From Rhodococcus oxybenzonivorans (lineage in GTDB: Bacteria; Actinomycetota; Actinomycetes; Mycobacteriales; Mycobacteriaceae): a DNA stretch of 64,000 nucleotides. The position numbers were made by a program, and so were the translations under genes. Positions within the stretch are counted from its first letter, which is position 1, and each line of letters starts with the position of its first letter. The stretch spans positions 62,001 through 126,000 of the forward strand of contig NZ_CP021356.1 of NCBI RefSeq assembly GCF_003130705.1, in the 5' to 3' direction. Below, piece by piece: positions 1-64,000 of this stretch. Under the pieces are notes generated by a model. That model was not told the origin of the DNA. It did not search any database and saw nothing but the letters and a program-made list of their open reading frames with translations.

Positions 1-150
1 CTCTTCGGCCAACCGTGAGAGATACCCAGGCGTAAAAGTCCGGATGGTCGATGTGGCCACCACGTGGGGGTCGGTGTTCGTAGAGGGGGTGTCCCCCGGC
101 TGGCCGGGCTTGGCGGAAGGCAGATAGGGAAAGACCCGATATACCAGGAC
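1..150 (-). pseudogene. RES-domain toxin remnant (partial, frameshifted)
   Basis: Read on the minus strand from about 150, the product starts VYRVFPYLPSAKPGQPG. It then continues in another frame with GHPLYEHRPPRGGHIDHP and DFYAW, and a third frame gives YLSRLAEE. This order matches the N-terminal part of RES-family toxins (NAD+-degrading partners of Xre/MbcA-type antitoxins), but no single frame spans it. It begins directly after the stop of the antitoxin remnant, which is the usual antitoxin-then-toxin order. The gene leaves the window, so the C-terminal part is unseen. The family call is from recalled motif similarity. Confidence 0.55.
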
Positions 151-642
151 TCAAGCTGCCCCGCCCCATGTTTCTGCATCGAGCACCTCCAGGACCGACG
201 CAGGGTCCGGACAACTTAATCACGTCGACCAGGCGTGCCCCGTCGAGATACGCATTCGGGCTCTCCAGGCTGTGCAGTTTCCCCCACCCCAGGCGTGCCC
301 GGGCGAGGACGTGCTCGAGATCGATCAACCGCGGGCAGCCGCAGGCCCGGGCCGCTCCTTGCCCGACACCCACCTCGATGTCTGCGACCGATTTGCCCCC
401 ATGATCTCTGCGAGGGCAGCTCCCCCGCACTCGTCCACCAGGTACCGCACCTGCTCCGCCGACAACGGATCATCCGGCGCTGACCGCCGAGGCGTTCCTG
501 GGTGTACTGGCGCACGCTCGTCTGATCTTCCCGGAGCGCTCCCGGTCGACCGCTCGCGCGGCTGCGCACCGGGCACACCCTTGCGCCGGGATTCGAGCTC
601 TTGTTCTGAATGTTCGGGTTGGCTAACTTTAGGTGTGGCCAT
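151..642 (-). pseudogene. Xre/MbcA/ParS-type antitoxin remnant with two frameshifts
   Basis: From 642 the frame gives DDPLSAEQVRYLVDECGG, then GANRSQTSRWVSGKERPGP, a typical Xre-type helix-turn-helix with its KERPxP tail, and stops at 325. The neighbouring frame then continues with LIDLEHVLARA and SPNAYLDGARLVDVIKLSG. The third frame ends with DPASVLEVLDAETWGGAA and a stop at 151. Together these form a normal-length antitoxin of the RES/Xre class, so two small indels (near 327 and 208) have broken it. With the toxin also broken, this is a dead toxin-antitoxin pair. The residues upstream of DDPLSAEQ are not recognisable. Confidence 0.7.
613..631. promoter_or_regulatory. DtxR/IdeR-like box
   Basis: The 19 bases TTCGGGTTGGCTAACTTTA match the classical DtxR/IdeR consensus TTAGGTTAGGCTAACCTAA at 14 of 19 positions. 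They end 9 bp before the start of the DtxR-family gene. This suggests metal-dependent autoregulation of the regulator, oxidase and ZIP operon. Confidence 0.6.
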
Positions 643-1339
643 GTCTAACTATTCGATGCGTGCCCCCTCGCAGTGTTGCGGATCCCTGCTCACCGAGGCG
701 GTCGAGGACTATCTCCGCACCCTCTTCTGCCTCTCGGCGCGGGACGAGACGACCTCGGCGTCGGCACTGGCGCGGCGCCTCGATCTGGCGGCCCCGACCG
801 TGTCCGGGATGCACCGGCGGCTGGCCGGGGCCGGCCTGATCCGGCGACCCGCACCCCATCGGGTCACGCTGACGGCGCACGGCCAGCACCACGCGGTGGA
901 CGTCGTTCGCCGAAATCGGTTGGCGAAGGTGTTCCTCGCCGAATTCCTGGACCTGTCCTGGGACGAGATCGGCGGCGAGGCGGATGTGCTTGAGCACGCC
1001 ATCAGCCCGCGTCTCGAATCCCGGCTCAGAGCCGCACTCGGCAACCCAACGCATGATCCGTACGGCAACCCGATTCCGTCGGCGACCGGCGAGTACGTCG
1101 AAACGTGGCCGGAGAGCCTCCGGGCTGCGGTCCCCTGCCGAGATTTCACGGTCGAACGGGTCGTGGACCGGGACACCGACGGGCTGCGCCTGCTCGCGGG
1201 CCTGGGCATCTACCCGGGCCGCGTCATCGCCCGCGCCGAAGCCTCCCCGCACGGCGGGCCGGTGTGCGTCGACATCGACGGCCACCCATACGAGCTGGCG
1301 GCCGCAGTCGGCGGCCTCATCTACGGCAGGGCCGCGTGA
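641..1339 (+). CDS. DtxR/MntR-family metal-dependent repressor
   Basis: This 232-residue protein has a winged helix-turn-helix with recognition region ALARRLDLAAPTVSGMHRRL at about residues 42-62. It is followed by the DtxR-family dimerisation and metal region (EHAISPRLE, HDPYGNPIP) and a C-terminal FeoA/SH3-like domain. DtxR-family proteins repress metal genes when loaded with Fe(II) or Mn(II); which metal applies here cannot be read from the sequence. The ATG at 641 was chosen because similarity starts there and a DtxR-like box lies just upstream. The stop overlaps the start of the multicopper oxidase (TGATG), so regulator, oxidase and transporter are probably one operon. Confidence 0.85.
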   Translation: MSNYSMRAPSQCCGSLLTEAVEDYLRTLFCLSARDETTSASALARRLDLAAPTVSGMHRRLAGAGLIRRPAPHRVTLTAHGQHHAVDVVRRNRLAKVFLAEFLDLSWDEIGGEADVLEHAISPRLESRLRAALGNPTHDPYGNPIPSATGEYVETWPESLRAAVPCRDFTVERVVDRDTDGLRLLAGLGIYPGRVIARAEASPHGGPVCVDIDGHPYELAAAVGGLIYGRAA

Positions 1340-2388
1340 TGGGCGAATCGCGGCGACAGTTCCTGCTGGGCTCGGCCCTGCTCGGCACCGCCGGCGCGGC
1401 AGCGCTCGGGGTCCGGGGCGTGTCGGCCGCGCCCCTTCCGGCAGGTCCCGAGGAGGCGCACTCCGGCGGCGCGCATGCCGGCGGCCACGGCGGTGGGGTC
1501 AGCGGCCCGACGTTCCGCAAGGGTGCGGTCGTCGACCACGAGGCGAACGGCTTCGATCCCACCGAGATTCTGCGCGACTTCGACTACGGCCGCGTCTCCC
1601 GTCTACCGGACGGGCGGGTACTGCGCGAGTGGGACATCGCCGCCGCCGACGTGGACGTGGAAATCGCGCCGGGTGTCCGGTATCCGGCGTGGACGTTCAA
1701 CGGCCGCATCCCGGGCCCGACGTTGCGCTGCCAGGAAGGGGACCTGCTGCGCGTGACGTTCATCAACGCCTCCATGCACCCACACACGATGCACTTTCAC
1801 AGCATCCACCGCGCCGAAATGGACGGGGTCCCCGACATCGGTCCGGGTGTCATTCCCTCCGGCGGTAGCTTCACCTACGAGTTCGACGCGCAACCGTTCG
1901 GGGTGCACCTGTATCACTGCCATGTCGGCCCGCTGGCCGAGCACATCGCCCGCGGCCTGTACGGAACCTTCATCGTCGATCCACCCCAGCCTCGTCCGCC
2001 GGCCGACGAAATGGTCATGGTCATGCACGGCTACAACACCACCTTCGACGGGGAAGGCAATCAGCTCTATGCCGTGAACGGCATCCCGTTCCACTACATG
2101 CACGAACCGATCCGGGTGCGGCGGAACGAGTTGGTGCGGATTTACCTGGTCAACGCCCTCGAATACGACCCGATCAACACGTTCCATGTTCACGGGAACT
2201 TCTTCGACTACTACCCCACCGGCACCCGCCTGCAGCCGTCCGAGTACACCGACACCATCATGCAAGCCCAAGGTCAGCGCGGCATCTGCGAACTGCGATT
2301 CCCGTACACCGGCCGATTCATGTTCCACGCCCACAAGACCGAATTCGCCGAACTCGGCTGGATGGGGTTCTTCGAGGTGACCGAGTAG
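1339..2388 (+). CDS. Tat-exported multicopper oxidase
   Basis: This 349-residue protein starts with a Tat signal (SRRQFLLGSALLG) and a short His-rich linker (HSGGAHAGGHGGG). The cupredoxin copper ligands are visible as MHFHSIH, HLYHCHVGPLAEH, FHVHGNFF and FHAHKTEFAELGWMGFFEV. The length and ligand layout fit a two-domain laccase/nitrite-reductase-like oxidase acting outside the membrane, perhaps on Mn(II), Fe(II) or Cu(I). It overlaps the upstream DtxR gene by one base, and its stop abuts the ATG of the ZIP gene. This is a different subfamily from the three-domain enzyme at 59.3-60.9 kb. The substrate is unknown; control by the adjacent DtxR-type regulator hints at manganese or iron. Confidence 0.85.
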   Translation: MGESRRQFLLGSALLGTAGAAALGVRGVSAAPLPAGPEEAHSGGAHAGGHGGGVSGPTFRKGAVVDHEANGFDPTEILRDFDYGRVSRLPDGRVLREWDIAAADVDVEIAPGVRYPAWTFNGRIPGPTLRCQEGDLLRVTFINASMHPHTMHFHSIHRAEMDGVPDIGPGVIPSGGSFTYEFDAQPFGVHLYHCHVGPLAEHIARGLYGTFIVDPPQPRPPADEMVMVMHGYNTTFDGEGNQLYAVNGIPFHYMHEPIRVRRNELVRIYLVNALEYDPINTFHVHGNFFDYYPTGTRLQPSEYTDTIMQAQGQRGICELRFPYTGRFMFHAHKTEFAELGWMGFFEVTE

Positions 2389-3570
2389 ATGGACACCTCA
2401 GTGGACACAAAACGGACCTGGATGTCCGCGGTCGGTGCGGCCCTCCTCATCGGTGTGGCCCTGGTCGTGCTCGCGATGGTGGGGGGCCGGACCCTGCCCG
2501 AGCGGGCCGGTCCGCCGATCGAGCAGCTCGCGGTCGAACACACCGAACTGGTCCCGGGCTACATCGAGGTCACCGTCCGCAACACCGGCCCCGATCCGGT
2601 CCAGGTCGCGCAGGTGTTCGTCAACGACTCCTACGTCGATCTGACCGGTGGGGAGCAGCCGATCAGCCATCTGGACTCGGAGGTTCTGCGGCTCGACTAC
2701 CCGTGGCAGGACGGGCAACCGTACCTGCTCTCGTTCCTGACCTCGACCGGCCTGGTGATCGAACACGAAATCCCGGCCGCGGTGACCACCCCGCAGGCCG
2801 ATGCCGGGTTCTTCGGGCTGATGGCGTTGATCGGGACCTACGTCGGCATCATCCCCGTCGTGCTGGGAATGCTGTTCCTGCCGGTACTCCGCAGGATCGG
2901 CCCCGGTGGGATACGTGTCCTGCTGGGGCTCACGGTCGGGTTGCTGGCCTTCCTGGCCGTCGACGCGACCATCGAGGGCGTCGAACTCTCCGAACGCGGT
3001 GGCGGCGCCTTCGGCGGCCCGGCCCTGCTCGTCCTCGGCGCGGTGCTGGCGTTCCTCGCGTTGACCGCGCTGGACCGCTATCTCGGGTCCCGCCGCGCCG
3101 TCAGCGAAACGCAGGCGTCGAGCGGGATCCGTTTGGCGTTCATGATCGCCCTCGGGATCGGACTGCACAATCTCGGCGAGGGATTGGCGATCGGCGCCGC
3201 CTACGCCGTCGGCGAGCTCGCCCTGGGGGCGACCCTGGTCGTAGGATTCACCATCCAGAACACCACCGAGGGGCTGGCGGTCGTGGCGCCGCTGACCCGA
3301 CGGCGCCCACCACTGCTGCAACTCCTCGGTCTGGGTCTGCTCGCCGGGACGCCGGCCATTCTCGGTGCGCTCATCGGTGCCAGCGTGAACAACGCCGAGC
3401 TTTCGGCGTTGCTCCTCGGTATCGGTGTCGGTGCGATCGCGCAGGTCATCATCCAGATCGCCCCTGCCCTGCGCGACAGCGCAGGGCGAGTGCTCAGTCC
3501 CGCCACCATCGGCGGGATCACCGCTGGCCTGCTCACGATGTATGTCACCGGACTCCTCGTGGTCGCCTGA
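2389..3570 (+). CDS. ZIP-family metal transporter with N-terminal extracytoplasmic domain
   Basis: The C-terminal two thirds of this 393-residue protein are a ZIP (SLC39-like) permease. Membrane helices contain the metal-path motif HNLGEGLAIGAAYAVGE and the second one QNTTEGLAVVAPL. The first 130 residues hold one membrane anchor and a beta-rich extracytoplasmic segment (VTVRNTGPDPVQVAQVFVND). Such a segment is unusual for ZIPs and could be a binding or docking module. The ATG directly follows the oxidase stop, so the two are co-translated. Role by family: import of a divalent cation such as Zn, Mn or Fe. Metal specificity is not determinable here. Confidence 0.8.
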   Translation: MDTSVDTKRTWMSAVGAALLIGVALVVLAMVGGRTLPERAGPPIEQLAVEHTELVPGYIEVTVRNTGPDPVQVAQVFVNDSYVDLTGGEQPISHLDSEVLRLDYPWQDGQPYLLSFLTSTGLVIEHEIPAAVTTPQADAGFFGLMALIGTYVGIIPVVLGMLFLPVLRRIGPGGIRVLLGLTVGLLAFLAVDATIEGVELSERGGGAFGGPALLVLGAVLAFLALTALDRYLGSRRAVSETQASSGIRLAFMIALGIGLHNLGEGLAIGAAYAVGELALGATLVVGFTIQNTTEGLAVVAPLTRRRPPLLQLLGLGLLAGTPAILGALIGASVNNAELSALLLGIGVGAIAQVIIQIAPALRDSAGRVLSPATIGGITAGLLTMYVTGLLVVA

Positions 3571-4361
3571 CGACCCGTGGAGCCGACCCGCCCCGGCCGC
3601 AGTGAGGCTGGTCCGGCAGTTCGGGCCACCGAGCAACGGCGCGAAACGGCCCGCGCTGCCGGTGAGTGTCAGTTGCCGTCGGCGTGATCGGTGGCGCTGT
3701 CAACCGCCCCGTCCTGCTGTCGTCGATGGGGAGGGCCGCGGCTCGCGCTTCGGCATCCCCCGGTTTCGCTCCCCACCCGCCGGCGGCTTGGGGCCCTGGT
3801 TATCCCAGCGTGGCCGACAGCAACGCCGCCGGGGCGCTGTTGGGGTCGAGTTCGGAGATCGTGCTGGTCGAGACCGCCAGTACGCGTGCGGTTCCGCGTG
3901 CGTCCCGGCCGGGTGCCTTACCGTTGCCATTGTCGCCGCCTCCCGGACACGGTGACCCGGCGCCCCGGCCGGATCGCCCCCCGCAGCAATCAACGTCAGT
4001 GCGTCACCGGTCCTGGTCCGACGAAATGGACCTCGGCGCCTGCCTGGTTCATGCCATCACAGCGAGTGCCGTCTTCGACAGGCGCGTCGAGAATTCGAAC
4101 TTGAGGAGGATGGAACGGGCGGTTCCGGCGACCAGCACCAGCCGGCACTCCAGGGCGCTCGACCGATCCGTCCCAGTTGGCGCAGCACGACATTCTCCAC
4201 CCCACCAGCGCCGCCGACTCTTCCGGGGTGGAGATACTTTGCGCGCGTCCGCAAGAGGCCGATCGCACCCTTGTTGTCCGCGATGCACGGGACTAGCGTT
4301 TTATCCGCGCCGGTCCGTTCCGGTTGGGCCGGGCAATCACATCCCAACTCGGAGGTGCACA
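3571..4361. other. 791-bp stretch without a supportable gene
   Basis: Open frames exist on both strands but show the Arg/Pro/Ser-rich look of out-of-frame high-GC DNA. One short stretch (4150-4290, plus strand) reads QLAQHDILHPTSAADSSGVE and could be a coding remnant, but I recognise no family and see no start. Confidence 0.4.
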
Positions 4362-4649
4362 ATGGCCGTTGCGGTCGTTCTCGATTTTCCCGGGGGAACC
4401 CTCGAGCAGTACGACAATGTGATTGCCAAGATGGGCCTCACTCCAGAAGGCCAAGGCCCGCCCGGCGCGTTGAGTCACTGGGTCGCCGAGACCGACGACG
4501 GCATCCGCGTCAGCGACTTGTGGCTCGGCAGAGACGAATTCGAGAAGTTCTCCGAAGAACAGATCCGCCCGTTCACTGCGGAGTTCGGACTACCGGAGCC
4601 GCAAGTCACGTTCTTCGACGTACACAACTACCTGACGGCGGGCCAATAA
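4362..4649 (+). CDS. Small conserved-looking protein, possible dimeric alpha/beta-barrel (ABM-like)
   Basis: A GGAGGT ribosome site at 4351 precedes the ATG and fixes the start. The 95-residue product has a beta-alpha-beta pattern (AVAVVLDFPGGTLEQYD, then HWVAETDDGIRVSDLW, then FEKFSEEQIRPF). This pattern fits the small dimeric alpha/beta-barrel proteins related to antibiotic-biosynthesis monooxygenases. No catalytic residues can be assigned. It stands alone between a non-coding stretch and broken genes on the other strand. The coding evidence is good; the function is unknown. Confidence 0.7.
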   Translation: MAVAVVLDFPGGTLEQYDNVIAKMGLTPEGQGPPGALSHWVAETDDGIRVSDLWLGRDEFEKFSEEQIRPFTAEFGLPEPQVTFFDVHNYLTAGQ

Positions 4650-4927
4650 GCTGACCACCACCGCTGCGCCTGTCTGCGACAGACCGGCGCGGTTTCCGCC
4701 GAGTCGAACGCAGCTCAACGAGCGATTCCCTCGCCGCATCTGCCTGACGTAATCCACGTCCGGTAACGCCACACACAGCCGCCCGCAGGCATTCCCAGAA
4801 CGTACGGGAACCAGCGCGGCTCCGATCCCGCCGCGTTGCGCAACGACTCCAAGATCGTGATGCCCCGACCAAACAGAGTCGGGGCATCAGGTGTCAAACA
4901 GTGCTTCCTGCAGTGTTCGGCTTTCAT

Positions 4928-5335
4928 TCAGTAGATGTACGTGGTGCGGGCGAAGGCGATGATCCGATCACGAGCAGTGGGCACGGCGCCGGTGCGGGCG
5001 AGCCACTCGATGTCGGCGACCGAGTGCTCGCGGCAGCAGATCTCGGCGGTTTCCTCCGCCCTCGCCTCCGCCCTCGCCTTCTCCCCGAAACGATCTCCGC
5101 ACAACCATCAACCCCGCACGATCGAGGCAATACACCGCCGGGTGCCGGAGACCGACTCAACGACCAACTCGGTGTCCTCAAGCACCCGCAACTGCTGCGA
5201 AACTGCCGGCGGGGAGATCGGTAACTGATCCGCCAATACCCCTACCTCCAACAGCCTGCCGGCAAGCTTCTCCAAGATCGCCCGCCGGGTTGCATCACCC
5301 AACGCGTCGAGGACGACGGCAGCAGTAGCGGACAT
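4928..5335 (-). pseudogene. ArsR-family regulator, frameshifted
   Basis: From 5335 the frame encodes an ArsR-type winged HTH (DALGDATRRAILEKLAG, SPPAVSQQLRVLED) that stops early after GTRRCIASIVRG at 5108. One frame over, the family's expected continuation appears as VYCLDRAGLMVVRRSF. A third frame then runs through GEKARAEARAEETAE to a stop at 4928. Two small indels therefore separate the DNA-binding half from the C-terminal helix. The 75-residue upstream frame might still make a truncated repressor. The MFS remnant upstream on the same strand may once have been a partner gene. Confidence 0.6.
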
Positions 5336-5403
5336 ATCGGTAAGTCTGCCCGAACGAAAGCGGCAGTCAACTGTGTGTCGATACTTTCCGATGTGGGTGG
5401 TCG

Positions 5404-5757
5404 CTACCTTTGAATTCCTGCGTCGGACTGGTCGGTCCGAGGCGCGTGGGTGTGGGTTTCGTACATGCGTACCGCGACGATGATGCCGGAGATCGCGGTG
5501 ATGGCGGCGACGATCCCGATGGCCGCGCGTAGCCCCCAGAGGTCGGCGGTGATGCCGGCGAGGAGGGCGCCGACGGCGAAGCCGCCGTCGCGCCAGAGCC
5601 GGTAGACGCCGACCGCGCGGGCCCGCCAGGCGGGGTGGGCGACGTCGCCGATGGTGGCGAGCAGGGTGGGGTAGACCATGGTCTCGGTAGGGTTACTATC
5701 CCCCGGTGACACCAGGGACGCTTCCGGCTCCCGCGGGCCACCCGGTGAGTCGGCCAT
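5404..5757 (-). pseudogene. C-terminal remnant of an MFS transporter
   Basis: The recognisable part, from about 5690 down to 5404, encodes the last helices of a 12-helix MFS permease: YPTLLATIGDVAHPAWRARA, then VGVYRLWRDGGFAVGALLAG. The N-terminal 300 or so residues are absent. The sequence before VYPTLL (VSPGDSNPTET) is unrelated, so the 5' part was lost at about 5690. It lies upstream of the broken ArsR gene on the same strand, so a former MFS/ArsR unit is likely. Confidence 0.65.
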
Positions 5758-6129
5758 GGATTGGGGAACTGTTCTCCGGTCCGACCGACAATGAAACGAG
5801 CTGGTGATATCAGGTTACGACCGGACCGATCGCGGAACTTGCTCGTGCTTCCTCCACCATTGGCCAGGGCGCTATATCCCTACACGAGAACAACACTCAC
5901 AGAGAGACGATCCACCGCCGCGACCCACGGACACGTCATCCGTTCCCAGCCGATCCCCCGGGCATGCCACCTCACCGACCGATCGGTGAATTCAGGATGG
6001 TGTGCGTCGCGGAGTTCAGCCCGAATTCGTGCGATTCGGTCTCGGTGCGGCTCCGAGATGGTTGGCTGGTGGTGCGGGCCGTGTCAGCGGCCGGCCGCAC
6101 ACCCACACACGATCACGGGAGGATCGGAC
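5758..6129. other. 372-bp stretch without a gene
   Basis: I see no coding signature, repeat or clear operator here apart from the GGGAGG ribosome site at 6117-6122 that serves the next gene. Confidence 0.5.
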
Positions 6130-6936
6130 ATGCCCACACGTGACGACGCCTGGCCGCAGGGAACCCCCTGCTGGGTCGACTGTCAGGTCGACGACACCGC
6201 CAAGGCCCGCGAGTTCTATTCCGAACTCTTCGGCTGGGACATCCAGGACAGTCCGGAGGAGGCCGGCGGCTATCTGATGGCGATGAAGAGCGGCAAACCG
6301 GCCGCCGGGATCGGCCCCAAGCCGGAAGGGATGGCCGTTCCCTCGGCGTGGACAACGTATTTCGCCGCGGACAGCGCGGACGACATCGCCGGCACGGTGA
6401 CCGAGGCCGGCGGGCAAACGTTCATGCCGCCGTTCGACGTCATGGACGTCGGCCGCATGGTCGTCGCCGCCGATCCCACCGGGGCCGCGTTCGGGGTCTG
6501 GGAGGCGAAAGCCCACACCGGTGCCGGCATCTTCAACGAGCACGGCGCGTACTGCTGGAACGAGCTGCACACCCGTGAGTACGAGCGCGGCAAGGACTTC
6601 TACGCGAAGGTCTTCGGCTGGTCCTACACCGAGATCGGCGACGGCGAGAACTTCTCCTATTCGACATTCGCATTGCCCGGCGGCAAGGGCATCGGCGGCA
6701 TCAACGACGACACGAAGATGCCGGGCGAGAATCCGCCGCACTGGCTGACGTGGTTCCAGGCCGACGACACCGACGCGGTCCTGACCAGGGCCACCGAACT
6801 CGGCGCCACCGTCGTCGCCGGACCGGACGACAGCCCCGCGGGCCGGATGGGGATCGTCCAGGGACCGCAGGGCGAGGCCTTCGGTGTCATCGACCCCACC
6901 CGCACCGTCGGCCAGTTTCCCGGCCAACAAGGGTGA
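6130..6936 (+). CDS. VOC-family protein with two glyoxalase-like modules
   Basis: The start is fixed by GGGAGG seven bases upstream of the ATG. The 268-residue protein contains two tandem vicinal-oxygen-chelate modules: residues about 10-130 (WVDCQVDDTAKAREFYSELFGW) and 145-262 (WNELHTREYERGKDFYAKVFGW). It resembles the mycobacterial CFP30B-type glyoxalase/bleomycin-resistance relatives. Family members act on small hydrophobic or electrophilic compounds, often with a divalent metal, but many have no known reaction. It is intact, stands alone, and is cytoplasmic (no signal peptide). Confidence 0.8.
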   Translation: MPTRDDAWPQGTPCWVDCQVDDTAKAREFYSELFGWDIQDSPEEAGGYLMAMKSGKPAAGIGPKPEGMAVPSAWTTYFAADSADDIAGTVTEAGGQTFMPPFDVMDVGRMVVAADPTGAAFGVWEAKAHTGAGIFNEHGAYCWNELHTREYERGKDFYAKVFGWSYTEIGDGENFSYSTFALPGGKGIGGINDDTKMPGENPPHWLTWFQADDTDAVLTRATELGATVVAGPDDSPAGRMGIVQGPQGEAFGVIDPTRTVGQFPGQQG

Positions 6937-7027
6937 GGCGGGACTTCGTCGACCGGTGTCCCGCGGCGGCGACACCGGGACCCAGGCACCGTCCTGGCCG
7001 GTGCCCGGGAGCCTCATTCGCTCGTCT

Positions 7028-7312
7028 TCAGAGGTTGCTCACCCGACCGAACTGGTGGCCGATCGCGGCGGGGAGGTAGCCGACGTCGTGGCCGCCTACG
7101 CGGGCCACGGTGACCGGTAGGGCGCCGATCGTATTGGGTTGGTCGACGACCACCAGCACCGATCCGTGGCTGGCCAGGCGGTCGAACACCGCCCGCAGCT
7201 TCGCTTCGTCGTTCGGCAGGGCCTTGTCGTAGATCTTCTTTCCGGCGGCGGTCAGTCCGACGGCGTGGTGCTCGCCTTTGCCGACGTCGATGCCGCAGTA
7301 GTTCGAGTCCAT
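7028..7312 (-). mobile_element. IS110-family transposase, N-terminal fragment
   Basis: The 94 residues begin MDSNYCGIDVGKGEHHAVG and contain VLVVVDQPNTIGALPV and GHDVGYLP, the N-terminal DEDD catalytic domain of IS110-type transposases. Intact members are about 350-400 residues. Here the frame ends after AAIGHQFGRVSNL, so the C-terminal Ser-containing half is missing. The break lies at about 7060 and the DNA beyond it is unrelated. A dead remnant. Confidence 0.75.
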
Positions 7313-7549
7313 TCAGGGGTCGTCCCTTGTGTCTCGGTCGACCGGTCGCCGATCCGGCATCGACGCCCGGCACCCCGTTACAACGAGACCTACCCAATCT
7401 CGGTTGGCCGTGTCCCTAATGACATCCGAACGGACGCGTCTGAGCTGCACCCTGGCTGATGTGGTCGTTCGACGCTCGCGCTCTCGTGCCCCGTGCAATG
7501 GTGCTTGGGTTCTATCGGTCGTCGCAACACCCGACAGTTCAGGGTGGCG

Positions 7550-8192
7550 ATGGAATTCGAGATACGCAAGCAACGGGGTCCCTCGCGTGGCGAGACCCTG
7601 CATCGGGAACGGCGCGCCTATTTTAGTCAAGAGGCCTGCCGAATCGTCGGGATCAACTACCGCACCGGCAAGCGGTGGCGCAACGGACACCAACCGTCCG
7701 GCGGCCACCCGGGAGCTCCGCCGGTGACAACATCCGCCCTGAACACCGAGTCGGGCCGGTACCTGGGCACTACCGAACGCATCCGTATCGCCGACCGGTT
7801 CCGGGAAGGCGCCTCGATCCGATCGATCGCCAGCGAGTTGAATCGGAGCCCCTCGACGATCAGCCGGGAGATCCGCCGCAACAGTGATCCCACGGACGGG
7901 CAGTACCGGCCCTATGCGGCCCAGCAACGTGCCGGCGCACGCCGCCCACGACCCAAGACTGCCAAGCTGATCAAGTACCCCACGCTGCGGCGACGCATTC
8001 AACGGCATCTCGACAAGGGGTGGAGTCCCGAGCAGATCGTGTGCAGACTGCGCCGCTTTCCGCACCTCACCGACATGCATCTCGCACCCGAAACCATCTA
8101 CCAGGCGGTCTACCGGCCCGCCCACGGCGGCTTGATCCGCGGGAAGAAACCCCTGCTGCGGACCGGTCGCACCATGCGCCGGCCGCGTCGCC
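7550..8192 (+). mobile_element. IS30-family transposase, 5' fragment
   Basis: The frame opens with MEFEIRKQRGPSRGE. It carries the IS30 helix-turn-helix (FREGASIRSIASELNRSPST, then ISREIRRN) and the family region GWSPEQIVCRLRRFP and APETIYQAVY. It breaks after RTGRTMRRPRRQA, before the DDE catalytic core. From about 8190 the DNA belongs to a radical SAM gene in a different frame. The element is therefore truncated at its 3' side, and no terminal inverted repeat could be identified. Intact members are about 380-460 residues. Confidence 0.8.
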
Positions 8193-8820
8193 AGGCGGCG
8201 AGATCTACCTGACCGGGGGTGAACCCATTCCGCTCCCCGACATCGACACGATCGTGCGCACCTGCATGGACGTGTTGCCGACGACGGTGCTGACCAACGC
8301 GATGGTGTTCAAGGGCCGAGGGCTGCGGGCACTGGAATCGCTGCCCCGGGAGGGTCTGGCCTTGCAGATCTGTCTCGACTCCGCCACACCCGGCCTGCAC
8401 GATTCGCACCGCGGCGCAGGCAGCTGGGCAAAAGCGGTCGCCGGCATCCGGCTGGCCCGGCAGCGGGGTTTCCGGGTGCGGATCGCAGCCACCATCGCCT
8501 CGCCGGGTCCGGGAACGATCACCGCGCTGCACGACTTCCGCGACCAGCTCGGCATCGAACGCCGCGACCAGCTGATCAGGCCGATCGCCCGCCAGGGCGC
8601 CGCGGTCAAAGGGCTGGTCCTCACCCCCGAATCACTCGTCCCCGAGGTCACCGTCACCGCCGACGGCGTCTACTGGCATCCCGTTGCCGCCACCAACGAC
8701 CGCGCGCTCGTCACCCGCCGGATCGAGCCGCTCCGCCCCGCACTCGACGAGATCTACGAACGGTTCACCCGGCAATGGGCGGTCGCCGCCACCGCCGCTG
8801 CACTCTTCCCCTGCGCCTAG
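8190..8820 (+). pseudogene. Radical SAM protein, C-terminal two thirds
   Basis: Starting right at the IS30 junction, the frame encodes EIYLTGGEPIPLPDID, the GGE motif of radical SAM barrels, followed by TNAMVFKGRGL, LQICLDSATPGLHD and a normal C-terminus. The CxxxCxxC cluster motif that should precede it is gone, so the fragment cannot bind the 4Fe-4S cluster. The 3' end is intact and converges on a methyltransferase gene on the other strand. Confidence 0.75.
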
Positions 8821-8905
8821 CACCAACCTGGCACACACCTACCCGCTGTCGCATGGATTCATGCATCCGGAGCGCCCCGGCCTCGGGCCAGCGCCCGGTT
8901 ACAGC

Positions 8906-9538
8906 TCAGGCCGGCTTGTGCGCGAGGATGCGAAATCCGATGCTTCCCATACCACTTCGGTGGACCGTGTCGATGACGAACCCGGCACGGTCGAGGTAGG
9001 GTCTCGGATCGCGGGTGAGGTGGTCGGTGCCGAAGCGCACGGACAGCGGTTCGACCGCACGCATCAGGGTGAGACCGAGCCGGTTGGTCGCCGGCCCGTG
9101 CTCGGCCAACACCATCTGCCCGCCCGGGACCAACACCCGTAGCGCTTCCTCGCTCGCCTTCAGCGGGTCGGGGATCGCGCAATACGTGAAGGTCGAGATC
9201 ACCGTATCGACGGACGCGTCCGGCACGTCCAGTGCCTGAGCATCACCGCGGCGAACCTCGACCCGGTCGAGTCGGTAGTCGGCGATCCGCCGGCGTGCGA
9301 CGTCGAGCATCCCCTCGGACAAATCGACACCGATCACACTCTCGACCTGCGGCCCGTACAAGGGCAGGTTGAGTCCGGTCCCGACCGCGATCTCGAGTAC
9401 CCGGCCGCGGGCCTGCGCGACCGCCCAGCCCCGCGCCGGTCCGAGCACGAACCGTTCGAAGAATCCCATCTGCGTGTCGTAGTGCCGCGCCATCGCGTCG
9501 AAGACCTTCTCCACCTTGGCGTTCCCGGGTTGACGCAT
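8906..9538 (-). CDS. Class I SAM-dependent methyltransferase
   Basis: The product has 210 residues from the ATG at 9538, chosen over the upstream alternative because GGAGG sits four bases before it. Motif I (VLEIAVGTGLNLPLY), an acidic motif II (VIGVDLSEGMLDVA) and the YCAIPDP region place it with UbiE/PmtA-type small-molecule or phospholipid methyltransferases. No metal-binding cysteines typical of ArsM are present. It converges with the radical SAM fragment. The substrate is unknown. Confidence 0.8.
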   Translation of the reverse strand: MRQPGNAKVEKVFDAMARHYDTQMGFFERFVLGPARGWAVAQARGRVLEIAVGTGLNLPLYGPQVESVIGVDLSEGMLDVARRRIADYRLDRVEVRRGDAQALDVPDASVDTVISTFTYCAIPDPLKASEEALRVLVPGGQMVLAEHGPATNRLGLTLMRAVEPLSVRFGTDHLTRDPRPYLDRAGFVIDTVHRSGMGSIGFRILAHKPA

Positions 9539-9671
9539 CCCAACCTCCAACCGGACCTCCGTGTGGTCTGACCCCCTCAACACTACATAGGACGACACCC
9601 GCCGGCTGGACGAGAGCTTCGCGGCGGTCGATTTCTTCGAGACCTGAATAAAGAAATTTCTGTACCGTCAG

Positions 9672-10055
9672 GTGAAACCTGGTGCACAGCGACGCGCTTT
9701 CCGGTTCGGCTACACCTTGTCGGCGACACCGGTCGCACCGCCGCCGGCGTTGGGCGCGCCGATCGTCGCCGTCGCCGACGGGGAGGTTATCAATGCCGGA
9801 CCAGACCAGGGGTACGGGCTGTGGGTGCGGATTCGGCACGACGACGGGACCATCATCACCTACGGCCACAACAACGACAACCTCGTCGAGGTCGGCCAGC
9901 GTGTGAAAGCCGGTCAGAAGATCGCAACCATCGGGAACAGGGGCAACTCGACCGGGGCGCACCTGCACTTCGAAGTGGAAACCCCCGACGGGGACAAGAC
10001 TGACCCCCTCAAATGGCTCACCAAACGAGGAGCGTCGATCATCGGGATCGACTGA
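9672..10055 (+). pseudogene. M23 peptidase domain, 5'-truncated
   Basis: From about 9740 the frame encodes the second half of an M23 (lysostaphin-type) domain: GAPIVAVADGEVINAGPDQG, YGLWVRIRHDDGTIITYGHN and the HLHFE zinc motif. The first zinc motif (HxxxD), the linker and any signal peptide are absent. A GTG at 9672 could open the frame, but the first 25 residues look unrelated. It is paralogous to the intact M23 gene at 42.4-43.2 kb. Without the first zinc ligands it should be inactive. Confidence 0.7.
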
Positions 10056-10107
10056 CGGAAGGCTTACTGCTCCGTCCCGGCGCGAGGCACGGGCCGCACT
10101 CCGTCCG

Positions 10108-10998
10108 CTACCCGTTCGCCGCCGCGCGTGGCTTCCTGCTGCATGGGTCCGACGAAGGGCTGACGGGGAGCGGCGTGTCGCCGCGGGGCGTCAAGGTGAT
10201 GGGTGCCCCTTGCCGTGTGAGAGCCCGCACCAGCTCGTGTGCGAATTCTTCGGGGTGGGTGACGAAACCGATGTGCCCACCGGGTAGTTCGATCACGTCC
10301 CGACCGACTTTCCTTCCCAGTTCCATGTTCACCTCGTAGCACGGATATCCACGCGATTCCCGCCCGACCGCCGGGACGATCCGATCGGCGTGCGCCGCAA
10401 GCACGTCCAGGTCGAGGTCGACGGCGGGATACTGGCGCAGCTCGTGATCGAACCAGTAGGTCGCGTTGGCCGGGTTCTTGGGGGCGCGGGCCATCGCCAG
10501 CCGGTCGGACTCCGCGAAGGTCTGTTCGCGAAATTCCACGAGTGCCGGCTCGATGTCGGATGTGCGGTAGAGGTCGTACAGGCGGGAGAAGAAGTCCACC
10601 CACTTCTGTCCCTCGGGCAGTTGCCGCACGGCCGGCGGTTCGAAGGGAACGAGCGCGTCCACCACAGTCGGGTGGCGGGTGAGGAGTTCGAGGGCCACAA
10701 TCGCTCCTGAGCTGGCGCCGAGGACGATCGCGGGTTCGACGCTGACCCACTCGATCAAGCGCCGGACATCATCGGCGTCGGTCGCGAGGCGTCGACCGTA
10801 GTCCTGTGGCCCGTCGAGCCGACTCCGGGAGAAGCCGCGGCGGTCGTAGATGAGCACGGTGTACTGCGCTGTCAGGTGGTCGGTCACTATTCTGAATCCG
10901 TCGGCGTTGCCGCCCGCTCCAGGGATCATCAGAAGGAGGGGCCCGCTGCCGTGGGTCTCGTAGTAGAGCCGGGCGCCGGGAACGTCGAGGGTACTCAT
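10108..10998 (-). CDS. Alpha/beta hydrolase
   Basis: The 296-residue protein has the alpha/beta-hydrolase fold signature: oxyanion motif MIPGAGGNADGF, YDRRGFSRS, the nucleophile elbow GASSG (Ser at about residue 95) and a C-terminal catalytic His in PGGHIGF. The ATG overlaps the stop of the upstream membrane-protein gene (ATGA), so the two are translationally coupled. It is cytoplasmic (no signal peptide). The substrate is unknown. The last 25 residues are a low-complexity tail. Confidence 0.85.
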   Translation of the reverse strand: MSTLDVPGARLYYETHGSGPLLLMIPGAGGNADGFRIVTDHLTAQYTVLIYDRRGFSRSRLDGPQDYGRRLATDADDVRRLIEWVSVEPAIVLGASSGAIVALELLTRHPTVVDALVPFEPPAVRQLPEGQKWVDFFSRLYDLYRTSDIEPALVEFREQTFAESDRLAMARAPKNPANATYWFDHELRQYPAVDLDLDVLAAHADRIVPAVGRESRGYPCYEVNMELGRKVGRDVIELPGGHIGFVTHPEEFAHELVRALTRQGAPITLTPRGDTPLPVSPSSDPCSRKPRAAANG

Positions 10999-11345
10999 TT
11001 GTGGCGCTTGTTCCGGGGCACTATGGCCGACCGCAACGCGGGGCCGATTCCGTGCGCGTGAGGCGGCCGCCGCGACCGGGTCGGGCCCAGTAACCGGCCG
11101 CGCAGCCCGGGCACCGACAGGGTCACCGCCGCGGCCACGAGTATTACCACCAGGACGGCGCCGTGGCCGACAGCGAGTGAGATTCCCAGCCAGCCGGGCA
11201 GGAGCAGGATGAGGGCGATGATGCCGAGTTTGACGAGGATGATCCCGAACACGATCACCCGCGGGCGGCCGCGCGTCGTGGATCCGTGCCCGTCCCCGAC
11301 GCCGGGGTCATCATGTGAGTCGGGGTCGGGGTGCGGGTCGGTCAT
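10995..11345 (-). CDS. Small membrane protein, function unknown
   Basis: The 116-residue product from the ATG at 11345 has an acidic His/Asp-rich N-terminus (DPHPDPDSHDDPGVGDGHG) and two hydrophobic helices (VIVFGIILVKLGIIALILLL, and a Val/Ala-rich second one). The tail is basic. AAGGA lies upstream of the chosen ATG. It overlaps the hydrolase by four bases and follows a DinB-like gene, so DinB, membrane protein and hydrolase may be one operon. I do not recognise a family. Confidence 0.6.
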   Translation of the reverse strand: MTDPHPDPDSHDDPGVGDGHGSTTRGRPRVIVFGIILVKLGIIALILLLPGWLGISLAVGHGAVLVVILVAAAVTLSVPGLRGRLLGPTRSRRPPHAHGIGPALRSAIVPRNKRHK

Positions 11346-11449
11346 GGGCGTGTCCTTCGTCGCGGCGTGATCATCGACGGGTCGTGGTCGACGCGGTGAA
11401 CTCGATTCGCCGTCCTGCCCCGCAGATGACGCGACGAACGGCGGATTCG

Positions 11450-11929
11450 TCATGAGACTGCCCGTCTCAGCATGTTCAGGTGGGTCGCCTGGTGGGCGAT
11501 GACTGCCTCGATCACCTGCTCCAATGTCCGGCGGCCGTCCGAGAACCGGCTACTCCCTGTCCCCGGCACACTGGCGAGCTGCTCATCGGTCAGGTCGGCC
11601 AGCAGGCCGATCGGGGCCTTGCCTGCGCTCACCCGATCCAGAACCTCCGACGCAGCGGCGGGCGGCTGGGCACGCTCGTGGCCATGGGCGTGCCCATGAC
11701 CATTTCCCGGCGGCCGTCTGCCCGGGCCATACCCGGCGCCCTGCAGGAACCGGCCGAGGAAGTGATAGCCCTCGGCCATGTGTACAGCGAGCGCGCCGAT
11801 GGTGTCTCCGGCACTGTCGTCGGGACACGGCTTGCGCAGATCCGGCCCGCTCAGACTGGCGACCACGTCGGCCATCTCGTCGAGCTGCCGGCTCGCCGTC
11901 GTCATCAGTTCAATGCCTCGTTCGCTCAT
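11450..11929 (-). CDS. DinB-like / damage-inducible-type helical bundle protein
   Basis: The 159-residue product starts at the ATG at 11929. It is predicted all-helical, with spaced histidines (AVHMAEGYHFL, GNGHGHAHGHERA, AVIAHQATHLNML) typical of the DinB/YfiT metal-binding superfamily. The GHGHAHGHE loop is an extra His-rich insertion that could bind metal. It is divergent from the TetR gene, and two palindromes lie in the shared promoter. It is probably repressed by that regulator. The enzymatic role (thiol transfer in some relatives) is unproven. Confidence 0.6.
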   Translation of the reverse strand: MSERGIELMTTASRQLDEMADVVASLSGPDLRKPCPDDSAGDTIGALAVHMAEGYHFLGRFLQGAGYGPGRRPPGNGHGHAHGHERAQPPAAASEVLDRVSAGKAPIGLLADLTDEQLASVPGTGSSRFSDGRRTLEQVIEAVIAHQATHLNMLRRAVS

Positions 11930-11944
11930 AACACGGAGTTTATA

Positions 11945-11957
11945 AGACATTGTGTCT
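11945..11957. promoter_or_regulatory. Palindrome in TetR/DinB divergent promoter (site 1)
   Basis: AGACA-TTG-TGTCT is a perfect inverted repeat 16 bp upstream of the DinB start and 36 bp upstream of the TetR start. A likely operator for the adjacent TetR regulator. Confidence 0.55.
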
Positions 11958-11959
11958 AT

Positions 11960-11977
11960 GACAGTAGCCATGCTGTC
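11960..11977. promoter_or_regulatory. Palindrome in TetR/DinB divergent promoter (site 2)
   Basis: GACAG-N8-CTGTC is a second inverted repeat two bases after the first. It shares the GACA/TGTC half-site, consistent with two regulator dimers or an extended operator. Confidence 0.5.
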
Positions 11978-11992
11978 TCTATATCGGGCGAA

Positions 11993-12586
11993 ATGTATCA
12001 TCGGCTGATGCCGAGGCTGTGGAACGAGACGATCGAGTCGCACCGCCGTGAGGTGCGCGATGCGATCCTAGATGCCACCGCGGCGCTGGTCACCGAGCGC
12101 GGGCTGCTGTCGGTCACGATGTCGCAGATCGCCGAAAAGACCGGTATCGGCCGGGCGACGCTGTACAAGTACTTCCCCGACGTCGAGACGCTGCTCTTCG
12201 CCTGGCACGAGCGCCAGATCACGGCCCACCTCGGCTATCTCGTCGAAGCCCGAGACCGGGCCTGGGCCGCCGACCAGCGGCTCGAAGCTGTCCTCGAGGC
12301 GTTCGCCCTCATCACCCACGAATCCCACGGACACCGCGACACCGAACTCGCGGCGCTCCTGCATCGAGGCGAGCACGTGGTGCGGGCGCAGCAGCAGCTC
12401 ACCGAATTCATCAGCGACTTGCTCACCGAGGGAGCGCGGCACGGCGAGATCAGAGACGATATCGCCTCCGATGAGCTTGCGAGGTACTGTCTTCACGCGC
12501 TCACCGCAGCCGCCGGTCTCCCTTCCCTAGCCGCTGTCCAGCGGCTCGTTCAGGTCACCTTGGATGGGTTGCGCCTCGGGCGCTGA
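11993..12586 (+). CDS. TetR/AcrR-family repressor
   Basis: The 197-residue protein has an N-terminal TetR HTH (ILDATAALVTERG, IAEKTGIGRATLYKYFPDVE) and a helical ligand-binding domain with several His residues (THESHGHRDTE, LLHRGEHVV). An in-frame ATG at 12008 is an alternative start. It diverges from the DinB-like gene across about 63 bp holding two palindromes, which is the usual TetR layout. The His-rich stretch suggests, but does not prove, a metal ligand. Confidence 0.85.
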   Translation: MYHRLMPRLWNETIESHRREVRDAILDATAALVTERGLLSVTMSQIAEKTGIGRATLYKYFPDVETLLFAWHERQITAHLGYLVEARDRAWAADQRLEAVLEAFALITHESHGHRDTELAALLHRGEHVVRAQQQLTEFISDLLTEGARHGEIRDDIASDELARYCLHALTAAAGLPSLAAVQRLVQVTLDGLRLGR

Positions 12587-12603
12587 CACGAGCACAACCG
12601 CAA

Positions 12604-12623
12604 GGGCCGGAAATGTCCGGCCC
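12604..12623 (+). terminator. GC-rich hairpin after the TetR gene
   Basis: GGGCCGGA-AATG-TCCGGCCC forms a perfect 8-bp stem 18 bp past the stop. There is no U tract, so it would be an actinobacterial-type hairpin terminator. Confidence 0.5.
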
Positions 12624-12891
12624 ACCTGCTGATGATGACCGCCCGGCAGGGGTTATGTGGACTGCTTCGCCGTCATCGGCGGTCGACTTTAGGCAATCGG
12701 GTATAGCCACAAAGCCGCCAATTGTGTGCTGGCCAACGAATCTGATCGCTATCCAGCCCTCGGTCTGCTGCCGTGGCAGTTGCCGGGGCGCCTGTCTTTG
12801 CCAATCCCCGATTCGTTCGAGTCTTCAGAGGCGTACATCGTTGTCTGACGCAGCCGTTTCCTGATGTGTAACGCCTGCTACATTTCTACGT
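12624..12891. other. Non-coding stretch with a weak palindrome
   Basis: I see no gene. TGTA-N8-TACA at 12867-12882, ten bases before the GTG of the ChrB-like gene, could be that regulator's operator, but the arms are only 4 bp. Confidence 0.3.
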
Positions 12892-13488
12892 GTGACTGAT
12901 GATGCGTCGCTGGCGCGCTGGATCGTGTTGCTACTGAAGCTGCCATCGGAGCCATCCCGGCACCGAGTGGCGGTATGGCGGGAGTTACGCCGAATCGGAG
13001 CGCTGTCACTGGGGCAGGGCGTGTGGGCCGTGCCGGACCTGCCGGTTTTTGCGACTGGCGTCCATCGAGCGCTGGAGCTAACCGAAAAGTCAGACGGAGA
13101 GGCGATTTCCTTGCAGGCCGTGGGCTCCAGCCCCGCCGACGCCGCCCGCTTCCAGGCAATGTTCACCGCCGCCCGGCAGGACGACTGGTCCGAGCTCATA
13201 GCCGACTGCGGCAAGTACGAGGCGGAGCTGGACAAGGAGATCCGCACCGCCAAGTTCACGCTGGCCGAGCTCGAGGAGGAAGAGCAGAGCCTTGAGCGCC
13301 TGCGCCGGTGGCATCGGGATCTGAAGGCCCGCGACGTGTTCGGCACGCCGAATGCTACCGAGGCCACGCAGCGATTGCTGTACTGCACAGAGCGTTTCGA
13401 GGACTACACCGAGCGGGTCTTCGCCGCGCTGCACACACCCGAAGAGTCGGCGGACGGCCTACTGTCCCCGCCGGTGTTCCCACAGTGA
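12892..13488 (+). CDS. ChrB-like / PaaX-related regulator
   Basis: The 198-residue product starts with GTG. It has the ChrB N-terminal pattern (WIVLLLKLPSEPSRHRVAVW, LGALSLGQGVWAVPD) followed by a long charged coiled-coil region (ELDKEIRTAKFTLAELEEEE). ChrB-type proteins are transcriptional regulators of chromate or multidrug efflux and relate to PaaX-type winged helices. The stop overlaps the start of an MFS transporter (TGATG), so they form a sensor/exporter operon. The effector is unknown here, because no ChrA is present. Confidence 0.7.
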   Translation: MTDDASLARWIVLLLKLPSEPSRHRVAVWRELRRIGALSLGQGVWAVPDLPVFATGVHRALELTEKSDGEAISLQAVGSSPADAARFQAMFTAARQDDWSELIADCGKYEAELDKEIRTAKFTLAELEEEEQSLERLRRWHRDLKARDVFGTPNATEATQRLLYCTERFEDYTERVFAALHTPEESADGLLSPPVFPQ

Positions 13489-14654
13489 TGTCGCCGTGGC
13501 GGATGTGGCCGCTATATGCGGCGGGTTTCACTACGGCGTTCGGTGCGCACGGTATTGCCGCGAATCTGGGGGCTGAAACCGGAGATCTGCGCAGTTCTCT
13601 TCTGTATCTGGGATTGTTGCTGGCCCTGTATGACGGCGCGGAGGTGGTGCTCAAACCGGTCTTCGGTTCCATCGCGGACCGGGTGGGCGCTCGTCCGGTG
13701 TTGATCGGTGGGCTGGTAGCGTTCGCGCTCGCTTCCGCCGCATTCGTGGTGGTCGATGATCTGGGCTGGCTGTGGCTGGCCCGTCTCGGGCAGGGCGCGG
13801 GGGCGTCCGCGTTTTCGCCTGCCGCTAGCGCGCTGGTCGCACGGATGAACCCGAAATCGAAGCAGGGCAAGGCGTTCGGAAGTTACGGGTTCTATAAGAG
13901 CATCGGTTACACGCTGGGCCCACTACTCGGTGGTGCCGTCGTCTGGCTGGGAGGGCTGCCACTGTTGTTCGCGCTCATGGCGGTCCTGGCGTGCGCGGTC
14001 GCTGTATGGGTGGGGTGTGTGGTCCCGTCGGTTCCGCCACTGCCGCGGGCCCGGCAGACCGTCGTGGATTTGGCCCGACGCCTGTCGGAGGGGGCGTTCC
14101 TGCGGCCGACCGCAGCTCTGGCCGCGGCAACTGCCGCCCTATCTGTGGGTGTGGGTTTCCTTCCGGTTTCCGGGGCGGACGCCGGTCTCGGCCCGGTCGT
14201 GACCGGAGCCGCGGTTTCGGTTCTCGCGGCGTGCGCGGCCTTGGTGCAGCCGCGCGCCGGACGGGCGTTGGATGCGGGCCGCGTCTCGACAGGCACGGGT
14301 ATCACCGCCGGCCTTTTCATCACCGGCGCCGGTCTGGGTTGCGCGATGCTCCCGGGCCCGGCCGGGGTGCTGCTGGCCGGAATCGGAATCGGGATTGGCA
14401 CTGGGCTGATCACACCGCTGGCCTTCGCGGCCCTGGCCACATCGACACCCGAGGAGCGCATGGGGCAGACGATGGGCGCTGCCGAACTCGGCCGCGAACT
14501 CGGCGACGCGGGCGGGCCCTTGCTGGTCGCCGGCGCAGCCGCGGCCGCCACTCTCGCCGTCGGCTATGCGGTCCTAGCCGTGCTGATCGCAGCATCCCCG
14601 GTGGTGTTGACGCGCCGCAGCGGAGGCCGAAAAGTCGACCCCGTCCTCGACTGA
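13488..14654 (+). CDS. MFS transporter
   Basis: The 388-residue protein has about twelve hydrophobic helices and MFS loop motifs (GSIADRVGARPVL between helices 2 and 3, and LARLGQGAGASAFSPAASAL). It overlaps the upstream ChrB-like gene by one base and is clearly its partner. By family it exports a small molecule by proton antiport; the substrate is not readable. It is the only intact MFS gene in the window; the copies at 5.4 and 31.3 kb are broken. Confidence 0.85.
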   Translation: MSPWRMWPLYAAGFTTAFGAHGIAANLGAETGDLRSSLLYLGLLLALYDGAEVVLKPVFGSIADRVGARPVLIGGLVAFALASAAFVVVDDLGWLWLARLGQGAGASAFSPAASALVARMNPKSKQGKAFGSYGFYKSIGYTLGPLLGGAVVWLGGLPLLFALMAVLACAVAVWVGCVVPSVPPLPRARQTVVDLARRLSEGAFLRPTAALAAATAALSVGVGFLPVSGADAGLGPVVTGAAVSVLAACAALVQPRAGRALDAGRVSTGTGITAGLFITGAGLGCAMLPGPAGVLLAGIGIGIGTGLITPLAFAALATSTPEERMGQTMGAAELGRELGDAGGPLLVAGAAAAATLAVGYAVLAVLIAASPVVLTRRSGGRKVDPVLD

Positions 14655-14714
14655 GTCTTCCGACCGTCCCCTCTTCGCGCCCGCACTTCAGGCAAGGATC
14701 AGTGGTGTGCGGGC

Positions 14715-15186
14715 CGCGACGGCTCAACCGACGCCAACCAGATCACGGTGTACAACGCCCAGCACGAGTCGCTCACTCAGGAGTGGGCCGACGCCTTCGC
14801 GGGGCCGAGACGGAGATCGAGGTCGAAGTGCGCACCGGCAGCGGCAGGGCAACAGCACGGTCATGAAGGTCATGAATGCCGGTGAGATCCCGGCGTGATC
14901 TACACCACTACTACTGGTTCGGCGATCAGCCCACGTCGCCCTGCACTATTTCAAAACGAGGATCCGGGAGCGTTCGCCAGGGCCTCGGGTAGCGGTCCTG
15001 AAGTCGAGCACGAAGCAGAACGCGGCCCAGCAGTTCCTGAAGTTCGTCACCGGTAAGTCCGGCCAGGAGGTCTTGTGGACCGGGACGCAGACCGGCCGTC
15101 GAGCGGCAAATGGAGGGGGATCGCTGCCCGCGACGGTGTACGCCTACAAAGTCCCACGTCCAGACCCTACTCACGGGGAGGTTCTA
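14715..15186 (+). pseudogene. Fe(3+) ABC-transporter substrate-binding protein, decayed
   Basis: Fragments in different frames follow the order of FutA/FbpA-type proteins. They are DANQITVYNAQHESLTQEWA (N-terminus of the mature protein), TEIEVEVRTGSG, VMNAGEIPAGVIYHYYWFGD, HVALHYFKNEDPGAFA, VLKSSTKQNAAQQFLKFVTG and KSGQEVLW. Several frameshifts and a large internal deletion between RTGSG and VMNAGE remove most of the protein. It lies just upstream of a zinc-binding lipoprotein gene. No permease or ATPase for iron is nearby. Confidence 0.75.
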
Positions 15187-15187
15187 A

Positions 15188-15202
15188 TGGTAATGATTCT
15201 CA
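15188..15202. promoter_or_regulatory. Zur-like box
   Basis: TGGTAATGATTCTCA matches the actinobacterial Zur core TGAAAATGATTTTCA at 12 of 15 positions. It lies about 40 bp upstream of the zinc-binding lipoprotein, where a zinc-responsive repressor would act. Confidence 0.6.
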
Positions 15203-15241
15203 ATGCGTGTTTCATGTTGACGCCTGATATAAGGAGTTTCC

Positions 15242-16171
15242 TTGCGTGTGTCCCGAACATTCCGACTCCCCGCCGCGGCCGTGGGTTTATCCCTCACGGC
15301 GGTGCTGACCCTCACCGCATGTGGTTCCGATAATGCGACCGACACGGCTGCTGGCCCGTTGACAGTTGTCGCATCCACCAATGTGTGGGGCAGCGTTGCT
15401 CAGTCGGTCGCCGGTGACAAGGTCGAGGTCACCTCGATCATCACGGAGCCGTCATCGGACCCGCACTCGTTCGAGACCACCCCGTCCGACGCGGCGAAGG
15501 TCTCCGATGCATCCCTCGTCGTCTACAACGGCGGGGGCTACGACCCGTTCGTCGAGGATGTCCTCAGCAGCAATGGCGGAAACAGCGATCAACGTACCGT
15601 CAACGCCTTCGGCCTCCTCGAAAGCCAGTCGCAGGTGCGTGATCAGGGTGAGGCAAACGAGCACGTCTGGTACGACGTCGGCACCGTCGATGCCACGGCG
15701 CAGGCCATCGCAGACGAGTTGGGCGAACTCGATCCAGGCAACGCCGCCACGTACCAGGCGAACGCCGACACCTTCTCCGGTCGGCTCAAGCAGATCACGG
15801 CCGTGACGGACGGCATTGCCGCCACGCAAGGGGGTGCGCCCGTCGCGCAAACCGAACCGATCGCCCACTACCTTCTGGAAGAGTCCTCCGTGAGGGACGT
15901 CACTCCGGAAGGGTTCACCAGCGCCGTCGAGAACGGCAACGACCCTGCAGCCGCCGACATCGCAGCCACCCGCCAACTTTTCACCGACAAACAGGTTCGG
16001 GCACTGGTCTACAACGTGCAGACCGACGATGACGTCACGCGGGACGTGCGGGCGACGGCCGAGGCGGCCGGGATCCCTGTCGTAGAGGTGAACGAAACGC
16101 TGCCCGAGGGACTCGACTACATTCAGTGGCAGACCAACACCGCGAAAGCGTTGGCCGCGGCGCTGCAATAA
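15242..16171 (+). CDS. Zinc ABC-transporter substrate-binding lipoprotein (ZnuA/AztC-like)
   Basis: The start is TTG, set by AAGGAG five bases upstream. The 309-residue product has a lipoprotein signal with lipobox LTAC. The cluster A-I metal-binding features are DPHSFE, NEHVWYDV and EPIAHYLLEE, which supply the usual His ligands, plus the C-terminal VVEVNETLPEGLDY. Family role: capture of Zn2+ (or Mn2+) at the outer face of the membrane for an ABC importer. No ATPase or permease follows, so it must work with components encoded elsewhere. A Zur-like box lies upstream. Confidence 0.85.
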   Translation: MRVSRTFRLPAAAVGLSLTAVLTLTACGSDNATDTAAGPLTVVASTNVWGSVAQSVAGDKVEVTSIITEPSSDPHSFETTPSDAAKVSDASLVVYNGGGYDPFVEDVLSSNGGNSDQRTVNAFGLLESQSQVRDQGEANEHVWYDVGTVDATAQAIADELGELDPGNAATYQANADTFSGRLKQITAVTDGIAATQGGAPVAQTEPIAHYLLEESSVRDVTPEGFTSAVENGNDPAAADIAATRQLFTDKQVRALVYNVQTDDDVTRDVRATAEAAGIPVVEVNETLPEGLDYIQWQTNTAKALAAALQ

Positions 16172-16346
16172 ATCTGATGCAGCCCAGTTTGTTCGAGCCG
16201 CCAAGGCCAGCTCTGCGGCCATGATGTCGCGCAGGGTTCTCTTCATCGCCCCCACCAATGCGTTTCGGGCCGTCGAACTCGAAGTGGTCCTGGCGGGCGG
16301 CGAACGTGAAGCCGTGTCAGGGTTCAGCAGGAAGCGCTCCAGCACC

Positions 16347-17117
16347 TCAACACTGTCCGCGTCGGTCGGCGTGGGCCACGAAGAGGGGGATCGCCACGAA
16401 GCCGCGATCACGGCGGGCTCGGCGAGTCTGGTCACTGATCCAGTCCTCGGCTTGCGTAGCCGTGATCGCCCCGGCGGCAGCCGCAGCGTGGGCGATGTCG
16501 GTGAGCATCGGCAGCAGCGTCTGGTCGGTGAACACACCGGTGTGGACTTCGACCCGGGGATCTCCGAAGCCGGTGTCGAGCAGGAGGTTGCGGTAGCGGC
16601 GAGCCGCCCGCGGCGCCGCGACGGTGTCGGCGCGTGCATGGACGATAGTTCGCGTGAGTGCGGGATGGTCGGAGTCGATGAAGAACCCGTCCCAGTCCTG
16701 GCCGATCAGGACGATCCGTCCTCCCGGGGCCAGCACCCGGTGCGCCTCGGTCAGCGCCGCGGTGGGATCGGCGATGTCGTGAAAGACCTTCTCGGCCCGG
16801 TATCCGTGCACCGAGTGGTCCGCGAGCGGAAGTGAGGCCGCGTCGGCTTGCTCGAACCGGCCCCGTGGCCACCGCCGGCCGGCGATGGTGATCATCTGCT
16901 CATCCAGATCGATCCCCAACGCATCCCATCCCTGCTCGGCCAGCTCGGCGACGGCGCGGCCGGCGCCGCAGCCCACGTCGACAATCACCGCTCCAGGTGG
17001 GGCGGCCAGTAGTTCGATCGATCGTGCCCGTAATGCCGCGGCACCGGGGTAATTGTCGATGACGTCGAGCAGGGCGACGAGGGCCTCGGTATCGGTGGCA
17101 GTGTTGGTGGTTGACAT
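16347..17117 (-). CDS. Class I SAM-dependent methyltransferase
   Basis: The 256-residue protein has motif I (VIVDVGCGAGRAVAEL), motif II (LGIDLDEQMITIA) and motif post-I (RFEQADAASLPLADHS), typical of ubiE/menG-like small-molecule methyltransferases. The ATG lies only a few bases after a plausible -10 element, so the mRNA is probably leaderless. It is divergent from a MerR regulator with a perfect palindrome between them, a layout expected for MerR activation. About 170 bp beyond its stop hold no recognisable gene. Confidence 0.8.
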   Translation of the reverse strand: MSTTNTATDTEALVALLDVIDNYPGAAALRARSIELLAAPPGAVIVDVGCGAGRAVAELAEQGWDALGIDLDEQMITIAGRRWPRGRFEQADAASLPLADHSVHGYRAEKVFHDIADPTAALTEAHRVLAPGGRIVLIGQDWDGFFIDSDHPALTRTIVHARADTVAAPRAARRYRNLLLDTGFGDPRVEVHTGVFTDQTLLPMLTDIAHAAAAAGAITATQAEDWISDQTRRARRDRGFVAIPLFVAHADRRGQC

Positions 17118-17131
17118 GACAGCCAGGATGC

Positions 17132-17153
17132 GACTTCATGTTGACATGAAGTC
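17132..17153. promoter_or_regulatory. MerR operator: perfect 22-bp palindrome
   Basis: GACTTCATGT-TG-ACATGAAGTC is a perfect inverted repeat with 10-bp arms. For the methyltransferase (minus strand) it sits in a 19-bp spacer between TTGACT (-35-like) and CATCCT (-10-like), the long spacer typical of MerR-activated promoters. It also overlaps the MerR ATG at 17146, so occupancy should block MerR's own expression. Confidence 0.7.
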
Positions 17154-17565
17154 AAGCGAGGGCAGCCGCTCCTGGAGCATCGGTGAGGTCGCCGAGCGGT
17201 TCGGGATCGCCACGCACGTACTGCGCCACTGGGAATCGGTGGGATTGCTGCATCCATCGAGAGAAGGTGGCTCGCGCCGCCGATACGAGAAGCCGGATGT
17301 GTACGCGGTGGCGATGATCCTGCGCGCGAAGGAGGCCGGTTTCGGTCTCGACGACATCCGGGAGATGTTCGACACCGACGACCCGGTCCGGCGCACAGCC
17401 ATTCTCGGGCGACACCGCAATGCGCTGGCGGTGCGGATCGCCCAGGCGCAGGCCTCGCTCGCCCTGATCGACTGTGGGCTCGACTGCGATCACGACGACA
17501 TCGCGTCCTGTCCGCACTTTCACGCCGCGATCGAAGCCCGGATCGGCGCGCTCGCGCCGTGGTAA
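17146..17565 (+). CDS. MerR-family regulator
   Basis: The 139-residue product from the ATG at 17146 has an N-terminal MerR HTH (WSIGEVAERFGIATHVLRHW, GGSRRRYEKPDVY) and a coiled-coil dimerisation helix. A C-terminal segment contains DCGLDCDHDDIASCPHF. The Cys/His spacing could bind a metal, though it differs from CueR's CxGxxxxDCP loop. The start could also be the ATG at 17128, which would place the operator inside the coding sequence. It diverges from the methyltransferase gene. Confidence 0.8.
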   Translation: MKSSEGSRSWSIGEVAERFGIATHVLRHWESVGLLHPSREGGSRRRYEKPDVYAVAMILRAKEAGFGLDDIREMFDTDDPVRRTAILGRHRNALAVRIAQAQASLALIDCGLDCDHDDIASCPHFHAAIEARIGALAPW

Positions 17566-17668
17566 CGGCGTGAGCGTGCCGGTTCGCTGGCCGACCGGCG
17601 ACGTGATTCGTGCATCGTCGAGCCCGCTGTGGTGGGGCGTGAGTCAGGCGGGGCAGGCGACCGTGACG

Positions 17669-18796
17669 CTATTCGACGGGCGGAGTCGATGCGATCAACT
17701 CAGATTCCCAGCGGTCCCGGACGCCGCCGAACGTCCACACCAGGATGGAGACGAGCCAGGTGAGGACGAACAGTGCCACGATGATGAAGCCCATCGCGCC
17801 CAGGTCGAGGTTGCCGATCGTTCCCAGGATCCCATCAGTGATGTCGAGTTTGTCGGTGAAAATCGAGAGGATTTCCTGCGCCCCGATCAGCAACGCGATG
17901 GCCACCGATAATCCTGTGACCACGAGGTTGTAGTAGATCTTGCGGGCGGGTCGGGCGAAGGCCCAGCCATAGGCGAAATTCATGAACCAGCCGTCGACGG
18001 AGTCGAACAGTGACATGCCCGCACAGAAAAGGACGGGCAAAACGAGGACCGCGTACCAGGGCAGCGAGGTGGCTGCGGCTCCGCCGGCAATAACCAGCAG
18101 TCCGACCTCGGTGACGGTGTCGAAACCCAACCCGAACAGCGCGCCCACGGGATACATGTGCCAGGGCTTGCGCACCATCTTCACGACCGGCCCCAAGACT
18201 TTGTTCAGACCGCCGCGGTTGTCGAGTTTGCTTTCGAGCTGTGCCTCGTTGAAGGAGCCGCGTTTGCATTGTTGGAGGACGCGGTAGATGCCTATCAGGG
18301 AAACCAGATTGAGCAGGCCGATGAGCAGCAAGAACATTCCTGAAACGGTGGTGCCGAACAGGCCCGTCCACCGTTGCAGATCGGAGTGGTCATTCGACAG
18401 GCTGGTGGCGAGTTGCCGGATACCCAGTGACAGCAGGGCAACCAGGACGAACACGACGCTCGAGTGCCCGAGAGAGAACCAAAAGCCGACGGACAGCGGC
18501 TTTTTGCCGTCGGCGAGGAGTTTTCGGGTGGTGTTGTCGATGGCCGCAATGTGATCCGCGTCGAATGCGTGGCGCATCCCGAGTGTGTAGGCGGTGACGC
18601 CCAACCCGATTCCGAAGACGCTGCCCTGGACCGTGTAGTGGCCGGGGACCACGAACACCATCAGCACTCCCCAGCCGATCAGGTTGAGCACGGCAACGGT
18701 GAGCGCCATCCCGAGGGTGCTGCGGCGCTGTCCGTGATCGAGCTGACGCCACATCCTGATCGGTATCATCCGGGCCGGCCGGGCTGTCTCCGACAT
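17669..18796 (-). CDS. NixA/HoxN-family nickel/cobalt transporter
   Basis: The 375-residue membrane protein carries the family signature RHAFDADHIAAIDN in helix II, plus SLGHSSVVF and LFGLGFDTVTEVGLL. These histidines and acidic residues define the Ni2+/Co2+ path in NiCoT permeases. The ATG at 18796 was preferred because similarity starts there; an in-frame ATG at 18820 is possible. A palindrome 59 bp upstream may be its operator. It may supply metal for urease, hydrogenase or cobalamin, none of which is in the window. Confidence 0.9.
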   Translation of the reverse strand: MSETARPARMIPIRMWRQLDHGQRRSTLGMALTVAVLNLIGWGVLMVFVVPGHYTVQGSVFGIGLGVTAYTLGMRHAFDADHIAAIDNTTRKLLADGKKPLSVGFWFSLGHSSVVFVLVALLSLGIRQLATSLSNDHSDLQRWTGLFGTTVSGMFLLLIGLLNLVSLIGIYRVLQQCKRGSFNEAQLESKLDNRGGLNKVLGPVVKMVRKPWHMYPVGALFGLGFDTVTEVGLLVIAGGAAATSLPWYAVLVLPVLFCAGMSLFDSVDGWFMNFAYGWAFARPARKIYYNLVVTGLSVAIALLIGAQEILSIFTDKLDITDGILGTIGNLDLGAMGFIIVALFVLTWLVSILVWTFGGVRDRWESELIASTPPVE

Positions 18797-18854
18797 GGTG
18801 GCCTCGCAATGCTCGAACACCGGAAATCACGCCGAATCGATCGTATACCTGCTC

Positions 18855-18874
18855 ACCTGTTCAGATATACAGGT
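18855..18874. promoter_or_regulatory. Palindrome upstream of the Ni/Co transporter
   Basis: ACCTGT-N8-ACAGGT has perfect 6-bp arms. An overlapping wider repeat ATACCTG-N18-CAGGTAT runs from about 18845. A candidate operator for a nickel/cobalt sensor; which regulator binds it is unknown. Confidence 0.45.
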
Positions 18875-18997
18875 ATTGGCACAAAAACACCTCGCGAACA
18901 GAACCTGCGCAGGTGACCCCGACGCGAACAAATCGAACCAAGAATCGAACATTTGTCAGCGCACAGCTGCCCACCTTCGACGTCATGGCTCGACCAC

Positions 18998-21091
18998 CTA
19001 CCGCGGTGCGGGAATCGCCGGGAATCCGCTGACGTATTTCGGGTCGATCGGTGGTAGTCGCGTGGGCCCGAAGTTGTTCGCGATCGGCATCATTGCCTTG
19101 AACCAGGTTCGCGCTGGTTCGGTGCCGCCGAACAGGTTGCCGTCTGCGCACGAGCGCAGTGGACTGGTGCAGATCTCGCGGGGAGTCGGTGAGTCGCCGA
19201 AGACGTAGACGCTGCCTGCTAGGTTGTTGGTGAAGCCGACGAAGCCGGAAGACATATTCGACTCGGTGGTTCCCGTCTTCCCCGACACGGGCAACGTCCA
19301 GCCCGCGCTGTTCGCGGCGGCAGCCGCGGTTCCGCCAGGTTTGTCGTCCTTGCTCAGCGCATTGGCAAGGGTGTCCGCGAGGCCCGGCTCCACGACCTGT
19401 TCGCATGCCTGTTGCGTGATGGGCACAGGATTTCCCTGCCGGTCGACGATCGAGTCGATCGGAGTCGGTGGGCACCACCTGCCGTGCGATGCCAGCGTGG
19501 CGGCCACGTTGGATAGCTCGAGCGGGTTGATCCAGTTCGGTCCCAGCGTAAAGGAACCCAGGTTCTGGTCTTTTTGCATGTCGGCCATGCTCGGGTCGCC
19601 GAATCCTGAGGTGCTCGGCTGGGTGTACGAGCGCATCCCCAGACGCACCGCCATGTCGACGGTTGGGGTGACGCCGGTTGCCTCGATGAGTTTGACGAAG
19701 GCGGTGTTCGGTGATTGTGCAAGCGCATCTGTCACCGATAGGGATGCCGGGTAGGGGGCCGCGTTCTGTACGCAGTACGTGGCGGGAGGGCAGCCGGGGG
19801 CCCCGCCGTCGCCCATTCCTCTGGCGTTGTACCGGGCGGGTACGTCGAGAATGGTGTTGATGCCGAGTCCCTTTTCCATGGCGGCGGCGGTGGTGAAGAT
19901 CTTGAAGATCGATCCGGCGCCGTGACCGGCGAGGGAGTAAGGCTGAGGCTGTACGGTCTCAGCGGCATCGACGTCGAGGCCGTAGTTGCGGCTGCTTGCC
20001 ATTGCGAGAATGCGGTGCTGATCCTGTCCTGGCTGGACGACATTCATTACGCTCGCAACGTCCTTCAGTTTGGGGTCGGCGTAGGAAACGACCGACGACT
20101 TCACCGAGTTCTGCACTGTCGGGTCCAAGGTTGTCTTGATCAGGTAGCCGCCCTTGTCGAGCTGTTCTTTGGGTAGGCCGGCGTTCTCGAGGTATCGGAG
20201 GGCGTAGTCGCAGAAGAATCCGCGGTCACCGGCAGCGATACATCCGCGGGGCAAAGCGTTTGGCTCCGGGAGAATTGTGAGCGGGGTCTGCTTCGTTGCT
20301 CGGATCTCGTCGGCGCGCTCCGGGATGTTCGTGATCAACGTGTCGAGCACGACGTTTCTGCGTGCGAGGACTCCCTCAGGGTTGGTGTATGGGTTGAGCG
20401 CCGAGCTGGATTGCACCATTCCGGCGAGCATCGCCGATTGAGCCAAGTTCAGGTCCTTCGCGTCGATGTCGAAGTAGGTACGTGCTGCGTCCTGAATGCC
20501 GAAGGCGCCGTTGCCGAATGGCACCAGGTTCAGATAGCGGGTGAGAATCTCGTCCTTCGTCAGCTGCTTGTCGAGCGACAGTGCCATCCGGATCTCACGG
20601 ACCTTACGGCCCGGTGTGGTTTCAATCGCGGCGCGGCGTTCGGCATCCGTCTTGGCTACTACGTGCAGCAAATAGTTCTTCACGTACTGCTGGTTGATCG
20701 TTGAGGCGCCTTGTTCGACTTGCCCGCTGGTGGTGTTCGTGAGGAATGCTCGCATCGTGCCCTGCCAGTCCACGCCCTGGTGCTCGGCGAACCGTTTGTC
20801 TTCGATCGAGACGATTGCCAGCTTCATCTCGTTCGAAATCTGGTCGCTGGGGACCTCGAACCGTCGCTGTTCGTACAACCATGCAATCGGGTTGCCCGCA
20901 ACATCGGTCATCGTCGTCACGGCAGGCACGACGCCCTCGACAAGTTCGGCAGCCGTGTTGTCGACAGTGTCCGTCGCACGGTTGGATAGGTAGCCGAATC
21001 CGCCAGCCAGGGGGAACATCACCCCGGCGAGTAGAATACCCCCGAAGAGTGAGCATCCTGCAAGTTTCAGCACAGTGTTGGAAATCGACAC
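18998..21091 (-). CDS. Class A penicillin-binding protein (PonA-like)
   Basis: The 697-residue protein starts at GTG 21091 with a GAGG site seven bases upstream. After one N-terminal membrane anchor comes a GT51 glycosyltransferase domain (SIEDKRFAEHQGVDWQGTMR, EQGASTINQQYVKN). It is followed by a transpeptidase domain with SIFK (active Ser at about residue 395), SPN and KTGTT motifs. It should polymerise and cross-link peptidoglycan. Housekeeping PonA1/PonA2 relatives are usually chromosomal, so an extra copy beside copper genes is unusual. None of the seven TACTA-N7-TAGTA operators lies at its promoter. The upstream 300 bp are gene-free. Confidence 0.9.
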   Translation of the reverse strand: MSISNTVLKLAGCSLFGGILLAGVMFPLAGGFGYLSNRATDTVDNTAAELVEGVVPAVTTMTDVAGNPIAWLYEQRRFEVPSDQISNEMKLAIVSIEDKRFAEHQGVDWQGTMRAFLTNTTSGQVEQGASTINQQYVKNYLLHVVAKTDAERRAAIETTPGRKVREIRMALSLDKQLTKDEILTRYLNLVPFGNGAFGIQDAARTYFDIDAKDLNLAQSAMLAGMVQSSSALNPYTNPEGVLARRNVVLDTLITNIPERADEIRATKQTPLTILPEPNALPRGCIAAGDRGFFCDYALRYLENAGLPKEQLDKGGYLIKTTLDPTVQNSVKSSVVSYADPKLKDVASVMNVVQPGQDQHRILAMASSRNYGLDVDAAETVQPQPYSLAGHGAGSIFKIFTTAAAMEKGLGINTILDVPARYNARGMGDGGAPGCPPATYCVQNAAPYPASLSVTDALAQSPNTAFVKLIEATGVTPTVDMAVRLGMRSYTQPSTSGFGDPSMADMQKDQNLGSFTLGPNWINPLELSNVAATLASHGRWCPPTPIDSIVDRQGNPVPITQQACEQVVEPGLADTLANALSKDDKPGGTAAAAANSAGWTLPVSGKTGTTESNMSSGFVGFTNNLAGSVYVFGDSPTPREICTSPLRSCADGNLFGGTEPARTWFKAMMPIANNFGPTRLPPIDPKYVSGFPAIPAPR

Positions 21092-21405
21092 GTTACAACC
21101 TCACTTGAAGTGGCCCTGGCAGATACCAAGTGCAGGTGGGCAGTTGGACGGTTCAAGCGCCTGTTCGGATGGGCGATGTGCCTACTTGCCCGAGATAGGG
21201 CAGCAGACTCGAGTGGTAACGCTCGTACCCGGACATCGCCGCACATGGCCCGCGCTGCTGCTCGGGTGCAGTGCGTTCTCTTTCTTGGGTACAGCTGGAT
21301 CAGGATCGAGGCAGAAGCACGCAAGTTCTCCTGATGTGAGCTCACACCCTGGAGGACCTGGATTCACGCCGAGGGCGACGTTGCGACCGGGTCAGTGTCG
21401 GCCTG

Positions 21406-21840
21406 TCACATCCTCAACACACACGTGCTGCACAATACGGGCATCAGAGGCCTCAGCGATGTCGATATCCCGGTCCCAGTCCGGGTTCGGAACCGCGGCC
21501 GACTATTGCCGTCACGGCGCGACGACGACCTCTTTGCACCGCAGTTCAGCAACAAACCCAGCGTCCCGGCGAGCACCGCTAGGCACACCTGGAGAGGGAG
21601 GGCACCCGCCGGCAGGTGCTGGTGTTTCTCGTCGGAGGTTGACGACCGGTCGGCGACTTCACTTATGTCAGCGGTTGCCGTGTCGTGAATGAGGACCGGG
21701 ATCGCGATATGCGCATCCGCGGCCGACGGGGCGGCGGAATGTCCCACCTGCTGGGTCAGCAGCATTCCTGCAATTGCAGCCAGAACCGTGATGCCGAGCA
21801 TCAGATGACGCCACGGCAAGGACGCGCGAACACCACTCAC
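21406..21840 (-). CDS. DUF6153-like small membrane protein
   Basis: From GTG 21840 the product has about 144 residues. It starts with a hydrophobic segment (LMLGITVLAAIAGMLLTQQV) and has a second one after a charged linker (LPLQVCLAVLAGTLGLLLNC), then a basic tail. The pattern matches DUF6153-type actinobacterial proteins, which I recall as frequent neighbours of copper and DUF305 genes. A related gene is at 30.8-31.2 kb. The start is uncertain. Function unknown. Confidence 0.5.
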   Translation of the reverse strand: MSGVRASLPWRHLMLGITVLAAIAGMLLTQQVGHSAAPSAADAHIAIPVLIHDTATADISEVADRSSTSDEKHQHLPAGALPLQVCLAVLAGTLGLLLNCGAKRSSSRRDGNSRPRFRTRTGTGISTSLRPLMPVLCSTCVLRM

Positions 21841-22091
21841 TTCCCCAAGGTAACACCGCCCATCGGGTGGCTGCCGGGTCTTCCGGCCCATATCATCGAA
21901 CCTCTCCCCCGTACTTCACGCCTGTGCCGCACTGCGACACGGCAGGACGAAAGCCGATACGGCCTGCGTAAGCAGTCATGAACAGCAGGTGGCCTCGGGG
22001 GTGTAGTCGTAGCGAGTGGTCACTTTCATCAACTCAGACTCATCAAGGTGGTTGTCTATGAGGGACACGTGCGCCGATCCACTTGGTTTGA

Positions 22092-22113
22092 TTACCATAG
22101 GGGGGTATGGTAA
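22092..22113. promoter_or_regulatory. CsoR-like box upstream of copZ
   Basis: TTACCATA-GGGGGG-TATGGTAA is an inverted repeat with perfect 8-bp arms. On the minus strand it reads ATACCC-N5-TGGTAA, close to the Cu-CsoR core ATACCC-N5-GGGTAT. It lies 54 bp before copZ, where CsoR would repress the copper operon. Confidence 0.65.
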
Positions 22114-22166
22114 ATCTTTACGCGGGTCACAGAGACCTCACATCGCCAAAGCGAAGAAGGAATTCC

Positions 22167-22373
22167 ATGAGCACCTCCACCGTCACCGTCACCGGGATGA
22201 CCTGCGGCCACTGCGTCTCCTCGGTCCGCGAACAGATCGGCAATATCGACGGCGTCACAGCCGTAGACGTCGACCTCACCAGCGGGCGGGTCACCATCAA
22301 CAGCCACGAACCCCTCGAGCGAAGCGCCATCCAGAATGCCGTCGAAGAAGCCGGCTACCAGCTGGCCGAGTAG
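22167..22373 (+). CDS. copZ: Copper chaperone CopZ (HMA domain)
   Basis: The 68-residue protein is a single heavy-metal-associated ferredoxin-like domain with the Cu(I)-binding GMTCGHC motif at about residues 10-16. AAGGAA precedes the ATG. It is the first gene of copper module 1, 54 bp after a CsoR-like palindrome and followed by a small secreted protein and copA. Its role is to bind cytosolic Cu(I) and hand it to CopA or CsoR. Its copA partner is broken, so it may serve the intact CopA of module 2. Confidence 0.9.
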   Translation: MSTSTVTVTGMTCGHCVSSVREQIGNIDGVTAVDVDLTSGRVTINSHEPLERSAIQNAVEEAGYQLAE

Positions 22374-22404
22374 TCGGCCACCTCCTACAGGGAGTTCATC
22401 CCCC

Positions 22405-22587
22405 ATGAAGGCATCCCACAAGTTCCTCGGATTCATCGTCGGCCTCGTCGCAGTCTTCGCCGTCACGCTCGGTGGCGGAGCGCTCGTCGGCCCCACGGGC
22501 AGTGCACCGACAGCCACCCAAACCAACAACGTCGGATCCGAATCTGGCACCGCGCCCCAGCCGATGCCCACCGGGCACGGACACTGA
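22405..22587 (+). CDS. Small membrane-anchored or secreted His-tailed protein
   Basis: The 60-residue product has one hydrophobic N-terminal segment ([19 protein letters not shown]), a Ser/Thr/Asn-rich linker and the C-terminal tail PTGHGH, which could bind copper. GGGAG lies upstream of the ATG. Its position between copZ and copA suggests a periplasmic-side copper acceptor. I recall similar small genes in actinobacterial copZ-copA operons, but no function is established. Confidence 0.65.
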
Positions 22588-22615
22588 CGAACACCACCAC
22601 CGGAGAGGAGGAACG

Positions 22616-23923
22616 ATGAATCCCGTCACCCAGCACCCGACCGCCGACGGCCAGGTCGAGCTCGAAATTGGTGGCATGACCTGCGCCTCGTGCGCGAACC
22701 GGATCGAGAAGAAGCTCAACAAACTCGACGGCGTCACCGCCACGGTGAACTACGCCACCGAGAAGGCCCGCGTCAACTACGTCGGTGCTGTGTCGACCGA
22801 GGATCTCGTGGCCACCGTCGAGCAGGCCGGTTACACCGCCAAGGTCCCGGCGCCGCCCGCCGCCGATACCGCGGCCGCACTGCGTCAACGCCTGCTCGTG
22901 TCCTTGGTGCTCAGCGTGCCGGTGATCGCGATGGCCATGGTTCCGGCGCTGCAGTTCACCCACTGGCAGTGGCTCTCGCTCACCCTCGCCGCCCCGGTGG
23001 TGGTGTGGGGGGCGTGGCCGTTCCACAAGGCCGCCTTCACCAACCTGCGGCACGGCACCTCCACGATGGACACCCTCATCTCGATGGGCACCCTCGCCGC
23101 CCTCGGCTGGTCGCTGTATGCACTGTTCTGGGGCACCGCCGGAATGCCCGGCATGACCCACCCGTTCGAGCTGACCATCTCCCGCTCCGACGGGGCCGGC
23201 AACATCTACCTCGAGGCCGCCGCCGGGGTCACCACATTCATCCTCGCCGGCCGCTACTTCGAGGCCCGCTCCAAGCGGCGCGCCGGTGCCGCCCTGCGGG
23301 CCCTGCTCGAACTCGGCGCCAAAGAGGTCTCGGTGCTGCGCGGCGGTGTCGAGCAGCGCATCCCGGTCGATCAACTGGCCGTCGGTGACGAGTTCGTCGT
23401 CCGCCCCGGGGAGAAGATCGCCACCGACGGTGTCGTCACCGACGGCTCTTCCGCGGTGGATGCGTCGATGCTGACCGGCGAATCCGTGCCCGTCGAGGTC
23501 GGACCCGACGACCAAGTCGTGGGCGCCACCGTCAACGTCGGCGGCCGGATCACCGTGCGCGCCACCCGCATCGGGTCCGACACCCAGCTCGCGCAGATGG
23601 CGAAACTCGTCGAAGACGCCCAGACCGGTAAGGCGCAGGCGCAACGGTTGGCCGACAAGATCTCCGGGATCTTCGTCCCGATCGTCATCGCCCTGTCCGT
23701 CGCCACGCTGGGTTTCTGGATCGGCACCGGCGGCGGCCTCGCGGCCGCGTTCACCGCCGCCGTCGCCGTGCTGATCATCGCCTGCCCCTGCGCCCTCGGC
23801 CTGGCCACCCCGACCGCACTGATGGTCGGCACCGGCCGCGGCGCCCAGCTCGGCATCCTGATCAAGGGGCGTGCACGCCCCACCCCGCGCCTCCTGGATG
23901 CGTTGCCTGCGGTTATCCGGTGA
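22616..23923 (+). pseudogene. copA: Cu(I) P-type ATPase CopA, N-terminal half (disrupted by inversion)
   Basis: After GAGGAGG the frame encodes an HMA domain ([21 protein letters not shown]), the first membrane helices, the actuator loop (TGES) and the CPC helix ([20 protein letters not shown]). It ends the family sequence at [12 protein letters not shown], residue about 418. From there it reads [17 protein letters not shown] and stops. The phosphorylation (DKTGT) and nucleotide-binding domains and the last helices are missing, so it cannot pump. The C-terminal part of a near-identical gene lies immediately downstream in the opposite orientation. A perfect 16-bp palindrome marks the break. 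The intact paralogue is at 51.7-54.0 kb. Confidence 0.9.
23866..23881. repeat. Perfect 16-bp palindrome at the copA breakpoint
   Basis: GGGGCGTG-CACGCCCC starts inside the Lys-Gly codons where CopA homology ends. A fold-back of this kind is what an inverted-duplication or inversion junction would leave. A 13-bp direct repeat CCCACCCCGCGCC also occurs at 23879-23891 and at 24382-24394, the other end of the inverted segment. Confidence 0.7.
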
Positions 23924-24383
23924 GGGACCGGAATCGGCGCAGTCGCAGGCTGTTGCTGACCACGAACACCGACGAGAACGCCATCACCGCACCGGCGAGC
24001 ATCGGGTTGAGCAGCCCGGCCGCGGCCAGGGGGAGCGCGGCGACGTTGTAGGCGAAGGCCCAGAACAGGTTGCCCTTGATGGTGCCCAACGTCCTGCGGG
24101 CCAACCGGATCGCATCCGCGGCGGCGCGGAGGTCCCCGCGCACCAGCGTCAGGTCACTGGCCTCGATCGCGACGTCGGTGCCGGTGCCCATCGCCAGACC
24201 GAGGTCGGCCTGCGCCAGGGCGGCTGCGTCGTTGACACCGTCGCCGACCATCGCGACGACCTTGCCCTGATCCTGCAGCCGTTTGACGACGTCCACCTTG
24301 TCGGCGGGCAGCACTTCGGCGATCACCTCGTCGATACCGACCTGGTCGGCGATCGCGCGGGCGGCGGCGGTGTTGTCGCCTCC
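23913..24383 (-). pseudogene. copA: CopA C-terminal part, inverted
   Basis: On the minus strand the frame runs from [16 protein letters not shown] through [18 protein letters not shown], the hinge [20 protein letters not shown], and the last helices with the Cu(I)-site residues [12 protein letters not shown] and [17 protein letters not shown], to a stop at 23913. This matches the last 155 or so residues of CopA. About 190 residues between this piece and the upstream half (the DKTGT region to LLTGDN) are absent. A single inversion therefore cannot restore the gene; a deletion also occurred. Upstream of 24384 the homology ends abruptly. Confidence 0.9.
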
Positions 24384-24559
24384 CACCCCGCGCCGATCAA
24401 CCCGAATCCGGTCCCGAAAGGACAAGACCATGGCAACGGTGACAACGACCTTGGTGCGCATAGCCCGGCATCCCGGGACCCGGGCGGCGGTCCGGTGCGC
24501 GGTGATGTGCGCCGCATCGGCGATCGGCCGCCGGTCCGAGGGCCCACACCCCGCCCCGG

Positions 24560-24576
24560 ATACCCCGGGCGGGCAT
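24560..24576. promoter_or_regulatory. CsoR-like box upstream of csoR (module 1)
   Basis: ATACCC-CGGGC-GGGCAT matches ATACCC-N5-GGGTAT at 11 of 12 fixed positions. It lies 44 bp before the csoR start, suggesting autoregulation. The 180 bp between it and the broken copA hold no convincing gene. Confidence 0.55.
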
Positions 24577-24620
24577 AATCGGGGGTGCTCGGCATGACAC
24601 TCGGATTCCAGGAGGACACC

Positions 24621-24962
24621 ATGGCCACCACTCCCGCGGCCACCCAGGCACCTGCCGAGACCGACCGCCATGACCATGCCGCGCACGGCTACATCACCGA
24701 AAAAGACGCCTACCTCAAGCGCCTCAAGCGCATCGAAGGCCAGGCCCGCGGACTGCAGCGGATGGTCGAGGAAGACAAGTACTGCATCGACATCCTCACC
24801 CAGGTCTCCGCGATGACCAAGGCCTTGCAGGCCGTGGCCATGGGACTGCTCGAAGACCACATCAGTCATTGCGTCGTCGACGCCGCCGTTGCCGGCGGTC
24901 CCGAAGCCGACGCGAAGATCAAAGAGGCCACCGACGCGATCGCCCGGCTCGTCCGCTCCTGA
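24621..24962 (+). CDS. csoR: Copper-sensing repressor CsoR
   Basis: The 113-residue protein is an all-helical CsoR/RcnR-family regulator with the Cu(I) triad visible as DKYC (Cys) and DHISHC (His and Cys four residues apart). The repeats [20 protein letters not shown] are diagnostic. AGGAGG precedes the ATG. The N-terminal 30 residues form a His-containing extension ([11 protein letters not shown]). By family it represses copper genes until it binds Cu(I). Likely targets are the ATACCC-N5-GGGTAT boxes in this window. A second CsoR is encoded at 54.5 kb. Confidence 0.9.
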
Positions 24963-24990
24963 AAACCCGCTACACAGCCCGGCTCGAGGA

Positions 24991-25377
24991 TCAGTAGTCG
25001 TCGTCCACCCCGGCGTTCTCGTCGGAGATCTCGACGAGGCGGCGTAGGCAATGCATCCGCAACGGTTCCGGAAACCCTTCCGCGAGGAGGTAATAGACGG
25101 TGCGGCCCGCCTTGCGGCGGGTGACCATACCGGCGGTGCGCAGGATCCGCAGGGCGTACCCGACGGCGTCCTCCCCAAGGTCGAGAGTCAGGGCGATATC
25201 GCCCACACACAGTTCCTCGGCCAGGTCGAGGGCGTAGATCACCCGAGTCCGGGTGGGGTCGGCGAGCAGACTCAAAATGCTGCTCAACCGGGCGGCGTCG
25301 TCACGGCTGAGCAACCGCTCACGGGCATGCGCACCCGCTCCGGATCGACCGGGTGCGCTACGACTTGGCCCATGCAC
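24991..25377 (-). CDS. ArsR/SmtB-family metal-sensor repressor
   Basis: From GTG 25377 the product has 128 residues with a winged HTH ([40 protein letters not shown]) and [12 protein letters not shown]. The ELCVGDI motif in helix 3 resembles the ELCVCDL metal site of CadC/CmtR-type sensors but has one Cys fewer. A C-terminal MHCLRRL supplies another His/Cys pair. It diverges from the copper-storage-protein gene across a perfect TACCCGTA/TACGGGTA palindrome, its probable operator. The metal is unknown; copper is plausible from context. Confidence 0.75.
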
Positions 25378-25395
25378 CCATCCTCGCTGACGGTT

Positions 25396-25417
25396 TACCC
25401 GTACGATTTTACGGGTA
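25396..25417. promoter_or_regulatory. ArsR-type operator
   Basis: TACCCGTA-N6-TACGGGTA is a perfect inverted repeat with 8-bp arms. It lies between the divergent ArsR gene (start 25377) and the copper-storage-protein gene (start 25488). A likely operator of the adjacent regulator. Confidence 0.65.
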
Positions 25418-25487
25418 TAGGCTCGCCCTGAGTCGTCGTTTGGAGGCAGCCGCCGTAGGCGTGTCCTTCCACGGAAAGGGAAGAACC

Positions 25488-25892
25488 ATGAGCACGACCG
25501 CATCCATGCTCGACACCTATCCCGAGGATCTCGGCCAGATCGACAAAGCAAAGCTGGTGATCTGCATCGAATCGTGCGTCGAGTGCGCGCAGGCCTGCAC
25601 GGCGTGCGCCGACGCGTGCCTGAGTGAGCAGTCCGTGACGGACCTGACCACCTGCATTCACACCGACCTCAACTGCGCCGACATCTGCGAGACCACCGGC
25701 CAGGTGCTCTCGCGCCACACACCGGCTACGACGCGAATCTGTCCTGCATTGTCCTCGAAGCATGTGCCGCAGCGTGCAAGTCGTGCGGAGATGAGTGCGC
25801 AGCGCATGCATCGATGCACGAACACTGCAAGGTCTGTGCCGGTGCGTGTCAGCGATGCGAGATGCCGCGAGCTGTTCGCAGCGCTCGATTAG
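25488..25892 (+). pseudogene. Four-helix-bundle copper-storage protein (DUF326-like) with compensating frameshifts
   Basis: The first 80 residues carry the Cys-rich helices of a Csp/DUF326 protein (CIESCVECAQACTACADAC, CIHTDLNCADICETTGQVL). The frame then reads PATTRICPALSSKHV with the Cys pattern lost. In the shifted frame the true continuation is seen: TGYDANLSCIVLEACAAACK, SCGDECAAHASMHEHC, KVCAGACQRCE. A second shift near 25862 returns to the first frame for CRELFAALD and the stop. The frame stays open throughout, but about 45 residues in the middle are scrambled. Intact protein would store many Cu(I) ions in the bundle. The first shift is in a CACACA run, the second at GCGAGATGCCG. Confidence 0.8.
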
Positions 25893-26032
25893 CCCCATCG
25901 CCGCACCGAAACGCGACAACGCACCGGCAAGGTCTTTCCGCTCGCCCCGCAGCCGTGGCAGTTGGCGATCATGGCCAGGGCTCTTTTGTATGGACCGTTG
26001 ACCGCTCACCGACGTAGAACAGGAACCTCTCG

Positions 26033-26689
26033 ATGAAGAAATCTCTCGCTATCAGTGCCGCATCTGCTGCCGTGCTGCTCGCCTTGACCGCCTGTGGAAG
26101 CTCGGACACAGATCAAGCAACCGACACCACTGCAGCAAGCGCCACCATGACATCGGCTTCCGCCGAGGCGGGCACCGGTGAGCACAATGATGCGGATGTG
26201 GCCTTTGCTCAGGGAATGATTCCGCACCACACGCAGGCTATCGAGATGAGCGACACACTCCTTGCGAAGGAAGGCATCGATCCACGCGTCACTGCTCTGG
26301 CCGAACAAATAAAGTCGGCACAGACTCCGGAGATCGAGCAACTCAACGCTTGGCTCGCCGAATGGGGCCAATCAGCTTCCTCCACGCCGATGAGCAGCGG
26401 CATGGACATGCCCGGCATGTCGACCCCGATGAGCACCGGCATGAGTATGCCCGACATGGAAGGGATGATGTCGCCGGAAGATATGCAGGCACTCGCCAAT
26501 GCTCAGGGCGTCGACGCAGCCCGACTGTTCCTGACGCAGATGATCGAACATCACCGCGGAGCGATCGCGATGGCGCAGACCGAGGTTGACACCGGCCAGT
26601 ACCCAGCCGCAGTTCAAATGGCGCAGAACATCATTGACACCCAGCAGAAGGAGATCACCACCATGGAGGAGCTGCTGTCCTCGCTGTAA
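26033..26689 (+). CDS. DUF305 lipoprotein, Met/His-rich
   Basis: The 218-residue product has a lipoprotein signal with lipobox LTAC, then the DUF305 signature FAQGMIPHHTQAIEMSD and the matching second half FLTQMIEHHRGAIAMAQTE. The linker is Met-rich (MDMPGMSTPMSTGMSMPDMEGMM). The paired HH and Met clusters suggest Cu(I)/Cu(II) or Ag binding on the outer face. AGGAA precedes the ATG. A paralogue is at 30.1-30.7 kb. DUF305 proteins commonly accompany copper genes, but their exact role is unknown. Confidence 0.85.
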   Translation: MKKSLAISAASAAVLLALTACGSSDTDQATDTTAASATMTSASAEAGTGEHNDADVAFAQGMIPHHTQAIEMSDTLLAKEGIDPRVTALAEQIKSAQTPEIEQLNAWLAEWGQSASSTPMSSGMDMPGMSTPMSTGMSMPDMEGMMSPEDMQALANAQGVDAARLFLTQMIEHHRGAIAMAQTEVDTGQYPAAVQMAQNIIDTQQKEITTMEELLSSL

Positions 26690-27018
26690 CACCGAGCGCT
26701 ACTCACCGGATCAACTCTCAGCGCCTTCCCCGCATCCGTGGATCGGGAGGGCGGTGGGAGTCCACCGGCTCCATCACTTGCGATCCGATGTGCATGGGCC
26801 TGACACCTCATTGGACACAGCGTCAGGTCCCTAGGCTGTCGACCACGCTGGCCTCACCCACTTGTCGAACCGACGGCCTGAATCCATCCCTCATCACGTC
26901 GAAACCGCATTCCACGCGCACCTTCTGCCGACAGGACCTTCGGTGGCCTACAACTTGTATATGTCCTTGAAACGCACTGGGGCTTCTGCATCTCTGGAGA
27001 AAACGGGAACTTTGCTCG
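26690..27018. other. 329-bp stretch without a gene
   Basis: Only low-quality open frames are seen; no operator or repeat stands out. Confidence 0.4.
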
Positions 27019-27848
27019 ATGAGCAATATAGGACTCCGTCGGACTATGGTCCCCGTACTCACCCTTGTATCCCTGGTCCTTGCCGGATGCTCGTCGCCAT
27101 CCGAGGAGCATCCCCAAGCAGCCAACTCGAACGGCCCAAGCGTGAAATTGAATCCCGAGATCAACCATCTGCATGGGCTTCACATCAATGCCGATGGGAC
27201 AGTGCTGGCCGGTGCACATACCGGACTCTTCGCCATCGAACCCTCGGGCAGTACGTCGCGTGTCGGTAACACCGATGACGACCTGATGGGGATGACGGGG
27301 GTTCCGGGAACGAACACTGTCCTGCCTTCCGGGCATCCTGGGCGCTCGAGTGACGCTCCGAATCCGTTGGGGTTGATGGAAAGCACCGACGGAGGGCAGA
27401 ATTGGACAACGAAATCGTTGATCGGAGAGGTGGACTTTCATGTCTTGACCTCTAAGGGCGCGGGATCATCGTGGGCTTCGACGGCACCACCGGTTTGCTG
27501 GCGTCCACCGATAGTGGAAACAGCTGGACAGCAGGAGCGTCTTTGCCCACGGCCTCACTGGCCATCACCGATGCCGGAGTATGGGCAGTGACAACAAGCG
27601 GTTTACAACTCAGCACCGACGCAGCCCGCACGTTCTCGGTCGTTCCCGCCGCTCCCCCGCTCTCTGTGGTGTCCGCGGGCACGGACGGAGCCCTGTGGGG
27701 CGTAGACGTGGACGGCAACCCCTGGCGCAGCCGAGGAGGTCGTACTTGGCAAATGCATTCCTCCATCGGCCCCGTCGACGCGTTGACAGCCTCGAACTAC
27801 GACAACGCCTACGCTGCCACTGACCAATCTCTCTACGCACTGCGCTGA
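27019..27848 (+). pseudogene. BNR/Asp-box repeat lipoprotein, one frameshift
   Basis: The first frame starts MSNIGLRRTMVPVLTLVSLV with lipobox LAGC. It continues through HLHGLHINADGTVLAGAHTG and the Asp-box STDGGQNW to DFHVLTSKG, then goes out of frame. The next frame resumes at once with IIVGFDGTTGLLASTDSGNS and runs to LYALR and a stop at 27848. One missing base in the GCGGGATC run near 27459 explains it. The family is a sialidase-fold (BNR) protein of unknown activity that recurs with copper genes. The membrane-anchored paralogue at 55.0-55.9 kb is intact. Confidence 0.8.
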
Positions 27849-27862
27849 ACGTTCCGTGAAGG

Positions 27863-28290
27863 ATGACGAAAGTCGGGTACACGCTGCGTAGATATTCGCT
27901 GATTGCGATCGTCCGACGTCGACTCGAACACGCCAAGAAGGTAACCGGCGGTCGCAGTGCAGAGACGGTCTATGGGAGCCACGAGCGCGTATTACGGGAA
28001 ACCGTCATCGCCCGACACACGGCCATGTGATGGCCGCGCACCAAGGCCCTCGGGGAAGGAACTCACTCTCTACGTTGCTGCACGGACGGGTACGACTGAT
28101 TTCTGCAGGTCTCACTGGAGTGGGTGTCACCGGAGACTGGTTGATAGTCCCGCCGTCTGAGCCACGTCGACTCGAGGTAATGGAAGATTCCGCCATTCTG
28201 CTGACCACGATCACATTGAATGATGACTGCGAGCGGGCAGCGCGGCAGTCCGAGTCGTGGATTGATCCTCATTCGACACCCTGGCTGGCG
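27863..28290 (+). pseudogene. Cupin-domain protein, frameshifted
   Basis: The first frame, from ATG 27863, gives EHAKKVTGGRSAETVYGSHE and RVLRETVIA. A second frame then gives LLHGRVRLI and TGDWLIVPPSEPRRLEVMED, then SAILLTT. This is the standard order of a small single-domain cupin (LEHA..., HGRVRL, GDxLIVPP, EDSAxLLT). The HQGP segment between them sits in the second frame. At least one indel near 28020 breaks it, and the end runs into unrelated sequence. Function unknown; small cupins often bind a metal. Confidence 0.6.
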
Positions 28291-28308
28291 GACACGAACG
28301 GAATCTTC

Positions 28309-28329
28309 ACTACTATGGGAATTAGTAGT
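28309..28329. promoter_or_regulatory. BlaI-type operator 1 (upstream of blaI/M56)
   Basis: ACTACTA-TGGGAAT-TAGTAGT, perfect 7-bp arms with the TACTA-N7-TAGTA core. It lies 250 bp upstream of the blaI-like start with no clear gene between, implying a long leader and autoregulation. Confidence 0.75.
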
Positions 28330-28578
28330 AAGCACACACGCGCACCAAGAAGGGAACCTACACTGAACAAGCTCGACGCCGCGGCCTGTCCAGTACGAGC
28401 GGTGGCGGCTACTCGTTTGGGCAGCGGCCCATCGGCCCCACGGCGCCGCCATTGGATAGACAGAGTCGGCCCGGCGCCGTCCACGTGACTGCGGGCGCAG
28501 GCGACCACCGTCGAATCTGGGCGTGTGCAGGTCGGGAGAGTTGAGCTCAGCGGCCATCTTCTATGAGTGGGAGGAATG

Positions 28579-28935
28579 ATGCATGGACTGGGTGAACTCG
28601 AAGGGGTCGTCATGGACGCGCTCTGGCGCTCCGACGAGCCCCTACGGGTACGCGACGTTCTCGAGGGCCTCACTGGCCGTGAACCCGCATACACGACGAT
28701 CCAGACGGTGATGGACAATCTGCACCGCAAGGGATGGGTCGAGCGCGAACGGCAAGGCCGAGCATTTTCGTACCGTGCTACTCGCAGCCGCGAGCAGGCC
28801 ACAGCAGCTGCAGTGCGTGAGTTGTTGGCCACCAGCGGCGACCCCGCCGGCGTACTGATGCACTTCGCCAAAGGCAGTTCCGAGCAAGAATCAGAAATCC
28901 TGGCCAGAGGGCTGCGAGAGCGAACCGCGCGATGA
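28579..28935 (+). CDS. BlaI/MecI/CopY-family repressor
   Basis: The 118-residue product has the family winged HTH: GELEGVVMDALWRSDEPLRV, then YTTIQTVMDNLHRKGW with ERERQGRAFSYRA. The C-terminal half has the dimerisation helices cut by the partner protease in BlaI/MecI. No CopY-type CxCxxxxCxC zinc/copper site is present, so signalling probably relies on proteolysis. The ATG at 28579 has GGGAGG four bases upstream. The stop overlaps the M56 protease start (ATGA). I propose it binds the seven TACTA-N7-TAGTA palindromes between 28.3 and 50.3 kb. Confidence 0.9.
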   Translation: MHGLGELEGVVMDALWRSDEPLRVRDVLEGLTGREPAYTTIQTVMDNLHRKGWVERERQGRAFSYRATRSREQATAAAVRELLATSGDPAGVLMHFAKGSSEQESEILARGLRERTAR

Positions 28936-29882
28936 TCGTGGCGACGCTGTGGATGCTCGGCGGCCTCCTGCTCGCGATGCTTTCACCTCGCATCCTCACA
29001 ACGATGATCTGTCGATTCGTCAACCCCACCGTTATTTTGGCGACTTGGACCGCGATCGTAGTCGGCACCTTCGTCAACCTGACCGTCCCCGCTGTGGTAC
29101 TGCTGCTACCGAATCATGGGGGGGTATCCGCGCTGTTCCACCTGGCTCAACAATGCTGGCTCGCCCTCCACGATGGCGCCTCGAATGGCGTCGAAACGCT
29201 TGTCGGGGCCGTTGCTGCAATTGCGATCACAGCGATGACAGCCGGAATCCTCATTTCCTGGCTAAGGATGGCCCGCGAGCGTCGCCATACCCATGACAAG
29301 CATCTGGGAATCGTGCATATCCTCGAGGGCACGCTCCAGGTTCATGACCACACGCTGTGGGTGCCCCTCGAACAGCCTCTGGCCTACAGCATCGCGGGAC
29401 GGCCCTCTCTCATCGTGGCGAGTACGGGTTTGCGCTCACACCTTCGCAGCGAGTCCGTCGCTGCAGTGTTGGCGCACGAACGTGCACATCTACGCGGTCG
29501 GCACCACCTGTTCGTCAGATTGGCTGAATCCGTGGCCCTGGTACTGCCGTGGTTGGCGATTATGCGAGCGTCCCCTGTATTGGTCCGTACCCTGGTTGAA
29601 CTCGCCGCCGACGCAAGTGCCGCACGCACCCATGGCAGGAGTGCTGTCCACGACGCGTTGCGGACCCTGCGGCCCCATGCGGTTCCAAGTCCCGCACTGG
29701 CGATGGCGACCGACACCGATTGCACTGCAGTCAGATTGCATGCGTTGGCCACCGACCGCAATCACCAGCCGGGGGTAAGGCGATCCTTCGCCGCGTACGT
29801 CACCGCAATGGCACTGCCAGTTCTGCCAGGAGTGCTCTTCCTCTGCGTAATGACACTGACTTCTTGTCTTGCCGTCGCGTAG
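28932..29882 (+). CDS. M56-family membrane metallopeptidase (BlaR1-like, no sensor domain)
   Basis: The 316-residue protein has N-terminal membrane helices, then a gluzincin motif HERAH within AAVLAHERAHLRGRHHLF, and a further C-terminal helix. It is translationally coupled to the BlaI-like repressor (ATGA). In BlaR1/MecR1 such a protease inactivates the repressor after beta-lactam binding. Here the penicillin-sensor domain is absent, so the inducing signal is unknown. Copper, envelope stress or a lipoprotein-maturation defect are candidate signals. Confidence 0.85.
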   Translation: MIVATLWMLGGLLLAMLSPRILTTMICRFVNPTVILATWTAIVVGTFVNLTVPAVVLLLPNHGGVSALFHLAQQCWLALHDGASNGVETLVGAVAAIAITAMTAGILISWLRMARERRHTHDKHLGIVHILEGTLQVHDHTLWVPLEQPLAYSIAGRPSLIVASTGLRSHLRSESVAAVLAHERAHLRGRHHLFVRLAESVALVLPWLAIMRASPVLVRTLVELAADASAARTHGRSAVHDALRTLRPHAVPSPALAMATDTDCTAVRLHALATDRNHQPGVRRSFAAYVTAMALPVLPGVLFLCVMTLTSCLAVA

Positions 29883-30071
29883 TCGTTCCCTACGTGCTGC
29901 GCACCCCGGACACATCGACGGTGTTAGCCTGCAAGCCTCACCATCCGGGAATACTGGACTCGTACATATTCGACCGTCTAATCACCCCTTCAAACCGCCG
30001 ACACCCAAGGCTGCCCGTCGGTGCCTGATGCGCTGGGGTAGGACCGACCAGGTCCCACCCAGCACCGTTGG

Positions 30072-30683
30072 TCAGTTTCGCGGCAGCAGCGATTGCATCG
30101 TCTGAATCTCTTCCTGCTGTGTTGTGACAATAGACTTTGCCAGCTGCTTGGCCTCAGGGTTGGATCCGTCCGACAGTTCGGTCTGCGCCATGTCGACCGC
30201 GCCGGTGTGATGTTCAATCATCATCTTCAACCAAGCGGCGTCGAAGTCGGCGCCGTTCTTGGTGGCCAATGAGTCCATATCTTCTTGCGACATCATCCCA
30301 TTCATGGTGCCGTGATCCATCCCGTTGACGTTGGATGCGGGGTCCGGCTTTCCCCAGTCCTGAAGGAGAGAGCTGATCTGTTCCATCTCGGGAGCTTGTG
30401 CGGTGTCGATCGCCCTCGCCAGCTCAGCGATCTGGACGTTCTCGGTGCGTCCTTGGACCAGCTTGGCCATTTCCACTGCTTGGGCATGATGGGAATACAT
30501 CGATTGCATGAACATAACGTCCGCGTCGTTGAACTCCGCCGCAGTATCAGCGGACGCGGACATCGACATATCACCGCCAGACATCTGACTCATGTCGTGG
30601 CCGCCCCCGCCGCAGCCCGCAAGACCGAGTGCACCAGCAGTCGCGGCGACAGAGGCGATGATCTTAACAGTGTTTGACCACAT
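30072..30683 (-). CDS. DUF305 lipoprotein (second copy)
   Basis: From ATG 30683 (AAGGAG upstream) the 203-residue product has a lipobox LAGC followed by GGGGHDMSQMSGGDMSMSA and the DUF305 halves FMQSMYSHHAQAVEMAKL and KMMIEHHTGAVDMAQTEL. The Met linker is shorter than in the 26.0-kb paralogue (GMDHGTMNGMM). Likely an outer-face copper-binding lipoprotein that needs Lgt processing. A short palindrome CTCACC-GT-GGTGAG at 30750-30763 lies upstream. Oriented toward the M56 gene. Confidence 0.85.
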   Translation of the reverse strand: MWSNTVKIIASVAATAGALGLAGCGGGGHDMSQMSGGDMSMSASADTAAEFNDADVMFMQSMYSHHAQAVEMAKLVQGRTENVQIAELARAIDTAQAPEMEQISSLLQDWGKPDPASNVNGMDHGTMNGMMSQEDMDSLATKNGADFDAAWLKMMIEHHTGAVDMAQTELSDGSNPEAKQLAKSIVTTQQEEIQTMQSLLPRN

Positions 30684-30770
30684 ATTGATTTGCTCCTTGA
30701 ATTGACGGGTGTACGTGTTGTGAGAGACATGGCATGCCTCGGCAGGGATCTCACCGTGGTGAGTCACCTG

Positions 30771-31190
30771 TCACACCCGTAGTACCGACAATTCGGAGAG
30801 CGTCAGAGTAGTCCACGGAGGCGCCCGGCAACTCGCGCCGCCGAGCGAAAACAGCGACTGTGGCGACGTCGAGGGGTATGCCGTGCTCCACTGGGGCCTG
30901 AAGAGCAGTATTGCTGCGATCACTGCGATCACGGCCAGACAGATATGCATTCCGTTATGCTCGCCGCCGCACGGGTGATCACATGTCGCGGCAATCGACG
31001 GCATCGCCGTGACAGTACGCATGCTGTTGACATGGTGGTCTGGGGCGTCGCCGGTTCCTGCGACCGCGGTCTGCGCGTGAGTCTCGGCGGGCGGCGACAG
31101 CAGCAATGCGTGCATCAAGAGGACGCCGAAGAGGAGAGCCACAGCGGTCGCACTTGTCGTGCGCGCTGCGCGACCGTCGACGTGTCCTGG
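30771..31190 (-). CDS. DUF6153-like membrane protein (start uncertain)
   Basis: The recognisable part begins near TSATAVALLFGVLLMHALLL, has a polar, His-containing middle (DAPDHHVNSM, ATCDHPCGGEHNGMH) and a second hydrophobic segment ICLAVIAVIAAILLF before a short tail. This two-helix layout resembles the protein at 21.4-21.8 kb. The HxC and HH motifs in the middle could bind metal. The frame stays open far upstream, and no clear start with a ribosome site is visible; the 5' coordinate is approximate. It ends 88 bp upstream of the DUF305 gene on the same strand. Confidence 0.5.
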   Translation of the reverse strand, partial: PGHVDGRAARTTSATAVALLFGVLLMHALLLSPPAETHAQTAVAGTGDAPDHHVNSMRTVTAMPSIAATCDHPCGGEHNGMHICLAVIAVIAAILLFRPQWSTAYPSTSPQSLFSLGGASCRAPPWTTLTLSELSVLRV

Positions 31191-31299
31191 GCGTGCACGA
31201 CGGCAACAATAGCGTGGCTCGAGCGACGAACTCGAACCGTCGTCACCTGAGCCGTAGTGCGCTTGCCACACTCCTGGTTTGTCCAACGAGGGGATCGAG

Positions 31300-31768
31300 C
31301 CGAAGCGTGGTGATCGGCGTGGCCGTACTCGCCGCAGCCTTCCTACCGTTGATGTTGGTACGGACCTCCCAGAAGATGGGCACCGCAATTGCCGAGAGTG
31401 CGCTACTGGCATCTGCTGCATTATTGGCCTTGGGCACCGCGGCGATCTTCCCCCCTTTGAGATGGACACCGTCGTCGCGCTCGCCGGCGGCGGGCTGGTC
31501 GCGACCCACTATGGGTTCTACAGCACGGTCGTCGGCGTCGGGATTCTCCTCGGCAATCTGGGGACTGGTGTGGTCTTCGGGATCATGCGCGATGCGGGTT
31601 GCCGATCCTTGCATGGGTGCCCCTCACAGCGTTGGGTGCGGGATGCGTCGCGGCGCTCCATCCCCTCCAGCGATCGGGGCAACTCGATCCCTCTTCGAGG
31701 TATCCCGATGGACCTCGAGGCGGCCACGACCTCCCGTTAGGCCGGCCTGGCGTGGACCTCGATCCCTA
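31300..31768 (+). pseudogene. MFS transporter C-terminal remnant, multiple frameshifts
   Basis: Three frames in succession give the last helices of an MFS permease. The first is GVAVLAAAFLPLMLVRTSQK to LLALGTAAIFPP. The second is FEMDTVVALAGGGLVATHYG, FYSTVVGVGILLGNLGTGVV and MRDAG. The third is AWVPLTALGAGCVAALHPLQ, RSGQLDPSSRYPDGP, with a stop overlapping operator 2. Everything upstream of about residue 270 of the family is missing. A dead fragment, in the opposite orientation to the DUF6153-like gene. Confidence 0.65.
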
Positions 31769-31797
31769 ACTACTATGTTGCTTAGTAGTTAGGGATC
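31761..31797. promoter_or_regulatory. BlaI-type operator 2 (lgt cluster)
   Basis: GATCCCTAACTACTA-N7-TAGTAGTTAGGGATC is a perfect palindrome with 15-bp arms around the TACTA-N7-TAGTA core. It lies 45 bp before the Lgt-like fusion gene, so it should govern the 31.8-35.3 kb cluster. Confidence 0.85.
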
Positions 31798-31841
31798 GGC
31801 GTCCGTCACTGACGCCATTGCCAGAAATTGGGTGGAGCACG

Positions 31842-33209
31842 TTGGGTAAGAAGCCACACAAGAACCGATCCAAGCGGAACGCACGGGCGGCTCACGTCAA
31901 GCAACGGCGCAACCCCGCGACCCATGCCACAAAGGAGCCATCGACTCCCTCATTCGAACTCCAGCCGACCCTCGCAATCGGTCAGAGGTTCTCGACAAGC
32001 CCTGTTCAGCCGGCCTTTGCACCGAACCCACTGATCCGCACGCAACCGGGACATACGCAGACGGCACCGTCTTCGACACGCGCTCGTCCAACTGCTCAGG
32101 CCACAGATATCAATCCCGCAAAACAACGGGCGCTCCGAGAAGATCCCGACTCTCCTCCCCCATCCCCCGGCCCGGGTAGCTGTTCGGAGGCGACCGCGGA
32201 CATTGAGCCTGGTTTGGCCGCCACGTACTGGTCCGACGGGGCAACCACACGGCCACCTGGTGATCTGCATGTCCGGTTTTCAGGTATCCGCACCGACGTT
32301 GCCGGCCCACTAGGGGACGGCGATCGGTTCGAACGCGTCGCACGGGTGGAGAACCTCACCCATGATAGCGGAAGGCTTTCTGTCACTACGAAAGTCAAAG
32401 GGATCAACTCCGGCGCATGGCGAATCAAGGCCGTTCCCTTCGATCCTATGCTCCCGTCGAAGGCCACAGGCGATCCACAGACGATCGTCACCAATACACG
32501 CCTGGCTGCCTTGGCTCAAGGGCCCGGAGTCCGGCTGTGGACGTGGCCGACCCTGATCAGTGTGGGTGTTGTCCTTGCCCTCGTCCTGCAGTCAGTTTTG
32601 CTCTCGCGGGTACACGCCAACGCTGTGGCGGCAACAGGGGTGTCCCTACTCGCGTGCGCCTTGGGTTACCTCGGGGCCAAAGCCTGGTATCTGATTCTCC
32701 ACCGACAACACCCGCGAAAATTCGCAACCGCCGGGGCCTGCATCCAAGGATTTCTGGTAGTCACTCTCGGCGTCCTCGTACTCGGTGGTTTCGTATTGGG
32801 TATGAACGTCGGCACGTTGCTCGACGTGACCACCCCCGGCCTGTTTCTCGCGATGGCGGTCGGCCGACCCGGTTGCTTCCTCGGAGGCTGCTGCGCCGGA
32901 AGTCCCACCACCTCCAAATGGGGCCTGTGGTCGTCCAACCGAACCGTCGGAATTCGCCGCGCACCCGTCCAATTGCTCGAAGCTGCCGCAGCACTTCTCA
33001 TCGGTGTGATCACGCTGACGCTGGTACTGACAGTCGACGCCGTCGCAGGAGCCATCTTCGTAGCGGCCGCGGCCGCTTACACATTTGTTCGGCAGCTGCT
33101 GTTCCCCCTTCGAGCCGATCCCCATACCCGCCTCGGGCGTCGCCTGACTATCGCGATCTCCCTCGCGATCCTCGTAGTAGACGCAGGTGTTCTCACCCTG
33201 ACAACCTAG
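31842..33209 (+). CDS. Lgt-like membrane protein with N-terminal soluble domain
   Basis: The start is TTG 31842, with GGTGGAG before it (in-frame TTG at 31818 is the alternative). Of 455 residues, the first 110 are a basic, Pro/Thr-rich linker. Residues about 125-215 form a soluble beta-rich domain (DLHVRFSGIRTDVAG, RVARVENLTHDSGRLSVTTK). The last 240 are membrane helices with GYLGAKAWYLILHR and GRPGCFLGGCCAGSPTTSKW, which resemble Lgt's catalytic GRxxNFxxGE region. Canonical Lgt has no N-terminal domain and keeps Asn where this has Cys-Cys. It may be a divergent diacylglyceryl transferase or a relative with another acceptor. It follows operator 2 and precedes GNAT and Lgt genes. Confidence 0.75.
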   Translation: MGKKPHKNRSKRNARAAHVKQRRNPATHATKEPSTPSFELQPTLAIGQRFSTSPVQPAFAPNPLIRTQPGHTQTAPSSTRARPTAQATDINPAKQRALREDPDSPPPSPGPGSCSEATADIEPGLAATYWSDGATTRPPGDLHVRFSGIRTDVAGPLGDGDRFERVARVENLTHDSGRLSVTTKVKGINSGAWRIKAVPFDPMLPSKATGDPQTIVTNTRLAALAQGPGVRLWTWPTLISVGVVLALVLQSVLLSRVHANAVAATGVSLLACALGYLGAKAWYLILHRQHPRKFATAGACIQGFLVVTLGVLVLGGFVLGMNVGTLLDVTTPGLFLAMAVGRPGCFLGGCCAGSPTTSKWGLWSSNRTVGIRRAPVQLLEAAAALLIGVITLTLVLTVDAVAGAIFVAAAAAYTFVRQLLFPLRADPHTRLGRRLTIAISLAILVVDAGVLTLTT

Positions 33210-33275
33210 AGAGGAGTCCCAGACCCGAGGGGGAATCGGTCCGCACAGTCGGCGGGCCGCAGAAGGAGCAGACCA

Positions 33276-34121
33276 ATGCCCGCGAGCGTGCCCGATCGGC
33301 CGAACCCCCAGATGAACGCCCCTCTTTGCGGCCCCCCTCCCGCGCACCGGTTCGGCACTCCCGACCAGTCTGAATCCGCTGTTCTGCTCATACGCCGACT
33401 GAGCCCGGAGGATCTGCCCGAATCCGCACGGGCACATCGTGAGTTGCTGCCGCAGGGCCTATTTCCCGCACTGGGAGATCGGTTTCTCCGTCAGTGGCAC
33501 GCATGCGTCCTCAACGAATCCCACGCGATCGCGCTCGTCGTCGAGGACGTAAGCGGCCCCGACCATCGGATCGTCGGATTCCTGCTCGGAGCCACCGATC
33601 AATCCGCGCATATCAACGGGATCTTGATGCATCGCCGTGCGCTGGGCAAGCTGATCGGTGTCGGTGTCCTTGCCCTGATCCGGAGACCGAAGATCGCGAT
33701 CCGCTTCGCGCGTACACGAGCAGGGCCCTGGACGCGTCGCCTGCTCCGGTCGGTCCCGACACCACGGGCAACCGCCCAGGAGCATGTTCCGGCGAACCGG
33801 ACCGCCGTTCTGTCCGCCGTCGCCCTCTATCCGGAGGTGCGCGGAACGGGAACAGGCACTGCCCTCGTCGAACGATTCCTCGTGGAATCACGGGCGGCCG
33901 GAGCCGAGACCGCGACCCTGGTCACCAAGAGGACGGCCGAAGCAGCAGCACGATTCTACGAACGACTCGGATGGCACGCTGTACAGGAGGGCGCGACCCG
34001 CGACGGCGCTCCCCTCCGCGTATACCGCATTCCCCTCAACGAGACAGTCCACCACCGCAAGGAGACCGGTCCGAGTTCCGGCCGGCAGGAGGGACTGGGT
34101 TCTGAGACCTACCCCCCGTGA
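33276..34121 (+). CDS. GNAT-family N-acetyltransferase
   Basis: The 281-residue product carries a GNAT fold: LLIRRLSPEDLPE at the N-terminus, HRIVGFLLGATD, then the acetyl-CoA motif VALYPEVRGTGTGTALVERF and AARFYERLGWHAVQ. A basic insert (GPWTRRLLRSVPTPRATAQE) is unusual. It lies 66 bp after the Lgt-like gene on the same strand, within the BlaI-type operator 2 cluster. It could acylate an envelope or lipoprotein component; the substrate is unknown. Confidence 0.8.
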   Translation: MPASVPDRPNPQMNAPLCGPPPAHRFGTPDQSESAVLLIRRLSPEDLPESARAHRELLPQGLFPALGDRFLRQWHACVLNESHAIALVVEDVSGPDHRIVGFLLGATDQSAHINGILMHRRALGKLIGVGVLALIRRPKIAIRFARTRAGPWTRRLLRSVPTPRATAQEHVPANRTAVLSAVALYPEVRGTGTGTALVERFLVESRAAGAETATLVTKRTAEAAARFYERLGWHAVQEGATRDGAPLRVYRIPLNETVHHRKETGPSSGRQEGLGSETYPP

Positions 34122-34386
34122 TCGACGCGCGAGAAGGGAAGAGGGGTGCCGGCCGCACCGGAAATGAGCAGTCGGCCGGCACATCGCAGTCTCCCGAATC
34201 GAGGCCACCCAGCCCGCCCCCATTACGTCGAAACAAGGGATTCGCGTGTGACACATCGCAGAAGGGCTCTACCTGTGCCGTCAATCGCACCGGAGGCTAT
34301 CCAAGGGTTGTGCCGTGAGCGCTGGGCGAGTTCCGTCGCCCAGCGAGCACACTCGGCTGTTTGTTCATTTCGGCTACCGTGGCGTC

Positions 34387-35304
34387 GTGACTTCCACCGT
34401 CGACGTCTTGGCCTACATTCCGAGCCCACCCCAGGGGGTGTGGACAGTCGGCCCGGTGCCGGTGCGGGCCTATGCACTGTTCATCATCATCGGCATCGTC
34501 GTCGCCGTGGTCTGGGGCGACCGGCGGTGGACCGACCGCGGCGGCGAGAAGGGCACCGTCCTCGATATTGCGGTCTGGGCAGTTCCCTTCGGTCTGATCG
34601 GTGGCCGGCTCTACCACGTGGCCACCGATTGGAGCACCTACTTCCGCGAGGACGGGGACCCCGTCGACGCTTTGAAGATCTGGCAGGGTGGCCTCGGCAT
34701 CTGGGGCGCCGTGCTGCTCGGCGGTGTCGGCGCCTGGATCGGCTGCCGGGTACGTGGAATACCGCTGCCCGCGCTCGGGGACGCGGTCGCTCCAGCCATC
34801 CTGCTTGCCCAAGCCATCGGCCGAATCGGCAACTACTTCAACCAGGAGCTCTACGGCCGGGAAACTACTCTCCCCTGGGGGCTGAAGATCTTCCAGCGGA
34901 TCGACGCGTCCGGCAAGCTCGACACGCTGACCGGAACCTCCACCGGTGTGGTGGAGCGAATCGTACACCCCACCTTCTTGTACGAGCTGACCTGGAATCT
35001 GATCATCGTCGTCCTGCTGGTCTGGGTGGACCGACGACACCGAATCGGCCACGGCCGACTGTTCGCCCTCTACGTCGCCGGATACAGCGCGGGCCGGTTC
35101 TTCGTGGAACTCCTACGCGACGACTACGCCACCCACATCGCGGGCATCCGGATCAACTCATACACTTCCGCGATCGTCTTCACCGGCGCGGTGATCTACT
35201 TCCTCGCCGCCAAGAGAGGGTGCGAGACACCAGAAGAGCTGCAGCCCAGGAATCAACGCGATGAGACGGACGACGGGGCGGCCGACAAGGGGACGCCCAC
35301 CTGA
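34387..35304 (+). CDS. lgt: Prolipoprotein diacylglyceryl transferase Lgt
   Basis: The 305-residue membrane protein from GTG 34387 contains the Lgt signature GRIGNYFNQELYGRETTLPW, the upstream VPFGLIGGRLYHV and the C-terminal GRFFVELLRDD. It attaches diacylglycerol to the lipobox Cys, the first step of lipoprotein maturation. No Shine-Dalgarno is seen, so translation may be leaderless or coupled. It belongs to the same direction cluster as the Lgt-like protein and GNAT. As actinobacteria carry a chromosomal lgt, this looks like an extra copy for the DUF305, TlpA and ZnuA-like lipoproteins here. Confidence 0.9.
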   Translation: MTSTVDVLAYIPSPPQGVWTVGPVPVRAYALFIIIGIVVAVVWGDRRWTDRGGEKGTVLDIAVWAVPFGLIGGRLYHVATDWSTYFREDGDPVDALKIWQGGLGIWGAVLLGGVGAWIGCRVRGIPLPALGDAVAPAILLAQAIGRIGNYFNQELYGRETTLPWGLKIFQRIDASGKLDTLTGTSTGVVERIVHPTFLYELTWNLIIVVLLVWVDRRHRIGHGRLFALYVAGYSAGRFFVELLRDDYATHIAGIRINSYTSAIVFTGAVIYFLAAKRGCETPEELQPRNQRDETDDGAADKGTPT

Positions 35305-35633
35305 GCCGTCTCCAACCGTCATCAGCTAGGGCCCGAACACACTCGTGCGCAAGAAGTGGCTACAAGACTACATCGCGCCGATCCCGTCCCGTGCATGCGG
35401 CGGATGCGACCCAAGCCACCCCAACCGCAACACACTGACCGCAATCCGTGACAGCGGATTTGAGTCGGGCCACAATGCGTTGGCGACGGGGAGATCCTCC
35501 TCTGAAATGTTTGCCAATGTGCCGCAGGGTCGCGAAGCGATCGAGTAGCCGACTTTCCAAGAGCCAGTTACAAGATCCCAGAGCATAGACCTTGGCAGCG
35601 GAGGCTGCCGTGGTCTATCGTTCGATCCGTTAG
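35305..35633. other. 329-bp stretch without a supportable gene
   Basis: A plus-strand reading at 35345-35470 (WLQDYIAPIPSRACGGCDP, TLTAIRDSGFE) recalls the tail of class I methyltransferases but has no start or core. Nothing else stands out before the riboswitch. Confidence 0.35.
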
Positions 35634-35735
35634 GACGACGGTGTCTCGGAAGTCCGGTGCAATCCCGGCACGGTCGCGCCACTGTGTGTCGTGCAACTCT
35701 TTTGTTGCCGGCGAGTCAGACCCTGCGCTGTCGTC
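35634..35735 (+). promoter_or_regulatory. Cobalamin (B12) riboswitch
   Basis: The conserved core is present: AGTCCGGTGCAATCCCGGCA at 35651, CGCGCCACTGT, and a B12-box GCCGGCGAGTCAGACC at 35707-35722. GACGAC at 35634-35639 pairs with GTCGTC at 35730-35735 to close P1. It lies 50 bp upstream of cbtB, so B12 should shut off cobalt uptake. Confidence 0.9.
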
Positions 35736-35785
35736 TTGTGCTCCAACCCAGCGGGACGCGTGTTCCCGAGGAGGTCTCACCACCA

Positions 35786-36001
35786 ATGACTTATCCGGTA
35801 GCTACCCCATTGTCTCCGTCGACGCGAGCGCCCATCCCGATCCGGGAACTCCTGCCGTGGGCAGTGTTCTTTGGCGTCCTCATGCTCGTGCTTCTGCACT
35901 TCGTCGGCACCGAGCAGGGCGCGTTGACTGTGTTCTCGGGAGAGTCCGTGCACGAATGGGTGCACGACGGCAGGCATCTCCTCGGCTTTCCCTGCCACTG
36001 A
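35786..36001 (+). CDS. cbtB: Cobalt transporter subunit CbtB
   Basis: The 71-residue protein has a single membrane helix (LLPWAVFFGVLMLVLLHFVG) and the CbtB C-terminal His motif ESVHEWVHDGRHLLGFPCH, thought to bind cobalt. GAGGAGG lies upstream of the ATG. It is preceded by a cobalamin riboswitch and followed 14 bp later by cbtA, the standard arrangement. It is the only B12-linked function in the window. Confidence 0.9.
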   Translation: MTYPVATPLSPSTRAPIPIRELLPWAVFFGVLMLVLLHFVGTEQGALTVFSGESVHEWVHDGRHLLGFPCH

Positions 36002-36015
36002 GCCGGGCCGCGCAG

Positions 36016-36768
36016 ATGAACTCCAGCACTGTCAGATTACTGCTCGTCCGCGGAATGCTGGCGGGTGCCCTCTCAGGGATGCTCGCCTTCGGTCTGGGCT
36101 ATCTCGTCGGCGAGAAGCCGTTGCGGGCCGCCCTCGCCTTCGAGGCAACCCATTCCGCCGAGCCCGCGACGGAAGTGGTGAGCCGTTCGATGCAGGAGAC
36201 CGCGGGGCTCGCCACCGGCGTGCTTGTCTTCGGTGCCGCTCTGGGTGGGATCGCTGCCCTGGCATTTTGTTTCGCGCTGGGTCGCATCGGCCGCTTCGGG
36301 CCGCGCGCCACGGCGGCGCTGATCGCGCTGGGCGGATTCGTCACGGTATTCCTGGTGCCGTTCCTCAAGTACCCCGCGAACCCCCCTGCCGTCAGCGATC
36401 CGGACACACTCGACCAGCGCACTATCCTGTATGTTCTGATGGTCGCGCTCAGCGTGCTGCTAGGAATCGTCGCGGTGCTGATCGGGCGATCCATTGGCCC
36501 ACGACTGGGTAACTGGAATGCCACGGTGCTCGCCTCGATCACCTTCGTTGCGGCAGCGGCTCTGGCGTTAGCGTTCGTCCCCGCAGTCAACGAGATGCCC
36601 GAATCCTTCCCCGCTGGCGTGGTGTGGCAATTCCGCCTCTCCGCCGCGGGGATGCAGACCGTATTGTGGGCAGCCTTCGCCGTCATCTTCGGCTACCTCG
36701 CCGAATCGGTGCTCCAGGCACAGACTCTGGTATCTCAGCGGACGATGGAACAGCCCCCGTGTAGCTGA
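36016..36768 (+). CDS. cbtA: Cobalt transporter subunit CbtA
   Basis: The 250-residue membrane protein has the CbtA pattern: helix 1 LVRGMLAGALSGMLAFGLGY, a loop with FEATHSAEP, then LATGVLVFGAALGGIAALAF and FPAGVVWQFRLSAAG near the C-terminus. It follows cbtB directly and both sit under the B12 riboswitch, so cobalt uptake is repressed when cobalamin is plentiful. Convergent with ccsB on the other strand. Confidence 0.9.
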   Translation: MNSSTVRLLLVRGMLAGALSGMLAFGLGYLVGEKPLRAALAFEATHSAEPATEVVSRSMQETAGLATGVLVFGAALGGIAALAFCFALGRIGRFGPRATAALIALGGFVTVFLVPFLKYPANPPAVSDPDTLDQRTILYVLMVALSVLLGIVAVLIGRSIGPRLGNWNATVLASITFVAAAALALAFVPAVNEMPESFPAGVVWQFRLSAAGMQTVLWAAFAVIFGYLAESVLQAQTLVSQRTMEQPPCS

Positions 36769-36809
36769 ATGGACGCATGGTCTCGACGCGTGCGGGCTGA
36801 CGTCCCACC

Positions 36810-37796
36810 TCAATTGAGTCCGGCGTATGAGTGCAGACCGGAGACGACCATATTGATGATGAAGAGGTTGAACAGCATGGCGACAAACCCCGTGATGTTG
36901 ATCCATGCCGCTCGGGTATCGCGCCAACCCGATGTGGCGCGAGCATGCAGGTAGGCGGCATATACCACCCAGGCGATGAACGACACAGTTTCTTTGGGAT
37001 CCCAGCCCCAGAACCTGCCCCACGCTGCTTCCGCCCAGATGGCTCCGAGGATGACGCCAGAACCGAACAGTGGAAAAGCGAAGATCGTTGTCCGGTAGGC
37101 GAGCTGATCGAGGACTCGGGAATCGGGTAGCTGTCGGACAAACCGTATCAAGGCGCCCGATTCCTCTGAGCTGTCGGAGTAACTGACTCTCAATAGAAAC
37201 AGAATGCTCGCCACTCCGGAAATCAGGAAGACGCCGCTGCCAATCGAGACGATCGACACGTGGATCGGCAGCCAGTACGACTGCAGCGCCGGTACGACTG
37301 GTGCGGCATCGGCATAGAGCACGGTGCCCGCGACGAACAATAGAATCAGTATCGGGATGAGGGCGAATACCCACAGGGTGCGCAGACTTGCCCGACGCAG
37401 CACGATCAATCCCGCGAGGACGGCAGCAGCGCAGGTGAGAGTGACGAATTCGTACATATTGCCCCACGGCACCCGGGCGGTGGCGAGGCCTCGCAGGACA
37501 ATCGATGCGAGATGAGCCGAAAGCCCCACCACGACCATGCTCATACCCATACGGCCGAGCCGATCCGAGCGTGAGCGACGGGGCGGCTCGACTAGCCGAC
37601 CGGGTCTGTCCGCAGTTGTTGTCACGACAGGTGTCCCGGCGCGGACAAGGGTGGGAGTGCGCTCGAGTGCGTCGAGTGCTCGTGTTCGTAGGGACGCGAA
37701 CTCAGCGCTCAGGAGGATCAGCGCGAACGCATAGATCACGACGGCGGTGGCGAAACTGAAATCGCTGTAACGGGCCAGGTTGTCGTCAATCGGCAT
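36810..37796 (-). CDS. ccsB: Cytochrome c biogenesis protein CcsB (System II)
   Basis: The 328-residue membrane protein contains the heme-handling WWD motif (WGRFWGWDPKETVSFIAWVV), the conserved WLPIHVSIVSIGSGVF and a C-terminal HSYAGL. It forms with ResB the complex that delivers heme to apocytochromes outside the membrane. The ATG at 37796 has GAGGA upstream and follows the ResB stop closely. It is the last gene of a tlpA-ccdA-resB-ccsB operon. Confidence 0.9.
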   Translation of the reverse strand: MPIDDNLARYSDFSFATAVVIYAFALILLSAEFASLRTRALDALERTPTLVRAGTPVVTTTADRPGRLVEPPRRSRSDRLGRMGMSMVVVGLSAHLASIVLRGLATARVPWGNMYEFVTLTCAAAVLAGLIVLRRASLRTLWVFALIPILILLFVAGTVLYADAAPVVPALQSYWLPIHVSIVSIGSGVFLISGVASILFLLRVSYSDSSEESGALIRFVRQLPDSRVLDQLAYRTTIFAFPLFGSGVILGAIWAEAAWGRFWGWDPKETVSFIAWVVYAAYLHARATSGWRDTRAAWINITGFVAMLFNLFIINMVVSGLHSYAGLN

Positions 37797-37806
37797 AGGT
37801 GGATCC

Positions 37807-39432
37807 TCATTCATCCTGTCGAGTCGCGTCGGGCCAGAGGCGTTCGCACATGGTGGTAAATTCAGGGCCCCATCCGGCGTGATCAGTCCGTGCGAGACCA
37901 CCGAGCTCGACGTTTGTCTCCGTGTCCGAGGTACCTGGACGGATTCGCACCCAGATTCGCCGGCGCTTGATCACGAGCGAGACAAGCAAGCCGGCCATCA
38001 TGCTGATCGCGAAAACCAGTACCCACTTCTGGGCGGGGTCGTGCGAAACCTGAAGGTTGGCGAATTCCTGTGCCCCATCGAACCGGACCTGAGATCCGTC
38101 GGGCAGCGTCGTCGATTCTCCGGGCCTCAGGTTGACCCGGTCCTGTTTCACCAGACGACCCTGGTTGATCATCTCGGAGTTGAGACTAAAGATCGACTGA
38201 GGGATACCAGTGTCCAAGCCTGTGTCACCCTTGTAGATGTCCACGGCTACCGCGGGGTCGCGCATGCCGGGAAAGACTGAAGTCAACAGTGTGCCGTTGA
38301 AGTAGGCGGTCGGGGCGAACAGGCCCTCGATCGCGATTTGGTTCTTGCGGCGTTCCTCCGGCGTCGAATAGGTCCCGCCGGGCGGATCGAAACGTAATGC
38401 TCCGCTGCTGAGGAAGGTGGTCGCGTCGTCCGGGCGGAACTGGAGCGATTCGGTGCGGGTCTGCCCGTCGGGGAAGGTGACCGTGAATTGGGGCGCGTAG
38501 CCGTGCCCGGTGAGGTAGATGCGTTCACCCCCGATGCGCAGTGGATCGTTGACCCTCAGCTGGTAGTCCTGCCAGGCGTCATCCCCCACGCTGGCTCCCG
38601 TCTGATAGGAGATGTTGGATGTGAACATCTCCGCCTGGCCGCTGTCGAGGTAGTCCGCCTTGAAGTCCTTGACCTGGATGCAGAATGGTTCGAGTCCGGT
38701 TCCATCGGTGGCGTTTCCAGTGCGGAACGAGTCGTACACCGCGGGTGAGGTGTTACAGAATCCCGGTCCGCCGTTGGCGATGACGATGACAGATCCTTCG
38801 TAGCCGAACAGCTTGCCGATCGCGACAGCGGCGAGCAGTCCGATGAGCGAGAAGTGAAAGACGAGGTTCCCGGCTTCGCGGAGGTACCCTCGCTCGGCAG
38901 AGACGGCCCGTCCTCCATCACTTTCGGTGTAAATTGCCACACGCCATCCACGCAGGGCCGCGCGCGCCTGCTCAGTTACCTCGTTCGTGGTGGCGTTGAT
39001 GACACCATGATGGTGGTGTGGAAGGCGGGAAAGGTTGCGTGGCACCGGAACTGGCTTACTTCTGAGTGCGCGGAGGTGATCGATGAGCCGCGGGATCAGA
39101 CAGCCGATGAGCGAGACGAACAGCAGCACATAGATAGCGGTAAACCAGAAGCTTCCGAATACGTCGAACAGTTCGAGCTTGTCCATCCACGGGCCCAGGG
39201 TGGGACGGGCGGCAATGTACGTGGCCACCTTGCCAGCGTTGAGATTACGCTGGGGCAGCAGCGCGCCGGGGATGGCGGCAAGGGCTAGGAGGAACAGCAG
39301 TACGAGTGCGGTGCGCATCGACGTCAATCGGCGCCATATAATCCGGGCCTCCCCGACCAGGCTGCGGATCAGTGATTGTCGAGGGGGTTTCTGTCGTGTC
39401 GGTGTTGGTGCGTTGCTGTGGGTCACGGTCAT
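37807..39432 (-). CDS. resB: Cytochrome c biogenesis protein ResB
   Basis: The 541-residue protein begins MTVTHSNAPTPTRQKPPRQS and overlaps the ccdA stop (ATGA). It has the ResB layout: paired N-terminal helices around LPQRNLNAGKVATYIAARPT, AGNLVFHFSLIGLLAAVAIG, a large extracytoplasmic domain (GPGFCNTSPAVYDSFRTG) and a last helix KWVLVFAISMMAGLLVSLVI. It works with CcsB in heme export and attachment. The operon's promoter region holds operator 3. Confidence 0.9.
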   Translation of the reverse strand: MTVTHSNAPTPTRQKPPRQSLIRSLVGEARIIWRRLTSMRTALVLLFLLALAAIPGALLPQRNLNAGKVATYIAARPTLGPWMDKLELFDVFGSFWFTAIYVLLFVSLIGCLIPRLIDHLRALRSKPVPVPRNLSRLPHHHHGVINATTNEVTEQARAALRGWRVAIYTESDGGRAVSAERGYLREAGNLVFHFSLIGLLAAVAIGKLFGYEGSVIVIANGGPGFCNTSPAVYDSFRTGNATDGTGLEPFCIQVKDFKADYLDSGQAEMFTSNISYQTGASVGDDAWQDYQLRVNDPLRIGGERIYLTGHGYAPQFTVTFPDGQTRTESLQFRPDDATTFLSSGALRFDPPGGTYSTPEERRKNQIAIEGLFAPTAYFNGTLLTSVFPGMRDPAVAVDIYKGDTGLDTGIPQSIFSLNSEMINQGRLVKQDRVNLRPGESTTLPDGSQVRFDGAQEFANLQVSHDPAQKWVLVFAISMMAGLLVSLVIKRRRIWVRIRPGTSDTETNVELGGLARTDHAGWGPEFTTMCERLWPDATRQDE

Positions 39433-40238
39433 ATTGGCAACACCACGTTGCTGACGAATTCGTCCCGGATCCATGCGACGAACAACTCCCAGTACCCCGT
39501 CAGCAGTGCAAGTCCCACGATGACGAGCATGACACCACCGAATATCTGGATGGTGCGGGAGTGGCGACGTAACCAGCCGACACCACGGAGCGCCTTCGAC
39601 GACCCGAATGCGAGCGCGATGAACGGCAGTCCGAGGCCGAGGCAGTACGCAATGATCAGGACCACCCCCCGTGCGGCCGTAGCCCCTTCGGTTCCGGCTG
39701 TCACGGACAAGACACCAGCCAGAGTGGGCCCGAGGCAGGGAGTCCACCCGAGCCCGAACACTGCTCCCAGCAGCGGGGCCCCAGCAAGTGTGGAGAGGTG
39801 CCTCGGAGTGGGCCGGGTGTCTTTCTGCAGAGCAGGAATCAGACCGATGAACGTCATTCCCATCAGCACGGTGATCGCACCACCGATGCGCTGAAGGAGT
39901 TCTCGGTTGAGTTGCAGGACACCGATCACGCCGAATACCGACGCGGTGGCCAGGACGAACACCACTGTGAATCCCGCCACGAACAACACAGCCGCGCCGG
40001 TGACGCGCCAGCGTCCGACGGTCTTGACACGAGTGCCGACCCCCGCTGCGACAACCGGCGTCTCGGCCCCGGAGACCCCAGCAAGGTAGGACAGGTAACC
40101 CGGCACGAGCGGGATGCAACAGGGAGAGGCGAATGAGATGAGTCCCGCCAGCGCTGCGGCACCCAGCGCGAACAGCAAGGGCCCCGTGGCGACCGCCGTC
40201 TGAAAGGTGTTTCCCCACTCTTGAGCCAGCACTGTCAT
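39429..40238 (-). CDS. ccdA: Cytochrome c biogenesis / disulfide reductase CcdA
   Basis: The 269-residue membrane protein carries the redox Cys motifs of the CcdA/DsbD family: FASPCCIPLVPGYLSYL near helix 1 and GLGWTPCLGPTLAGVL in helix 4. It passes electrons from thioredoxin to an extracytoplasmic thioredoxin-like partner, here the TlpA encoded just upstream. Start and stop overlap both neighbours by four bases. Confidence 0.9.
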   Translation of the reverse strand: MTVLAQEWGNTFQTAVATGPLLFALGAAALAGLISFASPCCIPLVPGYLSYLAGVSGAETPVVAAGVGTRVKTVGRWRVTGAAVLFVAGFTVVFVLATASVFGVIGVLQLNRELLQRIGGAITVLMGMTFIGLIPALQKDTRPTPRHLSTLAGAPLLGAVFGLGWTPCLGPTLAGVLSVTAGTEGATAARGVVLIIAYCLGLGLPFIALAFGSSKALRGVGWLRRHSRTIQIFGGVMLVIVGLALLTGYWELFVAWIRDEFVSNVVLPI

Positions 40239-40876
40239 TTCTCGGCCGCCACTCGTTCGATGACCGGTTGTAGGTCCTCGGTCAGCAGGGCGCGCAGGAA
40301 CACCGCGGCTACCCGGTGCTCGCGATCGAGAACCAGAGTCGAGGGGATCACGCTGGTGGGGTAATTGCCGCCCAGAGCCGTCAGGGTTCGCATGGGCGGG
40401 TCGTAGATGGATGGATACGACACCTTGTTGTCGACCACGAAGTCCTGCGCTTTGTCGCGTTGGGGGTCGCGGACGTCGATACCGAGAAATTGCACCCCGA
40501 GATTCTTGGTGGACTCGTAGGCGCGCTCAAGGTCATCGGCTTCTGCGCGGCACGGTGCACACCATTGGCCCCAGAGGTTGATGACCACGACCTGACCGGT
40601 GTAGTCCGACACCGCCCGGGTCTGGCCCTCGGTCATCAGGTCGGGACCGGACAGCGGACCGATCGATCCGCGTGTGTCGGGAGGGTCGTAGAAGATTTCG
40701 GTCTTTCCACCTGGGGAGACGAAGTCGAAAGTTCCGCCTTGCGCGACTGCGTCCGATCCCGACGCGCACGCGGTGGCGCCTATCAGTGCCACGAGGATAA
40801 GGGCCACCAGCTTGACTATGCGCCGGCCCGGGTTGGCTCCGCGACAACGAGTGCCCGGGGACGACGCGCGCGTCAT
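40235..40876 (-). CDS. TlpA/ResA-like thioredoxin lipoprotein
   Basis: The 213-residue product from ATG 40876 has a lipoprotein signal with lipobox ATAC, then a thioredoxin domain with the redox motif WGQWCAPCRAEADD and the cis-Pro region YPTSVIPSTLVLDR. It keeps apocytochrome cysteines reduced for heme attachment. It is the first gene of the tlpA-ccdA-resB-ccsB operon. Its promoter contains the TACTA-N7-TAGTA operator at 40998. As a lipoprotein it would be a substrate of the duplicated Lgt and Lnt. Confidence 0.9.
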   Translation of the reverse strand: MTRASSPGTRCRGANPGRRIVKLVALILVALIGATACASGSDAVAQGGTFDFVSPGGKTEIFYDPPDTRGSIGPLSGPDLMTEGQTRAVSDYTGQVVVINLWGQWCAPCRAEADDLERAYESTKNLGVQFLGIDVRDPQRDKAQDFVVDNKVSYPSIYDPPMRTLTALGGNYPTSVIPSTLVLDREHRVAAVFLRALLTEDLQPVIERVAAEK

Positions 40877-40997
40877 GGCCACACCATCCGGGCATGTCCG
40901 GCGGTCAGTCGGGTGACCGCCGATGGCGCGGGCGTCCGCCTTGTCACCGAGAACACATGGGACACCTCTGCCACCTTTCACGAACTACCAACCGTAA

Positions 40998-41014
40998 TAC
41001 TAAGTAGGATAGTA
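40998..41014. promoter_or_regulatory. BlaI-type operator 3 (cytochrome c operon / small membrane protein)
   Basis: TACTA-AGTAGGA-TAGTA with 5-bp arms. It lies in the divergent promoter between tlpA (minus, start 40876) and the small membrane protein at 41073 (plus). Confidence 0.7.
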
Positions 41015-41072
41015 GTTGGCGTCCTGGCGGTGAGCAGGAGGGCCAGGACTAGCGACGGAGACGGTCAATCGC

Positions 41073-41309
41073 GTGACAGAGAAATCGATGCATACCCGCG
41101 CATACCGTCGGGAACGCCGGCGACGAGTCGTCGGATGGCTGTTGGTGGCCGTAGGGGTGGTGATGGGACTTGCGCACGTGGTCACGCACCTCGGGCAATT
41201 ACATTTCTTACCCTCTGCAGGCTGGCAGGATTTACTCCTCGGCTATCCGATGGCCATGGCGATCGCCTTTGTCGGGTTTCTCTGTATCGCAGCGCGTTCA
41301 CGCGCCTGA
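41073..41309 (+). CDS. Small two-helix membrane protein
   Basis: From GTG 41073 the 78-residue product has a basic N-terminus (TRAYRRERRRR), helices VVGWLLVAVGVVMGLAHVVT and LLLGYPMAMAIAFVGFLCIA, and a connecting loop with several His (HVVTHLGQLHFLP). No family recognised. It is divergent from the cytochrome c operon and shares operator 3, so co-regulation is likely. No clear Shine-Dalgarno precedes the start. Confidence 0.55.
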   Translation: MTEKSMHTRAYRRERRRRVVGWLLVAVGVVMGLAHVVTHLGQLHFLPSAGWQDLLLGYPMAMAIAFVGFLCIAARSRA

Positions 41310-41515
41310 TAGCGTCGAAGACTGCCGCAAGGGGCTCCGAAGCGCCGGGCTGTTCGGGACTGCGACAACGTGAGCTTCAGAAGATGACCGGCCCGGCGCT
41401 CAGATTTCGACACACCCTCTGCGGATCTCACGCAAGATCGCAAGGGACGCAGATGCTCCGAGTTCGGGGACATCACCTTGGACCGAATTGGTGAGCACTC
41501 GTGGTCACCGTGCGC

Positions 41516-42154
41516 TCATCGGACCAGACTGCCTATTGCCTCTCGAACCTGCGCGGGGTCGTGGAAGACCGGGGTGCTGGTGATCCGTTCGACGGTCCCG
41601 TCGCGCTGAACGAGGAAGCTCAGCGGCAGTACCGGAGGCGCCGGTAACGCCTTTTGTACCGCATCAGCGTCTCCGAATGACGGGTAGTGGGCATTCAACT
41701 CGGTCAGCAGCGCGAGGGCGTTGGTTTGTTTGTCCTGGACGTTGACACCCACCACCCGCACCGCACCGGGTTCGTTGGCGTAGGCCTCAAGTACGGGGAT
41801 TTCCTGTCGGCATGGAGCGCACCAGGAGGCCCAGAGGTTGATCAACGTGGGCTCTCCAGAAAGGGCGGAGCCGATGTCGATTTTCGTGGTGGAGCCGAGG
41901 CAGGGCGCGGTGACGCCGGTGAGGTCTCCGGGGAGTGCACCGTCCGGCGGGGCTTCGGGGCAGGGGCGCAGTGCAGCCGCGGCAGCCAGCTGCGCCAATT
42001 CGGCTTCATCGACCTCGCTCGTCGAGGTTCCGTGGGACGCGCCCGTAGGAAGTGAGGACGCTAGTTCTGAGTCGTCCCCCCGCGGCCAGATTGCCGCGAT
42101 GAGTAGGATAGCCGCCGCAAGGGCAACTAGTAGCCAACGCATTTCGGCGCGCAT
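41516..42154 (-). CDS. TlpA-like thioredoxin protein (second copy)
   Basis: The 212-residue product starts at ATG 42154 with AAGGAG upstream and has an N-terminal anchor (WLLVALAAAILLIAAIW). The thioredoxin domain has the redox motif INLWASWCAPCRQEIPVLEA and VLPLSFLVQRDG. An additional Cys pair (RPCPEAPPDG, TAPCLGSTT) lies before it. It is probably an extracytoplasmic reductase or chaperone for copper or heme proteins. Unlike the first TlpA it has no lipobox. Operator 4 is 66 bp upstream. Confidence 0.85.
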   Translation of the reverse strand: MRAEMRWLLVALAAAILLIAAIWPRGDDSELASSLPTGASHGTSTSEVDEAELAQLAAAAALRPCPEAPPDGALPGDLTGVTAPCLGSTTKIDIGSALSGEPTLINLWASWCAPCRQEIPVLEAYANEPGAVRVVGVNVQDKQTNALALLTELNAHYPSFGDADAVQKALPAPPVLPLSFLVQRDGTVERITSTPVFHDPAQVREAIGSLVR

Positions 42155-42219
42155 CTGCGTTCCATCTCCTTATGAGGCGCACGCCGCCAGGAACGACGCA
42201 CCACCATCATCATCATCAC

Positions 42220-42238
42220 CTACTATCGTTCATAGTAG
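42220..42238. promoter_or_regulatory. BlaI-type operator 4 (tlpA2)
   Basis: CTACTAT-N5-ATAGTAG, perfect 7-bp arms with the TACTA-N7-TAGTA core, 66 bp upstream of the second tlpA. It lies in the minus-strand promoter; the plus-strand side has no gene. Confidence 0.8.
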
Positions 42239-42389
42239 ATGAGCTCGCGGGTGCGGCAGCCGCCCGGTCCCAGGGCACACAGGCGAGTGGTGTTGGGCTG
42301 CGCAGCGATCCGAAGACAAGTGGCGGCGTTCTCCGCTTCTAGCCGTTCGCGGCGCGCCCCCTGCCGAGGTGTGCGCGTGGGAATCCCTT

Positions 42390-43223
42390 TTATGCCTTGG
42401 AGAACTCTGTGATATCAACGCCTTTGGCTTCCAGCCACTGCTTCGGATCCACCTTCAGACCGGTGGGGTCCGCCACTTCGAAGTGCAGATGCGGACCCGT
42501 GGATTGGCCGCGGTTGCCGACGGTAGCGATCTGGTCGCCGGCGTTAACGCGCTGGCCTGTGCTCACCAGGGTCTCATTGATGTGTCCGTAGGTGCTCATG
42601 GATCCGTCGTCATGCTGGATTCGTACCCAGAGCCCGAATCCGGATGCCGGACCGGAGTCGATCACGGTTCCGTCAGCTGCCGCGTATATCGGGGTGCCGA
42701 TGTCGTTGGCGATATCGAGACCGGTATGTGTCGTTCCCCAACGGGGGCCAAAATCTGAGGTAAGCGTGCCGGATACGGGTTTGACCGCAAGGGGCTTGCG
42801 CGTCTGGGCCTCGAGTGCCGCTCTCTGAGCCTCGAGCGCCGCCCTTTGATCCGCGAACCACTCGCCCTTGGCGAGTTGCTCGACCATGGCGTTCGCATCC
42901 GGGAGGGAGGGAAGGGCGAGGACCTGTGGGGCCGTAGGTGGCACGGCAGCATTTCCAGGCGCTGGGGCCTCGGGAGCGCGGACCTCTTCGACGTCGGCCT
43001 GCACGGTATGAGCTTGTGCGACGCCCGTACTGGCGGTCCCCGCCAGCAGAGCGCCTGCGGCCACAGCCATGGTGGCCATGAGCGCTGTGTGGTCGCCTGA
43101 TCGGGCCGGTGTCCTGTGGCGTCCTCCTGCCGTATTCGCCGCAATCAGTTCCGGTGGCGTCACCTCGAAGATTTCGTGGTGCCAGCGAAGGCCGGAGCTT
43201 GTGCGTTTACGGTGCCGTGACAA
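42390..43223 (-). CDS. M23-family cell-wall endopeptidase
   Basis: The 277-residue product starts at TTG 43223 with AGGAG eight bases upstream and has a signal-like hydrophobic stretch (ALMATMAVAAGALLAG). A coiled-coil linker (EWFADQRAALEAQRAALEAQ) precedes the M23 domain with both zinc motifs, RWGTTHTGLDIAND and GPHLHFEV. It should cut peptidoglycan stem peptides. Operator 5 lies 114 bp upstream, inside the 3' end of lnt. The truncated M23 gene at 9.7 kb is a relative. Confidence 0.85.
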   Translation of the reverse strand: MSRHRKRTSSGLRWHHEIFEVTPPELIAANTAGGRHRTPARSGDHTALMATMAVAAGALLAGTASTGVAQAHTVQADVEEVRAPEAPAPGNAAVPPTAPQVLALPSLPDANAMVEQLAKGEWFADQRAALEAQRAALEAQTRKPLAVKPVSGTLTSDFGPRWGTTHTGLDIANDIGTPIYAAADGTVIDSGPASGFGLWVRIQHDDGSMSTYGHINETLVSTGQRVNAGDQIATVGNRGQSTGPHLHFEVADPTGLKVDPKQWLEAKGVDITEFSKA

Positions 43224-43331
43224 AACTGTGCTCCTAAAATGGGGTCTCTGACGTGCGGTTTTCTGTGGCGAACCGCGCTCGTCTGAGGAAGTCCTCCACC
43301 GAATGTAACGAAACGATATACGAACTTTCGT

Positions 43332-44912
43332 CTAATTACTACCCGGCTTAGTAGCTGTGTGGCGGAGGCGGCGTCGTACGGCGATGAGGATTGCGGGCAC
43401 CACGAGCAGTGCAAGAACGAGCTCGGGAACTGATCCGAGGCGGGTGGCCAGGGTCAGGTCGGTGCGCAAGGGGATGGCGCCGACGAGCGCGTCGGCGGTG
43501 AAGATCCGGCTCTGTTGTTGAACGGTACCGTCCGGTTCGATGATCGCGCTGACCCCACTGGTGGCGGCAACAAGCACGCTGCGTCCGTGCTCGACTGCGC
43601 GGACTCGGGACATCGCCAGTTGTTGATAGGTCATATCCGTACGCCCGAAGGTGGCGTTGTTGGTGGGCACGGTGATCAGCTGAGCTCCGGCGCGAACGGA
43701 CTCCGACACGAGATCGTCGAAGGCCACCTCGTAGCAGGTTGCAACGGCCAGTGGAACGCCGTTGAGTTCTACGACGCCGTTGCCATTGCCGGCCACGAAC
43801 TTTCCTGCCTGGTTCGCGTAGGGTGACACGGCGGTCATCACCGTGCGTAAGGGAAGGTATTCCCCGAAGGGGACTAGTTGGCGCTTGACGTGTTGCTGTC
43901 CTGGTCCGCTGACCGGATCCCACACGATTGCACTGTTGAGGGTTGTGTTGCCCTCCCCGATGAGGACGGCGCCGACCAGGACTGGGACTCCCATTGTCTG
44001 GGCGGCGGCGTCGATCCGGTCAGCTGCATCTTTGTTGAGTAGAGGATCGATGTCAGAGGCGTTTTCCGGCCAAATGACGAGTTGAGGTCGGCGCGCCCGG
44101 CCTGCGGCGACATCCGCTGCCAGTTGTTCGGTCCTGGCGAGGTGGTTGTCGAGTACAGCGCGCCGTTGCGCGTTGAAGTCGAGGCCGAGTCGCGGGACGT
44201 TTCCTTGGATAACCGCCACGGTTGTCATATCCCGATTCGGGACAGTGGTCGGCGAGAGGGACAGTGCGAGTAGTACGGGGATCGAGATCAGTACGGCGTT
44301 GCCCATCGAACTCCGCCAGCGGCGCGTCCGGGCTTGGATTACACATGCGGCAAGTCCCGTGCCCATCACCGCGAGTGCGAAACTCAGGCCGGGGGCACCG
44401 GCGATCTCTGCGAGCGGCAGAAGGATTCCGTCCACCTGACCGAAGGCCAGTCGCCCCCACGGGAAGCCCCCGAAAGGGGCGCGGGCACGCACTGCTTCGG
44501 TGGCCACCCAGGCACACGCCACCCATACCGTCGACAGTGGTAGTCGGCTGACCAGTGCTGCGATTGCACCGAAGAGCCCTACTGCAACCGCTTCGATCGC
44601 CGCGAGCGCCAACCACGGCACCGCCCCGACATACGCCCCTACCCATGGCAGGAGCGGCACGAAGAACGCCAGTCCGGCGAGGTAGCCGTATCCGAAGCCC
44701 GCGCGGACGGAACGCCCTCGGAGCATGAGAGTCAGGACCGCGATCCCCAAAGGAGCGAAAAACCAGGTCGTGCGCGGGGGAAAGCTGAGAAACAGCAGGG
44801 CGCCCGCCCCCAGAGCCGCGGCACAGCGGAAGAGGGCATCAGCGATTCGTCTGGTGACTGCCCGATGGCTCTGGACGTCCGCGTGATCCGTCATTCGCAA
44901 GAGGTCGACCAT
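43332..44912 (-). CDS. lnt: Apolipoprotein N-acyltransferase Lnt
   Basis: The 526-residue membrane protein from ATG 44912 (in-frame ATG at 44894 possible) has N-terminal helices and a nitrilase-fold domain with the full catalytic triad: Glu in VIWPENASDI, Lys in QHVKRQLVPFGEYLP and Cys in ATCYEVAFDD. It N-acylates the lipobox Cys after Lgt and LspA. Together with the extra Lgt this is a second lipoprotein maturation set; no lspA is in the window. It is divergent from mmpL across operator 6. Confidence 0.9.
   Translation of the reverse strand: MVDLLRMTDHADVQSHRAVTRRIADALFRCAAALGAGALLFLSFPPRTTWFFAPLGIAVLTLMLRGRSVRAGFGYGYLAGLAFFVPLLPWVGAYVGAVPWLALAAIEAVAVGLFGAIAALVSRLPLSTVWVACAWVATEAVRARAPFGGFPWGRLAFGQVDGILLPLAEIAGAPGLSFALAVMGTGLAACVIQARTRRWRSSMGNAVLISIPVLLALSLSPTTVPNRDMTTVAVIQGNVPRLGLDFNAQRRAVLDNHLARTEQLAADVAAGRARRPQLVIWPENASDIDPLLNKDAADRIDAAAQTMGVPVLVGAVLIGEGNTTLNSAIVWDPVSGPGQQHVKRQLVPFGEYLPLRTVMTAVSPYANQAGKFVAGNGNGVVELNGVPLAVATCYEVAFDDLVSESVRAGAQLITVPTNNATFGRTDMTYQQLAMSRVRAVEHGRSVLVAATSGVSAIIEPDGTVQQQSRIFTADALVGAIPLRTDLTLATRLGSVPELVLALLVVPAILIAVRRRLRHTATKPGSN
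43337..43353. promoter_or_regulatory. BlaI-type operator 5, inside the lnt 3' end
   Basis: TACTA-CCCGGCT-TAGTA. It overlaps the last codons of lnt (encoding ATKPGS near the C-terminus) while serving the downstream M23 gene on the same strand. Confidence 0.7.
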
Positions 44913-45003
44913 CAGGGGCTCTACCTTTCCAGGCAGCGTCGATCGCGGCCGCACTCGTCGTTTTCGGGGTCGCCACGATGGTGCGGCGTGTCTGCCATGG
45001 CAG

Positions 45004-45030
45004 TGAACTACTATCGGCGATAGTAGTTCA
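45004..45030. promoter_or_regulatory. BlaI-type operator 6 (lnt / mmpL divergent promoter)
   Basis: TGAACTACTATC-GGC-GATAGTAGTTCA, a perfect palindrome with 12-bp arms and the TACTA-N7-TAGTA core. It is 92 bp upstream of lnt and 296 bp upstream of the chosen mmpL start. Confidence 0.85.
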
Positions 45031-45325
45031 TGCCGGTCGCTCGCCCGCAACGAAGTCCTGGAGGTACGAAGATGGCGAGATAGTGATTCACCGATACGCC
45101 CGACCGTGAACCGTGCAGCCTTCAAATCGTTTGTTTCACATGTAGCGTGATCAATTTGCCCGCTTGTCGACCTCACACTGGCACACGATGGGCGGCAACA
45201 CGGATTTGGGTTGCGCGTTCTTGGTGCACGTGGCTGCACGGGATGCGGGCAGTCAGCCACAGTGGCCGAATGAACCCACGTTACGACACGACCTTGTCAC
45301 CACTACCTCGATCGGGACAACCTCC

Positions 45326-47497
45326 ATGACACGCTGGGCCTCGATAGTCATCGCACGCAAATGGCGGGTGTTCGCCTTCGCAGTACTGATAGTGACAGTC
45401 TGCGGCGTTTGGGGCACAGGGGTTTTCAGCAAGCTCAGCACTGGAGGCTACATCGATCCGGCGAGCGACTCGGCGCAGGTCGCTGAGATCATCGATCGTA
45501 ACTTCGGGCAGCAGCACCCGGACATCGTGGCGATCTACACGCCACCAGAAGGAAAGACCGTCGCCGACATCGAGCAGAAGGTCACTTCAGTACTGGACCG
45601 ATTCGCCGCCGAAAATCTGACGCGGTCGGTGTCGTCATACTGGACGGCCACTCCGCCCGGCAAAGGACTCCTCCTGTCCGAAGACGGCACCAAGGCGGCA
45701 GCGGCGATCATCCTCGCCCCCGATCCGCGGAGCGCGATGGCGGACTTCAATCAGCTGCTGCCCCAGCTCGAGGTCGACGGTGTCGACGTGGAGTTCGCTG
45801 GAGGCTCCGTCGTCGGCCAGGCATTCAATCACCAACTGCAGAAAGACCTCATCCGAGCTGAGGCAATCGCACTGCCCATCACGCTGGTCCTTCTAGTGTT
45901 CATATTCGGTGGCCTCACAGCCGCGGCGGTCCCGGTGCTCGTCGGCATTCTCGCGGTCTTGGGCGCCCTCGCCACCCTGCGGGTTCTCACCATGTTCACT
46001 GAGGTGAGTTCGTTCGCGATCAACGTCGCCTCGCTGATCGGACTGGGCCTCGCTATCGATTACGGGCTGTTCGTCGTCAGCCGCTTTCGGGAGGAACTCG
46101 AATCCGGCAGCACCCCCCATGAAGCCGCACGCCGGACCATTCTCACCGCAGGTCGCACGGTCATGTTCTCCGGTTTGCTGCTCATTTGCGCCTTCGCGGG
46201 CATGCTCGTCTACCCCCAGGCGGTGATCCGCTCGCTCGGGTTCGGTGCCATCGCTGCGGTCACGAGTGCCGCGGTGCTAACGCTGACTGCCGTCCCCGCG
46301 CTGCTGGCCATCCTCGGACACCGAATCAACTCGCTCACGTGGCGCACGAATGCCGCCCAGCGCGGCGAAGTGCGGGCCCGCCGATTCTGGGGTGGCGTAG
46401 TCACCCGAGTCATGCGCCGTCCCATCGCCTTCGCAGTCATCATCATCAGCGGGTTGCTGGTCTTGGCCGCACCGTTGGGAGGGGCGACGCTCGGCGAGGT
46501 CACCTACACCGCACTGCCAGCAGGCGATCCCGCCCGCACGGCCATGGAAACCTTGGCAACCGAGTTCCCGGCGACCGGCGAAGGCGCCACCGTGATCCTT
46601 CGCGGAACTGACGGTGCACCGCCCACCCCTGCGGATACCACTACTGTCATTTCCGCAGCGAGCCGTGTGGACGGCATCACGCAGGCCCTGGTTGTGGCGA
46701 CGCGAGACGACGTCGTGGCAATGCAAGCGTTGTACGCCGGCGACGTCGGAAGCGACCGGGCGAGCGCCGCAGTGGACGAGTTGCGTGCCATCGCAGCGCC
46801 CGAAGGCACGCAACTGTTGGTGGGCGGCGGCCAGGCCATGGTCGATGACGGAAACGCCGCAATCGTGCGCTGGCTTCCCATCATGGTCGCCATCATGGTC
46901 GGTTCCACGCTGGTGCTGTTGTTCCTCGCTTTCGGTTCGGTGGTCCTGCCGATCAAGGCAGTCGCGATGGCTGGGTTGAGTCTCGCCGCGACATTCGGGG
47001 TACTGACCTGGGTATTCGAACAGGGCAACGGCGCCGCACTCCTCGGCGTCAGCCCGTCCCCGCTCGAGGCCACGTTCGTGGTGCTGATCCTTGCCGTGGT
47101 GTTCGGTCTGTCGACGGACTACGAAGTATTTCTCATGTCCCGCATGGTGGAGGCACGCGCCGAAGGGGCCACCACAGAGGAGGCTGTGCGGTTCGGGGCC
47201 GAACACACCGGCCGCGTGGTCACCGCGGCCGCCCTGCTACTCATCGTCGTCACCGGCGCGTTCACTGCGTCCGGTTTGTCGATCATGCGGTTCCTCGGTG
47301 TCGGAATGATTCTCGCCCTGATCATCGACGCGACGGTGGTCCGGATGTTGCTGGTGCCCTCGCTCGTCAAATTGATGGGCGAGGCCAATTGGTGGGCTCC
47401 GGCGTGGATGACACGGATACACGCTCGGTTCGGAATCGGGCACGGACGCGAGATCGAGACATCGCATCACCGGGTCAAAACATCAATCTCCAGTTAA
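45326..47497 (+). CDS. MmpL-type RND transporter
   Basis: The 723-residue protein from ATG 45326 has the MmpL duplicated architecture: a large extracytoplasmic loop after helix 1, then helices with IGLGLAIDYGLFVVSRFREE, and a second half with AVVFGLSTDYEVFLMSRMVE. The two D-Y pairs are the proton-relay motif of MmpLs. It exports lipids, siderophores or similar in mycolate bacteria; the substrate is unknown. An alternative start upstream would add about 54 residues of no clear homology. Operator 6 lies in its promoter region. Confidence 0.85.
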   Translation: MTRWASIVIARKWRVFAFAVLIVTVCGVWGTGVFSKLSTGGYIDPASDSAQVAEIIDRNFGQQHPDIVAIYTPPEGKTVADIEQKVTSVLDRFAAENLTRSVSSYWTATPPGKGLLLSEDGTKAAAAIILAPDPRSAMADFNQLLPQLEVDGVDVEFAGGSVVGQAFNHQLQKDLIRAEAIALPITLVLLVFIFGGLTAAAVPVLVGILAVLGALATLRVLTMFTEVSSFAINVASLIGLGLAIDYGLFVVSRFREELESGSTPHEAARRTILTAGRTVMFSGLLLICAFAGMLVYPQAVIRSLGFGAIAAVTSAAVLTLTAVPALLAILGHRINSLTWRTNAAQRGEVRARRFWGGVVTRVMRRPIAFAVIIISGLLVLAAPLGGATLGEVTYTALPAGDPARTAMETLATEFPATGEGATVILRGTDGAPPTPADTTTVISAASRVDGITQALVVATRDDVVAMQALYAGDVGSDRASAAVDELRAIAAPEGTQLLVGGGQAMVDDGNAAIVRWLPIMVAIMVGSTLVLLFLAFGSVVLPIKAVAMAGLSLAATFGVLTWVFEQGNGAALLGVSPSPLEATFVVLILAVVFGLSTDYEVFLMSRMVEARAEGATTEEAVRFGAEHTGRVVTAAALLLIVVTGAFTASGLSIMRFLGVGMILALIIDATVVRMLLVPSLVKLMGEANWWAPAWMTRIHARFGIGHGREIETSHHRVKTSISS

Positions 47498-47713
47498 GGG
47501 TTAGACTGAGTACGGCCGCGCCGGTGGCTCCATTGACGACAGTGACGTGGACCCGTCAACAACCATGACAGATCGAAACTGCTGAGCACCAACAAGGGCC
47601 GGTGGACGTCACCTCTCGATCACCGCGTGCGGAGCTGAACCGGCAAGCAGCCAACACTGCGGCAAGGCTTTTACCCGTGGCAGCGTGCTTCGACATCGAA
47701 AGGGAGATACCCA

Positions 47714-49705
47714 ATGCCTCAACGTCGACCGAAGTTCTCGATCGTCCTGGGTGCCGTCGCCGCCGCGGCGGTGGCAAGCCCCTTCGCGGTGTACTCCATC
47801 TCCAGCACACCGGTTGATGTCCGCTCCGCTCACTCGCCGTCCCCGGCAGACACCTCCCTTCAAATCGCCGAGGTCGTGCTGGCAGCAAGCCCCGACATCC
47901 TCCTTCCATTCGAAGAGTTGACAGGGTTGGACCTGACCGAATTGCTGCGCTTCGGACTACAGAACCTCCCCATCCCCGCGGAGAAGCCTCTGCCCCCACA
48001 GCCGTCAGGTCCAAGTACTACCCCGAGCGACATTGCTGCCGGCGCAACCGGGGGCGCGCTGCCGACCCCCGGCAGCGCTCCCCCACAAGACCAGGCGGGG
48101 GTGACAGTCAAAGAACTGAGCCGGGACACTCCATTTCGCATGGTCGCTCTGACCTCGAACGGACGGCCGACACCAGCCGCCGAGGTTCGCGCCAAACAGC
48201 CAGACGGCTCATGGGGGCCGTGGTTCTCCACCACCCAGATCGACACGCCTCGCAAGGACGGCTCCACCGCCCCGGGCAAGCAAGGGACCGAACCCGTATA
48301 CGTCGGCAAAACGACCACTGTTCAAGTGCTCGTTCCGTCAGACCAAACATCGGTGTCACCGGCCCCTCCCTCCAACGGCGGGACGGGCGCTCCCACTCCT
48401 GGTGCGGAAGCCCCCATCACGCCACCGCCACTCGGCTACGCCCCCGCCTCCGTCGTCAAGCCGCTGGCCCAGGCGCATCAGTCAAGCGATGTCACCGCCG
48501 TCCTGATCGAACCAGGAGAGACTCCGGTCGACAACGAATCCGGCGACGCCACAAACCTCACTGGGCCGTCCGGGCCGAAAGTAATCAGCCGTGCACAGTG
48601 GGGCGCCGATGAATCCCTCCGCTGCGAAGAACCCGCATACGACGACTTCCTGGCAGGAGCTGTCGTTCACCACACCGCAGGAAGCAACGACTACTCCAAG
48701 GAGGAGTCCGCCGACATCATCCGAGGGATCTACGCCTATCACGCACAAACACTCGGATGGTGCGACATCGGTTACCACGTCCTGGTCGACAAGTATGGCC
48801 AAATCTTCGAGGGCCGCGCCGGAGGACTCGACAAGCCAGTGCAGGGCGCCCATACCGGCGGCTTCAACGAAAACACGATGGGCATCGCCATGATGGGTGA
48901 CTACACCAACGTCGAGCCGACCCCGGAGGAAATCAACTCTGTCGGGCAGTTCCTCGGCTGGCGCCTGGAAAAGGCCGGGCTCGATCCGCAGGGTACGACC
49001 ACCATGTACTCGGAAGGCACTGACTACACCTCCTTCCCGGAAGGAGCCGCTGTCGACATCCCTGTCATCTCCGCGCACCGCGATCTCGGGAACACTACTG
49101 ATCCCGGAGATATGGGGTATGCCCACATGGACGAAATCAGAGACATCGCTGCGGCCTACGACGCAGCTGGAAACGAGTCCGCGTTCCAGGCGGCCGCACC
49201 GACGGGGACACAACCAGCTCAAACCGAATCGAGCCCACACCCCAATACAGACCCGCACTCGGCAACCAGCCCGACAGACTCGCGGCTACCGGCCCTCGCG
49301 TCGGAATTGGTCAGGCTGACCGATCAGTCTCCGCTGGCACGAAAGTGGCAATCGGAAGGCGGGGAGACCGGGCGACTCGGAAGAGCTCGAAGCGGGGAGC
49401 TCACTACGCAGAATGGCAACAGATACGCCGACTTCGCCAACGGCGCCATCTACACCTCCTCAAACGGCGAGGCGTGGGCCGTGTTGGGCGCAATCTACAA
49501 CGCGTGGGAATCGCTCAGCGCCGCCGCCGGAGAACTGGGGCTCCCCACCAGCGACGAGTACCGCATTCCGGAAGGCCTACGTACCGACTTCGAAAATGGT
49601 TCTCTGGTCTTCAACGAGATCACCGGGATTGTCACCAAGATCCTCGCCGTGAGCGCATCCTCGCTCGTCTCGGAGGCAGCCCCAGAGGCCCCTCCGGCGC
49701 CGTAG
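47714..49705 (+). CDS. N-acetylmuramoyl-L-alanine amidase with LGFP repeat
   Basis: The 663-residue secreted protein has an N-terminal hydrophobic signal, a Pro/Thr-rich region, then an Amidase_2/PGRP domain with AGAVVHHTAGSND, GYHVLVDKYGQIFEGRAGGL and ISAHRDLGNTTDPG. The third zinc ligand is Asp (as in AmpD) where many PGRPs have Cys. A low-complexity linker leads to an LGFP repeat (WAVLGAIYNAWESLSAAAGE, LGLPTSDEYRIPEGLRTDF), a module of mycolate-type actinobacteria. It trims peptidoglycan. The ATG is preceded by GGGAG. No TACTA-N7-TAGTA site lies in its promoter. Confidence 0.85.
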   Translation: MPQRRPKFSIVLGAVAAAAVASPFAVYSISSTPVDVRSAHSPSPADTSLQIAEVVLAASPDILLPFEELTGLDLTELLRFGLQNLPIPAEKPLPPQPSGPSTTPSDIAAGATGGALPTPGSAPPQDQAGVTVKELSRDTPFRMVALTSNGRPTPAAEVRAKQPDGSWGPWFSTTQIDTPRKDGSTAPGKQGTEPVYVGKTTTVQVLVPSDQTSVSPAPPSNGGTGAPTPGAEAPITPPPLGYAPASVVKPLAQAHQSSDVTAVLIEPGETPVDNESGDATNLTGPSGPKVISRAQWGADESLRCEEPAYDDFLAGAVVHHTAGSNDYSKEESADIIRGIYAYHAQTLGWCDIGYHVLVDKYGQIFEGRAGGLDKPVQGAHTGGFNENTMGIAMMGDYTNVEPTPEEINSVGQFLGWRLEKAGLDPQGTTTMYSEGTDYTSFPEGAAVDIPVISAHRDLGNTTDPGDMGYAHMDEIRDIAAAYDAAGNESAFQAAAPTGTQPAQTESSPHPNTDPHSATSPTDSRLPALASELVRLTDQSPLARKWQSEGGETGRLGRARSGELTTQNGNRYADFANGAIYTSSNGEAWAVLGAIYNAWESLSAAAGELGLPTSDEYRIPEGLRTDFENGSLVFNEITGIVTKILAVSASSLVSEAAPEAPPAP

Positions 49706-49756
49706 AACGGCAACCGCGTTCCCTGGGCACACGTGGTCCCAGTCGTCTGCACTGCG

Positions 49757-50206
49757 TCACCTTTGCCAGGGCGCCATGAGCAACTCGGCATGCAACTGCT
49801 GATTGATCTCGAGTGCGGCTACTGCGATCACCAGCACGACCATGTGTGGAAGCGAAATTCGCCGCGATACTCGGACGGTGACCCACCGACCGGTAGCCCA
49901 GCCGACGGCTGCGCGGGCGCACGCGACGACCGTAGCCACAAGAAGGATCGGAGCCGCTGGGTTGTATCGGATCGCCTCGCGTAGTTGGCCTTGCGTGATC
50001 AGATACCAGGATCGGGTGGCGCCGCAGAGTGGATCCATGATCCCCAGTCGGTGCAGAGGACCGTGCAGATCGACCGGCGGCAACCCGAATAGGGCGAGCG
50101 CCACTGCTATCACAAGGCCGGTCACTGCAAGCCACGTCCAGACCGGGTGCACGTCATCGCGCTCGAGACACAGCATCCGCTGAGTTCGTTCAGGTTGATG
50201 GCGCAT
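49757..50206 (-). CDS. DUF2752-family membrane protein
   Basis: The 149-residue product from ATG 50206 has helices WTWLAVTGLVIAVALALFGL, AAPILLVATVVACARAAVGW and MVVLVIAVAALEI, and the DUF2752 core LHRLGIMDPLCGATRSWYLI with a GQLREAIRYNP loop. Function of the family is unknown. The Cys/Thr-Arg motif at the membrane edge suggests a redox or binding site. Divergent from the CxxC membrane protein with operator 7 between them. Confidence 0.65.
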   Translation of the reverse strand: MRHQPERTQRMLCLERDDVHPVWTWLAVTGLVIAVALALFGLPPVDLHGPLHRLGIMDPLCGATRSWYLITQGQLREAIRYNPAAPILLVATVVACARAAVGWATGRWVTVRVSRRISLPHMVVLVIAVAALEINQQLHAELLMAPWQR

Positions 50207-50295
50207 TCGATCAGTGTCACATAAACCGCAACGCTCCCGGGAACACATCCATGGCGTCCTTGCCGGCGGCTGGTGCAGGAGCACAGCCTCGCAGC

Positions 50296-50312
50296 TACTA
50301 TGCCAGTTAGTA
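50296..50312. promoter_or_regulatory. BlaI-type operator 7 (DUF2752 / CxxC membrane protein)
   Basis: TACTA-TGCCAGT-TAGTA in the divergent promoter, 25 bp before the plus-strand gene (50337) and 90 bp before the minus-strand gene (50206). Confidence 0.75.
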
Positions 50313-50336
50313 GTTTGCCGTATGCGGGAGGATTCC

Positions 50337-50834
50337 ATGACGATTGCCCACTGGCCGAGACGACGGTGGCTTGTCGCACTGTTCGGCATGGTGGCGGCGC
50401 TGCTTGCGGTCGGCATCCCCACCGACGTCGTACCCACGTCGTTGTATCAGCGGATGACACCGGTGTTGTGGTGGAACTACCCAATTTGGGCGGTAACCGC
50501 GGTCTTGAGCGGCCTGATCGTTGCGACGTACGTTCGCACCGATGCCCCGTCAGCCGCCTCATCGCGAGCAGGGGTCGGCGGCAACGTGCTCTCGCTTCTA
50601 GCTGTCGGTTGCCCCATCTGCAACAAACTGGTCGTGATGGCACTCGGTACCACGGGCGCATTGACTCTGTGGGCTCCCCTACAACCAGTACTCGGTGTCG
50701 TCTCGCTCGGGCTGCTCAGTTGGGCGTTATGGAGACGACTGCGGGGCGAACGGGTCTGCCGAGTTTCATCTTCGCCCAGTGCTGTCCCGGCACTGTCGCC
50801 CGCCGGTCATCCCGACACGGCACCGTCGCCGTAG
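50337..50834 (+). CDS. Membrane protein with CxxC motif, function unknown
   Basis: From ATG 50337 (GGGAGG five bases upstream) the 165-residue product has four to five hydrophobic helices (WLVALFGMVAALLAVGIPTD, WAVTAVLSGLIVATYV) and a conserved-looking VGCPICNKLVVMALGTTGAL at a helix end. The Cys pair could be redox active or bind metal, which fits the thioredoxin-related genes under the same operators. I cannot place it in a named family. Divergent from DUF2752 across operator 7. Confidence 0.6.
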   Translation: MTIAHWPRRRWLVALFGMVAALLAVGIPTDVVPTSLYQRMTPVLWWNYPIWAVTAVLSGLIVATYVRTDAPSAASSRAGVGGNVLSLLAVGCPICNKLVVMALGTTGALTLWAPLQPVLGVVSLGLLSWALWRRLRGERVCRVSSSPSAVPALSPAGHPDTAPSP

Positions 50835-51344
50835 CACCGCACTTCATTGATTCCCAATATCCCGCTTCTATCTGGATCATTTTGGCAATCGCCGAATCCA
50901 CGAGGACACTGCGCTTTCCGATTCTCGACCCGCCCGATGGCCGGCCAGGAAATCAACTGACGCATCGGAGTGCTCGATCGAAACAGGTCACCAGGCCCTC
51001 GTCCTGCCATCCTCGCGCGACTGCAGAGAGGATCTTCTTGCCTCGGTGGATCCGGCGAGTCCTCCATCGGGGTTAGCCGCTCGATTTCAACGGTGCGAGA
51101 CCTGCCTGCTGGCCGCAGCGCACATGTGTGGTCATCTATCATCAGCGCACGTGCCGGAGGTGTGCAACCCACGGCGAGAATCTGTGCGGGTCACGGGCCG
51201 GCGTTGATCAGGCTCCGTGGTCTTCGCACCCAACCACTCCGGGCTGATCTGTCCGCGATTCCGGAGATCGACGGCGCCCGCATGACCCAGAACTCCTGGG
51301 CACCGCCGTCGACGTGGGTGACGGCGCCCAATTGAGGTGCTCAG
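50835..51344. other. 510-bp stretch without a gene
   Basis: Both strands have open frames with no family resemblance. It separates the envelope block from copper module 2. Confidence 0.4.
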
Positions 51345-51725
51345 CTGGTGCAGTCGAGTGCGGCGCCCATGTGGTACCCATTGTGGCAGTGGATCATCCA
51401 GCCGCCGGTAGGACCACGACGGTGTCCTTACGCGGCCCGGGAGACCCGTCCGGTTTGACGACCTGGAAGGTGTGACCGTGCAGGTGCATCGGATGCCACA
51501 TCATTGTCATGTTGGTGAACGTCAGACGGGCGCGCTGGCCTTGCCGGATGGTCAATGGTTCGGTGTTGTCGAAGGTGCGCCCGTTGATCTTCCAGGTATA
51601 GCTCGTCATGTCCCCGCCGAGATCGGCTCCAGATTCACATCGGGCTGGCCCTGAGACAGCATCACCTTCCCGGTCGCCACAGAGGCGTCGACGGTCCCGA
51701 CCCGGCCCTTGGTTGCCCCGAACGT
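51345..51725 (-). pseudogene. C-terminal piece of a multicopper oxidase, frameshifted and deleted
   Basis: Starting next to the copA stop, the minus strand reads GRVGTVDASVATGKVMLSQG, QPDVNLEPISAG, then one frame over MTSYTWKINGRTFDNTEPLT to KDTVVVLPAAG and a stop. A further frame gives WMIHCHNGYHM and LDCTS. It is nearly identical to the last 140 or so residues of the intact oxidase at 59.3 kb. The stretch between VVVLP and WMIHCHN (about 15 residues) is deleted, and one indel separates ISAG from DMTSYT. Broken, non-functional. Confidence 0.9.
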
Positions 51726-51732
51726 AACCCGG

Positions 51733-54039
<2,307 letters not shown>

Positions 54040-54089
54040 GAGCTGTCCTCTCCCGTGGATGCCTACCCGGCGGTGGAGCGCAGGAGCGG

Positions 54090-54440
54090 TTAGGCGGTGG
54101 CCAGGTGGTAGTCGCCGGCCTCGTCCAGGGCGGCGGCGACCTGGTCACCGGTGAGCGGTGTGGTGCTGGTGACGGTGACCGTCGAGGTACCGTCGGCGAC
54201 CAGGTCGACCCTCACTTCAACGACGCCGGCGAGTGTGCGCAGCTCCTCGGTGACAGCGCCGACGCAATGGCCGCAAGTCATCCCGGTCACTGGGTAGCTG
54301 GTGCTGGTGGTGGCGGTCATGGTGTTGTCCTTCACGGTCGAAGTCGGGATGGAGGGGGCACTCTGTTGCGGGGCGCAACAGGCGCATCCGGCCGCCTCGG
54401 GCTGAGCCAGGGACAGGGCGACTGGGCGGGTCGGTTTCAC
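54090..54440 (-). CDS. copZ: Copper chaperone CopZ with N-terminal CACC extension
   Basis: From ATG 54440 the product has 116 residues; an in-frame ATG at 54320 (GTGAAGG upstream) would give a plain 76-residue CopZ starting [19 protein letters not shown]. The extra 40 residues contain [11 protein letters not shown], a possible second metal site. The HMA domain has GMTCGHCVG. It lies between csoR and copA. Role: hands Cu(I) to CopA. Confidence 0.85.
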
Positions 54441-54470
54441 GGGTGCTTCATTCCTTTTCCTAGGGGATGC

Positions 54471-54761
54471 TCAGGAGCGCACGAGACGTGCGATCGCCGC
54501 GGAGGCTTCCTTGATCGTCTCGTCCGTGCTCCCGTCTGCGCGGACGGCGTTGCTGACACAGTGACGCAGATGCTCCTCGAGCAGCATCAACGCCACCGCC
54601 TCCAGCGCCCTCGTCGCGGCGGCGATCTGGGTGAGGACGTCGATGCAGTACTTGTCCTGGTCGACCATCCGCTGTAGGCCGCGCACCTGACCCTCGATCC
54701 GGCGCAGCCGCTTGAGATGGCCAGCTTTGGAGGCCATCTCAAGCGGCGTCGCGGTGTTCAT
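54471..54761 (-). CDS. csoR: Copper-sensing repressor CsoR (second copy)
   Basis: The 96-residue CsoR has the Cu(I) triad (QDKYCIDVL, EEHLRHC) and the helix LRRIEGQVRGLQRMVDQ. It begins the minus-strand csoR-copZ-copA operon. A box ATACCC-CTGAT-GGGTAC lies 38 bp upstream, so it should autoregulate. It is shorter than the 24.6-kb copy, lacking the His-containing N-terminal extension. Confidence 0.9.
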   Translation of the reverse strand: MNTATPLEMASKAGHLKRLRRIEGQVRGLQRMVDQDKYCIDVLTQIAAATRALEAVALMLLEEHLRHCVSNAVRADGSTDETIKEASAAIARLVRS

Positions 54762-54798
54762 CGCCGACCCTTCCCTGAGTCCTACTCGGGACTATACC

Positions 54799-54815
54799 AT
54801 ACCCCTGATGGGTAC
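54799..54815. promoter_or_regulatory. CsoR-like box upstream of csoR2
   Basis: ATACCC-CTGAT-GGGTAC matches the core ATACCC-N5-GGGTAT at 11 of 12 fixed positions, 38 bp before the csoR2 start on the minus strand. Confidence 0.65.
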
Positions 54816-54943
54816 CACTGGTGCAACCGGGATACGCTCCCGCCGCGTGGACGGAAGACCGATCCGCTGGCGGCCGCCGGTGTCGCGCAAGCCCGCCGAG
54901 TCCAGGCTCGTCAGCGTTTCGAAACTTCAACTACTATCTACGC

Positions 54944-54981
54944 TCACATCTACTATCTATGTACGTAGATAGTAGATGTGA
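54944..54981. promoter_or_regulatory. Long palindrome, class II (BNR gene)
   Basis: TCACATCTACTATCTA-TGTACG-TAGATAGTAGATGTGA, perfect 16-bp arms with a TACTA-N14-TAGTA core. A direct half-site CTACTATCTA occurs again at 54931-54940. It lies 25 bp before the BNR gene start. Confidence 0.75.
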
Positions 54982-55006
54982 TCCGCCTACACGAGGACAC
55001 CCACTC

Positions 55007-55927
55007 ATGCCGAGCCGAACCTCCCCCACGCCGCAAATGGGTCCTCGCGGCGCATCGATTCCCGCTGGTCGACGCAAGTCGCGAATATGCTGGGCCGCGG
55101 CCGCGGTGCTCGTACTGGTGCTGATTGCGGGCGGGGTCTTCCTCGCCACCCGCGACAGCACAACCGAGTTGGTGTCGTCAGCGCCACCCGCGGTGGGCGG
55201 GGACCTGCACACCGTCACGGTCGTGGGTGATGCGCTCTATGTCGGCGGGCACGCCGCGGTCGCGGTTTCCCGAGACGGCGGCCGCCAGTGGCAGCCGGTG
55301 CCGTCCCTACAGGGGGCAGACGCGATGGGCTGGGCCACCACCGACGACCAGGTCCTGGTAGGCGGCCACCCGGGCCTCTACCGTTCCTCCGATGGCGGCA
55401 CCACCTTCACCCCGGTAACCGGTGCAGCCGCGATACCCGATGTGCACGCGCTCGGCGGTGCCGGGGCAACGGTGTATGCCGGCTCGCCGCGGGCCGGGTT
55501 GCTGGCCTCGACCGACGGTGGGGCCAGCTGGCAGGTGCGGAGCGCCCAAACCGGCCGGTCATTCATGGGGACGATCCTCGTCGACCCGAACAACCCGGAC
55601 CGACTGATCGCCCCCGACATGTCCGCCGGGCTCACCGCCAGCAACGACGGCGGCCGGACCTGGACGCCGCTCGGCGGCCCCACCGGGGCGATGGCGGCCG
55701 CATGGAACCCCACCGACACCCGGCAGATTCTCGGCGTCGGCATGGGCGGCGCCGGCGTCTCCGAAGACGGCGGGGCCACCTGGCGGCCGGTCACCCTACC
55801 GATGGGCGCCACTGCCGTCAGCTACGACCAGAGCGGGCGCACCCTGTTCGCCGGTGCGCTGGACGGCCAGCAGGCCCGCGTCTACCGCAGCACCGACAAC
55901 GGCGCGACATGGACACCGACCGCATGA
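55007..55927 (+). CDS. BNR/Asp-box repeat membrane-anchored protein
   Basis: The 306-residue product from ATG 55007 has one N-terminal membrane anchor (WAAAAVLVLVLIAGGVFLAT) and six Asp-box motifs (SRDGGRQW, SSDGGTTF, STDGGASW, SNDGGRTW, SEDGGATW, STDNGATW), giving a sialidase-like propeller outside the membrane. The lipoprotein paralogue at 27.0 kb is broken. Members sit beside copper genes in actinobacteria but have no known reaction. Regulated by the class II palindrome 25 bp upstream. Confidence 0.8.
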   Translation: MPSRTSPTPQMGPRGASIPAGRRKSRICWAAAAVLVLVLIAGGVFLATRDSTTELVSSAPPAVGGDLHTVTVVGDALYVGGHAAVAVSRDGGRQWQPVPSLQGADAMGWATTDDQVLVGGHPGLYRSSDGGTTFTPVTGAAAIPDVHALGGAGATVYAGSPRAGLLASTDGGASWQVRSAQTGRSFMGTILVDPNNPDRLIAPDMSAGLTASNDGGRTWTPLGGPTGAMAAAWNPTDTRQILGVGMGGAGVSEDGGATWRPVTLPMGATAVSYDQSGRTLFAGALDGQQARVYRSTDNGATWTPTA

Positions 55928-55979
55928 ACGCGGCTCATCCCCCAACCCCGGCCACCGGCCGCCAACCCACGGTCCGCCC

Positions 55980-56470
55980 ATGAGCGACTTAACCCCCGCC
56001 CGCCGGTGCCTCGCACCGACGGTGGTCATCCTCGCACTCCTCGCGATCACCGTGGCCGGGCTGCTCGTCGCCACTCTCATGCGCCTGAACAGCGACGATG
56101 CATCCATCGACGCCAGCCCGACCGACGCGGTCAGCGCCGCGCCGCCCGCGGAGGTGGAGCGCCCACGCCGCGCTGCACGATATGGCCGCACTCTGCGCGC
56201 CCGACACCGACGAGGCGGCGCAACGTCGCATCGAAAGTGACGTCGACCTACTGGTGGCCTTCGCCCGGGCCTATCCCGACGCCAGCTTCCCTATCGACGA
56301 CGAGACCGGACGGTCACTGGGTCTCCTCCTCATCGCCCGCAAGGAAATGCAGGTCTGCGCCCCCGACCGCGGCCGCCCGCGCCGCACTCCCACCGCAATT
56401 CCGGGACGACCCCGCCACCGGCGCCGACGTGCCGCCAGCCGCAGAGGCAACAACACCGAGCACTCCGTAG
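55980..56470 (+). pseudogene. Membrane-anchored conserved protein, two frameshifts
   Basis: The first frame gives an anchor (PTVVILALLAITVAGLLVAT) and SIDASPTDAVSAAPPAEV. The second frame gives WSAHAALHDMAALCAPDTDE, RIESDVDLLVAFARAYPDAS, FPIDDETGRSLGLLLIARKE and MQVCAP. The third gives AARAALPPQFRDDPATGADV and a stop at 56470. The three parts join into one anchored protein with a conserved helical domain. Indels near 56150 and 56365 lie in GC-rich repeats. Family not recognised; it follows the BNR gene and may have been its partner. Confidence 0.65.
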
Positions 56471-56913
56471 GCCCGTGCGAAGTACGTCGGCAAAGTTGGC
56501 GAATCTTGCTGTGAAACGGGTCCGACACGACCGCGGTCAGGAGCAGCCGCACCCGAAGCCGATCGGGCCCACACCGAACAGGGCAGGAAGCGCCCGCAGC
56601 TTACGGCGCGGTGCGACCGGTCCGGTCGATTGGGCACTCTCGCCCAATCTCCACGTGCTCAGACAATTGGGCGGTTCTCTCCTTCCGCAGGGTAGCTCCG
56701 TCGCAGATCACGACGGACCATAGCCGGGGGACGGGGAGGGCGTCATCCCCGCCAGCGTGCGAGCACCAATCACAATCGGGGCTTCGCCGCAAAGCTCCGG
56801 TTCGGGGACACGACCTTCCTGGATATCAGCCCGAGAACTCATCTACTATCTAGGTACGTAGATAGTAGATGAGGGTTCGTGGATGAAAATCCCGGTCCGG
56901 TTCGGAGGAAGTC
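56471..56913. other. 443-bp stretch without a gene, ending at the class II palindrome
   Basis: No coding signature is visible on either strand. The operator at 56838-56873 is the only feature. Confidence 0.4.
56838..56873. promoter_or_regulatory. Long palindrome, class II (small membrane proteins)
   Basis: CTCATCTACTATCTA-GGTACG-TAGATAGTAGATGAG, perfect 15-bp arms with a TACTA-N14-TAGTA core almost identical to the one at 54944. It lies 40 bp upstream of the gene at 56914. Confidence 0.75.
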
Positions 56914-57102
56914 ATGCAGCAGTTACTTCTAGGGGTAGCAGTCCTGGCCTGCCCGATCGGGATGGGTCTGATGATGTGGATGATGATGCGCGGCGGGCAG
57001 AACAAGGGAGCCGATGACGCGAGCGAGCAACAGCAACTCAGGCAGTTGCGCGAGGAGATCAACGCGCTCAAGGCCGACCGCGTTGAGCGGCAGGGGTCCT
57101 GA
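56914..57102 (+). CDS. Small membrane protein with coiled-coil tail
   Basis: The 62-residue product has a Met-rich membrane helix (CPIGMGLMMWMMMRGGQ), which could bind Cu(I), and a charged coiled coil (EQQQLRQLREEINALKADRV). CGGAGGAA precedes the ATG. It overlaps the next small gene by one base. Function unknown; the class II palindrome is 40 bp upstream. Confidence 0.6.
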   Translation: MQQLLLGVAVLACPIGMGLMMWMMMRGGQNKGADDASEQQQLRQLREEINALKADRVERQGS

Positions 57103-57362
57103 TGTCCACGTGGATTGCCGCCGTCATTGCGGCCGCCGCGCTGACCTCCACCTATTTCTTCTGCATCCGGCCGATGCGCCGCGGCCACAGTAGATGCGCG
57201 AGGCCTGCGGGGTCTGGGTCGGTGAGCCGGCAGGTGGCGGAATTGCGAAAGGAACTTCAAACACTCCAGAGGCAGGACTCGGCGGCGAAGAACGCAGCGC
57301 CGGCGCCGTCTGCCCGCGGTGGGTCGAGTCCGCTGACGGCAGGTGGTGATGTCGATGACTGA
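57102..57362 (+). CDS. Small membrane protein with coiled coil
   Basis: The 86-residue product has an N-terminal helix (WIAAVIAAAALTSTYFFCIR) and a coiled-coil segment (SRQVAELRKELQTLQRQDSA). The ATG overlaps the previous stop (TGATG), and its own stop overlaps the following DUF1707-like gene. Probably co-expressed with the preceding helix/coiled-coil protein, which it resembles in layout. No family recognised. Confidence 0.55.
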   Translation: MSTWIAAVIAAAALTSTYFFCIRPMRRGHSRCARPAGSGSVSRQVAELRKELQTLQRQDSAAKNAAPAPSARGGSSPLTAGGDVDD

Positions 57363-57691
57363 GCTCTTCCTTCGAGCGGCCGACACCGACCGTAATCAGA
57401 TCGCCATCACGCTGGAGCGCGAGGTCGGCACCGGGCGGTTGACGCTGGACGAATACTCCGACCGTATTACGGCGGCATACCGCGCGCACGCTCGGGGAAC
57501 TGGCGGCTTTGACGAGCGATCTGCCGCCATCGGCTCCGGCACCGGCCCCGGCTCATCCCGGCCACAAGACATTTGGGCCGATGGTCATTGGCCTGTCCGT
57601 ACTGCTGGCCGGACTGTTGGTCACATTCGCCGGTTCTCCGACAGCTGCCGCAATGACGGCGATGATGACACCGGGCATGGGGTGTGGATGA
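57349..57691 (+). pseudogene. DUF1707-domain membrane protein, one frameshift
   Basis: The N-terminal frame is a clear DUF1707 domain (LRAADTDRNQIAITLEREVG, TGRLTLDEYSDRITAAYRAH). It then goes out of frame. The neighbouring frame resumes with LGELAALTSDLPPSAPAPAP and a membrane segment (MVIGLSVLLAGLLVTFAGSP), ending AAMTAMMTPGMGCG at 57691. An indel in the GCGCGC run near 57483 explains this. The third gene of the class II operon. Function unknown. Confidence 0.7.
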
Positions 57692-58033
57692 GCGTGTGCG
57701 CTCACTGGCGGGTAGCGGATGGTATCGACTCGTAGACGGTGACTCCCGGCTGAGGCAGCGGCTCCCCGGCCGGGCCGACGGAGCGAGCGGCCCGCCCGTT
57801 TCCTCCCTACCAGCCCTTCGCCTCGACGCGCACGGTGAGGCACGCGCAGACAGTGCGTCGTCGCATCTGGTCGGGGCGGACACTGGGATGCGAGCACTTC
57901 GCCCCAGAGGGACACAAGACTTCGATGCCAGCACCACGCGCTCGCGGCCGGGGGTCACGCTCGAGGTCCCGTTTTCGGCCGGCGGCGGCCCGGCGAGGAC
58001 CACCCTGGGGGTCGGAGTACGGCGTCGAGGCGC
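57692..58033. other. 342-bp stretch without a gene
   Basis: Open frames are long in this GC-rich stretch, but none has recognisable motifs or a ribosome site. Confidence 0.4.
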
Positions 58034-58252
58034 TCAAGTCACGTCATTAGACAGGCGTGATAGCCGAGTGCTGTCGATGGTGTCGACAACGTCTGTGGGG
58101 CTGTGGTGGTGCAGGTCGAGGGCGACGACGGTGCACCCCTTGGTGGTCCACGTGTGACGGACGCCGGGAAGGTCGTCGAGGGCGTCGTCGATCAGCAATG
58201 CGCAGCTGCCGCAGTGCATGCCCTCGACTCGGAAGGTGTGTGTTGTGGACAT
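58034..58252 (-). CDS. HMA-domain metal-binding protein
   Basis: The 72-residue product from ATG 58252 (AAGGAG upstream) is a single HMA domain with the motif VEGMHCGSCALLIDDALDDL. The middle Cys-Gly-Ser-Cys motif fits Cu(I), and a His-rich tail (LDLHHHSPTDVVDT) may add ligands. It is a third CopZ-like protein with its own promoter. A stand-alone gene, divergent from nothing obvious. Confidence 0.8.
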   Translation of the reverse strand: MSTTHTFRVEGMHCGSCALLIDDALDDLPGVRHTWTTKGCTVVALDLHHHSPTDVVDTIDSTRLSRLSNDVT

Positions 58253-59265
58253 GGTTGATACTCCTTGCACAAGTGTTGAACGAGGGTGCCGCGGAGTTTG
58301 CAGCAGAGAGTCGGTCGAACGCGGACGCCCGTCGCCTGCGTCACACCCGCACTGGTCGCGAGAATCTTTCCCGCTTCGCAGGTCGAGTCGCTCCAATGGA
58401 GAGGCTGCACAAGTGTTCGGTGACAACGAGGACGCCCACCGTCGCCGAGTAGAGAAGGCACCGATCAGACGTCTCGACGAGATCGGCGCACGATCTGGAC
58501 CATTCCGCACCAACGCCGGGTGTCCGGCAGTGCACTGCTGCGGTGCAAAGCGGTGGACTGGTCGGTCGGCAGCGGCGCGCCGACCAGAACCTCCGTCACT
58601 GAGCTCGACACCGCTCCCGCCCGGGTTGGGGCGCTGGGCCGACCGGACGATGCCGCGGACGCTGTGATGCCTCCCATTCCGGGCGGGCGCGGGTGGTCGC
58701 CGCTGAGGAGTGGTTAGCCGGGCATCATCGCTGCGCACATTTCGGACATCTGGCCGCCGATCATCGTGTACCCATCCCCTCGGCGGCCGGGGAATGGCTG
58801 GCACGTAGCAGGGTTGTGCCAACAAGACCGATGGGGTCAAAGAGGAACGCGAGCAGGAATAGTCTCCCTTCGCGATACCTCTTGATGCCTAGGCCGAGAG
58901 CGCGGTTCCGGCGTCGCGATTGCCGACGCCGATGAACCTCCTGCGTGGCAACGAGTCCGACCGCGACGACTGCTCCTTTACATGCCGGGCCCCAAGTGTC
59001 AACCTACCTGTCTGCCAAGCCGAAGGTACCGGTGGGGTCACCGGGTAGACGCCGAGAGCGCTGAGCCGGATCAGTCCTGCGGCAACGCACCAGTCGCGTC
59101 TTCATGCGATCAGTCTGGGGACGACACCGACACGTGTGGCGGTCGTGGTTCATCTTCTCCTTTGGCCAGATGGCGGCCGGGCGATGGCCTGAAGGCATCG
59201 TCCGCCCGGCAGGCCGAGTGTCGCGGTGAACCAGGCGACGTTTCCGGCATCACCGTTAACCATAT
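58253..59265. other. About 1 kb with no supportable gene
   Basis: On the minus strand, 58725-58770 reads MIGGQMSEMCAAMMPG and a stop, which looks like the tail of a Met-rich copper protein. Around 58790-58980 a frame gives FLLAFLFDPIGLVGTTLL. Neither has a start with a ribosome site. I take both as possible remnants. Confidence 0.35.
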
Positions 59266-60858
59266 TCAGGTGGTGTAGTCGAGTCGGGTCATCATACCGG
59301 CGTCCATGTGGTACCCGTTGTGGCAGTGGATCATCCAGTCGCCGGGGTTGTCGGCGACGAGATCGACGGCGACCGATTGCATGGGTAGGACCACGACGGT
59401 GTCCTTGCGTGGCCCGGCAGACCCGTCCGGTTTGACGACCTGGAAGGTGTGCCCGTGCAGGTGCATCGGATGCCACATCATGGTCATGTTGGTGAACGTC
59501 AGACGGGCGCGCTGGCCTTGCCGGATGGTCAATGGTTCGGTGTCGGCGAAGGTGCGCCCGTTGATCTTCCAGGTATAGCTCGTCATGTCCCCGCCGAGAT
59601 CGGCCTTCAGGTTCACATCGGGCTGCCCCTGCGGCAGCATCACGTTCTCGGTCGCCACAAAGTTGTCGACGGTCCCGACTCGGCCGTTGAGCTCGGCGGG
59701 CTGATATGTCGGTGCCGGTGCGGAGCCGGCTCCGGTGGTCAGTAGGGCTTGCGCCTGCGCGTTCTTGCCCTCAGCCATCGCTACCAGAGGGAAGATGCCG
59801 TCCTTGGCGGTCACAATGACGTCGTACCGTTCTCCCATTCCCAGCAGCAGGGCGTCTACCTCGACTGGCTGGACCGGGAAGCCGTCGGTGTGGGTGACGG
59901 TCATTTTGTGTTCGGCGAGTGCGACCCGAAACGCGGTGTCCGCTCCGGCGTTGATGATGCGGATCCGTACGCGCTGACCGGGTTTGGCCGAGAAGGTTGT
60001 CGGGGCTTCTGGTATGCGGCCGTTGATCAGATAGTAGGGGTAGCTGACATCGCCGACATCCCCGCCCAGCAGGGCGCTGGCGCCCACGCCGTCGGACATC
60101 GTTGCGCCGGGTGCTGGTGGGCTACTGGGTTGGGTTCCCTGATCCATTCCGGGCATGCCGCTCATCCCGGGCATTCCCGACATGCCGCCCGACTCTGTGC
60201 CCATGGATCCCATCCCGCCTTTGCGAAGGTCGGAAAGGATGTCCTGTGGGCTCTTGCCGACGCCGTCGGTCCAGTCGTCGAGGACCACGATCCACTCGGT
60301 GTCGTAGGTTCCGGTCTCGCCAGGATCATCGACGATGACCGGTAGGTAGAGCCCGTAGTCCGTGTCCATCCCGACATGCGGGTGCGCCCAGTAGGTGCCG
60401 GAGTGCGGGACCGAGAATTGGTAGGTGAAGCTCTGGCCCGGCGCGATGTCGGGGCTGGCAGGCATTGCCCCATCCATGTCGTTGCGGAGGGCGATGCCGT
60501 GCCAGTGCACCGAAGTGGGGCGGTCCAGCCGGTTCGTCACTTTCACGGCCAACTCGTCTCCGATGCTGGCGCGGATCGGGGTTCCGGGCACGGTGTCGCC
60601 GTACACCAGCGTGCGCACCCTCGGTCCGCCCAGGTCGATCTCGGTGTTCTGTGGGGTAAGGCTGTAGTTCACCGTACGTCCGGTGTGTGGCCGTGTGGCC
60701 TCGGCTGCGGTTATCGCACTTTCATCGATCACTGTCCCATTGGGATTTGTCGGGGTACGGGAGCAGGCCGACAGCACGATGCCACCGAGGCCGACCCCCG
60801 CGGCAGTGAGAAATGCCCGCCGACTGAGGCCGAGTGGGGACTGGGTGCTGTCGCTCAT
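59266..60858 (-). CDS. Tat-exported multicopper oxidase, Met-rich (CueO/laccase-like)
   Basis: The 530-residue protein has a Tat signal that ends in a lipobox (SRRAFLTAAGVGLGG, LSAC), so it is probably lipid-anchored. All copper motifs of a three-domain oxidase are present: SVHWHGIAL, TYWAHPHVGM, HPMHLHGHTF and HCHNGYHMDAGM. A Met-rich loop (GGMSGMPGMSGMPGMDQG) is typical of CueO-type Cu(I) oxidases. It should oxidise Cu(I) to Cu(II) outside the membrane. The CopR-like box lies upstream, and copRS-like genes follow upstream on the same strand. Confidence 0.9.
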   Translation of the reverse strand: MSDSTQSPLGLSRRAFLTAAGVGLGGIVLSACSRTPTNPNGTVIDESAITAAEATRPHTGRTVNYSLTPQNTEIDLGGPRVRTLVYGDTVPGTPIRASIGDELAVKVTNRLDRPTSVHWHGIALRNDMDGAMPASPDIAPGQSFTYQFSVPHSGTYWAHPHVGMDTDYGLYLPVIVDDPGETGTYDTEWIVVLDDWTDGVGKSPQDILSDLRKGGMGSMGTESGGMSGMPGMSGMPGMDQGTQPSSPPAPGATMSDGVGASALLGGDVGDVSYPYYLINGRIPEAPTTFSAKPGQRVRIRIINAGADTAFRVALAEHKMTVTHTDGFPVQPVEVDALLLGMGERYDVIVTAKDGIFPLVAMAEGKNAQAQALLTTGAGSAPAPTYQPAELNGRVGTVDNFVATENVMLPQGQPDVNLKADLGGDMTSYTWKINGRTFADTEPLTIRQGQRARLTFTNMTMMWHPMHLHGHTFQVVKPDGSAGPRKDTVVVLPMQSVAVDLVADNPGDWMIHCHNGYHMDAGMMTRLDYTT

Positions 60859-60938
60859 GTGCTTCCTTCAGTTCTCGGGCGTGGGGGTGGTGCGTCCTCA
60901 GCCTCAGTGCGTCGTGACCGGAACCGGTGTTGCTTGGA

Positions 60939-60958
60939 TGAGGATTTGATGAAGGTTG
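60939..60958 (+). promoter_or_regulatory. CopR-like tandem repeat
   Basis: TGAGGATTT-GA-TGAAGGTTG matches the tandem TGAAGATTT-N2-TGAAGATTT motif I recall for Corynebacterium CopR at 8/9 and 7/9 positions. It lies between the kinase gene and the oxidase, in the oxidase promoter. Confidence 0.6.
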
Positions 60959-60983
60959 CCGTCCCTTGACGTTGGTCCTCTGT

Positions 60984-62084
60984 TTAGGGGAATTCGGCTG
61001 GCGCCACGGGGAGCACGAGGTCGAGCCGGGCCCCGTGTCCGCGGCCCTCACTGAACGCGGTCAGCGCACCCCCGTGGGCGTGCACGAGACTGCGTGCGAT
61101 CGTCAGCCCGAGGCCGCTGCCGTCCGGGCGGCGGGCGGGGTCGAGGCGGTGGAAACGGCCGAACACCGCCTCGAGCTGATCCGCCGGGATTCCGTCGCCC
61201 GTGTCCTGCACGCTGATCTGCACGTGCTCTGGGTCGGCCAGCGAGGTAGTGATGGCGACTGCGCCGCCGGCCGGGGTATGCCGCAGGGCATTCTCGAGCA
61301 GGTTCGCCAGTACCTGCTCGATACGTTGTCGATCGAGCGGCAACACCGGAAGGCGCGAGAGGCGAACCGACAGCGCGATGTCCTCGTCTGCGAACCGCGG
61401 GGCCGCGGCCGCAGCAGCCGCGGACACAACCTGCGATAGATCGACTTCCTGCAGGTTCAGTACGAGCGCGTTCTCGTCCACCGCGGATAGGTCGGCCATG
61501 TCCGACGCCAGCCGCCGGAGCCGGTCGAGTTGGTTTCGCATGACGTCCCAGGACGAGCCGTCCGCCGGCAGTACGGCGTCTTCCAATCCCTCCAGGTATG
61601 CGTCGAGTGTGGCAACGGGGGTCCGTAACTCATGTGCTAGATCGGCCAGCATCTGCGCGCGGATGCGTTCCGTGCGATCCAATCGCCCGGCCATGTCGGC
61701 GAACGCCCGCTCAAGTCGCGCGAAATCCTCGTCCGATCCGGATGTCGTGGCGCTGAATGTGTATCGGCCATGGGCGACATCGTCGGCGGCCGCAACGAGC
61801 CGGCTTACCGGGGCTGTGATCCGGCGGACCAGGAGCCACGACGCGACTGTCGCGGCGGTCAGGGCGAACGCGGCACCGGCAGAGAGCGCCGTCGCGACGG
61901 TGAGCGCGAACGCCTGCTCGACGTGTGATCGCACCGTCGGGTTGTCAACACCGGCAGCAGAGAGGTGGATACGGAACAACGGGGTGGCCACCATTGAGGC
62001 CACCGCGGTCAAAATGACAGCGCCGACGAGCAAAACCAGCAACTGGGCTACCAGCAGCCGACCGCGCAAACCCAGGGACCTCAC
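60984..62084 (-). CDS. Sensor histidine kinase (CopS-like)
   Basis: The 366-residue protein has two membrane helices flanking a short extracytoplasmic sensor (about residues 36-58), a HAMP linker, the H-box DLAHELRTPVATLDAY and the ATPase N, G1 and G2 boxes (NLLENALRHTPAGG, DTGDGIPADQ, GSGLGLTIARSLVH). It overlaps the response-regulator stop by four bases. Located directly upstream of the Met-rich oxidase, it probably senses copper outside the membrane. Confidence 0.85.
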   Translation of the reverse strand: MRSLGLRGRLLVAQLLVLLVGAVILTAVASMVATPLFRIHLSAAGVDNPTVRSHVEQAFALTVATALSAGAAFALTAATVASWLLVRRITAPVSRLVAAADDVAHGRYTFSATTSGSDEDFARLERAFADMAGRLDRTERIRAQMLADLAHELRTPVATLDAYLEGLEDAVLPADGSSWDVMRNQLDRLRRLASDMADLSAVDENALVLNLQEVDLSQVVSAAAAAAAPRFADEDIALSVRLSRLPVLPLDRQRIEQVLANLLENALRHTPAGGAVAITTSLADPEHVQISVQDTGDGIPADQLEAVFGRFHRLDPARRPDGSGLGLTIARSLVHAHGGALTAFSEGRGHGARLDLVLPVAPAEFP

Positions 62085-62788
62085 CCCGCCACCATCCCGT
62101 AGCCGACGCCGCGCACGGTGCGAATGAATCGCGGGGCTCCCGCATCGTCGCCTAGTTTGTAGCGCAATGCTCTGATGTGGACATCGACGACGTGTTCATC
62201 GCCGAACCACCCCGGACCCCACGCCGCCTCGATGATCTGACGTCGACCCAGCGCTGCGCGTGGCCGCGCCGATAGTGCCTTCAGCACATCGAACTCGGTG
62301 CGCGTGAGGTCTATCGGTTTTCCGTCGACCGTCACTGTTCTGGCCACCGGATCGAGCTCCAGTGGCCCGAACCGACGCACCGGCTCCTCGCTTCCCCCCG
62401 ATGGCGTGCTTGCCGATCGGGGCCGGCGCAGCATCGCCTTGATCCGAGCCACCAGCTCGCGCGGCCCGAACGGCTTCACTACATAGTCATCGGCACCCAC
62501 CGACAGGCCCACGACCTTGTCCAGCTCGTCGCCGCGAGCTGTCAACATCAGCACGTAGGCATCCGAGAACGTGCGCAGCCGTCGACACACTTCGACCCCG
62601 TCAAACCCCGGCAGCATCAGATCGAGGACCACCAGGACCGGATCGGCCTCCCGAGCGGTCTCGATCGCCGACGGCCCGTCGTGAGCGAGTACGACCTCGA
62701 ATCCCTCCCTTCTCAGATAGCTGGCGATCACACCGGCCAACGCCACCTCGTCGTCGACCACCAGAATCCGCTGCGTACCGCCGCTCAC
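62081..62788 (-). CDS. OmpR-family response regulator (CopR-like)
   Basis: The 235-residue product from GTG 62788 has a receiver domain (ILVVDDEVALAGVIASYLRR, phospho-acceptor in VLVVLDLMLPGFDGVE, Lys in VKPFGPREL) and a winged-helix output domain (RRQIIEAAWGPGWFGDEHVV, ALRYKLGDD). With the kinase gene (ATGA overlap) it forms a two-component system. Targets are probably the TGAAGATTT-type repeats before the oxidase and before the small protein at 62.8 kb. Confidence 0.9.
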   Translation of the reverse strand: MSGGTQRILVVDDEVALAGVIASYLRREGFEVVLAHDGPSAIETAREADPVLVVLDLMLPGFDGVEVCRRLRTFSDAYVLMLTARGDELDKVVGLSVGADDYVVKPFGPRELVARIKAMLRRPRSASTPSGGSEEPVRRFGPLELDPVARTVTVDGKPIDLTRTEFDVLKALSARPRAALGRRQIIEAAWGPGWFGDEHVVDVHIRALRYKLGDDAGAPRFIRTVRGVGYGMVAG

Positions 62789-62821
62789 CGTGCCAGGTTA
62801 TCGGCAACAGCCACAGTGCAA

Positions 62822-63049
62822 CTATCTGCGGTGTGGGACGTTCAGGACATCGACCGAGGCCCGATAAGTAGCCTCGTCGATCTCGCCGGAGGCAAACCTA
62901 CGATCCAGGATTTGTCGAGGGTCCTCTCCGACGCGAGGTTGTCGGGGGAAGACCCACACAATCGCCCAGGCCAGGACACCAATCACCAGAAGCCAGAAAC
63001 CCGCCATTCCGATCATCATCCAGCCGGCTCCGCCGTACAAATCCATCAT
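62822..63049 (-). CDS. Small membrane protein with SHOCT-like tail
   Basis: From ATG 63049 (GGAGG eight bases upstream) the 75-residue product has a membrane helix (WMMIGMAGFWLLVIGVLAWA) and a C-terminal SHOCT-like motif (PRQILDRRFASGEIDEATYR). Such proteins often sit next to copper or two-component genes, with no known function. It is 33 bp upstream of the response regulator on the same strand and could be co-transcribed with it. Longer starts (63079, GTG 63052) are possible. Confidence 0.65.
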   Translation of the reverse strand: MMDLYGGAGWMMIGMAGFWLLVIGVLAWAIVWVFPRQPRVGEDPRQILDRRFASGEIDEATYRASVDVLNVPHRR

Positions 63050-63118
63050 CACATCGACCTCCAACTGTTCTTCCTTCACTGTGCCTGGCTTGACCTGTCA
63101 GAAAGGCCACGCAACCCA

Positions 63119-63138
63119 TGAAGATTTCGTAAAGGAAG
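63119..63138 (+). promoter_or_regulatory. CopR-like half-site
   Basis: TGAAGATTT matches the recalled CopR 9-mer exactly. The adjacent second repeat is poor (TAAAGGAAG, 4 of 9). It lies 70 bp before the small membrane protein on the minus strand. Confidence 0.45.
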
Positions 63139-63225
63139 CCCACAACACTGCGTGGGATTAGAAGCGCGACGATCTCGGATCGCCGAGACGGTGAACGGAC
63201 GCATTACGGATGCAGATGCCGATTG

Positions 63226-63250
63226 ACCTATACCCATACAGGGTATAGGT
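63226..63250. promoter_or_regulatory. CsoR-like box (membrane protein at 63.3 kb)
   Basis: ACCTATACCC-ATACA-GGGTATAGGT is a perfect palindrome with 10-bp arms around ATACCC-N5-GGGTAT. It lies 57 bp before the gene starting at 63307. Confidence 0.8.
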
Positions 63251-63306
63251 TCAATCTAAACCTACGTGACCGATCGGAACTGTGCGCCGCGAGAGAGGAG
63301 ACGGTG

Positions 63307-64000
63307 ATGACTACCGCGAAAGGCGAGCGGACGATGCATCCTGAACCCGGGGCTGACAGCACCAACATCGAGGACATCAGCATGGCGGCGGTGAGCGTGT
63401 GGATCGTCGTCGCAGTCCACCTCGACGGGCGAGCACACTGGCTGGAGCTGCCAGACTCATTCTTCACCTGGTGGCATGCGCTGTTGTACGGCGGCCTTGG
63501 CCTGTCGATCGCACTGCTGGTGATGATGGGTATTCGCCGTCACGCTCCGCGCGAGTCGTGGGTGAGCGCGGCGGCGGCACCTCCCCGCGGATACGGCTGG
63601 GCGCTGATCGGCGCGTTGATCTTCGGCGCCGCCGGGATTGGAGATATGTTGTGGCACTCGATTTTCGGTATTGAGACGGGCATCGATGCACTACTGAGTC
63701 CGACACACCTGCTGCTATTCGGTGGTGCCGCACTCCTCTTCAGCGGGCCTGTCCTAGCCGCCCGCGCGAAGACCCCCGATGCGACGACGTGGAAAGCTCC
63801 CCCCATGCTTGCAGCTGCCTCGATCGCAGCAATGGCGGGATTTGCTCTGAGCTATCTATCCGCGTTCACCACCGACGCCCCGCTACGCACCGTGGAGAAC
63901 TTTCCGGAGGGCACCGCCGAGCATGCCGCCACCGAAACGCCGGCGGTCGCCGGCCTTGCAAGCTATCTGATCACGTCGTTGGTGTTGGTGGTGCCCCTGG
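63307..64000 (+). CDS. Polytopic membrane protein (partial, runs off the window)
   Basis: The frame opens at ATG 63307 with GAGAGGAG upstream and stays open to the window end, at least 231 residues. It has at least five hydrophobic helices, with histidines at helix ends (FTWWHALLYGG, GDMLWHSIFGIETG, LLSPTHLLLFGG). It may be a copper- or heme-related integral membrane protein; I recognise no named family. The CsoR-like box 57 bp upstream suggests copper induction. The C-terminus is unseen. Confidence 0.7.
   Translation, partial: MTTAKGERTMHPEPGADSTNIEDISMAAVSVWIVVAVHLDGRAHWLELPDSFFTWWHALLYGGLGLSIALLVMMGIRRHAPRESWVSAAAAPPRGYGWALIGALIFGAAGIGDMLWHSIFGIETGIDALLSPTHLLLFGGAALLFSGPVLAARAKTPDATTWKAPPMLAAASIAAMAGFALSYLSAFTTDAPLRTVENFPEGTAEHAATETPAVAGLASYLITSLVLVVPL

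Follow-up and report, generated by a model that had tools for sequence, protein, structure and literature searches.

A palindromic operator candidate points to a plasmid-borne BlaI/M56 regulon of envelope and respiratory assembly genes in Rhodococcus

The TACTA-N7-TAGTA palindromes found in a 64 kb stretch of Rhodococcus DNA (the window) are best read, with a probability of about 0.8, as operators of a plasmid-borne BlaI/M56 regulon with at least 16 sites and the targets given below. As judged from the sequence, from which the operators, the conservation of their targets and their association with BlaI were read, this regulon appears to serve envelope and respiratory assembly and to be separate from metal efflux.

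Palindromes and genes of the window

An exact scan of the window returned seven copies of TACTA-N7-TAGTA (starting at 28311, 31771, 40998, 42221, 43337, 45009 and 50296), the number claimed in a first-pass annotation, which had set the starts of four of these real sites 1 to 10 bases off. No further copy was found in the window with up to one mismatch, and shuffled versions of the window gave means of 0.00 exact matches and 0.02 matches with one mismatch. When spacings from 3 to 12 were tried, spacing 7 gave the seven matches and spacing 10 a single one, which is an alternative reading of the site at 28311. The palindrome extends to about 25 bp, aaCTACTAT(G/C)nnn(G/C)ATAGTAGtt. According to the gene calls of this analysis all seven sites lie upstream of genes, in keeping with the earlier view that every copy sits in a promoter. 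A fixed placement of −35/−10 elements relative to the operator was sought by position matching and gave no clear peak.

Operator 1 (28311..28327, exact, 28.4 bits with the position weight matrix) lies 251 bp upstream of blaI (28579..28935, + strand), which encodes a BlaI-family winged-helix repressor of 118 aa (PF03965) and is followed by the gene of an M56/M48-type membrane zinc protease of 316 aa (28932..29882, + strand). Operator 2 (31771..31787, exact, 40.2 bits) precedes three genes on the + strand: that of an Lgt-like protein with an extra N-terminal domain (31818..33209; PF01790, 73 bits, residues 243–461; start codon uncertain, the WAY2 annotation placing it 661 bp past its operator), that of a GNAT acetyltransferase (33276..34121; PF00583) and that of the prolipoprotein diacylglyceryl transferase Lgt (34315..35304; PF01790, 223.9 bits; start uncertain). 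Operator 3 (40998..41014, exact) is found upstream of tlpA-ccdA-resB-ccsB on the − strand. The cluster is headed by a TlpA-like thiol oxidoreductase (40235..40981; PF00578; the start is probably near 40875, judged by the WAY2 gene) and continues with CcdA for thiol electron transfer (39429..40238; PF02683) and the cytochrome c synthesis proteins ResB (37807..39318) and CcsB (36810..37796), both assigned from the colinear WAY2 gene and the gene call.

A second TlpA-like protein (41516..42154, − strand; PF00578) is encoded 66 bp downstream of operator 4 (42221..42237, exact). Operator 5 (43337..43353, exact) lies 257 bp upstream of an M23 peptidase gene (42390..43079, − strand; PF01551, 113.9 bits when the longer reading frame 42390–43223 is used) and additionally overlaps the 3′ end of lnt. 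The latter gene (43332..44912, − strand; PF20154, PF00795) encodes an apolipoprotein N-acyltransferase with a TCYE motif and 58% identity to the large-contig copy. Operator 6 (45009..45025, exact) is located between lnt and the divergent gene of an MmpL transporter (45326..47497, + strand; PF03176, 235 bits), downstream of which an N-acetylmuramoyl-L-alanine amidase with LGFP repeats is encoded (47714..49705, + strand; PF01510, PF08310). Operator 7 (50296..50312, exact) separates the divergent genes of a DUF2752 protein (49757..50176, − strand; PF10825) and of a membrane-like protein with a CPIC (CxxC) motif in its translation (50337..50834, + strand), for whose ORF (50214–50834) no Pfam family was matched. 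A heavy-metal P-type ATPase gene (51733..54039, − strand, identified from the colinear WAY2 gene) adjoins the regulon and has no N7 operator.

Sites on the contig and in the genome

The window is part of a 299 kb Rhodococcus contig (C3), which has 95% identity over the query to plasmid pRWAY03 and looks like a large Rhodococcus plasmid. Nineteen exact sites were counted genome-wide, 16 of them within 88 kb of C3, compared with five matches to the reversed pattern. The statement that the motif occurs nowhere else is thus valid for the window alone: to the right of it, C3 has a further nine exact sites, and three variants are chromosomal. With one additional degenerate site (C3:156246), membership includes the seven sites originally proposed and is larger; targets on C3 outside the proposed set include the cytochrome oxidase gene ctaD, an NlpC/P60 gene and others. 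The three ctaD copies off C3 have no exact site. The position-weight-matrix scan of C3 covered positions 1 to 246000; a weaker match (21.6 bits) was recorded at C3:46930, left of the site cluster.

The chromosomal exact sites have the form TACTAC-N5-GTAGTA and are located at blaI, at cydA-cydB and at the atp operon. On C3, 31 of 32 half-sites carry T or A directly beside the core, where the three chromosomal sites have C or G. Since BlaI of Mycobacterium tuberculosis is reported, in excerpts of the sources, to bind the promoters of cytochrome bd and ATP synthase (PMC5473688, citing Sala 2009; PMC12565901), the chromosomal sites at cydA and atp match reported mycobacterial BlaI targets and calibrate the motif. 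A second palindrome class, TACTA-N14-TAGTA, is also present; one of its copies precedes a clade-B blaI. The copy at 54951..54974 in the window adjoins a CsoR-like gene.

Repressor and membrane protease

The BlaI protein of the window scores 86.5 bits against PF03965 (Penicillinase_R; cut-off 22.6). Four BlaI genes of two clades, whose products are all candidates for the protein that binds the sites, are carried on C3: the window gene and a paralogue at C3:173311 in clade A, and two in clade B. None of the three beyond the window gene has an N7 site. The nearest solved structure is 2g9w (56 bits, titled 'conserved hypothetical protein'), which we take to be BlaI of M. tuberculosis. CopY and BlaI belong to one repressor superfamily, and the plasmid annotations read 'BlaI/MecI/CopY'; the BlaI considered here is likewise found beside copper genes. 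The C-terminal CxCxxxCxC motif of CopY (described in the part of PMC7558416 available) was, however, absent from all 35 BlaI proteins inspected, including that of the window, and a protease partner is present here. The window BlaI contains no cysteine; 31 of the 35 have none and four have one. Direct CopY-type copper sensing by BlaI was therefore rejected.

The protease carries the zinc motif HERAH at residues 182–186. H182, E183, H186, E223 and D227 (HExxH and a downstream ExxxD) are invariant across 106 sequences, and HExxH was found in all 27 proteases compared. The protein falls below the cut-off of the M56 family (PF05569, 21 bits, cut-off 31) and above that of M48 (PF01435, 27.1 bits, cut-off 20.3), whereas the chromosomal M56 protein passes PF05569 with 47.9 bits; 'M56' is thus used for the window protease as the annotators' name and by resemblance. 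No Pfam match to a penicillin-binding sensor domain was obtained in its 316 aa, and the protein ends right past the last helix. With the AlphaFold model (pLDDT 85.1, pTM 0.82), Foldseek returned M48, Ste24p and BlaR1 entries and no match at E 0.001; the five BlaR1 entries had probabilities of 0.66–0.98 but E values of 0.055–0.5. When solved structures were searched with a profile of the protease alignment, HtpX was matched at E 1e-5, along with three weak matches.

Two cysteines, C75 in the TM2–TM3 loop (a region of low model confidence, block means 57–64) and C312 at the extreme C-terminus, are predicted from charge bias to lie outside. Among 111 M56 homologues, collected with a query that carried both cysteines and counted without correction for kinship, C75 is present in 100, the tail cysteine in 101, both in 97 and neither in seven. 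The chromosomal M56 protein of the same genome has neither. The two conserved outer cysteines could possibly form a copper or thiol sensor.

Association with BlaI and targets in related genomes

Of 42 sites located in 30 other genomes, 38 have a BlaI gene no more than 20 kb away, against 0.97 expected, and 13 have one within 2 kb, against 0.1 expected; the sites accompany BlaI genes across 19 genera. Two of the four sites that are not near a BlaI gene belong to fragmented genomes. Eight annotated stretches from seven plasmids contain 50 sites of at least 18 bits, 49 of which are not wholly inside an entered CDS. A 40.8 kb stretch with lgt and no annotated BlaI gave no site of at least 18 bits and one of 17.1 bits; reversed-pattern controls gave 0–2 matches per stretch. 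When checked by sequence, the motif was not equally common elsewhere, away from promoters. Similar arrangements of BlaI genes and candidate operators thus recur in related bacteria.

Targets were tallied in 19 rearranged stretches, with a limit of 300–320 bp between site and gene; the Rhodococcus opacus B4 plasmid was among the stretches compared, and loci L052–L053 (G009) were left out. Sites were found at CtaD (12/13), CopC (9/9), two COX assembly families (7/7 and 7/7), DUF3105 (9/9), Trx (7/8), TlpA (18/26), Lnt (6/9), M23 (8/13), Ig-Ldt (4/8) and M56 (10/23). The earlier proposal of a BlaI/M56 regulon is borne out by the recurrence of these target genes and by the proximity to BlaI. The site upstream of the window blaI would fit autoregulation; in the related stretches, however, such a site precedes just 11 of the 30 BlaI genes. 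Similarly, the placement of the Lgt-like and Lgt genes in the regulon agrees with the site upstream of them in the window but found little parallel elsewhere (Lgt-like 1/4, with uncertain start codons; Lgt 0/1). None of 46 genes for P-type ATPases, HMA, CsoR, ArsR, MerR, kinases or response regulators has a site. Because the sites follow oxidase, copper-delivery, thiol and envelope genes and avoid this group, they point to an envelope-respiratory regulon apart from efflux. The tally is to be read as a contrast and not as a clean gene list, since 62 of 261 genes outside the named list also count as site-bearing.

The copper-gene neighbourhood pointed out earlier is real in that metal-efflux genes adjoin the regulon, but these carry no sites (P-type ATPases 0/14). 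Furthermore, no copper-family gene was matched in four of 11 stretches (G122, G347, G395 and G015, 12–16 kb each), so copper as a common theme is weakened.

Proposed mechanism and alternatives

Following the precedent of the family, BlaI dimers on the operators would keep a set of spare genes switched off, namely those for the maturation of lipoproteins (Lgt-like, Lnt; LspA elsewhere), for cytochrome c and disulphide chemistry (TlpA, CcdA, ResB, CcsB; DsbA-like thioredoxin and VKOR elsewhere), for cytochrome aa3 oxidase and copper delivery (CtaD, CopC, CopD/COX-assembly proteins) and for the wall (M23, NlpC/P60, L,D-transpeptidase, LDT). Repression, protease action, inducer and sensor are the steps that we infer. 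The protease, which has no beta-lactam sensor, would be activated at the outer face by copper or thiol damage, probably via its two conserved outer cysteines, and would then inactivate BlaI; the cell could thereupon renew copper-poisoned envelope and respiratory parts, with efflux under separate regulators. Copper is a plausible inducer, and copper or thiol stress as the inducing signal falls somewhat short of even odds. The fuller proposal for sensorless actinobacterial M56 proteins, in which C75 and C312 bind Cu(I) or switch a disulphide, drive BlaI cleavage and free a mobile spare-parts regulon apart from efflux, is put forward tentatively. Copper damage is reported for lipoprotein acylation (in the part of PMC6538781 available) and for LDTs, and a paper's title names c-type cytochrome assembly as a copper target. 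Copper-hardened paralogues with a lost catalytic cysteine were considered and rejected: TCYE is kept in six of six Lnt rows and SHGC in three of three plasmid LDTs (WAY2, L038 and L042; at least two rows each of CtaD, the C1 copies, and of LDT, among them C3:52884, were left out), so no copper-hardening is seen.

Mobile repeats or chance would fit the clustering of the sites on a plasmid-like contig; however, spacers and flanks differ among the copies and nearly all sites avoid entered CDS, and such an origin, ruled out by the shuffles, the reversed-pattern controls and the spacing, is left with a negligible probability. Binding by another regulator is very improbable. A response regulator/histidine kinase pair in the WAY2 island and the two clade-B BlaI genes of C3, one with the N14-class palindrome upstream, supply candidates, but the sites follow BlaI genes over 19 genera, the core recurs on the chromosome at blaI, cydA and atp, and, as regards a two-component system, G347, G395 and G418 have sites and BlaI with no such pair matched, many genes there lacking an identification. 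These points do not tell against a clade-B BlaI.

The remaining two alternatives dispute only the signal, not the regulon. A response to wall damage or beta-lactams, as in staphylococcal BlaR1-BlaI, is suggested by the family name, by M23, NlpC/P60, LDT, amidase and a nearby VanW among the targets or neighbours, and by the induction of blaR-blaI of M. tuberculosis with an AG beta-lactam combination (mentioned in an excerpt of PMC5473688). It is considered improbable: the protease has no penicillin-binding domain, no beta-lactamase family was found among 20 Pfam-scanned proteins, and oxidase, copper-delivery and thiol genes are the most consistent targets. A switch that senses respiratory failure or copper shortage, not excess, and raises oxidase, CopC/CopD and cytochrome c assembly is unlikely but a serious competitor. 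It would account for the most consistent targets (CtaD 12/13, CopC 9/9, COX assembly 14/14), for the chromosomal sites at cydA and atp, and for efflux pumps outside the regulon and stretches with no matched copper gene; conversely, copper efflux and multicopper oxidase genes adjoin sites in annotated BlaI islands, and a need for lipoprotein and wall enzymes under copper shortage is not obvious.

Comparison with known systems

The BlaI-BlaR pair of M. tuberculosis (Rv1846c-Rv1845c) likewise combines a BlaI repressor with a protease that has no beta-lactam sensor, whereas the regulon described here is plasmid-borne and of different content. The staphylococcal BlaI/MecI-BlaR1/MecR1 systems share the repressor family and a membrane zinc protease; they differ in the regulon and in the penicillin-binding sensor domain, which is missing here. 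A copper element of Listeria/Enterococcus with lit2 and a second lgt is also mobile and provides spare lipoprotein-maturation genes, but no cytochrome, oxidase or wall set is named in the available part of its description (PMC8689077). The Cpx/NlpE system of Escherichia coli is similarly linked to copper-damaged lipoprotein acylation (excerpt of PMC6538781) and differs in the type of signal transduction and in its Gram-negative host. In the open-access literature, covered mostly by titles and the openings of abstracts so that a report could be missed, no description of such a regulon was found.

Conclusion

Accounts of copper resistance usually centre on export, oxidation and sequestration. 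The mobile regulon proposed here would instead put a single switch in control of replacements for machinery that is reportedly damaged by copper, namely lipoprotein acylation, LDTs and c-type cytochrome assembly. The two operator forms, whose main difference is one base per half-site, may keep paralogous repressors apart in one cell. If true, the sensor reading would reveal the signal perceived by BlaR proteins that have no penicillin-binding domain.

Palindromic sites in the window and the genome

The seven TACTA-N7-TAGTA palindromes that the first-pass annotation had noticed in the window were borne out: exact copies lie at 28311, 31771, 40998, 42221, 43337, 45009, and 50296 (three positions had been given correctly, four were off by 1–10 bases), none occurred in 100 shuffles of the window, and no further site at one mismatch was found within it. 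A spacing of 7 alone was enriched, besides one N10 reading that overlaps an N7 site. Contig C3, of which the window covers bases 62001–126000 (299,209 bases in an 8.01 Mb genome of four contigs; its coordinates are prefixed C3:), is probably a plasmid, since window 27000–51500 matches plasmid pRWAY03 of Rhodococcus sp. WAY2 (95.0% identity, 100% query coverage, four pieces). The whole genome contains 19 exact sites, against 5 for the reversed control pattern; 16 of the 19 lie within C3:90311–178699, and the remaining three, each TACTAC-N5-GTAGTA, on the 6.6 Mb chromosomal contig C1. The base adjoining the core in the 32 C3 half-sites is T in 21, A in 10, and C in 1. A matrix from the 16 exact C3 sites describes a 25 bp near-palindrome (approximately aaCTACTAT(G/C)nnn(G/C)ATAGTAGtt). 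A 17th C3 site, C3:156246, is degenerate; its WAY2 counterpart, upstream of a DUF3105 gene, is exact. A weaker match to the matrix (21.6 bits) was recorded at C3:46930, left of the site cluster and outside the window.

Association of the sites with BlaI

The gene calls of this analysis place one C1 site immediately before the chromosomal blaI-M56 pair, a second 140 bp ahead of cydA-cydB, and the third in the interval that separates a 154-aa ORF from atpB. Because the reported targets of M. tuberculosis BlaI include cytochrome bd and ATP synthase (passages of PMC5473688), these positions tie the core independently to BlaI. Among the matches listed, the exact blaI-type site TACTACTACCAGTAGTA was present in 11 of 12 same-genus genomes (the source genome G000 to G011) and absent from G007.

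In 397 genomes of the order, TACTAT-N5-ATAGTA was found at 49 sites in 31 genomes (reversed pattern: 6). With the source genome excluded (42 sites, 30 genomes, 19 genera), 38, 34, and 13 sites were situated within 20, 10, and 2 kb, respectively, of a PF03965 (BlaI) gene, with 0.97, 0.48, and 0.1 expected under uniform placement; the concentration on C3 and this proximity to BlaI both agree with the regulon first proposed. No PF03965 gene was found within 20 kb of the other four sites, in G240, G156 (both fragmented genomes), G261, and G388. Large one-contig clusters among 28 same-genus genomes were seen, in the matches listed, in G000 (16 sites), G010 (13), and G021 (15), and G009 had four sites on a single contig. 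All 11 stretches from ten genomes contained a BlaI gene, which is not independent of the motif because the stretches were chosen for motif matches. Predicted tandem operators, 24 bp apart, occur at G015:C1:3655514–3655554, G021:C41, and G023:C51; the G015 pair lies on a 6.0 Mb contig between genes for a CxxC protein and a thioredoxin-like protein, with a BlaI gene nearby.

Phylogenetic footprint

Eight annotated stretches of seven plasmids were compared (two from WAY2, the others from R. qingshengii, R. pyridinivorans, R. erythropolis PR4, R. fascians, Mycolicibacterium chubuense, and R. opacus B4). They hold 50 sites of at least 18 bits, 49 of them not wholly inside an entered CDS, as counted on incomplete gene tables that omit some features. 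The sites keep to the same genes despite differences in gene order, and the distance to the start codon was 33–67 bp in 23 of 38 site-gene pairs of at least 24 bits, pairs selected for a site 20–130 bp before the start codon. No site reached 18 bits in a 40.8 kb stretch of R. aetherivorans pRaL13f that has lgt and no annotated BlaI (one match scored 17.1), and L035, the WAY2 stretch that follows, had none.

Predicted regulon membership by gene family

Membership was counted in 19 stretches through operons (limit 300–320 bp), with genes in the relatives' motif-picked stretches named by best BLAST hits. Sites were assigned to CtaD (12/13, the one miss being cut by a stretch end), a CtaD-associated hypothetical protein (7/8), two COX-assembly types (7/7 each), CopC (9/9), DUF3105 (9/9), Trx (7/8), VKOR (3/6), TlpA (18/26), CcdA (8/12), ResB (6/8), CcsB (5/7), Lnt (6/9), LspA (4/7), Lgt-like (1/4), Lgt (0/1), M23 (8/13), NlpC/P60 (2/2), Ig-domain L,D-transpeptidase (4/8), MmpL (3/4), GNAT (1/2), DUF305 (9/16), BlaI (11/30), M56 (10/23), multicopper oxidase (4/11), CopCD (1/4), SulP-CA (0/2), and F510-type (1/5) genes. 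CDF transporters (6/6) probably score through their divergent arrangement with CopD. For genes not on the named list, the background was 62/261. The 46 genes for P-type ATPases, HMA proteins, metal regulators, and two-component systems had no site (P-type ATPases 0/14, HMA 0/5, CsoR 0/4, histidine kinases 0/4, response regulators 0/6, ArsR 0/8, MerR 0/5).

Both C3 ctaD genes carry sites; no exact site was found at the genome's other three ctaD copies (two on C1, one on contig C2). The plasmid cytochrome oxidase subunit I genes (C3:128434–130191 and C3:153420–155186, and three in WAY2 stretch L034) each stand behind a predicted operator. At C3:127255–127402 a predicted operator is kept before a lost L,D-transpeptidase gene, of which a match to the first 24 residues remains; WAY2 has the full gene there. 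The plasmid's copy of a 3-phosphoglycerate dehydrogenase-like gene (C3:134510–136240), with a predicted operator about 118 bp ahead, is missing from the WAY2 stretch gene list. The Lgt-like protein (window 31818–33209; 5801–7030 in compared stretch L038) carries an additional region at its N-terminus, which is conserved, as well as the motif RPGCFLxGCC.

Second palindrome class

A second class, TACTATCTA..TAGATAGTA, has 14 bases between the cores (TACTA-N14-TAGTA; in longer form CATCTACTATCTA-N6-TAGATAGTAGATG). It occurs at window 54951, window 56844, and C3:159380, and also in WAY2; the neighbours are a CsoR-like gene, a gene for a 62-aa small protein, and, with the site upstream, a clade-B blaI ending at C3:159287. 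Over all stretches scanned, N14 gave 10 matches against 0 for the reversed control, N10 18 against 1 (partly re-reading N7 sites), and N13 6 against 0. The four C3 BlaI genes fall into two clades, which may read different palindrome classes. The fourth (C3:172367–173679) is followed only by a short fragment resembling M56, estimated by eye at 141 aa.

Repressor and membrane protease

The window BlaI (28579–28935) is a clear PF03965 protein by profile search, with 2g9w as its sole PDB match. It contains no cysteine and therefore cannot sense copper in the manner of CopY, whose copper motif is described in part of PMC7558416. The neighbouring 316-aa membrane protease is M48/M56-like, with HERAH and ExxxD motifs (PF01435 above cut-off, PF05569 below) and no penicillin-binding domain; Foldseek returned M48, Ste24p, and BlaR1 entries (BlaR1 probability 0.66–0.98, E 0.055–0.5).

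Among 111 full-length homologues (285–340 aa) in the best 120 of 223 matches, 100 kept C75 and 101 had a cysteine at the extreme C-terminus; 97 had both, 7 neither, and 7 one of the two (kinship uncorrected), and the third-ranked cysteine position reached 48. The charge bias (mean of 138 sequences: residues 19–33 +2.1, 59–86 −0.6, 111–125 +4.7, 269–285 +2.8) predicts both cysteines to lie outside. From this conservation and placement we propose the outer pair as a possible sensor in the protease; the structural model is weak around C75. The chromosomal M56, one C3 paralogue, and the WAY2 counterpart of that paralogue are without both cysteines, and the PR4 and G021 proteases keep C75 with the tail cysteine replaced by histidine.

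Copper and the inducing signal

Copper is a plausible inducer. The annotated BlaI islands are surrounded by genes for P-type ATPases, CsoR, CopC/CopD, or multicopper oxidases. Assembly of c-type cytochromes is reportedly a key copper target, as the title of a 2015 paper by Durand has it. Copper is also described as impairing lipoprotein acylation (in part of PMC6538781) and inhibiting L,D-transpeptidases (in part of PMC11390936), and a Gram-positive copper-resistance element carries a second lgt together with lit2 (sections of PMC8689077; lit2 likewise in sections of PMC7387801). Against simple copper excess as the signal, efflux genes lack sites, copper-delivery genes carry them, and four of the 11 motif-picked stretches (G122, G347, G395, and G015) gave no copper-family gene match. 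A respiratory or copper-shortage signal may drive the switch instead, though we consider it the less likely.

The first reading of the palindromes as a BlaI/M56 regulon of envelope-maturation genes was largely right, with the regulon now wider and its limits better defined. Judged from the family counts, including the absence of sites at efflux genes, the predicted regulon would serve to assemble and maintain both the envelope and the respiratory chain, beside metal efflux yet separate from it. The system is classed here as a BlaI/M56 variant.
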